Source of the DNA: Candidatus Uhrbacteria bacterium RIFOXYC2_FULL_47_19
GTDB taxonomy: Bacteria; Patescibacteriota; Patescibacteriia; SG8-24
DNA: 44,425 nt
NCBI GenBank assembly: GCA_001791745.1
Contig: MGFG01000034.1
Location: forward strand, 1-44,425
Direction: 5' to 3'
In this document: positions 1 through 44,425 of the stretch, one piece after another
Layout of the letters: every line of letters begins with the position of its first letter
Numbering within the stretch: the stretch's first letter is position 1
The notes under the pieces: model-generated
Seen by the model: the letters and a program-made list of their open reading frames with translations, nothing else
Databases searched by the model: none
Told to the model about the DNA's origin: nothing
Made by a program: the position numbers and the translations under genes

Positions 1-177
1 TATCACTCGCTAGACGCTCGCGATTCCGGGACGGCCGCCGTAGCGGACATGGCGGCCGATTCGGCGCAGCCCTCCATGATACAAATCTTTTTGGCGTAGA
101 TAGCTTATATGATGTCCCCTAGTTTGTGAAGAGGAACGACCCAAAAAACCACCAAAAAGTCACTTTTTCTATAAAAG

Positions 178-945
178 TCAGCCTTTGAGTAACACTATAG
201 CCGAAACCGTCTCAACTCCAATCAAATGCAAAGTCCGAATACATTCCCGCATAGTAGCCCCAGTTGTAAAGACATCATCTACCAAAATCACCTCTCGTCT
301 CACTAGATCGATCCCATCTGTACCAGATTTAAACATTCCGGAGACATGCCCAACCCTCCGATTGTGGTCAGATATCTTAGCCTGGGGCTGCCAGGACAAT
401 CGTCGTGCTAAACCAGACGGAAGAAAATCCGTCTCTAACTCAGTCGACACAGCTCGAGCCAACTCTTCAGCCTGATTGAAACCACGCCAAGCCCTACCAA
501 CCGGATGCATAGGAATTGGTACTACAGTCGAACAACTAATCCCAACCAAGACTGCTGCTACCTGACGCCCAACTGTTGTCGCTAAAAAATCAATCAATAT
601 TTTTCCAGCCTCTTCAACCTGCTCGTACTTATACAAATGTAACAGGCCGCGCAGTATTGGATCACCATAAGAGCCGGCTGCGAATCCTCGACCCCATTGA
701 CCAGCAACGCACGATGCACGACCACACGAAACCTGATGCTTCAGTCGACATCCACAACCAAGACAAAAGAAAAAGCCCCGATTGGGGGCATATCTGGCAA
801 CCTCACAATTTGAACAAAACAGCTGACCTTCAAGACCACACGAAACGCAGAAGTGAGGAAAGATTGCGCGACCAAACCCGGCCACCAAGCGCAAGGCTGT
901 GTCCCTTATCCCCCCTCTGCCCATTCGATAGAATCCACCTTCCAT
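178..945 (-). CDS. comF: ComF family protein (competence-associated phosphoribosyltransferase)
   Basis: N-terminal Cys-rich zinc motif (CVSCG...CSNC...CLGCGC) and PRPP-binding motif VILVDDVFTTGAT. AGGAGG lies about 7 nt upstream of the ATG at 945, inside the 3' end of the preceding gene. An alternative start is at 924. Confidence 0.9.
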   Translation of the reverse strand: MEGGFYRMGRGGIRDTALRLVAGFGRAIFPHFCVSCGLEGQLFCSNCEVARYAPNRGFFFCLGCGCRLKHQVSCGRASCVAGQWGRGFAAGSYGDPILRGLLHLYKYEQVEEAGKILIDFLATTVGRQVAAVLVGISCSTVVPIPMHPVGRAWRGFNQAEELARAVSTELETDFLPSGLARRLSWQPQAKISDHNRRVGHVSGMFKSGTDGIDLVRREVILVDDVFTTGATMRECIRTLHLIGVETVSAIVLLKG

Positions 946-1526
946 AACTCGCCCTCCTGAACAAAATCTAAATTGATTTCTTGATAATAAATGCGTGTAC
1001 CGGCAGAAATAATCTCCTCACGTTGGGTATTAACTGTGACATCGGCGGTACCAGCCTCTTCATTAAAGAGAACAACATTCGCTACCAGTGCTCTAGTAGT
1101 TATTCCGGTGTACTCCGGCGACTGAATACCTTCTGCCCGAGATCGTTCCACAAACTCTGTCGTCTCCCGAGCTAGTCGATCGGTCATTAAAGACCTGAGC
1201 TCTTCCAAATTCCGATAGTCACCTTGATTGGAGTAACTCCCATACCGTTCAGCGAAAGCCGCCGCAAGACGTTTCAGATTGTTACGAATATCTGGAGCTG
1301 CGACTTCCTCTGCCGTGCGAACCGGCTCAGTTGCCTGAGTTACATCCATTCTGACCGTACCACCAGGTACATTCAGCCCACCAGCTGGAGTATTGGCCGG
1401 AATATTAGCTGTATTAACAATCGTTGGTGTCTGTTCGCCAGAAGACAACCATAGAAAAAGGAACAATAAAATCAGCACTACTGCCACCACTACCCCTCCG
1501 ATAATCTTTTTTGTACGAGATGTCAT
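906..1526 (-). CDS. Membrane-anchored hypothetical protein (one N-terminal TM helix)
   Basis: ORF with N-terminal hydrophobic segment KKIIGGVVVAVVLILLFLFLWLSS. It overlaps the comF start and lies between the VirB4 gene and comF. Confidence 0.75.
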   Translation of the reverse strand: MTSRTKKIIGGVVVAVVLILLFLFLWLSSGEQTPTIVNTANIPANTPAGGLNVPGGTVRMDVTQATEPVRTAEEVAAPDIRNNLKRLAAAFAERYGSYSNQGDYRNLEELRSLMTDRLARETTEFVERSRAEGIQSPEYTGITTRALVANVVLFNEEAGTADVTVNTQREEIISAGTRIYYQEINLDFVQEGELWKVDSIEWAEGG

Positions 1527-1568
1527 ATTCTGTCAACTAAATATCTGGTCCGTAATAATCAAGTCGAA

Positions 1569-3509
1569 TCAAATTGTCCCAGAAACACCTGCTTCAATAT
1601 CTGACTCAAACGAGCCAGTCGATTCTTCATATTCCTTTTTAGCTCGCTCGATATCCAAAAGCTGTTGAGGATTAGTGGTCACAATCTGATCCTCGGAATA
1701 GGAAGCTACGACTTTAATAGCTGCATGTTTATTACCGGCAAAGAAAATCCCCTCTCCGACTCCCCCTTCGAGCAAGAGAAACTTCTCACCCTCAGTTAAC
1801 AAAAAGGTCTTCTGAATATTATCGATCGCTGCTGGAGACTGACGTAACAATAACTGCATCGCCGAGTTAGTGACAATCGCCTGACCATAAGGGCTCCGCA
1901 AAAAGTCGTTTACGTCCTGGGTAATAGTCGTCACACCGAGATAATACTTTCGACAACGCTTAACTAGAGCGAAGATGAATCGTGCTGAATCTTCGTGTTG
2001 CATGAGCCACCAAGCCTCATCAATAACCAAGATACGTTTTTTACGTTCGGAACGAACTACATTCCAGATATAGTTGATGATGGCGTAAATAGCTAAAGGC
2101 CGCAGTTCATCCTCTAGATCACGTACTGAAAAAGTTACTAGAATATTCTTCACCTGCACGGTGGTCGGTGAATTAAACAACCCAGAGAAAGTACCGTCCG
2201 TAAACTTCCTAAGTTTGACCACTAAATCAGTTGTTCCTTCCATTCCCTCGAGCACATCCACCAAATCCTGAATAATTGGTGGCTCGGCAGTTGCGAGATC
2301 AGAATCGGGGGTAATGTCCTTCTTGGCATATGTCTCCAAAAGCGCACGATCGAGAACCGAGTCTTCTTGTGGCGTCACCTGACCGAGCATGATCCTAAGC
2401 AATCCCTTCACTGTAATAACGGCACTACGAATAATATCCTCAGTCGAAATCTCTTCACCAACCGGACGTGGCAAATCAAACGGATTAATCTTGGCATCAG
2501 ATGCCAACGAAACATTGATATAAGTTCCACCGACTGCATCGGACAAGTGTTTGTACTCCATTTCTGGGTCAATCACGATCACCTCTGTACCAAGCATCAG
2601 TGAACGCAATATCTCCAATTTGACTGCGAATGATTTACCAGCGCCAGAAGTTGCAAACACCACCAGATTGGCATTCTGCATCGAAAAGCGATCAAACAAA
2701 ATCAATGAATTGTTGTGCCGATTGATACCAAACAGGACGCCGTTTTCTGAGGTTAGATCAGCCGAAATAAACGGGAATGATGAAGCAATCGGCGAAGAGT
2801 TCATGTTGAAGGAAATCATCAATTCATCATTACCAAGTGGTAGTGTGGAATTGAAACCCTGCTCAGCTTGGTAGAAAACCCGCTTAGAGTAGATCAACTT
2901 GCCACCAAACATCGTCTCTACTTCCTCGGATTGACGATCGAGCTCATCTTTGGAGTTAGCGTAAAGAGTTACGTAAAGCGCAAATTGGAAAAAATGCTCG
3001 ATACCCTGAGATAAATTGTCGCGTAGTTCCTCAATGTCTTTAAGTGCTGTCTCGCGTATCGGGTCGCGCGGAGCACCTTTGTCCGAATCAGAAATAATTT
3101 GGGCCTCCAACATACCCACCTTTTTCTTGAGCTGCTTCAAAATGACCGCCGCTTTAACTGGATAGAAAAACATTGCAACATCAAGCGTGGTGTTCATGTT
3201 TACAATCGGAGAAAACCAGCCCAAAGAAATGTATCGAGGATAAGTGATGACAAAAATGGTACGAACGTAAGTCTCGCCGAGTCTCAAAAAACTCGGTTCA
3301 ATCTTCATGCCAGCTGGAGCTACAACATCCTTAATCGAAACCACGCCACGACGATAGATTCTTTCCTCCTCAAGAACCTCACGTTCACGCATGACCTTTT
3401 CCTGCTCCTGCGCTGCCTTAACACTCTCTTTGGTTGGTCGCTTTGGTTGTTCTGTACCGTCAGAACTAATGCGTCCAATTTGTTCTTGCTCAAAAGCCAT
3501 CTGAATCAA
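1569..3509 (-). CDS. virB4: VirB4-like type IV secretion ATPase
   Basis: Walker A ATSGAGKSFAVK, Walker B RILVIDEAWWLM, and TrbE/VirB4-like C-terminal features (RSPYGQAIVTNSAMQLLLRQ). The initiation codon is uncertain; MAFEQ a few codons downstream is plausible. Confidence 0.9.
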   Translation of the reverse strand: MIQMAFEQEQIGRISSDGTEQPKRPTKESVKAAQEQEKVMREREVLEEERIYRRGVVSIKDVVAPAGMKIEPSFLRLGETYVRTIFVITYPRYISLGWFSPIVNMNTTLDVAMFFYPVKAAVILKQLKKKVGMLEAQIISDSDKGAPRDPIRETALKDIEELRDNLSQGIEHFFQFALYVTLYANSKDELDRQSEEVETMFGGKLIYSKRVFYQAEQGFNSTLPLGNDELMISFNMNSSPIASSFPFISADLTSENGVLFGINRHNNSLILFDRFSMQNANLVVFATSGAGKSFAVKLEILRSLMLGTEVIVIDPEMEYKHLSDAVGGTYINVSLASDAKINPFDLPRPVGEEISTEDIIRSAVITVKGLLRIMLGQVTPQEDSVLDRALLETYAKKDITPDSDLATAEPPIIQDLVDVLEGMEGTTDLVVKLRKFTDGTFSGLFNSPTTVQVKNILVTFSVRDLEDELRPLAIYAIINYIWNVVRSERKKRILVIDEAWWLMQHEDSARFIFALVKRCRKYYLGVTTITQDVNDFLRSPYGQAIVTNSAMQLLLRQSPAAIDNIQKTFLLTEGEKFLLLEGGVGEGIFFAGNKHAAIKVVASYSEDQIVTTNPQQLLDIERAKKEYEESTGSFESDIEAGVSGTI

Positions 3510-3518
3510 ATTACACGG

Positions 3519-4244
3519 CTATGGTGCCGCCTGATTTTCAGCTACCCTCATGTTTTCCATATCATCCAACTTTTCAGTGTCTATTAGTTCTGGATTGTAA
3601 GCACGATAGTAAAGCTCGATCAATTGCTGAGTATTAAGCATGACTGCCTTCAAGCCCATACTACTCAAATTGGCAACAGTCGAATTAACACGATTCATTA
3701 GATCACGCTTGCGCTGTTGGAATCTTTCCTCGGCTAATCTAACCGAAAGTGCTGGAGTCAAAACTTCAGTCATTTGAGTCCAAAAATTCTTGCGTTTGTC
3801 AGACATTGGATTATATGGAACAACGACAAAGAATTGCTTCTGCATAATCTGACCGAGGTCGATCAATTCTCCTACAAAGGCTCGATAGTCGGTGATTTGC
3901 ATTCTTAATAAATCATTTTTCTGTTCACGCTCGGATAACTTTAGACGCTCCAAATAATCCTCGATATTCAGTCGACGCGACTGAACCACGATCTGAATTG
4001 GACTCTCCAATGCATTCATGAAAGAGATGTACTGCTGAATAATGGCGTTCTGCTCATCCTCTGACTTCAGGGCAAAATTAATACTCGAAACCATGAGTAC
4101 TGCTCGCAGCGTACCATCCTTCATTACAACCACATCCTCTTTGACTTCGTTGAAGTCAAGGAACTTCTTGGTTGACGGGCCAGCCTTAGCTCCAGCCAGC
4201 TTCTTCGATTGCATGTCGTTCTCAGTCGGCATGTCAGGACTCAT
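3519..4244 (-). CDS. TraC-like / VirB4 N-terminal domain protein
   Basis: Located directly before the VirB4 ATPase ORF. Sequence FLDFNEVKEDVVVMKDGTLRAVLMVSSINFALKSEDEQNAIIQQYISFMNALE resembles the TraC/VirB4 N-terminal domain. Confidence 0.7.
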   Translation of the reverse strand: MSPDMPTENDMQSKKLAGAKAGPSTKKFLDFNEVKEDVVVMKDGTLRAVLMVSSINFALKSEDEQNAIIQQYISFMNALESPIQIVVQSRRLNIEDYLERLKLSEREQKNDLLRMQITDYRAFVGELIDLGQIMQKQFFVVVPYNPMSDKRKNFWTQMTEVLTPALSVRLAEERFQQRKRDLMNRVNSTVANLSSMGLKAVMLNTQQLIELYYRAYNPELIDTEKLDDMENMRVAENQAAP

Positions 4245-4662
4245 CAGGGTTATATACTCCCCCAGTGTTGACCACCAAGGTCAACTCGGACAGTTTAGTG
4301 GTCGAAACCCGCTCTTTAATCAACCTCTTAGGTGGCGGAGCAGGTGGAGGGGCGGTCACAATTTCCTTCAGTTCTGAATCAGTGAGCGTCTTGTCCCAAA
4401 TGCGCAAACGCGGCTTACTGAAAGTTTGTATCAGATTGAGTAAAAAATAATGAAATGGTTGGCCGTTAACTCTTAAAAAGGCCAATACCCCACCGAACAC
4501 AATCATTACCACCGCCAAAAAGACAAAAAGTGCAAAGTCCGCCAATTTAAAAACAATAAAGAGGGCTCCGGCTACCACCAACATAATCAGAAACTGTCTA
4601 GTCGTCAGTGGACCAAAGATCTTGTCTTCTACATCTATAAACTGCGGAACAGTGAACCTCAT
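4234..4662 (-). CDS. PrgI family protein (T4SS-associated membrane protein)
   Basis: N-terminus FTVPQFIDVEDKIFGPLTTRQFLIMLVVAGALFIVFKL plus two TM helices is typical of PrgI. Adjacent to the TraC/VirB4 genes. Confidence 0.8.
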   Translation of the reverse strand: MRFTVPQFIDVEDKIFGPLTTRQFLIMLVVAGALFIVFKLADFALFVFLAVVMIVFGGVLAFLRVNGQPFHYFLLNLIQTFSKPRLRIWDKTLTDSELKEIVTAPPPAPPPKRLIKERVSTTKLSELTLVVNTGGVYNPDES

Positions 4663-4790
4663 GACCTTTCCATTACCTCGACCAAAAATACTGGTCGTCC
4701 GTTAGATAATACCACATTCGATGGGCTGTGTCGCAGTGACTTAAGCTCATCCATCCGACGTCAATTCAAAAAAGATACAACGACCAACTC

Positions 4791-6764
4791 TTAGAATCTT
4801 AGTTCATGGTTTAGTCTCATGAGCGCATCAAACTCCGGTTTGGTTAACGCTTCTCTACCACTCTTGGCTGTCTCTACTAAAACTTCATCTACTGGTCTGC
4901 CAATTAAACTTTGTCGCAAGGTATCTAAATAAAGACGATTAACTGCTGAATTACGCCAAGCCTTAATTCCAGCGACCTTAACCTCAAATGACTCCTCTTT
5001 TAGAATGTCAATCTTGTCACGTATCTTTAAAGTTGCCTCTTGTGGGCTCTTCGACAAACGACGGAAATCCTGAAGTGTTAGTGAACCAAGTTCTTCTACC
5101 GGACCAGTCAAACGACGAGTAGACGACACAACATCCGAAACTTTCTGTCTGGACTGAAGACCTGGTAGTGGTGCCACCGAAGATCCGCTCATTCCGGATA
5201 CTGGTATAACAACAGACCGTAGTGAAGGTGCAGCTGACCCAAAACCAGCATTAGTTTTTGAACTCAAAGATTGAGTAATAACTTTGTCAGTCTTACTTCC
5301 AACAACAGCTGGTTTAGATGTCTTCTCGACAACAATAGATTGAGCAGTGTTAATCGGGGTTTCCCCATTAGCTAAGGGTAAATTGACAGGCGGTGGCACC
5401 TTTATGGCTTCTGGCGCCTTTTGACTATCACCGAACAGATCACGAAATACCTCAGCTACTGCTGCATCACCACGACGACTAGCCTCACTCGAGCCAGCTG
5501 TTTTCCGATCAGAAGCAGGCCCAGAAAGCACTCGAATCACCTTAGGGGTCCCTGTCGGACGAGTAGTAGTTGATTGTGTTGACAGTGCATTAGGTGTTGG
5601 TTCGGCCTCTGATTTAATTTCGGATTTTGACGATTCGACCGTTGTCTCCTGTTTAGTCAATTCAACGAAACGCCGATCTAATTCTGAGCGTTCAATTTTG
5701 GTTTGTCTTTCCTGTTCTTTGAGTTGTCGATCCACTTGACTAGCTACAAACTGTCGCTTTTCTCGTTCAGCTTTAGATCTCTGAGCTACTAAGAAATCAT
5801 TTCGTTTTTCGACCAGTAACTTAACTGAGTTTTTAGCCTGAGTATCAGTCATACCTAAACCACCGCTCTTGACCGACATAGAAAACTTTGACTCAGTCTC
5901 CAAACCACCACGTAAATCCTTAAAAAAGGCTTCAGCAGCTAACACAAACCGCTTCCTCATGGCGTCGTCAACAAAACTGTAGCCGCTAACCCGCTCAATA
6001 TCAGATGGAAGGCTGGCCATGATCCTGTCGACAGCATCAGCCTCAACTGAACCATCAGGTAATCCTCGCTCCACAATCGCCTTAACCTCCTTCAAATCCT
6101 CTTGATACTGAACCAATGGATCCTTCTCTTTGATTAGCGGCGGTTTTGGTTCGGATTTTGACTTGGATTGGATTGACGGCAACGGCGATTCAACAACCGA
6201 ACGAATCGGTTTTGATGCTGATGACGTTGAACCGGATTGTTTAGTGAGAACTATTGGCGAACGAGTTGATTTCGGTGTAATTGGTGGAGTTGATGACTTC
6301 GATGTTTTCAATGGCGGTGCTGGAGGTGGTGGTGATGGTGGCAATGACGGAATCGATTTAACAGCAACAGCCGGAGATGGTGAGGACTCAATCGGTGAAG
6401 TCTGTTTAGGTAGAACCGGCACAACTGTCGGCTTAGAAACTCGAACTGGTTCAGTCCTATCTGACGACGGAGTCATTGGCTTGCCGGCAGGCATGAATGG
6501 TTTGGAGACCTTCTGAATCTCAAAAGCTGTTGTTGAAGGTGTAGAGTCCGAAGATAGTGACACAACCGGAGTCGATGAAACTGACTGTGAGGTCTCATTG
6601 CTCCCTTGTGAGGGAGTAACTGGAGCATCTTCAGCAACGACTTCTTTTTTTTCATCAACGACAAGATGACCGCTCTTCATGAGCCGCCTCTGCCCGCCCA
6701 GCATGACGGGTATGTCATCGTCGAGTCCGTCGTCTAGGACGGAATTAATCAGGTCGTCGGCCAT
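4791..6764 (-). CDS. Large Pro/Ser/Thr-rich hypothetical protein in the T4SS-like cluster
   Basis: ORF 4791..6869. The preferred start is the internal ATG at 6764 (MADDLINSVLDDGLDDD), which clears the upstream gene's stop at 6817. Long disordered linker, then charged helical and globular C-terminal parts. Confidence 0.7.
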   Translation of the reverse strand: MADDLINSVLDDGLDDDIPVMLGGQRRLMKSGHLVVDEKKEVVAEDAPVTPSQGSNETSQSVSSTPVVSLSSDSTPSTTAFEIQKVSKPFMPAGKPMTPSSDRTEPVRVSKPTVVPVLPKQTSPIESSPSPAVAVKSIPSLPPSPPPPAPPLKTSKSSTPPITPKSTRSPIVLTKQSGSTSSASKPIRSVVESPLPSIQSKSKSEPKPPLIKEKDPLVQYQEDLKEVKAIVERGLPDGSVEADAVDRIMASLPSDIERVSGYSFVDDAMRKRFVLAAEAFFKDLRGGLETESKFSMSVKSGGLGMTDTQAKNSVKLLVEKRNDFLVAQRSKAEREKRQFVASQVDRQLKEQERQTKIERSELDRRFVELTKQETTVESSKSEIKSEAEPTPNALSTQSTTTRPTGTPKVIRVLSGPASDRKTAGSSEASRRGDAAVAEVFRDLFGDSQKAPEAIKVPPPVNLPLANGETPINTAQSIVVEKTSKPAVVGSKTDKVITQSLSSKTNAGFGSAAPSLRSVVIPVSGMSGSSVAPLPGLQSRQKVSDVVSSTRRLTGPVEELGSLTLQDFRRLSKSPQEATLKIRDKIDILKEESFEVKVAGIKAWRNSAVNRLYLDTLRQSLIGRPVDEVLVETAKSGREALTKPEFDALMRLNHELRF

Positions 6765-6816
6765 ATGAAGACCGGCCCCGAACTTTTGCCGGGGACGAAC
6801 CACAGATGGTCGTCGA

Positions 6817-8148
6817 TTAATCCATCGGTTCGGTCCAGACAAACTTCCCTTCGTCCAAATCAAAAGCAACTAGGCCAGAAAACTGTGCCTGTCCGGATTT
6901 TTTCAACATGTTAGTGATTCGCAATCCATAACGAGCTGCATCACCATCAGACAGTCCAGCTACTCCACGCAAAACCATCTGCAAAAAAACATTAACAGCC
7001 TGCGGACCGCTCGGTTGCATTTTAAAGACGTCAATAAATTGCCGATCGTATCCCTTCTCTTCGGAGAAAGTCCGAATAGCTTGACCGAAACGCAAATCCT
7101 TCGACAGTGTATCGAGTAATAGACCGCGTTTAGTTAGCAACATGAGTGCCGCCACCACATCCCATGGTTCTACCCGACCATCAACTAGATTGTAGATGAC
7201 ATCATGCAACCAATCCTTCAATTGCCCATCATTCTCTTTAGTAAACTGATTCAAATGTTCAGCAGATAAAGCTAGAACCTTTTGTTCTTCCGGTGTACCA
7301 GCCAATAGTTGTTTAATCTTCTCCGGCGGGTACTTCAATTCGGCAGCCAAATCCTCGGTCTTGGCAGCCGCTGCGGAGTCCGGCAACTGATCGACAAAGT
7401 TGGTCCACTTCATTTCTCTAGAAATCAAAGCAACAATGCGGTCCGCATCTTCGGTCGACAATTCCAATCCACCAGTCTTGGTTGGCTTAACTAGCATTCC
7501 GACGGTATCAGCATCACTACGCACCCCGCGCAATCGAGATTCGATGATCCCTTGCAGACGACGAAGAGACGCTTCATTGGGTCTTGGAAGGTTAATTTCA
7601 ACAGCGATCTCCTGAGCTGCCTGGTTATAAGTAATGATTCGCGACTCGATCTGATTAGTTGGGTAATCCCCCACCTGACCACCAATCTCCTCTAAGAGTT
7701 CAGCTACCTTACCCAGAAACGATCTAGCCGGCATAAAAATCCGACCGACTGTCTCACGAACTAACTCCTGAGCCTGTGGTTTATCCTTCTCCTCCCAAGG
7801 CAGGTTGGTCCAGAGCTCGTCGGGGTAATCAATCAGATCGACATCACCAAAGAAAACCTCAAGTTCGGTATAGAGGGCGATATCACGATCATCTAGCGAT
7901 AAATTGAGTCGATCAAAAATAGTGATTCTAACCTTATCCAATTCGGCCGACAGTAAGTAGCTCTGAACAGGCTCAGGCAGAGTCGAAAGCATCTCAAAGA
8001 AAGTGAATCTACCTTCTTCTGGTTCCGATACAGTGTCTGTCTCAATAGGCTGAACTGGTGCGACCGAAACATCTGAACCAACCGAAATAACCGCCGACTT
8101 CTGCCCGTTGTCTGTTCCAACCGTTAATTTGTCTGAATCATTAGCCAT
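6817..8148 (-). CDS. Hypothetical cytoplasmic protein in the T4SS-like cluster
   Basis: 443-aa ORF with balanced composition and no TM segment, collinear with its neighbours. Confidence 0.75.
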   Translation of the reverse strand: MANDSDKLTVGTDNGQKSAVISVGSDVSVAPVQPIETDTVSEPEEGRFTFFEMLSTLPEPVQSYLLSAELDKVRITIFDRLNLSLDDRDIALYTELEVFFGDVDLIDYPDELWTNLPWEEKDKPQAQELVRETVGRIFMPARSFLGKVAELLEEIGGQVGDYPTNQIESRIITYNQAAQEIAVEINLPRPNEASLRRLQGIIESRLRGVRSDADTVGMLVKPTKTGGLELSTEDADRIVALISREMKWTNFVDQLPDSAAAAKTEDLAAELKYPPEKIKQLLAGTPEEQKVLALSAEHLNQFTKENDGQLKDWLHDVIYNLVDGRVEPWDVVAALMLLTKRGLLLDTLSKDLRFGQAIRTFSEEKGYDRQFIDVFKMQPSGPQAVNVFLQMVLRGVAGLSDGDAARYGLRITNMLKKSGQAQFSGLVAFDLDEGKFVWTEPMD

Positions 8149-8157
8149 AGTCTGCGA

Positions 8158-10971
8158 TTAGAAGAGTCTGCGTCTAGCCGCTCCAAGACGACCTCTCAGT
8201 GACCTGGCCTGACGAGCAGCAGAAATACCAGCTCCTCTAGCAGATCGTACAACAGAGCGCTTAGCCTCAGCTGCACTTTCACCAATTTCAGCCGCAACAT
8301 TCCCTAAATCAGTTTTAGCAACTTCCGCAATTCCTTCGGAAACATTTTCAATATTTTTGGCAATCGCCTTCCCAGCACGATTCACAAACTTCAAGTCAGA
8401 CAGACTAGCACTTAACGTATCTCCTCTCTTAACCTCCTCGAGGATTGCTTTGGCATTCTTTTGAGCATCTTTCAATCTAAGAGACTTGCCTGCGGATCTA
8501 TTCTGTTCTGGATCTTTAACTGCAGCAATACCTTTCAAAGCTGACACCATAGCAGCAGCCTGTGCTCGATCTCCATGCTTGGCCATAACATTCAACTCAC
8601 CTGAATCCATAAGCTGAGCTGCGGCAATAGCCACGTCATTTACTCCTCCATTACGGAGCAATAATTCCGGAGGTAGTAATTTAATTTTATCTTCTCTTTT
8701 GCCTTGAGACATCCACTTTTCAAGTCGTTCACGCCCAGCTTCGTCTCTAACGTTTCCGGTTGATGAATCCAATCCCGGTATCACCGCCTCAATGTTACCA
8801 CCAGCTGCCAGATACTTATCTTCATCTTCCTGCCCAACATTCAACAATGCCTTACGGACCTCATCGCCGATCTCCTTCGGCAGGCGTTTGATTTCCTCGG
8901 CCGAATAGGCCTGACCGACACCATGGGCCAATTCACCATCCTTGAATAGAGATGGATCCATAGCAGCAATTTTTCCCAAACCTGCTGCTTTTATTTCGGC
9001 CACATCCGCCGATCTCAAGTCCTTACCATTAACATTTTTAGAGGTAACAAAACGTGCACTTTTTTCTTTATCGGATAAATATTCAAAACTCTTATCTTCC
9101 TTCTTTATTTTTTCTTGATGTTCTTTAATTAAGTCTAAACGTTCTTTCTTTCCTCCTGTGGTGAGCATATCTGCTTCCAGGAATTTTTTACGATTGTCGT
9201 CCTTTATTCCCAATCCTTCGAGCACAGCATTAGCTTTGGTCTCACCCATGCCGTCGAACTCGTCATTCAGTAGTCCCGCTCTTATCTGCATCAGGGCCTG
9301 TGGCGTCAGTTCGTCATCACCAGCTTCCCGCAGGCCGACGGCTGACATGTTCTTGCACTTACCGTTGAACCTGCTGATCTGCTTCTTTCTTTCCTCACCC
9401 GAAGCATCCGGATCGACCATGACTCCTATGTGCTTGTTGGAGTAGTCGTCAAACGCCTTCTTCATGCTAGGATCGTGAGTCGCGGCCCCCAAACGTTCGG
9501 CCTCCTTGCGCATCTTGTGAAATTCCCTGGGGTCCTCGATCTTTGATACTTCTGAGTCAGTCGGATCCCCGGCACGCTTAAGATAAGTCAAATAAGCAGC
9601 CTTCTTTTGAGCCCGAGCTTTATTAGTAAGGGCCGGTTTACTCATTTCTCTCTTCAGTTCGGCTGGAGTCATGTAACCCGTTGCCTCGGCATCAGCTGCT
9701 GATTTTTGAGCGATGTTCTTGCGCTGCAGGGCGGCCTTGTTCCTGAAGTAGCTGCTGCCGGACAGCACTCCCAATGCGGTAAAGCCGCGTTCTTTAGCCC
9801 GATCGACTGCTCGATCCGCACCAGACACCCTATAAGCACCGCTCGAAATCCGCTTAGTTGCACCGAGAGCAAACTTACCAGCCCCCCTCAGAACCTTCTG
9901 TCCAAAACCAACCGCCCCACCACTCATGCTCTGAGCCATACTAACACCTCCCAAAAGCATACCAATGGCGATAATAAAACTTTGTAATGTCTCAGCTACG
10001 TGATTATCAGTAAAAGATGTAGCCACCGCTCCACCAAGACTCTCCCCTCTACCGGATGCCCCAGAAAAAACCTGACCGCCGGCATCATTGACGCTAATGA
10101 GCGCCAACCAAAGAAAAAAGGCCAGTAATGGTCCGACTGCTACCTGCTTATTAAACTTTTCCCACCACTGAGTATAAAAACCCTTGACCATTGAAATTGG
10201 AGCAGCACTGGCCATAAAAGCCAAAGGCGACATCACAACCAATAACCAAAGATAGACAATACGCACGACTAATACCGAAATCATGATCACTATCACACCA
10301 GTTGCGATCGTGACCAACAAAAAAGCTAACATCAATGATAGAGTCACACCCCAAAGTAAATCCTCTTGAGCATCGGGATCACTGCTAGGTTCCACTCGTA
10401 AAAGTGGTCCTAAACCAAAGGCATTAATGAAGTTACCGGCGGCCGCTTCTCTAAATCCATTAACGAAGGTCAACATGATGACTTGCGAGAAGTCGATAAT
10501 CAGCCCGCAAATAGTGCGCGAAAAGTTGATCACTACAGCCATGATCACGAGACGCGGCAAGGTACCAGAGTAATGGTAGCTAGAAAACCCAAGAATTGTA
10601 CCGAAGGCAATCAGCAACAGAGCCACAATAAAAAACATGTTGGCAATGTCGCGAGTGATAACCCAACCAGTCGCCACGGCAGTTGAATCCACGAAACCGT
10701 TATAACCAGCGACAGTGATCAACATGCCAACCAAGAGCAAAAGTAGCTGACCAACCAAACTGACTAAAACACTAAACAGCTGACCAACCATTTGAATCAC
10801 CTGACCTTGAAAGGTTGTCGCATCGACACCGCCGGGCAGTAGTAACACTCCCACCACAGCGATTATGACGACTCCCAACCAGGCATTGCGACCAAAAAAG
10901 CCGCCTCTACCCAACAAGTTTGGTGGTAGGGTGGCTGTTATCTCGGATGATTCTTGGTTAATTTCCTCCAT
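8158..10971 (-). CDS. VirB6/TrbL-like polytopic membrane protein with a long charged C-terminal domain
   Basis: Multiple TM helices in roughly the first 380 aa (e.g. IVIMISVLVVRIVYLWLLVVMSPLAFMASA, typical of VirB6/TrbL), then a ~550-aa charged soluble tail. Start set at the ATG at 10971 (MEEINQESSE); the upstream extension begins at GTG. Confidence 0.7.
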   Translation of the reverse strand: MEEINQESSEITATLPPNLLGRGGFFGRNAWLGVVIIAVVGVLLLPGGVDATTFQGQVIQMVGQLFSVLVSLVGQLLLLLVGMLITVAGYNGFVDSTAVATGWVITRDIANMFFIVALLLIAFGTILGFSSYHYSGTLPRLVIMAVVINFSRTICGLIIDFSQVIMLTFVNGFREAAAGNFINAFGLGPLLRVEPSSDPDAQEDLLWGVTLSLMLAFLLVTIATGVIVIMISVLVVRIVYLWLLVVMSPLAFMASAAPISMVKGFYTQWWEKFNKQVAVGPLLAFFLWLALISVNDAGGQVFSGASGRGESLGGAVATSFTDNHVAETLQSFIIAIGMLLGGVSMAQSMSGGAVGFGQKVLRGAGKFALGATKRISSGAYRVSGADRAVDRAKERGFTALGVLSGSSYFRNKAALQRKNIAQKSAADAEATGYMTPAELKREMSKPALTNKARAQKKAAYLTYLKRAGDPTDSEVSKIEDPREFHKMRKEAERLGAATHDPSMKKAFDDYSNKHIGVMVDPDASGEERKKQISRFNGKCKNMSAVGLREAGDDELTPQALMQIRAGLLNDEFDGMGETKANAVLEGLGIKDDNRKKFLEADMLTTGGKKERLDLIKEHQEKIKKEDKSFEYLSDKEKSARFVTSKNVNGKDLRSADVAEIKAAGLGKIAAMDPSLFKDGELAHGVGQAYSAEEIKRLPKEIGDEVRKALLNVGQEDEDKYLAAGGNIEAVIPGLDSSTGNVRDEAGRERLEKWMSQGKREDKIKLLPPELLLRNGGVNDVAIAAAQLMDSGELNVMAKHGDRAQAAAMVSALKGIAAVKDPEQNRSAGKSLRLKDAQKNAKAILEEVKRGDTLSASLSDLKFVNRAGKAIAKNIENVSEGIAEVAKTDLGNVAAEIGESAAEAKRSVVRSARGAGISAARQARSLRGRLGAARRRLF

Positions 10972-11122
10972 GTTTTTGACTTGCGGTATTGTAGACCGAA
11001 AATCGCGGACGTATCCGACAAACTTACTGCTATAAGATACCACGTTCGAACAAACGCATAAAGCGCCGAGGTATGATCTGGGGACGGAAGAGTTATTAGT
11101 GGGGAGTGTGTCGAGTTACCAA

Positions 11123-11225
11123 ATAGATCCCCACGGGCAAGCCCGTGGTACTACTCCAGCACAAGCTTCGCTTGACCCATTCAACCACGCCCAAGGGCGT
11201 GGTCTTTTGGGTTAGTTGATAAAAA
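11123..11225 (+). repeat. 103-bp multi-hairpin dispersed element, copy A
   Basis: Identical over 103 bp to 32028-32130. Contains CCACGGGC-aa-GCCCGTGG, CAAGC-ttc-GCTTG and CCACGCCC-aa-GGGCGTGG. Confidence 0.85.
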
Positions 11226-11260
11226 ACGTCCTATTTGGGGAGCAGAAGAATAAAAACTTT

Positions 11261-11383
11261 GTCGTCCCGGAACTGTGAGCGAGTGTAGCGAGTCGAACAG
11301 TATCCGGGACCCAGGAGTAAAAAAATTGGGGTTAGCTCCTGGATCCCGGATAGACCTCGCTCCGCTCGGCCTTCCGGGATGAC
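11261..11383. repeat. Complex nested palindromic repeat (REP/BIME-like), copy 1, with decayed half-units to about 11530
   Basis: gtcgtcccggaactgtgagcgag...cagtatccgggacccaggag - A-rich loop - ctcctggatcccggatagacctcgctccgctcggccttccgggatgac. Each arm is itself a hairpin. Followed by ...ccgggatgacatatta... half-units. Confidence 0.85.
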
Positions 11384-11601
11384 AGCTGGAAAGACTCGCA
11401 ATTTCCGGGATGACATATTAGGAAGGTTCGCAATTTCCGGGATGACATATTAAAAAGGCTTGAGGTTTCAAGATGACAAATAAAAAGTAAGGATGACAAA
11501 TTAAGAAAGGTTGCGGTTTCGAGATGATAAAAAATATTTTATTGCTCTAATGAGAGAGTTGCAGGAAAGGTCAAAAGAAGTGAGATCCCAATGATTGCGA
11601 A

Positions 11602-11639
11602 CAAAAAAGAGGGGCGATGGCATAAGGCCACACCCCCCC
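11602..11639 (-). terminator. Rho-independent terminator downstream of the TSP3 lipoprotein gene
   Basis: Minus strand: GGGGTGTGGC-cttat-GCCATCGCCCC then TCTTTTTT. Confidence 0.7.
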
Positions 11640-11704
11640 AAGAGAACCGCCGGATCTCTGCAGATCCGGCCTACCGCAGCACTTCCCGATCACTCTTCAT
11701 CGAG

Positions 11705-12589
11705 TTAGCGCTGATTGCCGTCTGGCTCGATGGTGCCAAACTCAACACTTAAGGCTAGTCTACACTCCCCATCTCTGCAGTATATGTAGGCTCGATCATC
11801 AGGACACATATCCTCTAAAACATCCTGAGATCCGTACCCCTGAGGAGAGTAGTCTGCTATGTAAACTGCTTCGGCACAATTTTCACCTGTTGAGACAGAA
11901 CAGTCTGCGGCTCTATAAACAATTGGACCTACTCCACTAAGTAGAGCGGCATCCAACTCTAGCCAACCATCACTGTCCGCGTCAACCGCAAGCGCGGTGA
12001 CAGGTCCTTCCCACGTGAGTACTGTCCCACATACTTCAGCACAGTGAGCTCCGCTGATGTAACGGCTGTTAAAAAACAGCCGAGCTAGAGTATAGCGATG
12101 TCCATCAGCTTCCTCTGTTCCTAGTACCTCCACCCGTAGCGGACCCGAAGTACAACCAGGATCGTCGTCGCAAGCATCGCCCAGGCCATCGCCGTCAGCG
12201 TCTCCCTGGTCACGGTTAGAGAGGGAAGGACAATTGTCCTCGTCGTCATTAACACCGTCGCCATCACGGTCGTCTTCGCAGGCGTCTCCGACGTGGTTTC
12301 GATTGAGGTCCTTCTGGTCAGGGTTGGCCAGATTTGGACAGTTGTCTTCATCGTTGAAAACATGATCCCCATCAATGTCTCCGTCGCAGACATCTCCAAA
12401 GTCGTCACTGTCCAGATCTTCCTGTCCGGGATTGGCCAACTCTGGACAGTTGTCTTCATTGTTCGGGACACAATCGCCGTCCCAATCGCTATTTATATTC
12501 AGCTCGCAACGATTAGGATTGTTGTCGTCACAGGCCGGAGCCGTCACCAGTGCCGCCAGTAAGATGGCGGCCAAGATATACCATTTCAT
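11705..12589 (-). CDS. Secreted protein or lipoprotein with thrombospondin type-3 calcium-binding repeats
   Basis: Signal peptide ending APACDD, then repeated DxDxDGxxxxxDNCPxxxNPxQxDxxxDxxGDxCD motifs. AGGAGG 5-6 nt before the ATG. Confidence 0.85.
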   Translation of the reverse strand: MKWYILAAILLAALVTAPACDDNNPNRCELNINSDWDGDCVPNNEDNCPELANPGQEDLDSDDFGDVCDGDIDGDHVFNDEDNCPNLANPDQKDLNRNHVGDACEDDRDGDGVNDDEDNCPSLSNRDQGDADGDGLGDACDDDPGCTSGPLRVEVLGTEEADGHRYTLARLFFNSRYISGAHCAEVCGTVLTWEGPVTALAVDADSDGWLELDAALLSGVGPIVYRAADCSVSTGENCAEAVYIADYSPQGYGSQDVLEDMCPDDRAYIYCRDGECRLALSVEFGTIEPDGNQR

Positions 12590-12939
12590 CTTGTCCTCCT
12601 CGAGCCGCGCACCTTTACATGCGGCCCTTGTTTGTCTCTTCTTGGCCTCTAACCCAGCCGTGGGCCCGCACTAACACCGCGGGGAGTGTGACTCCGAGTT
12701 TGCTCCACCTTAGAAAGGTGGAAACGGGTCCAAAGTCGTTCGACCCTATTTTTCTGATATTTCGTCGCCAGGCTCTTTCTGACCTGGTTTGGTTGTCAAA
12801 GACCTTATTCTAAGGCCAAAAACGGCCATCTGACATAATCCGTATCATAAACAAGTGTTTTTGGCAAGGGTTGAAGCTTAAATGAGGGCTATTGTTTTCA
12901 AGATGTGGTGACGGTGATTCCTTTTATTTAATCGAATTC

Positions 12940-13420
12940 TGGATCCCGAGTCTCGGCCCGGGATGACATATTAAAGCACTGTCGTCCCGGAACTGTGAGC
13001 GAGCGTAGCGAGTCGAACAGTATCCGGGACCCAGAGGCAAAAAAGATTGGGGTTAGCTCCTGGATCCCGGATAGACCTCGCTCCGCTCGGCCTTCCGGGA
13101 TGACATATTAAAAAGGCTTGAGGTTTCAAGATGACAAATAAAAAGTAAGGATGACAAAATAAAACACTGTCGTCCCGGAACTGTGAGCGAGTATAGCGAG
13201 TCGAACAGTATCCGGGACCCAGAGGCAAGAAAGATCGGGATTGGTTTCTGGATCCCGGATAGACCTCGCTCCGCTCGGCCTTCCGGGATGACAGCTGGAA
13301 AGACTCACAATTTCCGGGATGACAAACTAGAGAGGATGTCAGATAAAAAGGCTCGCAATTTCCGGGATGACAAAATAAAAAGTAAGGATGACAAATTAAA
13401 TGAGAGTCCGAGATGACAAA
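12940..13420. repeat. Palindromic repeat array with two full ~124-bp units (12981-13104, 13169-13292) plus half-units
   Basis: Two near-identical nested palindromes of the same family as 11261-11383, with short units such as tggatcccgagtctcggcccgggatgac and decayed gatgacaaataaaaagtaa pieces. Confidence 0.85.
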
Positions 13421-13461
13421 AAATCGTCAGGTGTTTGTTTGGAAAACAGCCTGACGATTTT
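13420..13461 (-). terminator. Terminator downstream of the giant Cys-rich gene
   Basis: Perfect 12-bp stem AAAATCGTCAGG / CCTGACGATTTT just past the stop at 13479, with a T-run on the minus strand. Confidence 0.7.
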
Positions 13462-13478
13462 AGATTGATTTACTAATC

Positions 13479-16400
13479 CTAACGGCAAGTACCAGGACAA
13501 ACCTTGATCACACCTTGATAGGTAGTATATGGAGCAAAATCGTTTGGTAAAATAGGATAATTTTTTCGATTGGCGCTAGACATGATCTCGCATTCGTTTA
13601 CAGTGTCACGTTCCAACGTTTCTGACAGGTAATTTTCAGTTGCTGAATTGAAACAAAGATTACCATCTAGACGAGCCCTGTAGCGTTCTAACTCTTCTAG
13701 GACACCTACTCCGTTATTCGGACAGTTGCCGTTACAAACACCCCAGTTATCCAAAACCTGCACCCGTGGTTTAAAGAGACAACAACCAGAAGACTCTTCT
13801 CGACAAGGGTACATTCTACCTGCAGCCATCCAACTACAACTCGGTAAGGACGCTGCAATAGCCTCAGTACAGACGTAAGTTTTCCTGAAACTCATGTAGT
13901 TGGAGTCACAAGCATCGGCATTGAGACCCCAATCAGTGTTATCGCTACCGCAAATCTGTTGATTGAGTGCATTTAAGCCACGTCGGTTCTTGAAGGCTCC
14001 GTCCAATCGGAACGATTCCAAACCGTCGCCGTAGTCAATGATGTGACGACGGATCGGCATATGATTACTGTCCGCATAAGCGTAGTAAGCTAGCTCAACG
14101 TTAGTGGCGTAACCTCCTTCGTAGCAGACATCGCGCTGGTGTCCATCAACTGTCAGACCCTCAACCCCACTAAACTCCGGACAGGAACGGCCGTCGTTGG
14201 TGCAGTTTTCTGAAGTAGTATCGACCGGCACGACTCGCGGAGCTTGATGGTCAGCAATGACTTGGACGCGATAATCTGAAAACAAAAAGCCCCTACCAAA
14301 ATCCCGTCCAACTTCTGCTTGCAACTGATAGGTCGAAAGTTCTTTTACCCATTTGTATTCACCAAAAACACGCGCAAACAAGTTAACAATTCGATATTGT
14401 CCTCTTCCAATCTCCCCCATTCGTGTAGATTCATTCAATGAATCCGGAACTTTACAAGTGCCCCCGCAAGACATGGCCAATCCAGCGGCAATATCCCGAC
14501 CAAACAACGGATCTGACATCTGATAATCGAAAGTCCCTGCCTCGTCATCATGTGTCAAGAGCGTGAAGGGACTACCACCATCTTCACTTATCACAGGAAT
14601 AGGTCGAGAAAACGTATCAGTCCCGGGCGAAAACTGCGGTGCGACCGCACCCAAAGGTGAATGATCCAACCCTGCTTCTGACAAACCACGCAAGGCAGGT
14701 CCAATCCAGTAATAACTCTGCAGTCCCCCGAAAATGTTACTCCATCTGAACTCATCAACATCGACCACTACAGGTTGAACACTCTTTAAATCATACAACC
14801 GATCAGTCCAGGCAACGTTCGGTGGATAGGCATTCTGCTCATTCACCAAGTTCAAAACTGAACAATTCTCCCGTTTATAACCTGTCACTTGTTTAACCGG
14901 AACATAGTGATGAACTTTTATTTTATGATCACCTCCACCTTTTGCGCACAGAACAGTTTCGACTTGCAAAAGACCACGTTCATTATCGAAGAACCTCGCA
15001 GCTAGACAATTATCCCTTCCGAGACTATACCCACCATCTTTACAAGGAGAATCATTTCTTTCCTCCTCAGGTGTTTCTAACCAATCCAAACAATCTAATG
15101 TTCCATTTTTTGCTTGATTCTTAATATAAGTTTTTCCATCTACAACAAACGTCTCCAGATCCTCCGACCTCATGTGATTATCATTTCGATTCCAGTGAAG
15201 AGCTATACCCCAATTATCAGCTTCAGAAGCTAGTACGGTACCTCTTTCAAAGGTAAAGGCAAACCCGGCATAATCATCAATTGAGTATGTTGATTCTGAA
15301 GGAATTAGGTAAGTGTAGAAACGTGTATTGCAGTCCGCTATTCGGTCACGTCCTCCACACGACTCCCCAATAGTAGACGACTCCTCAGAAACAGCATCAA
15401 GATCCCTAGGATCAGCATCCTCGAAATGAAACCAATGTCCAAAATCTTCTTCATCTTCCATTCTATGTTCATTATCAGGTAACTCAATTGCGTAGCTTTC
15501 TCTGTGAATACTTTCTAAGTATTTCACACAAGACGACCCATCTTCACATTCGGCATTTAAAGTACATATCTCACTGGGGTTATTAGAACAAACCCCCACT
15601 GCGTTTGCATTCCCCTCCGCCTCAGCGCAGTACATTAAATTCGGCACTGGAGATTCGAAGCCGGCTTCGGGGTTGTAGCTGTAGGAATCGAAAAGTCCGG
15701 GAATCATGTCCAAAGGCAACCACAAATTGCAGCCTAGTTTGTCGTCACTGCCAAAGAGCGGTCTCGACTGACTTCGGTCCACACAAAAACCCGGCCAACC
15801 CATAGCCAAAGTATAGGAACTTACCGCCAAACATGACCCACCTTCGCTAGCTGGTCCGCACTGATCAACAGCACCCGGCACACAACTACGACCGTTGTAT
15901 GGTCCATTCACACAAACTCCCGGCGCTGGCGAACCGGTCGCAAAGTCACCAACTGCACCTCGACTCGGCGGCGTCCGATACCTGATTGATCGATCTGGTG
16001 ACTGAAACCTAACAATACTACTACCCGAACCATAGCCCACCCGAGCATAGGAACACTCACAACTATTCCCTTCGTAACAAACATTTGCCCCACGGAATTG
16101 AGCTTGCTTCTGAACCGGATTTCCGTTGGCATCGTAGCCCTGTGTAGCCCCGGAATCCTTGAGCGACTTAACCTGCTCATCTTCGATGTTCAACACATCT
16201 TGCGGATAAGGTGAGTCTGCCTCCGGATAAGCACGGCAAGACGGAGCGTTCTCCCAATCATCGGCCCGAAGCGGTCCACCGCGGTAATCGTAGACACAAC
16301 CATTCTGAATACAACTACCATGCGGCACTGGACAACCAACTCCAATACAGGCTGGGGTATAGCCGTCTGATGGACAACCGTCTGTTCCAGCGGCATTCAC

Positions 16401-19400
16401 TTGATCCTGGGTACAGCTTATAGCACAAGCACCATTACCCTCAGCAACAGCTTCAGCCAAATCGTCATAGCAATTTAAATCTTGATAACAGCTCTCTCCT
16501 ATATGATCACCCTTGCGGCAAAGATTTAGTCGGATGCCGAAACGGGCCGTATCGAACTCGGACAAAGAGCATTGGCCGACATTCCCACCACTGGCACAGT
16601 GTTCATCATGATTGCAGGACTGACCAACAAAGTCGCCGCTTACGCAAATACCAGCTAACGGAGCGCTACAACTAACCTCACTAGGATCACAATCTGCATC
16701 TCCTGAACTGCAAGCATCTCTGCACTGATCAGTACTCCGACAATTAACAATCGAACCATTAGTTCCCCTAACCTCTACATCTACACCGTTCTCCAAACAC
16801 TGACCCACGGTTATCTTGTAGGCCTTCAAGAACTGCGGCGGATAACGATCGATGATGCTATAACCTGAATACTCCAAACCACGCCAGGATGTATCGCGAC
16901 TAGCGTAATCCTCAACAGTTAGAATCTTCTTCGGTACTTCCTTAAAGTCGGTACAGACGTAATTGTCCCCTATTCGCATGTTGTTCTGACAGGTACTAAC
17001 ACCGGCGCAACGACTGGTCCAACGGCCCTTAACCGCATCGTAGACCGGCAACGAATACTGATCACATTCCAACCATTCAGCACACTCACGATCCTGCCGG
17101 ACTTTCATGATGGTATTAGTATCGTTGTTGGCCAAAGGTGTCCCAGTTACGGCCTGACAAGACTCACCTAAACCGACGTTACAGTCGCTATTCTCTAAGC
17201 AGCCGTTACCCCAAACTTCGTAGCCGCCGCAAGTTGCAGGAGGATCGCAATCGTCATTCGAAGAGCAGGCGTCAGTCGAGCCAGAACAAAAACCAGACAA
17301 CCTATAGCAACGATTAGCACAAAGTCCACTAGTTGATCCGCCAGACTGGCAATTAATCGGAGAGACTGGTCCACCACCTGCCTCGCGTTCACTGCGGAAA
17401 TAGGTTGCAGCCGAAGAATAATCGGTCTTAGACTTGCTAGTCTGATTAAGCAAAACACAACCGCGACTCAAGCTAACCTGTCCGCTGCAACTGGCTCGAT
17501 CCAATTTGTTGTTATCCAAATAATAGTAAGCACGCGACGAACCGTTAGGTAGTGGATCGTTCGGATCAACAAACTCCTCGCAACGATCATATTCCGCCGC
17601 ACAGGCACCAACCCAACCGGCATAGGCTTCGTCACGATTACGATAGATGCCAAAAGTTGCACCTTCAACTAGCAAATCGTCGTAACAGGGAAAGACACTA
17701 CCTGAGGTCGACTTGCGGAACCAGCCACTAGTCACCCGATCACCATACTGAATATTAGTCTTGAACTCACAAATCTGATTTCCTGGATGTTTCAAATAGA
17801 ACGCTCCATCTGTAGCCTTGAACGCCTGACAGCCAACCGCATCGGCCTGACAAAGTGTCTGATCGTACTTGGATGGGTTGTCCTTAAACACAGTCGCCTT
17901 CCAGCCCGAGATCACACCATCGTCAAGCGGTACATAACAAGATTTTCGACCATTTGGTACTAGACAGTCCATAGTATCTTCATCAGATCCACTAGGACAG
18001 TAACAACCGTCACCATCGGCGCAGGTAACCACCTCACCGTCCGCATCAAGCAAAGAACACTGCTGCTCGAAATCAATCGTCGGCGCGCCTAAATTGCGAC
18101 AACCAACAGCTGTGTTAGCACAAGCGTCCTTGGCCCTGACTACCAAATGCACACGTTCATCGCCTGGCAAAGTGAAACGATCTGGATAATCGACCTCATC
18201 ACCGGACACCTCAATACCATCTAACACAAACCGACATTCGGTCTCACCGGCCGGCACACGACAAACATCTTTCAGCACCTTAGGATGTAAACCTTCAATG
18301 TCGATCGGGTTGGGAGCTTCGTAACTACAAGGACAGTTAGGAGAAGTCCCACAAGTATCTGGTAACCGACAGACTGCACCATAGGTCTGTGGTCCAAAGG
18401 TATTCAGTGTATTTTGAGTGTCAGAATAAGCAGAACAACCAACCGAAACATCACGACAAAGGTTGCTGATTGACCTCAGATGAACAATCGACTGTTGGCT
18501 GGTGCGATATTCACGGCAGCCAAGCATTTCGAGTGGAGAATAGACGCCGTCATAGGTGCGATTACACGAATCCGGCGTCCTCCAGGAATCCCTGACCACA
18601 CTGATATTGTCACGAACGCGAGTAAAGATCACATTATCTAGATAAACGTCCGGTGCTCCGCCTCCGCCCAAATTCGATAACCGCAAAGCCTCTTCACTGC
18701 CAGGCACGAAGGCAAAATTAGGTAATCTGATCGGACCGATCTCATACCGTCGCCAGTCATTCGTGATCTCCACATCATTATCCCCTTCGACAACTAGCTC
18801 CGCTGTCTCAACCGGACTAATCTCGCAACTGCTCTCGCCAGAAGCGATCAGACATGAGTGTCCGAAACTATCGTTACAACGACAACCAACAACTTCGGCC
18901 GAACAAATCTCTGCCTCCCCGTCATCGTCATCATTAGAACAGCTGCCGCTCGTAACCTGAACCATAGAGGCAGTCACTGATCCATTACCTCGTGCCCAGA
19001 AGGACACCGAAAACAAATTCCCAGATGAAACCGAACCACCGACCTTACGAACAGCCGAACCACCCCGCAGTCGTAGTGAATGACCACCAACTACGATCGA
19101 TTCAGACGACTGTTCAAAGCCGATTGCACCAAATGAACTCCAACGTTCGGTAATCTCTGATTCGAAATCATCGACAAAAATGGTCTGTACATTAGTAGCT
19201 GCATTGCCACGATAAGATCGACAACCAGCGACTTCGGCCGAACAAGTCCAACTCCAGTCGGACGAAACACGATAGATACATTCACCGCGAGCATCATCGT
19301 ATTCGCCATTCCACTTTAAACAATCCAATCTAGTGCGTCCTGCCAAACGATAACGACTACAATCAGCTGCAGCAATAATAGTCGTCGAGAAACGTCGGTA

Positions 19401-22400
19401 GTGCCGATTACCGTCACTATCATAAAACTCACGGCAATCGTAATCTCCATTAGCAATATCGCGCTGAGAACAGAAGCCGGACCGCTCATCTGGGGCTGCA
19501 GGACTATCAACACAGAGATCTGGATTTCCGGGATCAAGCCGAATACAAGGTGCCTCGCCACACTCGCCATCCAAACAAATATCGGTCATTTCTTCTTCGT
19601 CCACTGCAAAACCACCATCAGCCTTGAATCCTTCTGGAGCTGAAAGATTCGTATGCTTCAATGACCAGGAACGAAGCTGATAACCAGTCAAATCAGAACC
19701 TTCCCAAGTATAGAAAGTCTCTGTATCTCGATCACCTAGGCCGGAACAAATCCGTAGGCGCGAGAAGTACTCAACCTGCTCGGTTTCTAAGTTGGTGAAC
19801 GATGTGCAACCAATATCAACAGCTGAACACTGCTGGGCTGTGGCCGGAATAAAGTTAACTGCTTCTTCTGGTCGTGCCTCAAAGTCAGTCTCTTCTTGGA
19901 AGAACATATCGTAACCAGAACACTCAGCTGGACAATAATCCTGCGCTGAAACAATGCCAGGAACTGACGGATCACCATTAGTCGGTGTAAACAACTCACA
20001 ACTAATCTCGTTCTCACGACAAACCCGAGCAAACGCATCACATTCCGGTCGATCATTTGGTTCACCAGTACATTCCAGATAAGCCGGTGCCAACTTGACG
20101 CTCGTGGTCTGCCTAGAGAAGTAACCTTCGTGGTAACGAGTCAATGGACCCTCCTCGAACTGCACAGCATCCAGATAGACGTTACCGCCGCCGGGTAATC
20201 CACTCCCTTTGTACTCAATAATAACTTGAGCCACTCTATTATCATTCACGTAGAAAGAACAAGCAGCACGAATTTCTTTAACATTTTCTGGAGCAACAAA
20301 ATTCAATTGCAGTTCTCCATCACCATCACCACCTACCACTCGACATGGATCAGTTCCACCTTCGATCGATGAATCGTACCTTTGAATGTAATGACTAAAG
20401 GTTGAAATAGCCGAAACATCTCTCCCTGGATTAATACGTTCCCCTGCCTCATTAAAAAACTTCACTACGATCTGACCACTAGCTGACCGTCCTGCCTCAG
20501 GAGAGACAAATACGCCAGAGACGGTATGTAGTTGTCTTGGACGAACAGGTAAAAAGTCATGAACTAACTTACCACCATAGATACAACTTGAATCTCCATT
20601 CTGGACAAGACAAGTAAACCCGCCGGCCGAAGTACAGGTACATCCACCTATTTCGTCACATATTCCTTCAGCAGTATTACAAACCTCAACTCCACCTAGT
20701 TCAGGGACCAACAAAACTGCATTCCTACCCAGCGGAACCAGATCATTATCGCTCAATACGAAACCAGTACTGCCGTCAGGTACCGCACCAGTCGGCATTA
20801 ACCAGCCAGTCGGACGATCAGACCGTCCATCACGATCGATATCATCCTGACTCTCAAAACCACTATTAGTCATCATGTTAAGCGACTCACCAGGCGCTAA
20901 CTTGATCAACGATGTACAACCAACATCGCGTGCATCACAACTCTCTACCTTATTATTGAAAAACCTCGCCGGCTGAACTAACCAATCATCTGATTTGTCG
21001 CCCGGCAATCCAACAACCGATGAACAACTATTCTGTCCATTGGGAATTTCACAACCAACCGGACAATTCCCTTCCCGGTCACATGGCGAATAAGAAGAAC
21101 AGGAAACCCCAGCAACTTCACAAGAATATTCTCCATCTAGGATGGTACAGCCGGCCTCACAAACAGCGCCATCTTCACCATCACAGGTCGCAGCTGTCCG
21201 ACAAGAAATGGTATTCAAATCGGTTGCATAGTTCTGACAACCGACGTTATCGGAGTTACAGACACCAAAATCTACTGTATTCATCAGATAATTAACCGGA
21301 GTTCCTCCAGCTGCCGGATTCAATGTCCGACAAGTATTGAACTGAGCTGGACACTGGTCACCATTGAAACGCCAAGCATTGCGATCACGGACACAGTAAC
21401 CCCAACCACCAACACAGTTACCAAAGTCGTCTTGTTTGAGACAGGTCCGATAGTCGACACACTCCTCGAGACGTCGCGGGATTTCTGGCGACACTAGGCT
21501 CGGACCGTAGGCCTGAGCCCGACACTGAGCTGGTGGAACCTTTAAAACCCATTCCGGATTAATCAAATTACAGAACGGATGACGACTATCACGTTCGCCA
21601 TCAGCATTGCAATCATAAAAGGAATTCACTGCGTCCTGTAGGGTAAAATTGGCGTAGGAACCACGAGCTTGTGAAGCGGCTATCTCCCAACCCATCGGCA
21701 ATACCCGAACTGAGCGTAATCGTTTGAGATTGCTCTCACAGTAGCCGGTGGCATAACAGAATGGATCCTGATCACGAGAATCTCCAGCTGATATAAGTGG
21801 CCATTCACCATGAAGGTATCCCTCATCCATTGCTTGCCGAACGGTCAATGGAGTCGCACCGGCGATCCGAACCGCGTTCGCAAACTGCGAATCCATGACA
21901 CAGTTATCTGGTAGACGTCCGGTTGGTGGACAAATCGTAAAGTTGAGTAGTGGATCCACCTCCCCTACCTCTCTTGATGGAGGTGTTAGTAACCTGGTCA
22001 AAACCTCCCGTGAAGTCTTTCGACCCGGTGGACGGAAAAGACCTTCTTCAGAAAGAATAATGTCTGGCTGAGCTGAAATAGTTTCCTCAGCCGATAACAA
22101 GCCGGAAGTGAACTTGTTCCAGAGCCGAGAGATGAAGGTCGATACGAAGGTCTTGACGGTGTTGATCACTACGGACAGGACTGCACCCTTAGCAATCTGT
22201 CCGGCACTGGTCGCCTCCTGACCCTTGCGAGGCGCTTCCTCCTTCTCGTTTTCCATCCGCTCAAAACCACTCTTCACTACCGAACTTGGCGAGAGAATGC
22301 GGCCGGAAACCGGATCGGCAACATCAGAAAAACCACCACCGGCCGCAGCTTGTGTAATACGTTTAAGTGTTGACTCAACCAGAGCATCAGACTCCATCTC

Positions 22401-23087
22401 TTGAGTATGACCAAAAACACCAAGAGCCACTGACAAACCAGATTGTCCTGGTGAGAACTGTGGCATGAACGCTTCTAGTGCCTCATCCGAGGTAAACTGA
22501 TCTGACAACGAGCTCCAGTTGTCACGAATCGACTGGAAGGAACAACGTGGCTCAGCCGGAGCTGCACCAGCTCCATCCAACAAGCCAACTTGAATACGCA
22601 TCGACGATAGCGGATTAGATGGTGCGCACAAGTTAAAACCAATCTCACTGAAGCCACCAACTTCAGACAAAGTACCGACCGCCTCACCTACTGCGCCTTG
22701 CCAAGCGTCCTTTAAACCATCTTTCAAATTACTACTATCCCAACAAACGCTCTGACCTGGACAATCTGAGGTCAAAGAGACAGCCAGTTCATAAGCCATC
22801 TTAGATAGGAAGTAATTAGCACCATTAACGAGCGCACTAACTGCACCTTCAACCAGATTATCCTTGATAGTATTGAAAACATTAACAACTGTAGTCTGAG
22901 TCTCAGTAACAATATCCTCTGTAGGGAAGGCGTAAGCTGGTTTGGGGTGTGCAAACAAAAGGGACAGAGACAAACCAGCACCTAAAACGAAAAGCAGGAA
23001 GGTTGCCGCAATCTTCCTAAAAATCTTTTTTGTGCAATCCTCCCTCATCTTATTGATAGGCGTTTCATTATTCTGTTGGCTCCGCAT
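13479..23087 (-). CDS. Giant secreted Cys-rich protein (3202 aa) with repeated Cys modules and carbohydrate-binding-like jelly-roll segments
   Basis: Continuous ORF. N-terminal signal peptide (KKIFRKIAATFLLFVLGAGLSLSLLFAHPKPAYAF). Recurrent C-x4-VGC-x-x-[FYL] motifs and CLVxNGxxSC-type inserts; segments ending VYLDxVxF resemble CBM-like beta-sandwiches. Alternative start at 23048. Confidence 0.85.
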   Translation of the reverse strand: MRSQQNNETPINKMREDCTKKIFRKIAATFLLFVLGAGLSLSLLFAHPKPAYAFPTEDIVTETQTTVVNVFNTIKDNLVEGAVSALVNGANYFLSKMAYELAVSLTSDCPGQSVCWDSSNLKDGLKDAWQGAVGEAVGTLSEVGGFSEIGFNLCAPSNPLSSMRIQVGLLDGAGAAPAEPRCSFQSIRDNWSSLSDQFTSDEALEAFMPQFSPGQSGLSVALGVFGHTQEMESDALVESTLKRITQAAAGGGFSDVADPVSGRILSPSSVVKSGFERMENEKEEAPRKGQEATSAGQIAKGAVLSVVINTVKTFVSTFISRLWNKFTSGLLSAEETISAQPDIILSEEGLFRPPGRKTSREVLTRLLTPPSREVGEVDPLLNFTICPPTGRLPDNCVMDSQFANAVRIAGATPLTVRQAMDEGYLHGEWPLISAGDSRDQDPFCYATGYCESNLKRLRSVRVLPMGWEIAASQARGSYANFTLQDAVNSFYDCNADGERDSRHPFCNLINPEWVLKVPPAQCRAQAYGPSLVSPEIPRRLEECVDYRTCLKQDDFGNCVGGWGYCVRDRNAWRFNGDQCPAQFNTCRTLNPAAGGTPVNYLMNTVDFGVCNSDNVGCQNYATDLNTISCRTAATCDGEDGAVCEAGCTILDGEYSCEVAGVSCSSYSPCDREGNCPVGCEIPNGQNSCSSVVGLPGDKSDDWLVQPARFFNNKVESCDARDVGCTSLIKLAPGESLNMMTNSGFESQDDIDRDGRSDRPTGWLMPTGAVPDGSTGFVLSDNDLVPLGRNAVLLVPELGGVEVCNTAEGICDEIGGCTCTSAGGFTCLVQNGDSSCIYGGKLVHDFLPVRPRQLHTVSGVFVSPEAGRSASGQIVVKFFNEAGERINPGRDVSAISTFSHYIQRYDSSIEGGTDPCRVVGGDGDGELQLNFVAPENVKEIRAACSFYVNDNRVAQVIIEYKGSGLPGGGNVYLDAVQFEEGPLTRYHEGYFSRQTTSVKLAPAYLECTGEPNDRPECDAFARVCRENEISCELFTPTNGDPSVPGIVSAQDYCPAECSGYDMFFQEETDFEARPEEAVNFIPATAQQCSAVDIGCTSFTNLETEQVEYFSRLRICSGLGDRDTETFYTWEGSDLTGYQLRSWSLKHTNLSAPEGFKADGGFAVDEEEMTDICLDGECGEAPCIRLDPGNPDLCVDSPAAPDERSGFCSQRDIANGDYDCREFYDSDGNRHYRRFSTTIIAAADCSRYRLAGRTRLDCLKWNGEYDDARGECIYRVSSDWSWTCSAEVAGCRSYRGNAATNVQTIFVDDFESEITERWSSFGAIGFEQSSESIVVGGHSLRLRGGSAVRKVGGSVSSGNLFSVSFWARGNGSVTASMVQVTSGSCSNDDDDGEAEICSAEVVGCRCNDSFGHSCLIASGESSCEISPVETAELVVEGDNDVEITNDWRRYEIGPIRLPNFAFVPGSEEALRLSNLGGGGAPDVYLDNVIFTRVRDNISVVRDSWRTPDSCNRTYDGVYSPLEMLGCREYRTSQQSIVHLRSISNLCRDVSVGCSAYSDTQNTLNTFGPQTYGAVCRLPDTCGTSPNCPCSYEAPNPIDIEGLHPKVLKDVCRVPAGETECRFVLDGIEVSGDEVDYPDRFTLPGDERVHLVVRAKDACANTAVGCRNLGAPTIDFEQQCSLLDADGEVVTCADGDGCYCPSGSDEDTMDCLVPNGRKSCYVPLDDGVISGWKATVFKDNPSKYDQTLCQADAVGCQAFKATDGAFYLKHPGNQICEFKTNIQYGDRVTSGWFRKSTSGSVFPCYDDLLVEGATFGIYRNRDEAYAGWVGACAAEYDRCEEFVDPNDPLPNGSSRAYYYLDNNKLDRASCSGQVSLSRGCVLLNQTSKSKTDYSSAATYFRSEREAGGGPVSPINCQSGGSTSGLCANRCYRLSGFCSGSTDACSSNDDCDPPATCGGYEVWGNGCLENSDCNVGLGESCQAVTGTPLANNDTNTIMKVRQDRECAEWLECDQYSLPVYDAVKGRWTSRCAGVSTCQNNMRIGDNYVCTDFKEVPKKILTVEDYASRDTSWRGLEYSGYSIIDRYPPQFLKAYKITVGQCLENGVDVEVRGTNGSIVNCRSTDQCRDACSSGDADCDPSEVSCSAPLAGICVSGDFVGQSCNHDEHCASGGNVGQCSLSEFDTARFGIRLNLCRKGDHIGESCYQDLNCYDDLAEAVAEGNGACAISCTQDQVNAAGTDGCPSDGYTPACIGVGCPVPHGSCIQNGCVYDYRGGPLRADDWENAPSCRAYPEADSPYPQDVLNIEDEQVKSLKDSGATQGYDANGNPVQKQAQFRGANVCYEGNSCECSYARVGYGSGSSIVRFQSPDRSIRYRTPPSRGAVGDFATGSPAPGVCVNGPYNGRSCVPGAVDQCGPASEGGSCLAVSSYTLAMGWPGFCVDRSQSRPLFGSDDKLGCNLWLPLDMIPGLFDSYSYNPEAGFESPVPNLMYCAEAEGNANAVGVCSNNPSEICTLNAECEDGSSCVKYLESIHRESYAIELPDNEHRMEDEEDFGHWFHFEDADPRDLDAVSEESSTIGESCGGRDRIADCNTRFYTYLIPSESTYSIDDYAGFAFTFERGTVLASEADNWGIALHWNRNDNHMRSEDLETFVVDGKTYIKNQAKNGTLDCLDWLETPEEERNDSPCKDGGYSLGRDNCLAARFFDNERGLLQVETVLCAKGGGDHKIKVHHYVPVKQVTGYKRENCSVLNLVNEQNAYPPNVAWTDRLYDLKSVQPVVVDVDEFRWSNIFGGLQSYYWIGPALRGLSEAGLDHSPLGAVAPQFSPGTDTFSRPIPVISEDGGSPFTLLTHDDEAGTFDYQMSDPLFGRDIAAGLAMSCGGTCKVPDSLNESTRMGEIGRGQYRIVNLFARVFGEYKWVKELSTYQLQAEVGRDFGRGFLFSDYRVQVIADHQAPRVVPVDTTSENCTNDGRSCPEFSGVEGLTVDGHQRDVCYEGGYATNVELAYYAYADSNHMPIRRHIIDYGDGLESFRLDGAFKNRRGLNALNQQICGSDNTDWGLNADACDSNYMSFRKTYVCTEAIAASLPSCSWMAAGRMYPCREESSGCCLFKPRVQVLDNWGVCNGNCPNNGVGVLEELERYRARLDGNLCFNSATENYLSETLERDTVNECEIMSSANRKNYPILPNDFAPYTTYQGVIKVCPGTCR

Positions 23088-23772
23088 CTACTTCGGTCGT
23101 GTCAGGAGCGGGCATCTCCCCCATTGTGTCCGCTAGTAACTGTCTCAAAGTAGCGTCATCGGCTTGATCGAGCATTGTCTGTGGCACTCCAATTTCTAAC
23201 ATGAACGTTCTCAATTCCTCTGGAGTCAAGAGTTGAAGACGCTCGTTCATCTTCTCGGGTGTTAGCGAATTCAAATCGCCGAACACTCGTTCCATGGCCT
23301 GCAATATAGTAGCTTCGTCAGGCGAAACTTCCGGAGGTAGAGAGTTGACATCACCTGTTTGGGGTACCTCACCAACCGGCACAGCCGATGATACCTGGCG
23401 ACAATTCTTATCAAGCGGACAGTTTGGATCGCTTGACTGTGCAACTTCGACACCATCACTAAGACCATCAGAATCGGAGTCAGTCAAAAATGGACTTGTG
23501 CGAAACAGATACAACTCGTCGTAATCATTAAGTCCATCCTGATCAGTGTCAGCTGCTTTGAGTGCAGTAACACGTTCTTCCTCGATTTGCTCTGGTGTTT
23601 TAAGGTTCAAATCTCCATTCCGTGCCAATGGATCGAAGATTGACTTTCTCATTTGAAAAACGCCGAAAACCAGCGTAGTCAAACCGATAACAACTATAAC
23701 GCCCAGTCCTAACTTCTGATGTGGTGTGAGCGTTTTATTCTCGATCATGTCCGGAAAAATTATATCACGCAA
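23068..23772 (-). CDS. Single-TM membrane protein with TSP3-like Ca-binding motifs
   Basis: TM segment LGLGVIVVIGLTTLVFGVFQM and DTDQDGLNDYDELYLFRTSPFLTDSDSDGLSDGVEV. A likely start is at MIENKTL, 8 codons in. Overlaps the giant ORF by about 20 nt. Confidence 0.8.
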   Translation of the reverse strand: MRDIIFPDMIENKTLTPHQKLGLGVIVVIGLTTLVFGVFQMRKSIFDPLARNGDLNLKTPEQIEEERVTALKAADTDQDGLNDYDELYLFRTSPFLTDSDSDGLSDGVEVAQSSDPNCPLDKNCRQVSSAVPVGEVPQTGDVNSLPPEVSPDEATILQAMERVFGDLNSLTPEKMNERLQLLTPEELRTFMLEIGVPQTMLDQADDATLRQLLADTMGEMPAPDTTEVDAEPTE

Positions 23773-23814
23773 CTTAAGGCATCGTCTATTGAAATATAAT
23801 AACAGAAAAATCGC

Positions 23815-24657
23815 CTACCGCGTAAGCGCAGAGGCGAGTCTAATCCACATGTCGACAGTCAATCTTTCAGGACGTTCAGCCGGATCGATGCCAGCCTCAG
23901 TTAGAGACATGGACAAACACTCAGCCGAAAAGCGACTCACCAACGTATTTTTTAATTGTTTTCGACGAGACGAAAATCCCAAACGTACGATCTCCATAAA
24001 CTGTTCTTCGGTGAGACCAGATAATTTTTGTTGTACCTCATCCATTGATTTGAGATCGACTTGAAGTACAGCAGACTCAACCTTAGGTTGCGGCCAAAAG
24101 GAACCAGGACTAACTGTTCTGATTATTCGTGGCTCACCGTGCAATCTTATTAAGATTGATAAAGCACTAACCTTGGGAGGGTTAGCACAAATACGTTTAG
24201 CCACCTCATATTGAACCATTAAAGTTAGGCCAGATGGGCGAGGATTCATTGAAAGCAATCGAATTAAGGCTTCACTGGTTATCGAATATGGAAGATTGGC
24301 CACTACCTTAAAGCCACCATTGGTGACCCCGAGTTCCGCAGACAGTTCCCGATTGGTTAGAGTTAAAAAATCGCCGATCAATAATTTTAAACGATCAGAA
24401 ATTATTTCCTGGGTGAGTAACCCGGCTAAAGCACGGTCCAATTCCACGGCTAGCACTCGAGATCCACGTGATAGCAACACCTTGGTCAACATACCAAGAC
24501 CCGGACCGATCTCTAAAACGAGATCATCTTCGCTGATTCCAGCTACAGAGACAATGTCATCAACCACGCTGTCGTCCAACAAAAAATTCTGACCGCGGTC
24601 GCGTGTTGGTCGTAGTCCCAATTTTTCCAATCGCTGTTTTATTTCAACTACTTTCAT
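23815..24657 (-). CDS. rsmA: 16S rRNA (adenine1518-N6/adenine1519-N6)-dimethyltransferase
   Basis: RDRGQNFLLDDSVVDDIV, VLEIGPGLGMLT and VVANLPYSITSEALIRLL are RsmA/KsgA signatures. Confidence 0.95.
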   Translation of the reverse strand: MKVVEIKQRLEKLGLRPTRDRGQNFLLDDSVVDDIVSVAGISEDDLVLEIGPGLGMLTKVLLSRGSRVLAVELDRALAGLLTQEIISDRLKLLIGDFLTLTNRELSAELGVTNGGFKVVANLPYSITSEALIRLLSMNPRPSGLTLMVQYEVAKRICANPPKVSALSILIRLHGEPRIIRTVSPGSFWPQPKVESAVLQVDLKSMDEVQQKLSGLTEEQFMEIVRLGFSSRRKQLKNTLVSRFSAECLSMSLTEAGIDPAERPERLTVDMWIRLASALTR

Positions 24658-25286
24658 GGTCTTTCATGTTGATCTGGGATCACAATTAATCCGGGTCGCA
24701 GTACCTCCAACCGACCACGACGTTCGCGAACAATGGTAGAGAGGGGACGAATTGAGAGTGATCCAGCATCGAGCATCAGATCTGGTTTAATTGTGGAAGT
24801 AACAAAGGACCGACGAACTGCTGCGAGCGAATAAGCCGGAGGATCATTACTCCGATTGGCTGAGGTAGAGGTGATCGGACGGCCTAGTTCGGCGGCCAGA
24901 GCTCGGGCCCAAGCAGACGCCGGAACACGAACAGCTACATCACTGAAACGATTTAATCCACGAACATACATAATAGAGAGAGGGTGTCCGATCACAGTCA
25001 GTGGACCGGGCCAATAACGTTTGACCAACTTTTTCAAAACCGGATGAATGACGACATTTTGCTCGGCCTGCCCTACCGACGCCGCCACCACCAAAACCGG
25101 TTTGTCGTCGGGTCGACCTTTTAGTTCAAACAACCGTCGAACCGCTTCTCGATTAGCCGGATCTACTGCCAAGCCATAGGAGCTCTCAGTTGGATGGACC
25201 ACTACTCCCCCAGCCCGAAGCACAGCCACTGCCTCAGCTAGTTTCCGCTTGGTAACTCGATACTTGTCTATCTTTAATATGCGCAT
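24654..25286 (-). CDS. L-threonylcarbamoyladenylate synthase (YrdC/Sua5 family)
   Basis: GGVVVHPTESSYGLAVDPANREAVRRLFELKGRPDDKPVLV, WPGPLTVI and PITSTSANRSNDPP. 4-nt ATGA overlap with rsmA. Confidence 0.92.
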   Translation of the reverse strand: MRILKIDKYRVTKRKLAEAVAVLRAGGVVVHPTESSYGLAVDPANREAVRRLFELKGRPDDKPVLVVAASVGQAEQNVVIHPVLKKLVKRYWPGPLTVIGHPLSIMYVRGLNRFSDVAVRVPASAWARALAAELGRPITSTSANRSNDPPAYSLAAVRRSFVTSTIKPDLMLDAGSLSIRPLSTIVRERRGRLEVLRPGLIVIPDQHERP

Positions 25287-25300
25287 CGAAAATACTAAAC

Positions 25301-26245
25301 CTATCTAACTGGTCGCCTAGACCTGAAAGCCAATCGAGCCCAATGAACAGTAGCACCTAAACCATCGGATAAATTAACCTTGGCCTGCCAGTTCAACTTT
25401 TTCTTGGCCAGTGTTGGATCGAGAGCTAAATTCATGTCATCACCTGGTTTGGCCGGACCACGCTGTGGCTTAATACCGGAACCCAAGGCTACAGCCAGAC
25501 TGCGATACAAGTCGTTAACCGAAGTTTGTCGGCCGGTACTGACATTAAAAATACCGTCCACTTGATGCGACACACTGGCCGCTACAGCATCAGCTACATC
25601 ACCAACAAAAACAAAATCGCGTGTCTGCCGACCGGTTCCATTAACGACTGGAATCTCACCATTCAATAGTCGGTTAATAAAAATAGCCACGACTCCAGCC
25701 TCGCCTACAATTGTCTGACGTGGACCATAGACGTTAGCAAATCTCAGAGCGGTCGCTTTGAGTCCATACTTCTCACGAGCAAAATCCAAATAATGTTCGA
25801 AGGACAGCTTGGCGATACCATAGGGCGAGGATGGAAACTTAGGTGCATCCTCGGCAATCGGTGGTCGACGAACATAGCCATAAACCGCTGCAGACGAAGC
25901 AAAAGTTAGATGCTCCACACCAGCAGCACCGGCAGCTTCGATAACGTTTAGTCCTCCTAATAAATTAACATCGGCATCGAACTGTGGCGTCAGATAAGAC
26001 GCCCTTAGGTCGATGTGAGCAGCCAGATGGACCACCGCTACCGGACGCAAACGACGAAATAACGTCGGCAGCCGATCGGAACGAATATCCATTACGTGCA
26101 GTTTGGCCTTTTGGTGTAAATTACCGCGACTACCGCTCGACAAGTTGTCGATCACATGAACAATGTAACCTCGTCCAATTAGACGGTCCACAACATGCGA
26201 ACCAATGAATCCGGCGCCACCAGTAACGATAATTGTCTTGGCCAT
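25301..26245 (-). CDS. NAD-dependent epimerase/dehydratase (UDP-glucose 4-epimerase-like)
   Basis: TGGAGFIGSHVVDRLI, HLAAHIDLRAS, YGIAKLSFE (YxxxK), TALRFANVYGPRQ. Confidence 0.92.
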   Translation of the reverse strand: MAKTIIVTGGAGFIGSHVVDRLIGRGYIVHVIDNLSSGSRGNLHQKAKLHVMDIRSDRLPTLFRRLRPVAVVHLAAHIDLRASYLTPQFDADVNLLGGLNVIEAAGAAGVEHLTFASSAAVYGYVRRPPIAEDAPKFPSSPYGIAKLSFEHYLDFAREKYGLKATALRFANVYGPRQTIVGEAGVVAIFINRLLNGEIPVVNGTGRQTRDFVFVGDVADAVAASVSHQVDGIFNVSTGRQTSVNDLYRSLAVALGSGIKPQRGPAKPGDDMNLALDPTLAKKKLNWQAKVNLSDGLGATVHWARLAFRSRRPVR

Positions 26246-26256
26246 AAAAATTTTGG

Positions 26257-27391
26257 TTAGTCTTCCGAGGCATCATCAAATGCAGCGGATTTCCCCTTGG
26301 AACATCGAAGGTAAGCCTCAATAAACGGATCAAGATCACCATCTAAAACTGCGGCCGTATCTACGGTTTCATGCTTAGTACGATGATCTTTGACCAGCTG
26401 ATAAGGATGCAAAACGTAGGATCGGATTTGGTTACCCCATTCGGCACTAGTAAACTCGCCACGCAATTTTTTCTTTTCATCATCACGTTCAGCCAACATT
26501 CGTGCGTGTAACCTAGCTTTGAGAATCCGCATGGCTGTCTCCTTGTTCTGCACCTGCGAACGTTCATTTTGACAGGAGACCACCAAACCAGTCGGCAAGT
26601 GGGTGATACGTACAGCCGAATAGGTCGTCTGTACACCCTGACCTCCGTGACCGCCAGCCAAGAAGGTATCGATACGTAGATCTTTTGGTCCGATTTCGAC
26701 TTCCTGAGCCTCGCCCAAGTCAGGCAGTACCTCGATCAACGCAAAGGAGGTCTGACGAAGTTGATCAGAGTTAAACGGTGACAGGCGCACTAAACGATGC
26801 ACGCCAGCCTCAGCTTTTAGATGGCCGTAAGCGTAGCGTCCAGAAACCGAAATCGTCGCGCTCTTAATACCGGCCTCGCCACCACGATGCAAATCGAGTG
26901 TCTTAACCTCCCAACTATGTCGTTCACCATAACGCATCATCATTCTAAGAAGCATTTCAGCCCAATCCTGAGCGTCGGTTCCACCGGCTCCAGCATGAAT
27001 AGCAACGATTGCATCGCGCAAATCGAACTCGCCATCCATGAGCGTCGAAAACTCAAGCCGATCAAACTTAGTCTGCAAATCTAATAACGACTGGCCGATT
27101 TCTTGTTCAGCTTCTGAATCATCTTCCTCAGAGGCCAGACGAGCGAACTCATCTAATTCTGATACATCTCGACGTAAATTGAACCAATGACTATAAAACT
27201 CCTGAAGTTCCGCTAGGCGACGACTAATATCTTGAGCTCGCGAATTATCAGACCAAAACTCTGGCTGTTGTGTCTCCCACTCCAGCGACTTTATCTCAGT
27301 TGCAACTCGATCGAGGTCAAAGTAGCCCCCACGCCGAATCGACCTTCCCGTGAAGGTTATCGATGGCGTGGAGGTATTCCTTGTTGTTCAT
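26257..27391 (-). CDS. prfB: Peptide chain release factor 2, expressed by +1 programmed frameshift
   Basis: Main frame 27318..26257 has GGQ (GGHGGQGV) and SPF. A short zero frame 27391..27317 encodes MNNKEYLHAIDNLHGKVDSAWGLL then TGA, with GGGGG CTA CTT TGA C at the junction. The ORF track starts too late, at TTG 27078. Confidence 0.93.
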
Positions 27392-27420
27392 TGTAATTAG
27401 GCACCGAATAAAGGGTGCAG

Positions 27421-27768
27421 TTAAAGCCTTATCTGCCGAGCGTACTTATGAAGAAACGGAATCTCCCAACGAACGCCCTGCCAAGCCTGAATAAATCCGT
27501 AAATCGAAGCAGCTAGTGCAAAGAGTACTAGTAGCCAACCAATGATCGGTATCCAACCAACTAGGATTGCTACCACATCAACCACAAACAATACGATCCC
27601 TTGCTGCAAATGGAATTTAATTTCTTCGTCCTTTTTTGAATAAAGTAGCGGAACCAAAAAGAGGATGCCTATATACGAAAGTGCGGCAATCAATCTTTGC
27701 TCGTCACTACGATTGACCGGTTCGGCCGGCTTGGCCTGCGGTCTATCCTGATCACTTTTGTTGTTCAT
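27421..27768 (-). CDS. Small membrane protein (DUF4870/Tic20-like)
   Basis: ORF 27421..27903 with probable ATG at 27768 (MNNKSDQDRPQ). RLIAALSYIGILFLVPLLYSKKDEEIKFHLQQGIVLFVVDVVA fits DUF4870-like proteins. Confidence 0.7.
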   Translation of the reverse strand: MNNKSDQDRPQAKPAEPVNRSDEQRLIAALSYIGILFLVPLLYSKKDEEIKFHLQQGIVLFVVDVVAILVGWIPIIGWLLVLFALAASIYGFIQAWQGVRWEIPFLHKYARQIRL

Positions 27769-27891
27769 AATCTTTTTGAACGTTAGAGTACCGCGGTCAG
27801 AACCGGGACTTATGTCAGCGTACGTTATTTTACTGGCTTTTTCCAGGGGTGACGGGTTCGGGAATAAAATTCGATGATTAAGATTTTGGCA

Positions 27892-27922
27892 TAAAAAAGT
27901 CACCCCCTGAAAGAGGGGGTGA
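27892..27922 (-). terminator. Rho-independent terminator downstream of the Cys-repeat lipoprotein gene
   Basis: Minus strand: CACCCCCT-ctttc-AGGGGGTG then ACTTTTTT. Confidence 0.85.
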
Positions 27923-27961
27923 AGATAGAAGTTGCGTAGTAGGCGGATCAGACGGACCCGC

Positions 27962-29572
27962 TCACTCGAGCGGGTATATCTTGCCTCCGCGGAGTTCGCA
28001 GTCTCCGGTCACGGCCATGTGCGACGCTGTCGCCGATGTCTCTGTGTCGAACCAGGCCTCGTGGCCTGTGGCGTCGAGAAGTACCAGACCGATACCTTCG
28101 GCGACGGCTGGGAAGACGAGCGTGTAGGACGCATCCCAACCCTCCCATTCGGCCCATGGCCGCGAATCCTCGTCCCCGTAAGGGAACGACCATCCGCCGC
28201 GATTGTCGCAGCCGGCGTAGACGCCGACTGGAACGCCAGGCAAGGTCGACATCAAGAGGAACGGACCGAAAATCTGCATCTCCAGACCGTCGTCGGTGAG
28301 GGTGCAAACGATGGTGCTGACCGGATCCGGACAGACGTCGCAGTCAGCCGCGCAGGTGTCGCAGGTCTCGTCACCTTCGCAGACATCGTCGCCACAGACC
28401 GGCGGACAAACGCCGCAATCAGCCGCGCAGATGTCGCAGTCTTCGTCACCTTCGCAGACATCGTCACCGCAGACCGGCTCGACCTCACCTTCCGGCACAC
28501 ATTCGCCGGCGTCGCAGATCAGATCGGCCGGACAGTACAAATGTTCCCAGATGTTGACCCCGACCTCGTAGTCGTGCGTGCAGAAGGAATAGGATCCGTC
28601 TGCCTCGCAACGTTGCGTTCCCCGTTCGCACTCGTCGTCGGACAGGGAACAGTCGGCCGGACAGCTCGCCGTGGTCTCATCTTCGTCGCAGGCCCCATCG
28701 CCGCAGAAGGCCAGACAGACTCCGCAGTCAGCCGGACAGTTCTCACAGAACTCCCCATAACCGCAGACATCGTCGCCGCAGTCAACCGGACAGCCGCCAC
28801 AATCTTCGGGGCAGGCGTCACAACCCTCGTCACCGTTGCAGGTTCCATCCCCACAGAAGGGACAGACACCACAGTCAGCCGCGCAGGTGTCGCAGTCTTC
28901 GTCACCTTCGCAGACATCGTCGCCACAGACCGGCGGACAAACGCCGCAATCCGCCGCGCAGGTGTCGCAGTCTTCGTCACCTTCGCAGACATCGTCGCCA
29001 CAGACCGGCGGACAAACGCCGCAATCCGCTGCGCAGTCGTCGCAGCTTTCATGCTCGTCGCAGGTTCCATCCCCACAGAAGGGACAGACACCGCAGTCAG
29101 CCGCGCAGGTGTCGCAGTCTTCGTCTTCACTGCAGACACCGTCGCCACACCACGGTACCGGCACGCACTCGCCAGCATCGCAGACCTCGTGCTCGGCACA
29201 GGTCAGACGTGCGTAAACGTTGGCGCCGGTGTCATAGTCATGCACACAGATGAGTTGAAACCCATCTGCATCGCACATCCGAGTGCCACGTTCGCACTCA
29301 TCCTCTTCGAGCCGACAGTCCGCGGGACAATCGGCCGGCGACTCGCTCTCGTCGCAGGCACCATCGCCGCACCAGGGCGTCAGCGGGCAGTCCTCGGGAC
29401 AGAACTCGTGGTACTCCCCCAGAGTACATTCACCATCGCCACAACCCTCGGTCGAACCGTTGACGATGGGGACTCCGTCGATTGTGACAGGGCCGGCCGG
29501 CTCCTGCATGGCGCAGCCGGACAGCACGATGAGTACAAAACTCACCATCAGCATGGAAAGGAACGAACGCAT
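27962..29572 (-). CDS. Cys-rich repeat lipoprotein
   Basis: Lipobox VLSGC; 11 copies of CGD[DG]xCxxxExxxxCxxDCxxC; two CERGT...CDAGECV domains; AGGAGGTG about 6 nt before the ATG. Confidence 0.9.
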   Translation of the reverse strand: MRSFLSMLMVSFVLIVLSGCAMQEPAGPVTIDGVPIVNGSTEGCGDGECTLGEYHEFCPEDCPLTPWCGDGACDESESPADCPADCRLEEDECERGTRMCDADGFQLICVHDYDTGANVYARLTCAEHEVCDAGECVPVPWCGDGVCSEDEDCDTCAADCGVCPFCGDGTCDEHESCDDCAADCGVCPPVCGDDVCEGDEDCDTCAADCGVCPPVCGDDVCEGDEDCDTCAADCGVCPFCGDGTCNGDEGCDACPEDCGGCPVDCGDDVCGYGEFCENCPADCGVCLAFCGDGACDEDETTASCPADCSLSDDECERGTQRCEADGSYSFCTHDYEVGVNIWEHLYCPADLICDAGECVPEGEVEPVCGDDVCEGDEDCDICAADCGVCPPVCGDDVCEGDETCDTCAADCDVCPDPVSTIVCTLTDDGLEMQIFGPFLLMSTLPGVPVGVYAGCDNRGGWSFPYGDEDSRPWAEWEGWDASYTLVFPAVAEGIGLVLLDATGHEAWFDTETSATASHMAVTGDCELRGGKIYPLE

Positions 29573-29822
29573 GGCAACACCTCCTTGTTGTTATGTGCCA
29601 TGAAACACTCTCGCGACAACGTGCCGCCGCCATTCCGCGGAAACTCCACGAAACGACGCCGAAACGCTCCCAATAAACCAACCTTATCTAGGTATATAGA
29701 CGAGTTGGCTGATCTGTTTACCATGTCTGAACAAAAACGTCAACTACTAAGCCAAAATAACCAATCGGCGCCCAAAAAATGAGTATAAAGGTCAATCAAC
29801 CTCAAAAGTGACTGAAAACCAA

Positions 29823-29857
29823 AAGTGAGGAGAAAGCCCCTTGCTTTCCCCTCACTT
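29823..29857 (-). terminator. Terminator downstream of groEL
   Basis: Long inverted repeat AAGTGAGG(a)GAAAGC / GCTTTC(c)CCTCACTT between the groEL stop and the upstream lipoprotein gene. Confidence 0.75.
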
Positions 29858-29888
29858 ATTCCACTGAATCAGCTACAAGCGGACGGGA

Positions 29889-31556
<1,668 letters not shown>

Positions 31557-31564
31557 TTACTAGA

Positions 31565-31852
31565 TTACTCGATAACAGCCAAAATGTCGGACTCGTCGAG
31601 GATCAAATATTCCTGTCCGTCGTCCTTGATCTCATCTGGCGCGTACTTCTTGAAAACAATCTTGTCGCCGACTTTAACGCTCATGGCAGCACGCTCGCCA
31701 CTGTCGAGCAATTTGCCTGGACCAACGGAAATTATCTCGCCCTTCTCCGGACGTTCCTTTTCGATGGTCTCCGGGATAACGATGCCGGACTTGGTCTCCG
31801 TCTCAGTCAACGGCTTGACCAGGACCCGATCAGCCAAAGGTTTGACGCTCAT
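31565..31852 (-). CDS. groES: Co-chaperonin GroES
   Basis: VKPLADRVLVKPLTETETKSGIVIPETIEKERPEKGEIISVGPGK, directly upstream of groEL. Confidence 0.97.
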   Translation of the reverse strand: MSVKPLADRVLVKPLTETETKSGIVIPETIEKERPEKGEIISVGPGKLLDSGERAAMSVKVGDKIVFKKYAPDEIKDDGQEYLILDESDILAVIE

Positions 31853-31902
31853 AGTTTGGTCGTTTATACGGATTAGTTATTGCTAATTGGTTAGCCGTAC
31901 GT

Positions 31903-31929
31903 TTAGCACTCGGAAAACGAGAGTGCTAA
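31903..31929 (-). promoter_or_regulatory. CIRCE element (HrcA operator) upstream of groESL
   Basis: Perfect TTAGCACTC-N9-GAGTGCTAA, about 50 bp upstream of the groES start. Confidence 0.95.
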
Positions 31930-32027
31930 GCACGGTACATTTTTAGCAGATAGACAGGGCGTGTCAAGACTTTGCTTGTGCGTCTGATGGGGAGGGGTAG
32001 TGGATAAGAGTAAAGTTTTCCTAACCC

Positions 32028-32130
32028 ATAGATCCCCACGGGCAAGCCCGTGGTACTACTCCAGCACAAGCTTCGCTTGACCCATTCAACCACGCCCAAG
32101 GGCGTGGTCTTTTGGGTTAGTTGATAAAAA
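32028..32130 (+). repeat. 103-bp multi-hairpin dispersed element, copy B
   Basis: Identical to 11123-11225. Flanked and closed by ctaaccca / tgggttag. Confidence 0.85.
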
Positions 32131-32169
32131 GCACCGCGTTGGGGGCGGTACTAAAAACAGTGTTTTTAA

Positions 32170-32750
32170 TTTGTCATCCCGGAAATGCAACTCTTAATAG
32201 TTTGTCATCCCGGAAGGCCGAGCGGAGCGAGGTCTATCCGGGATCCAGAAGCTAATCCCAATCTCTTTACTTCTGGGTCCCGGATAGTCGCTGCGCTCCT
32301 TCCGGGACGACAAAAGGAATAATGTTCAGTTCGCAGTTCCGGGACGACAAAAGGAATAATGTTCAGTTCGCAGTTCCGGGACGACAAAAGGAATAATGTT
32401 CAGTTCGCAGTTCCGGGACGACAGTGCTTTTTGTTATCTCAATTCTTCTTATGTATTTGTCATCCTTACTTTTTAATTTGTCATCCCGGAAATGCAACTC
32501 TTAATAGTTTGTCATCCCGGAAGGCCGAGCGGAGCGAGGTCTATCCGGGATCCAGAAACCAATCCCGATTTTTTTGCCTCTGGGTCCCGGATACTGTTCG
32601 ACTCGCTACGCTCGCTCACAGTTCCGGGACGACAAAAGGAATAATGTTCAGTTCGCAGTTCCGGGACGACAAAAGGAATAATGTTCAGTTCGCAGTTCCG
32701 GGACGACAGTGCTTTAATATGTCATCCCGGGCCGAGACCCGGGATCCACG
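32170..32750. repeat. Palindromic repeat array, inverted orientation, with two complex units (32204-32311, 32511-32633) and 37-bp tandem repeats
   Basis: Same nested palindrome family as 11261 and 12981 in reverse orientation. A 37-bp unit gggacgacaaaaggaataatgttcagttcgcagttcc occurs 3 times (32304-32414) and 2 times (32626-32699). Confidence 0.85.
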
Positions 32751-32907
32751 ATCCGATCTCCACGGCCCGAGGACATAAGATCCCACACATAGTGGGAGTT
32801 AGGGCGGCCGCTCTCTTTCCCTCATTTCTCTAACGGGACAGAGAAACCGGGCCGGGAGTCTGTGGGAGAGGAACTCCCCCGGTCGAAAAATTGGTGACAG
32901 GCACTAA

Positions 32908-32940
32908 ACAAAAAACCGCCCCCGAGTAAACGGAGGCAGT
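32908..32940 (-). terminator. Terminator downstream of the serpin-like gene
   Basis: Minus strand: GCCTCCG-tttact-CGGGGGC then GGTTTTTTG. Confidence 0.7.
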
Positions 32941-32968
32941 GAGAGGTACGACCGATGTTCGTGAGTAA

Positions 32969-33889
32969 TCAGCCCTGTTCCGCTGTCGGCAGCGGAACCA
33001 GTGAATCCTCATCTATGAAGGCCTGCAACACAGGTCTCGACAAACTATCGCATTCAACTTGAAGTAGAAACGGTGGCCGCATAATCCAATCTGTACCACC
33101 TTCAGACTCATCACGACCCAATCGGAAAGGCTTCACTGACTGAGTAGAAACGCTCTGACCAGAGCGCAGTTGAAACCTGACCAACTGATAAACGCCAGAG
33201 AAGACACCCTGACTACCAATACCCAAACCAATCAACCAATGAATATCCTCCAGACAAAGCAGCTGAATATCTGGCAGAAAGACGCTACTGACGTAAGTGA
33301 GTTCAGCCCAGTGTTCAAACCAACTTTCGCACAGGGCAATCATTCCAGATCTGTTCTGTGGTGACAGCCCTCTCCCAATCTCCAGCAGACGAATTCTCCA
33401 ACCATCCTTTCCGGGCATCTCCAGTACGACCAGCCGAGCATCACCCTCGACATGAAAGCATTTGACCGTTTCACGCTTGAGCATGTACCCACTTGGTTGA
33501 GTGAGATCATCCGAATGTGACTGCACAAACTCAGCCGGCTGAACAATATCCAAATTCAGCTCACCGGTAGCCAGTAGATTACCATGCGGCAGTTGCATGT
33601 CGCCGGGAACGAGCAGTGGTTTGGACCAACCTCTTTCTTTCAAAAAGGAAACCAAACCGTTTATGTCGACTTGACCCTCAGGATTTTTAGATACATGGAT
33701 TGCCCTCAAGGAGTGACCTAACTGCGATGGATGAATTTCGACCCAATCTGCCCAGAGGTTAAAATTATCCTCGAGCCAAGTAAGCTGATCCTGATCCCCG
33801 CACCAACATTGATCGTCTTTCCCGAAGGTCCTTCGAGCAACATCCAACGCCGCAACAATCGCAGCCGGACAATAAACGAAGCTAGTCAT
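32969..33889 (-). CDS. Divergent, shortened serpin-like protein (predicted fold)
   Basis: ORF 32969..33895 begins at TTG; ATG at 33889 has AAGGAGGA upstream. Collinear serpin-like segments include SFVYCPAAIVAALD, SLRAIHVSKNPEGQVDINGLVSFLKERG, RLVVLEMPGKDGWRIRLLEI, ELTYVSSVFLPDIQLLCLEDIHWLIGLGI and IMRPPFLLQVECDSLSRPVLQAFIDEDSLVP. Confidence 0.5.
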   Translation of the reverse strand: MTSFVYCPAAIVAALDVARRTFGKDDQCWCGDQDQLTWLEDNFNLWADWVEIHPSQLGHSLRAIHVSKNPEGQVDINGLVSFLKERGWSKPLLVPGDMQLPHGNLLATGELNLDIVQPAEFVQSHSDDLTQPSGYMLKRETVKCFHVEGDARLVVLEMPGKDGWRIRLLEIGRGLSPQNRSGMIALCESWFEHWAELTYVSSVFLPDIQLLCLEDIHWLIGLGIGSQGVFSGVYQLVRFQLRSGQSVSTQSVKPFRLGRDESEGGTDWIMRPPFLLQVECDSLSRPVLQAFIDEDSLVPLPTAEQG

Positions 33890-33938
33890 TTCCAATCCTC
33901 CTTCTATCCGCCTTTGTCAGGCTGGATCTGAAAGTAAA

Positions 33939-35279
33939 TCACCGTTCGACACTGCTGTCAATCTTCACTCTAACTGCCGCAAGCAACAAGCCAGATGATG
34001 CCCAAAACAATAATTGTCCGAACCAAGACGACCAAACGAAGTGATCAAATAATCCAGCAGTCAATAAAACAATCAACAAGACGACTGGTAAAACTGAATC
34101 GAAACCAGTGCGTCTAAACACAGTTTTAATTCCCAGTCTAAGAAGAGACAAAACCAGCGCCAACCAAACAATTAGGCCAACAATACCGGTTTCAACTAAG
34201 ATTAAAATTGGCAAATTATGAATCGGTTGGTAATCCCAAGGATTGGGATACATAGCCAAGACGTAAGCTGAAACTTCGGGCATCATTCCAGGCCCGACAC
34301 CAAACCACGGGCTCATCTTAACCAGACCCCAAGCCTCGTCGTACTGATTCAAACGAGATTCAATTGAGATGCGCTCCAATCGACCAATTGCCATGATACG
34401 AGTCAAAAATGGCTCATAAAGTAAGGCCGAAACCGCTATCAAGATAGTCAATGAAAAACCGGCGACTAGTAGTACGGACCGACGATCTGATCGCTTAGTG
34501 ACTAAAGCGTAACCAGCCAGCAACACGACCAAACCGGCTAGAAAACCAACAAAAGCACTGCGAGAAAAAGTCAGACCCATCCCCAAAATGTTCACCATTG
34601 CGCCTAGTCCAGCTAACAAGCGCCATCGACCCCTAACCGATAGGAACAGGAATAGTGAAGCTAGTGCGGCTATCGCCAGATACGTCCCCAACATGTTCGG
34701 ATGAGGTAATGAACCATAAGCTCGCAACCAACGACCGTTAATCGTCTCCACAACCGATGTACCAGCAATGTCTGGTAAATGCTCGGCTATGCCCAACCAT
34801 TTGTTGGCTATGACCCGCTGAAATGAAAACTGGGATAGAGCCAACATAAACTGCAATGCTCCACCAATCGACAAAGCAATAGCCACCAAACGAATAGACA
34901 ATTTAAAAAACGCAAATATCGACCAAGTCAGCAAATAACCCAATAACAACCAGGCTGTTGGAATGTAACTATCTGGACGACCAGAAAAAAATGCAGACAA
35001 TGCCACCACGACTAACAACGCAAAAGACATTCGTAAAACAAGACGAGAAGATCGATCAATCAATCCATGACGCCAAATCCAAACCCCCGCCATAATTACC
35101 AGCAGAGTCAGTAGTTGAGTTGCGAATAACACCCCACGCACCTCATCGGACGCACCACCCTCGAGATGACTCTTATGATAAAAGATGTAACCGGTAGTCA
35201 GTGGTGCCAGGGCCAGCAAAACAAGAAGTAAGGAGTCAAAAAATTTCTGCCGCAAATTTCCAAAGCGTCCTAATCGCAT
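33939..35279 (-). CDS. O-antigen ligase/polymerase-like membrane protein (Wzy/WaaL family)
   Basis: About 10-12 TM helices, with LRAYGSLPHPNMLGTYLAIAAL and VKMSPWFGVGPGMMPE...PIHNLPILILVETGIVGLIVWL typical of O-antigen ligase domains. Confidence 0.85.
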   Translation of the reverse strand: MRLGRFGNLRQKFFDSLLLVLLALAPLTTGYIFYHKSHLEGGASDEVRGVLFATQLLTLLVIMAGVWIWRHGLIDRSSRLVLRMSFALLVVVALSAFFSGRPDSYIPTAWLLLGYLLTWSIFAFFKLSIRLVAIALSIGGALQFMLALSQFSFQRVIANKWLGIAEHLPDIAGTSVVETINGRWLRAYGSLPHPNMLGTYLAIAALASLFLFLSVRGRWRLLAGLGAMVNILGMGLTFSRSAFVGFLAGLVVLLAGYALVTKRSDRRSVLLVAGFSLTILIAVSALLYEPFLTRIMAIGRLERISIESRLNQYDEAWGLVKMSPWFGVGPGMMPEVSAYVLAMYPNPWDYQPIHNLPILILVETGIVGLIVWLALVLSLLRLGIKTVFRRTGFDSVLPVVLLIVLLTAGLFDHFVWSSWFGQLLFWASSGLLLAAVRVKIDSSVER

Positions 35280-36166
35280 ATAGAAATTCCCAAATTAGTC
35301 AGACGATGATGATATTCATCACGAAAGTTTGCTCGTCGATCGATGATATGAAACTTTAATACCTCGTCTGAAATAACTACTCGACTATCGCGGTTGGCCA
35401 TGTCCTTAATTTGAGACGGAAACTTACATCGTTGAAATTGCCGAGCTGTCCGCTCAAATACACCCATCTGTATTTTAGATTGAACATTATCTACTGCCAC
35501 AACATTGGTCGGACCAAAAATCCAACTATTAGCAGCTAAAAAATGTTCGTAAACACCACCGGCATCATAGAGTGGAAGCAAAGTACAAATCCAAAACTTA
35601 AGATATGGATCGCCGTCCGATAGTGCGTGTGATGACAAATCTAGGGCCGTTTCAGTTACAAAAAAACTAGGACAAAGCCGATCACGTTGCACCTTGGGTG
35701 TTGGACGCAAACCAAGCAAAGTGAGCGCTCCAGTCAAAAACAGTCGAGTGGTCCAAATTGTACCAGGACGACAAACCACAAATAGATCGATATCGCTATT
35801 ATCATCCGCACTAGAGAAGGCTAATGAATTACAGACTCCAACCAAACGAACTGAAGGTAATAAACCAAATAATCGAGCAGCACAACGAGCTTTTTTGAGC
35901 TTACGGGTAGCTAGACGAAATCTTCTCCGACGCAATTTAACAATTGCCTCACTTCCAACCAAAAAATAATAACCATTAAACTGAACAATCCGATGATCGC
36001 TTTCCAGTTCCTCTTTAACTCTTGAACCGATTAGTTCCCTACCACCAGTCAATCGAGCAAAACGAACCACTTCAACCAGGGTCAGCGGATAGCCAAAAAC
36101 ATCAAACCAGGCCAGGACAGCTAAAACACTCTCATTAAGAGAAATATCGTGAGTGGGCTGATTCAC
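35270..36166 (-). CDS. Nucleotidyltransferase-fold protein
   Basis: RLVGVCNSLAFSSADDNSDIDLFVVCRPG matches the NTase G-S...DxD pattern. Starts at GTG; 10-nt overlap with the O-antigen ligase-like gene. Confidence 0.65.
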   Translation of the reverse strand: MNQPTHDISLNESVLAVLAWFDVFGYPLTLVEVVRFARLTGGRELIGSRVKEELESDHRIVQFNGYYFLVGSEAIVKLRRRRFRLATRKLKKARCAARLFGLLPSVRLVGVCNSLAFSSADDNSDIDLFVVCRPGTIWTTRLFLTGALTLLGLRPTPKVQRDRLCPSFFVTETALDLSSHALSDGDPYLKFWICTLLPLYDAGGVYEHFLAANSWIFGPTNVVAVDNVQSKIQMGVFERTARQFQRCKFPSQIKDMANRDSRVVISDEVLKFHIIDRRANFRDEYHHRLTNLGISICD

Positions 36167-36294
36167 AAGGGTAAGCCAAAAGATTTACTGCTTCATCGTA
36201 CCAGACTGCGAAAAAAGCGGCTGATGAGAGATAGATCTTAACCTGAAGCTGTATAAGGTGTAGCCCAGGCCAGGTCACCATTGGAGGAAAAGAA

Positions 36295-36539
36295 ATGCTG
36301 ACGAATGATCGAGGACGAAAATTGACGCTAATGGGCCAGTTCACTTCCGGACACGACTTGAGTCCGGTGAGCAAGACGCCGGTCCTCTGTGAGAGCTGCC
36401 GGCGGGGATCGCCATTGATCGCCGACGGACAGTGCCAAGTCTGCAAAAAAGGACGTGCAGTCTGTCCTACCACCTGTGCGACAGCTGCGCCCAGACCCGG
36501 AAGGTCTGTAAGTACTGCGGCTGTGCGACGGGCAGCTAG
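36295..36539 (+). CDS. Small zinc-ribbon protein split by an apparent -1 frameshift at an A6 run
   Basis: GGAGG 7-8 nt before the ATG. Frame 0 encodes CESC...CQVCKK; after A6 at 36445-36450 the -1 frame encodes RTCSLSYHLCDSCAQTRKVCKYCGCATGS-stop. A terminator follows. Confidence 0.6.
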
Positions 36540-36569
36540 TCGGGTAAACAATGTACCCGAACTTCTTAG

Positions 36570-36596
36570 AAACGGTCTCTGAACCGTTCTTTTTTC
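36570..36596 (+). terminator. Terminator of the plus-strand zinc-ribbon gene
   Basis: AACGGT-ctctga-ACCGTT followed by CTTTTTT. Confidence 0.75.
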
Positions 36597-36642
36597 TGAC
36601 AAAAATAGGCCGGGTACCATAAGTCGCACCCGCCTAAATCCA

Positions 36643-36668
36643 AAGACCGCCCGGGAGGACGGCCTTTT
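36643..36668 (-). terminator. Probable terminator of the PRC-barrel gene
   Basis: On minus-strand RNA, GGCCGUCC-ucc-CGGGCGGUC pairs with two G-U wobbles, followed by UUU. Confidence 0.5.
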
Positions 36669-36687
36669 ATCTACCTGATCGCAAAAA

Positions 36688-37002
36688 CTATTCGGTGGTT
36701 CGATTCAAAACGACGGCTTCCTGAGCCTGCTCCGAAATCTGTCCCGACTCCTGAGTTAGCACTTCTTCGGTCACTGCCGCATTGCGCACCACTAAACTTT
36801 TATCGTCCAGAGATATCACCTGCCGACGATCGACTAATAGCTCACCCGGCAATGGACGAGCCAAAGCAACGGAACGACGAACTACATATTGAACCACCTC
36901 ATGCGTCACCACATCAACAATCAAACCAACCAGTCGACCAATCCGCTGTCCATCCTCAGTAAAGGCCGGTGCGCCACGCAACTGCGAATCGCGGTATCTC
37001 AT
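36688..37002 (-). CDS. PRC-barrel domain protein
   Basis: GAPAFTEDGQRIGRLVGLIVDVVTHEVVQYVVRR...LLVDRRQVISLDDKSLVV. Confidence 0.75.
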   Translation of the reverse strand: MRYRDSQLRGAPAFTEDGQRIGRLVGLIVDVVTHEVVQYVVRRSVALARPLPGELLVDRRQVISLDDKSLVVRNAAVTEEVLTQESGQISEQAQEAVVLNRTTE

Positions 37003-37028
37003 ATCGAATCCAAAATTAGTCGATTACC

Positions 37029-37775
37029 CTACTTTTTCTCCTCTGAAACCTCTGACACTGCTGTCTTCCGTCCAAGCGTCAACCACTGCTGCAGAATAGT
37101 TAATAGATTCATGGTTAACCAGTAAAGCGTCAGTCCACCCGGAAACCGCAGACCGATAATCAGCGTAACTACCGGCATTGCGTAGACCATCGACTTGTTC
37201 ATACTGGCCAAAGCCTGTTCATCTTTGGAACCCGGAACCTTCTTCGGCTGCTGACGAGTAATCATCATTCTAGCCTGGAAGAACTGAGAGATGGCTGCTA
37301 GTACCGCCAGCATAACGTTAGGACTAGCCAGATCGATAATGCCAAACATCGAGGTACTGATCGTCCCGGGATTAGATATGAACGGATACAGTAAATCAAA
37401 ACCACTCGACTGCAGACCGCGTGATAACGACTGGTAAAGTGCAATAAAAACTGGCAACTGGATCAAAAGCGGCAAACAGGAAGAGAGTGGATTAACCTTC
37501 TCCTTCGAATAGAGCTCCATCATCTCCTTGGCCAACTTCTCTTTGTCCTCCTTGTTCGGATACTTGCGCTTCAGCTCCTCCATCTTGGGTTGAATCTCTT
37601 GCAAGGCCTTCTGTGACTTGAGTGACTTGAGAGTGATCGGCCAAAGAATCAGTTTGACCAAGACAGTCAACGCAATAATGGCCAGACCAATGTTGTGCCC
37701 CGGAATAATATTGTGCAACCAGACGAGCAAGTTAAAGATCGGCTGGAAAAGAATTGTAGTGTAAAGACCGGACAT
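37029..37775 (-). CDS. yidC: YidC/Oxa1 family membrane insertase
   Basis: NIGLAIIALTVLVKLILWPITLKSLKSQKALQEIQPKMEELKRKYP and NPLSSCLPLLIQLPVFIALYQSLSR. Confidence 0.95.
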   Translation of the reverse strand: MSGLYTTILFQPIFNLLVWLHNIIPGHNIGLAIIALTVLVKLILWPITLKSLKSQKALQEIQPKMEELKRKYPNKEDKEKLAKEMMELYSKEKVNPLSSCLPLLIQLPVFIALYQSLSRGLQSSGFDLLYPFISNPGTISTSMFGIIDLASPNVMLAVLAAISQFFQARMMITRQQPKKVPGSKDEQALASMNKSMVYAMPVVTLIIGLRFPGGLTLYWLTMNLLTILQQWLTLGRKTAVSEVSEEKK

Positions 37776-37799
37776 AATACTTAGTTTGGGTTATCCTCC

Positions 37800-39179
37800 T
37801 TATTTCTCTTTTCCTTCCTCGTCTGCGGCCGACGCATCATTTTCTTCTGCAGCTTCTTCGTCCTCACTCTCCTCAATGATTTCATCTGTTGATTCAGTCA
37901 CAACAGATTTTTCTTCAATTTCTTTGTTTTCGTCAGATTCTTCTGTCGACTCCCCTACTTTTCCATCAGACTCCTCCGACTCTACAACAACACTCTCTGT
38001 ACCATCTGTCACAAAGGCTGCAGTCGTCTCACCAATCTTACGAATATTAATCTTCCAACCAGTGAGTCGCGATGCCAGTCTAACATTCTGACCACCACGA
38101 CCGATAGACAACGATAACTGGTCTTCATCAACCAACACATCAGCTGTTCGATTTTCCTCATCTAGCTTGATCTCTACAACCTTGGCTGGAGACAGGGCGT
38201 TCATGATGTAAACAGATGGATTCTCGTCGAAAAGTATAACATCAACCTTCTCTCCACCTAACTCAGAAATAACTGTCTGAATACGCGTTCCACGCTGACC
38301 AATACAAGAACCGATCGGATCGATATTCTCTTGATGCGAGGAAACAGAAACCTTGGCTCGAGCGCCGGCTTCACGAGCTACACCATGAATTTCAACTGTG
38401 CCAGCTGCAACCTCAGGAATTTCCAGAGTGAACAAACGACGAATAATATCAGGATGCGAGCGAGAGACAATAATTTCTGGACCGCGAGTGGCCATCTCGA
38501 CCCGCACAATATAAACTTTCACCCGATCACCTGGAGCGTAACGCTCCGTCGGAACCTGTTCGTCTGGTGGCATGACACCCGTAACCCGACCAAGATCAAT
38601 CAACACTAACCGACCCTCACGCCGCTGAACAGTGGCGTTCACCAACTCGTGCTCACGATCCTTAAATTCACCAAACAACTTAATCCGTTCGGCTTCACGA
38701 ATCTTCTGAATAATGACTTGTTTGGCGGTCTGAGCAGCCATACGACCAAAAGCAGCCGGCACCTCGAGCTGAGTACGAATTACTTCGCCGACCTCGGCAT
38801 CCGACTTCAGTGTCTCCCTGGCCGCACTAACCATAATATCGGTCTTGGGATTGAACTTCGGTCCTTCGTCCTCGATTGGTTCACCGTTTGGTCCGACCGC
38901 TGGGACAATGGCAATAGGTCTAACTTTGGGAGTCTCGTTCTCGGCGGACTCATCTTCTTCCTCTGGTAATTCCATATCCTCGACCACGGTTTTAACGTCA
39001 AATACATCAAAATCACCGGTCTCCTTGTCAAAATTGACCTTCACGTTCTGATCCTTTTCACCGAAGTCCTTACGAAAAGCGGCTGCAAGCGCGGCCTCAA
39101 TAGTCTCAATCACGGACTCCTCGGGAATATCTTTTTCCTCGCTTAATTGTTTGATTGCCTGATAGATTGGCGATGACAT
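37800..39179 (-). CDS. nusA: Transcription termination/antitermination protein NusA
   Basis: N-terminal IYQAIKQLSEEKDIPEESVIETIEAALAAAFRKDFG, S1 and KH domains (DPIGSCIGQRGTRIQTVISELGGEKVDVI), acidic C-terminus. ATG at 39179 preferred over the listed 39236. Confidence 0.95.
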   Translation of the reverse strand: MSSPIYQAIKQLSEEKDIPEESVIETIEAALAAAFRKDFGEKDQNVKVNFDKETGDFDVFDVKTVVEDMELPEEEDESAENETPKVRPIAIVPAVGPNGEPIEDEGPKFNPKTDIMVSAARETLKSDAEVGEVIRTQLEVPAAFGRMAAQTAKQVIIQKIREAERIKLFGEFKDREHELVNATVQRREGRLVLIDLGRVTGVMPPDEQVPTERYAPGDRVKVYIVRVEMATRGPEIIVSRSHPDIIRRLFTLEIPEVAAGTVEIHGVAREAGARAKVSVSSHQENIDPIGSCIGQRGTRIQTVISELGGEKVDVILFDENPSVYIMNALSPAKVVEIKLDEENRTADVLVDEDQLSLSIGRGGQNVRLASRLTGWKINIRKIGETTAAFVTDGTESVVVESEESDGKVGESTEESDENKEIEEKSVVTESTDEIIEESEDEEAAEENDASAADEEGKEK

Positions 39180-39349
39180 AAATAGATTGTGCTTATTCAG
39201 TTGTACTATTGAATTGTAATTTGGTGACGAACTCAATCAATTGATCGCACACCCTCTTATAAAAGAGAGCTAGTCCCATCCGGAACTAGCTAACAGCGAA
39301 TAGAATACACCCTTCGCTCGTCAAATGCAAGGATCGACGGTCAATAGAT

Positions 39350-39380
39350 AAAAAAGACCGCCCCAATTACAGAGGCGGCA
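39350..39380 (-). terminator. Terminator downstream of the 392-aa membrane protein gene
   Basis: Minus strand: GCCGCCTC-tgtaatt-GGGGCGGTCTTTTTT. Confidence 0.8.
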
Positions 39381-39421
39381 AGTACGATTGATGTGAATAT
39401 TGGTCAGCGTGGAACGCTCAA

Positions 39422-40600
39422 TCAGACTCTGTCTGCCTCGTCGAGTGCGTCCAGGCCAATGCCGATCTCTCCAGCCCTAGCCCTCAACACAGCAAGAGTA
39501 TCCTCACTGCGTCGCTCCCGAACACGAGCCAGTAGCCCTCTGGCCTTACCTTCCAATTCCGAATCTTCTCTCTCGGCGGCACGAACCTCTATCTCTCGCA
39601 GTTGGGTAATCAAGTCAGCAAACTGATCTTCTTCGGTTTGTCGACCTAACTTGCGACGCAACCAACCCCAGAACGGTCCCAAATCACTGAGTAGCAGACG
39701 GATGAATTGAAACAGTAACCAACCCGGTGCGGCAGCCAAAATCACTAACCAACCGAAAATGAATTTCGGAAAGGCCCGCAACGGATGGAAATCCTGGGAC
39801 TGCCCATTGACCCGATATCCGATCAGTCCAGCCAGAACGAAACCCAACATGAAAACCACTGAGGCCACCAACCAGATGATTGGCAGCTGGTAGGACGAAC
39901 CTTGATAGGGCAGCTGACCCATCATCGGCGCACTAGTCGGAAAAATCGGAGCAGTCGGTTCAACCGGCTCGTTGGGTAATGGATCAGGATGACGCGGAGC
40001 TGCCGGACGCTCCGGTAACTCTGGTCGAATTACTGTAGTATCGCCGGCCAACAACTGGGCCAGGCGACGCTGTTCTAGTAATACAACGGCTTGAGCTTGG
40101 TACATTACGATCCAAGTCCTCCCTTGCCCATCGGTTGATACCAATACAGAGATAGCCCTAGCCCGCTCATCTGGAGTGACGACAATACTACTATCCAATC
40201 CCGACGATCTAGCCAGCAAGATAACCGTCTCAGCCAACTCCCGCAGTCCGACGTCCTCGATAGCCGAGGTTGGACCTGTGCCAACCAAAGCCTCCTCAAA
40301 CCGACGTTGCTCGAACTGTACAAAATGATCAGATGACCACTGTTCCCAGGCGGCTCGTTGCTGCTGCCAGATGTCCCGACGCTTCCGCCAGGAGGACCGT
40401 AGTTGACCCCACTGATTGGTTTCCTTGGTCCAAGCATCCCGGGCTGATTGGTACTCCTTGGTCGCCTGCTGAAATTGGACATATTCCCGACTGGGAAATA
40501 TCCGATACCCCTGACTCTGGGTCAGGCACCAACCCGCCAAGACCATTGCACAGCCGCTGATAACATAGATCCAAAAAGCCTTCTGGTTCAGAGGCACCAT
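39422..40600 (-). CDS. Membrane protein with coiled-coil, Pro-rich linker and TM helices, unknown function
   Basis: 392-aa ORF with GGGAGGTGA just before the ATG; N-terminal TM, Pro-rich linker, a second TM pair and a charged tail. Confidence 0.75.
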   Translation of the reverse strand: MVPLNQKAFWIYVISGCAMVLAGWCLTQSQGYRIFPSREYVQFQQATKEYQSARDAWTKETNQWGQLRSSWRKRRDIWQQQRAAWEQWSSDHFVQFEQRRFEEALVGTGPTSAIEDVGLRELAETVILLARSSGLDSSIVVTPDERARAISVLVSTDGQGRTWIVMYQAQAVVLLEQRRLAQLLAGDTTVIRPELPERPAAPRHPDPLPNEPVEPTAPIFPTSAPMMGQLPYQGSSYQLPIIWLVASVVFMLGFVLAGLIGYRVNGQSQDFHPLRAFPKFIFGWLVILAAAPGWLLFQFIRLLLSDLGPFWGWLRRKLGRQTEEDQFADLITQLREIEVRAAEREDSELEGKARGLLARVRERRSEDTLAVLRARAGEIGIGLDALDEADRV

Positions 40601-40738
40601 CTCTCACCTCCCTCAAGCAATGAAGCTTGAACACCAAAAAACGATGGACAACCTTAAAAGATCTAAACAAAATCGTCAAATAGTAAAAGCGCGTATTTAG
40701 AGTCCGGTCGACACAATCAGTAGACTAATTCCAACCGA

Positions 40739-41107
40739 TTAATCCTCCTCGCCGACCACTGACGGAAGGTGACTGATTCGAAACCGACCAAACCCGGCCG
40801 GCTCGACCACTACCACGTCGATTCTAAACGGACAACCAATCAAACCCTTAGCCTGTAGATAAGAATAAGCTGTAGCGCGCAAACGAGCTGATTTACGAAA
40901 ACCAACTGCTGCTACACCACCACCGAAAGAATTACTGGTCCGAGTCTTAACCTCAACAAAAACGACCTGATTGTCTTTTTCAACAACCAGGTCGACCTCA
41001 CCAAACCGACAGCTCCAACGTTGATCAACTATTCGAAATCCGTGGCGCTTTAGGTAACGAGCAGCAGCTTGCTCACCGGCGAGTCCCAATACTGCTCGAA
41101 CCGACAT
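40739..41107 (-). CDS. YraN family (UPF0102) endonuclease-like protein
   Basis: GLAGEQAAARYLKRHGFRIVDQRWSCRFGEVDLVVEKDNQVVFVEVKTRTSNSFGG. Confidence 0.92.
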   Translation of the reverse strand: MSVRAVLGLAGEQAAARYLKRHGFRIVDQRWSCRFGEVDLVVEKDNQVVFVEVKTRTSNSFGGGVAAVGFRKSARLRATAYSYLQAKGLIGCPFRIDVVVVEPAGFGRFRISHLPSVVGEED

Positions 41108-41118
41108 GTCACCAATTT

Positions 41119-41550
41119 CTACTTAGACTTAGGCAGATACTTCTCGAACCGGGCCTTCTCCTCTTCCTGCCGCTTAATCTTAGGGTAGTCATGCACCGCA
41201 AAAACAATAAGCCGCACCAACCACTCAACAAACAGAATAAACAAAATCAGGAACCATAATCGCATACTCAAAACCGGCACCTGCTCATAGACAAAGAACA
41301 ATTCCAGAAAGGCTAATAAGCCAGTGACGAACAACAGTCGTCCAGCTCGTCGACAAATATCTGCTTTAAGTGTGTCGTGCCGATCCATTGATCGGGCAAC
41401 CAAATATAGGATTGCGGCAGCAATCAAGAACCAGGCAAAGAACACTGTCATCGAACCAACCAGCGATGGACCAAGAGGGATCGGCGATGGATTTATCCAA
41501 TAACGGTAGTCTAGTAATGGCGCGTAACCGGCTAAAAAATTCATACTCAC
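41119..41550 (-). CDS. Multi-TM membrane protein, unknown function
   Basis: 143-aa ORF with about 4 hydrophobic helices, collinear with yraN. Confidence 0.7.
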   Translation of the reverse strand: MSMNFLAGYAPLLDYRYWINPSPIPLGPSLVGSMTVFFAWFLIAAAILYLVARSMDRHDTLKADICRRAGRLLFVTGLLAFLELFFVYEQVPVLSMRLWFLILFILFVEWLVRLIVFAVHDYPKIKRQEEEKARFEKYLPKSK

Positions 41551-41717
41551 ATTGGGGTATTAGCGGATTCCAATGTAAGGGAAGTGGCGCTTAAAGGCAA
41601 GAGGTGGCGTGGATAGAGCCGTAAAATCAGCCAAGAAAGATGATAGATGGTGGATAAATTAAAAAATTCCCATCTCGGGAATCGATCTCTTTCAATTAAG
41701 AGCTCACCAATCAACAA

Positions 41718-42275
41718 CTATGGCTTGCGACAAATTAAGCCATAATGAAATCTACCGGGTGAGAACTCTTTTTCGACTCGAAGTCCTGCCACCTCGGCTA
41801 AACGTCGTGCTTCCTCAGGTACAACCAATTGATCGGTTGCTGGTCCAAAAAATTTAATCCCAGTCGACAACCAATCGATCAACACCAATCTACCAGACGG
41901 CTTCAATGTTCGCATACACTCGCGCAGCATTACCTCTTTTTGTTTAGACATGAACAGATTATTGATGAGCAAACCAATATCTACCGTTTCACTCTCAATG
42001 CGAATACCGTTTGAACGTTCAATGTCACTCCAAACTGTTTCAACATTAGTTGCACTTTCCACCTTGCGTCTGCTCTCGATACCACTCAACACCGACTTAA
42101 GAATGTCTACAGCAAAAACCCGACCGTCTGACCCGACTAGTTCGGCCGCCGGAAAAACATAGTGACCCAAAGTACCACAACCAAAATCAGCAATGGTTAG
42201 GCCAGCTTCAACTTCGGCCTCTTCCAAAACTTTGAACGGATCAATCAATTCTCTACCGGTCGGTACGCTAATCAT
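41718..42275 (-). CDS. Class I SAM-dependent methyltransferase
   Basis: LTIADFGCGTLGHYVFPAAELVGSDGRVFAVDILKSVL, TLKPSGRLVLIDWL. Confidence 0.85.
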   Translation of the reverse strand: MISVPTGRELIDPFKVLEEAEVEAGLTIADFGCGTLGHYVFPAAELVGSDGRVFAVDILKSVLSGIESRRKVESATNVETVWSDIERSNGIRIESETVDIGLLINNLFMSKQKEVMLRECMRTLKPSGRLVLIDWLSTGIKFFGPATDQLVVPEEARRLAEVAGLRVEKEFSPGRFHYGLICRKP

Positions 42276-42284
42276 ACATACATC

Positions 42285-42536
42285 TTAAGTTGGCACCCTA
42301 AATAAAGTACCGACAGTACCAAGTAAGAAACTACTCAATAGTCCAGTCATAGCCATTAGTCCAATAAAAATAACGGCCAATCCAATGAGCTTATAAAATA
42401 GACGCGAATCGCCCAATTTCTGTTCCGCCCATTCAATCCGGCCGAAGTTACGCATGAACCATTCAGTCTTCAGTATTGGCAAAATTCCAATTCCTACTAA
42501 CACCAAACCACCGATTGTTCGATAAATGACATGCAT
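42285..42536 (-). CDS. Small membrane protein (two TM helices)
   Basis: 83-aa ORF, IGGLVLVGIGILPILKTEWFM...LIGLAVIFIGLMAMTGLL. Confidence 0.6.
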   Translation of the reverse strand: MHVIYRTIGGLVLVGIGILPILKTEWFMRNFGRIEWAEQKLGDSRLFYKLIGLAVIFIGLMAMTGLLSSFLLGTVGTLFRVPT

Positions 42537-42712
42537 GATTACTTTCTTATACGATCAGAGTTAAACCAATTCACTACCATCCGAAATCACATCAAAAATT
42601 GAATTCTAATTTATTCGACGGATGAAGTGTACCAGAATTACAACTTAGCTGACCAACTTTTAAATCACTCGATTTGCTATTAAAATAACCAAAAACTCGA
42701 GACCTCCAATAA

Positions 42713-42743
42713 AATGACAAAGGCCCCCATAAGCGGGAGCCTG
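42713..42743 (-). terminator. Terminator downstream of the 42801..43547 gene
   Basis: Minus strand: GGCTCCCGC-ttat-GGGGGCCTTTGTC. Confidence 0.6.
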
Positions 42744-42800
42744 CTGTCTGTCTTATAGGAGACAATTCGTACTTCGTTAGTTCGCTAACGAATTGACCAT

Positions 42801-43547
42801 TCAATCTGCATCCAAACAATTGGAAAACTCAATCTGTGCTTCGTTCAATATCGACTGCGGAGCCTGATACGGTTTTCTGGTCGGCGACTCCTCGTTCAGG
42901 TCGAGGTAATTCAGTCCCTCGGCCAACCAAGGGTCGAAGCACGGACCGGGCGAGTTGTCCGCTCCGGTTTCCCAGAGCACCAGCCTGGAGCCGTCCAACC
43001 CGACGACATCGAGCCTGCTGTCCGCGGACATCTCCTCTCGATAGAGGTAAGAAACCGAACTCAAGTCCAGACTAACGTTACCGGTGTTCGAATATTCGAG
43101 ATCCTTGGCCTGATCGTAGGCGTCCACGGTGAAGATGCTGTTCGGTCCGTCAGGCGATACCCTGACCAAGACGAAAGTGTCGCTGTCGCCCAGCCGAAAG
43201 ACCGGCAAATGCCGACCAGACGGGTTGACGAAAGCCAGCTTGACCTTGGTCTCAAGCAACTGATCCTGAAGGTTACCAACTTGTTCCTCACTCAGCTGGA
43301 GCTCTTGAGTAAGCCCATCAACCTTGTCGCAGTTCTCCGTCACCACGATCGGCTGAGGGGTCTCTTTGACCGTAAACAAACCCTGCTGCCAGAAAAAAAC
43401 TCCACCACCAACAATAATTGCAGTTAAAACCACAGCCAAAATCATCTTCGGTGCCTGCGACCGGGCAGAACAACATGATAGTGGTTGTGGTTCAAACTGA
43501 GGTCGATTTAATGGAGTACCCGACGACTCGGACGACTGACCTGACAT
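42801..43547 (-). CDS. Single-TM anchored hypothetical protein
   Basis: ATG at 43547 (MSGQSSESSG) preferred; the listed start 43592 is TTG. TM segment MILAVVLTAIIVGGGVFFW, coiled-coil, extracytoplasmic domain. Confidence 0.7.
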   Translation of the reverse strand: MSGQSSESSGTPLNRPQFEPQPLSCCSARSQAPKMILAVVLTAIIVGGGVFFWQQGLFTVKETPQPIVVTENCDKVDGLTQELQLSEEQVGNLQDQLLETKVKLAFVNPSGRHLPVFRLGDSDTFVLVRVSPDGPNSIFTVDAYDQAKDLEYSNTGNVSLDLSSVSYLYREEMSADSRLDVVGLDGSRLVLWETGADNSPGPCFDPWLAEGLNYLDLNEESPTRKPYQAPQSILNEAQIEFSNCLDAD

Positions 43548-43622
43548 AAATTTAGACTTATAGATAAGGGATGTTTTAACACATGACACCAAAACACCTA
43601 AACAAGTGTGTAAAGTTTTTGC

Positions 43623-44198
43623 CTAGTAATTATTTTCTTTAATTTGAAAGTAAGACTGTGGATGCAAACAAGCGGGACATTTTTCCGGAGCGGATGTGTC
43701 TTCATGTAAATAGCCACAATTTAGACACTTCCAAATAATCTTATCTTTTACCTTAAAGACCATTCCTTCTTCTAAATTTTTGTACAATTTCCTGTACCTT
43801 TCTTCGTGGGATTTTTCAACTTTTGCAATCATGGTAAAAGCAGTCGCAATTTCCATAAAATCCTCTTCCTGTGCAATTTTTGCAAATTCGGGATATAGAG
43901 TTGTCCATTCTTCATTTTCACCTTCAGCAGCTTCTTTTAAATTCTCAAGAGTGGTTCCGATCTTACCAGCAGGATAAGTAGCTGTGATTTCGACCGCTCC
44001 ACCTTCTAAAAATTTAAAAAACCTTTTTGCGTGCTCTTTCTCGTTTAATGCAGTCTCGGCAAAAATAGCAGAAAATTGTTCTAATCCTTCTTTTTTTGCT
44101 TGCTTAGAAAAATAATCATAGCGCATTCTTGCTTGAGATTCTCCAGCAAAAGCTTTCAATAAATTCTTTTCAGTTTGTGAACCCTTTAATGTATTCAT
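43623..44198 (-). CDS. rbr: Rubrerythrin
   Basis: Ferritin-like GESQARMRYDYFSKQAKKEG...ETALNEKEHAKRFFKFLEGG, C-terminal rubredoxin-like CLNCGYLHEDTSAPEKCPACLHPQSYF. Confidence 0.95.
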   Translation of the reverse strand: MNTLKGSQTEKNLLKAFAGESQARMRYDYFSKQAKKEGLEQFSAIFAETALNEKEHAKRFFKFLEGGAVEITATYPAGKIGTTLENLKEAAEGENEEWTTLYPEFAKIAQEEDFMEIATAFTMIAKVEKSHEERYRKLYKNLEEGMVFKVKDKIIWKCLNCGYLHEDTSAPEKCPACLHPQSYFQIKENNY

Positions 44199-44225
44199 CT
44201 TTTTTAGAATTTATAAAACATTAAG

Positions 44226-44302
44226 TGGTGGACGATGAAGGGCTCGAACCTTCGACCTTCTCGGTGTAAGCGAGACGCTCTAACCAACTGAGCTAATCGT
44301 CC
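44226..44302 (-). tRNA. tRNA-Val (anticodon TAC), CCA encoded
   Basis: Full cloverleaf: GGACGAT/ATCGTCC acceptor, GCTC/GAGC D-stem, TCTCG-CTTACAC-CGAGA anticodon arm, GAAGG-TTCGAGC-CCTTC T-arm, then ACCA. Confidence 0.95.
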
Positions 44303-44425
44303 ATGATGTAACGCAACTATGTGGGAAATCTTCGACCTGTCCGGCGGATGTCTGCCGGACCGCTCTAACCAACTGAGCTAATCGTCCATGATGTAACGCA
44401 ACTATGTGGGAAACCTTCGACCTGT
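44276..44425. repeat. tRNA-derived tandem repeat, 85-bp period, running off the window end
   Basis: 44276-44340 and 44361-44425 match at 64 of 65 positions. The second copy keeps the tRNA 5' half but has a different hairpin (GTCCGGC/GCCGGAC) instead of the anticodon arm, and lacks a matching acceptor 3' strand. Confidence 0.8.

Follow-up and report, generated by a model that had tools for sequence, protein, structure and literature searches.

A giant cysteine-rich secreted protein linked to the type IV secretion locus of ABY1 Patescibacteria: a candidate host-contact component

The type IV secretion system (T4SS) locus described here includes a gene for a secreted, disulfide-rich protein of 3202 residues (hereafter the giant) that is a signature of class ABY1. 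We propose that the giant works with the T4SS as a fibre for attachment to the host, or as an adhesin that stabilises the contact, and we put the probability of this reading at about one half. The locus lies in a window of 44,425 nucleotides (the whole stretch of DNA that was analysed), which is contig 34 of a 1.04 Mb genome in 34 contigs; the contigs were searched one family after another. Named relatives of the giant come from Uhrbacteria, Magasanikbacteria and Falkowbacteria, all of which we take to belong to class ABY1 in GTDB, and further relatives come from unnamed Patescibacteria. Going by the named relatives, the genome of the window belongs to Patescibacteria (CPR), class ABY1.

The giant is about as widespread in the class as VirB4. 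A profile of its Cys-rich core matched 86 of the 95 sampled class genomes, compared with 88 of 95 for VirB4. In a phylum-wide sample of 241 Patescibacteria genomes all 19 matches fell within the class, leaving 0 of 222 outside it. The nine class genomes in which the giant was not found prove little about loss, because the contigs end at or before its slot in most of those examined. One class genome (G033:C2:645067-695479) has virB4 and the giant twice, as apparently identical copies in inverted orientation; this may reflect a large inverted duplication or an error of assembly.

The preliminary description of this DNA had listed a same-strand series of genes from a TSP3 membrane protein to ComF. 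Each of these genes was found on the minus strand in the order given there (Table 1), although the gene for a 294-aa secreted TSP3 protein had been left out. It had also placed the start of comF inside the preceding gene, and this was confirmed: comF begins 40 bp inside the one-TM gene, with a GGAGG ribosome site at 943-957. As that description had it, no relaxase, VirD4 or VirB11 gene was recognised in the window.

Table 1. Genes of the T4SS locus and its surroundings in the window, with the basis of each assignment.
Feature	Position	Strand	Basis
comF-like phosphoribosyltransferase, 255 aa	178..945	-	PF00156, TIGR00201, class adjacency
One-TM protein, VirB8-like candidate	906..1526	-	TM 3-33, position directly after virB4
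VirB4 ATPase, Gram-positive/MPF_FATA CD1110 type	1569..3509	-	NF045971, PF19044
TrsD (VirB4 N-terminal-domain-like; "TraC-like"), 241 aa	3519..4244	-	NF041427, TraC_F_IV
PrgI/VirB3-like membrane protein	4234..4662	-	PF12666
658-aa cytoplasmic protein (692 aa from upstream TTG at 6869)	4791..6767	-	Class-locus homologs
443-aa cytoplasmic protein (p443)	6817..8148	-	Homologs adjoining VirB6 in roughly half the class loci
VirB6-like polytopic membrane protein, 961 aa	8158..11043	-	Hydropathy, profile homologs at same place
294-aa secreted TSP3-repeat protein	11705..12589	-	PF02412 E 9e-22
Giant secreted disulfide-rich protein, 3202 aa, 167 Cys	13479..23087	-	Signal peptide, Cys repeats, jelly roll
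One-TM protein with bacterial TSP3 repeat	23068..23772	-	PF18884

Several genes of the secretion system are recognisable from family profiles. VirB4 scores 337 bits against a cut-off of 325 for NCBIfam NF045971, the CD1110 family, and also matches PF19044. Its best plasmid relatives include those of Streptomyces, Embleya and Pontibacillus, and relatives at 55-77% identity are almost always single-copy in the class genomes that carry them. PrgI reaches 40.2 bits with PF12666 (cut-off 27). TrsD, which lies upstream of virB4 in every class locus mapped, matches NF041427 at E 1e-7, under the family cut-off, and TraC_F_IV at E 8e-4. The 961-aa VirB6-like protein has no Pfam or NCBIfam match; hydropathy gives it at least seven hydrophobic segments followed by a long hydrophilic C-terminus, and class and sister-class loci have its profile homologs at this position. 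Neither the 658-aa nor the 443-aa protein has a Pfam or NCBIfam family match. The former (658/692 aa) has homologs in class T4SS loci; the latter is found in only part of the class, beside VirB6. In two class genomes (G009 and G078; L179 and L180) and one genome of another class (G151; L181), virB4 is interrupted in frame inside Walker A (GAGK/S or GGGK/S ... VHN/S). The resulting open frames are of 989-1299 aa and the interruptions have intein-like ends; they are probably inteins in the VirB4 P-loop.

The one-TM protein encoded directly after virB4, a position conserved in the class, has a C-terminal domain that is likewise conserved there. It has a weak match to NF051431 (Rv0361_Cterm), and none of 18 members matched a VirB8 Pfam family. 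The best hit of a profile search of the PDB was DotF (E 0.03), confined to the N-terminal part. By topology and position the protein may be regarded as a VirB8-like candidate. In several class and sister-class relatives it is of lipoprotein type rather than TM-anchored, so the anchor swaps while the outer domain is kept.

The preliminary description had read the locus as a T4SS-like machine without conjugation genes, and the wider genome supports this. A relaxase of PF03432, the relaxase family searched for, is absent from the genome, and on this basis no complete conjugation module was found elsewhere in it, although two VirD4-like ATPases are encoded away from the locus (C20:1715-4276 and C20:77649-79763). 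VirB9/VirB10-like outer-membrane parts were not recognised here. ComEC, two PilB and one PilT are encoded elsewhere in the genome, as are eight tandem VirB2-like pilin genes (C27:22703-26650; L161:7545-11681), unlinked to the virB4 locus. The evidence supports the locus as the ABY1-class form of the known, non-conjugative Patescibacteria T4SS.

That system was surveyed in 2025 across 3,035 genomes; it comprises a Gram-positive-type VirB4, TrsD, PrgI, VirB6, VirB2-like pilin arrays and unlinked VirD4-like proteins, with almost no relaxases (PMC12102498). The present locus shares these core genes (for VirB6, by a VirB6-like candidate), the CD1110/Gram-positive VirB4, the lack of a nearby relaxase, the pilin arrays, the unlinked VirD4-like ATPases and, as in ABY1, a comF-like gene. 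Since the survey reports the ABY1 T4SS together with comF, recG and radA, neither the lack of conjugation genes in this T4SS nor its link to comF is new. The difference is that here the giant and the TSP3 protein emerge as a class-wide part of the neighbourhood; a term search of the main text of the survey gave no mention of a giant Cys-rich or TSP3 protein. A keyword search of the open Patescibacteria literature also returned no description of the giant. As far as this search extends, the protein has not been described before.

The order of the neighbourhood is clearly conserved among relatives, with the giant linked to the genes from virB6 to virB4. In 20 mapped class loci the recurring order is the TSP3 gene, the giant, a variable insert, virB6, p443 (where present), p692, prgI, trsD, virB4, the one-TM gene and comF. 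Of the 38 cases in which the giant and virB4 share a contig, 37 have the two within 40 kb of each other, always with the giant upstream and in the same orientation. In 7 of 16 loci only 5-315 bp separate the end of the giant from virB6, and in 38 of 40 loci the TSP3 gene directly precedes the giant. However, the order of ksgA, sua5, galE, prfB and groEL further upstream is conserved too. Gene order alone is therefore weak evidence, and the synteny may partly be inertia.

Genomes in which the giant has moved are more informative on this point. In five genomes it lies away from virB4; the TSP3 gene moved along in all five, ksgA in two and virB6 in one. The last case is G040, where virB6 is the next gene after the relocated giant while virB4 lies on a different contig. 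In G021, G060, G089 and G054, the TSP3-giant pair is found away from intact virB genes. These proportions point to a firm two-gene module of TSP3 protein and giant, with a tie to the T4SS that is real but looser. The joint move in G040 speaks for a T4SS-associated fibre; that none of the other four relocated giants took virB6 along speaks against it. In the window itself, a 2.4-kb insert holding the gene for the 294-aa secreted TSP3 protein separates the giant from virB6, so that the two are not adjacent here as they are in several relatives. This gene has its own GGAGG site and a downstream hairpin (11670-11649), and it is absent from the other loci mapped. On these features it is likely an independent gene, a genome-specific insert outside the conserved set, and its position between the giant and virB6 also weighs against a fibre that works with the T4SS. 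The gap between the giant and virB6 (11043-13479 in the window) is a variable-gene site in the class, holding from 0 to 10 kb of unrelated genes.

The slot between the TSP3 protein and virB6 is also occupied in other classes, where it codes for secreted proteins smaller than the giant (280-1,959 aa). Two of these, one of 280 aa and one of 361 aa, show homology to the N-domain of the giant (hmmsearch E ~1e-6 to 1e-8, hhalign probability 89-95%). For the 644-, 749- and 1959-aa slot proteins of sister classes, the comparison with the N-domain was not significant. The giant thus appears to have grown out of an ancestral component: most simply, these sequences reflect a small secreted protein that was encoded ahead of virB6 in the ancestor and later extended in ABY1.

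The giant has a signal peptide and, by hydropathy and sequence, lacks a C-terminal anchor. It consists of a helical N-domain (~44-370), a Cys-rich core (~374-533), Cys-x6-Cys repeats, a jelly roll (~723-1018) and more Cys-rich blocks; its homologs are ~2,000-4,000 aa long. An alignment of 54 long giants contains 209 positions that are at least 90% identical, 76 of them cysteines. The C-x5-GC motif occurs nine times in the giant of the window, whereas 2000 shuffles averaged 0.87 occurrences and never exceeded 6. Some giants (L093, L108, L109, L111, L113, L121 and L129) have ~550 extra residues near the C-terminus, their aligned C-terminal segments measuring 1043-1177 aa compared with ~430-670 aa in the other giants. 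The neighbouring TSP3 one-TM protein scores 32.2 bits with PF18884 (cut-off 25).

An AlphaFold model of 1,127 residues of the giant, for which 52 sequences were used, varies in quality (mean pLDDT 61) and has two confident regions: the compact core (~374-533), with pLDDT 83-97 in most blocks, and the jelly roll (~723-1018), with pLDDT mostly 70-93. For the core, nothing recognisable appeared in the 50 top-ranking Foldseek matches. The modelled jelly roll matches CBM4-2/CBM16 (E 5e-5 to 6e-4, probability 1.00), and Pfam CBM_4_9 (PF02018) is detected in the sequences of 7 of 15 giants, with a best E of 3e-11. We therefore predict that the giant carries a carbohydrate-binding-type jelly roll of the CBM4/16 fold, which, judging from this fold, may bind sugars. 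Unlike in CBM families 4/16, the module is embedded in a Cys-rich protein with no recognised enzyme domain. The window's own giant has no Pfam CBM_4_9 match; that the CBM matches come from relatives and a predicted fold is a further point against the attachment reading.

Other assignments for parts of the giant were considered and rejected. The C-terminal 700 residues have no significant match. A PKD fold at the C-terminus, suggested by eye from "DYGDG...DNWG", was supported neither by Pfam, with no PKD match in any of 15 giants, nor by Foldseek, with no match below E 0.01. A VirB5/TrbJ identity of the N-domain, suggested by its position before virB6 only, found no Pfam or PDB sequence match, and no such protein was in the 50 top-ranking Foldseek matches, where the N-domain was modelled with low confidence. 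Matches of the N-domain to flavohemoprotein (E 0.001) and a MobA-like NTP transferase look like chance.

The preliminary description had suggested that the giant is an extracellular component of an uptake or attachment machine, and a role in attachment is the best reading of the evidence. We propose that the giant would be exported by Sec and oxidised, as supported by its signal peptide, its conserved cysteines and two DsbA-family proteins encoded in the genome. It could then be held at the cell surface through its N-domain, with the TSP3 one-TM protein, whose upstream gene overlaps that of the giant, as membrane partner. There is no C-terminal anchor and surface retention is assumed, and this too speaks against the proposal. 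The Cys-x6-Cys repeats and jelly-roll modules would reach out and, going by the fold, bind host-cell glycans or other ligands, after which the VirB6/PrgI/TrsD/VirB4 translocon may move material across the contact. A T4SS-linked fibre is favoured by a presence close to that of VirB4, the absence outside the class, the linkage to virB4 and virB6, the pairing with the TSP3 protein, the conserved cysteines, the CBM4/16 fold and the homology of the N-domain.

The main rival, which we consider rather unlikely, is that the TSP3-giant pair forms a general ABY1 surface module, S-layer-like or a coat, which has no working link to the T4SS and lies nearby through the slow change of an old gene order in the ksgA region. 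The conserved order of the upstream housekeeping genes would be expected on this account, the four genomes with the pair away from intact virB genes agree with it, and the class-wide single-copy presence fits a structural surface protein. However, sister classes have a homologous N-domain and a TSP3 protein in the same pre-virB6 slot, without the giant part; virB6 moved with the giant in G040, and the open reading frames are closely spaced in 7 of 16 loci. It is quite improbable, in our estimate, that the T4SS secretes proteins or effectors and that the giant is a host-binding platform, conferring specificity but not needed for translocation, with the two functions loosely coupled. The missing PF03432 relaxase and the VirD4-like ATPases elsewhere in the genome are compatible with this, and for Saccharibacteria a role in delivering effectors has been proposed (PMC11665869), but no effector was recognised and the genes for the coupling proteins lie away from the locus.

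DNA uptake, one of the functions first suggested for the locus, fared less well. Here, the VirB6/VirB4 translocon would import DNA bound by the giant, with the ComF of the operon assisting transformation. The ComF-like protein passes the PF00156 cut-off (28.2 bits; cut-off 26.3), and its TIGR00201 score of 59.8 bits (E 3e-16) is far under the cut-off of 233.6. The adjacency of comF held: of 21 class loci, 13 have it abutting the one-TM gene, where it overlaps the VirB4 operon or comes after it. The survey cited above had already published the comF-T4SS link in ABY1, together with recG and radA (PMC12102498), and Helicobacter ComB, discussed in PMC11665869, provides a precedent. Conversely, comF is missing from the locus in 8 of the 21 and was not at that place in any out-of-class locus examined; ComEC and the type IV pilus ATPases are encoded elsewhere; and the CBM-like modules point to glycans instead of DNA as the ligand. 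In S. epibionticum (Southlakia), comEC is dispensable and the T4SS is essential, according to what PMC12857230 relates of Wang 2023 (see also PMC11665869). The separate ComEC and pilus ATPases, the partial adjacency and the Southlakia result make DNA uptake less likely, so that the claim keeps weak support and we judge it improbable.

Long Cys-rich proteins also occur elsewhere in this genome. VirB2-like (PF18895) pilin domains are fused to long, often Cys-rich ectodomains at L162:3-8084 (-) on C10, and also at L162:8116-10371 (-), L164:3751-5301, L164:5429-6988 and L165:3740-5695. The largest (L162:3-8084) has an open frame of 3354 aa and carries Big_5 and TIG domains. In a 30-genome class sample, about half of the genomes have open frames of ~1,900-3,350 aa that include a pilin domain. 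The pilin-fused second giant on C10 is not a recognisable paralogue of the first, as blastp gave no significant match. Two DsbA-family thioredoxins are encoded directly before Cys-rich pilin-fusion genes (L164:3042-3710 and L165:2979-3743), and C19 has a VKOR match under the cut-off. In the window, a gene at 27962-29572 (-) encodes a 536-aa Cys-repeat protein with a lipoprotein-like start and CGD-C-E-C-C-DCG-C repeats, at a local G+C peak of 0.60; it was perhaps recently acquired or repeat-expanded.

A broader proposal, which we put forward tentatively and with more doubt than confidence, is that ABY1 has a new T4SS subunit. In it, a small ancestral protein encoded before virB6 would have become a disulfide-cross-linked, carbohydrate-binding fibre of 2,000-4,000 residues, docked on the T4SS and deciding which host cell is attacked. 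It would be complemented by a second, widely shared giant, the fusion of a VirB2-like pilin with a Cys-rich ectodomain of up to ~3,200 residues.

Large secreted contact proteins encoded with T4SS genes are found in other systems, namely the mating-pair stabilisation proteins PrgB of pCF10 and TraN of F, the latter being Cys-rich like the giant. No sequence or structural match of the giant to them was found, and it differs in size and in its jelly-roll modules. The survey found no PrgB homolog in Patescibacteria and no adhesin for this T4SS (PMC12102498). Giant surface proteins have been proposed for host recognition and holding in another member of the CPR, Vampirococcus lugosii (PMC8080830); the likeness is by description, and the portion of that work used here reports no link to a T4SS. 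Helicobacter ComB is likewise a VirB4/VirB6-type machine without conjugation genes, but the present locus has no recognised VirB9/VirB10-like outer-membrane parts, and the competence genes are elsewhere.

The role of the T4SS in Patescibacteria has been described as completely unknown (PMC11665869), and in Southlakia, the only Patescibacterium tested, the system is essential for epibiotic growth, as PMC12857230 reports of Wang 2023. The giant is a concrete candidate for the host-contact part of this T4SS. Imaging it, producing fragments of it and assaying them for host-glycan binding would require no genetics in the uncultured organism. It marks ABY1 genomes, and it suggests that host range could be read from sequence.
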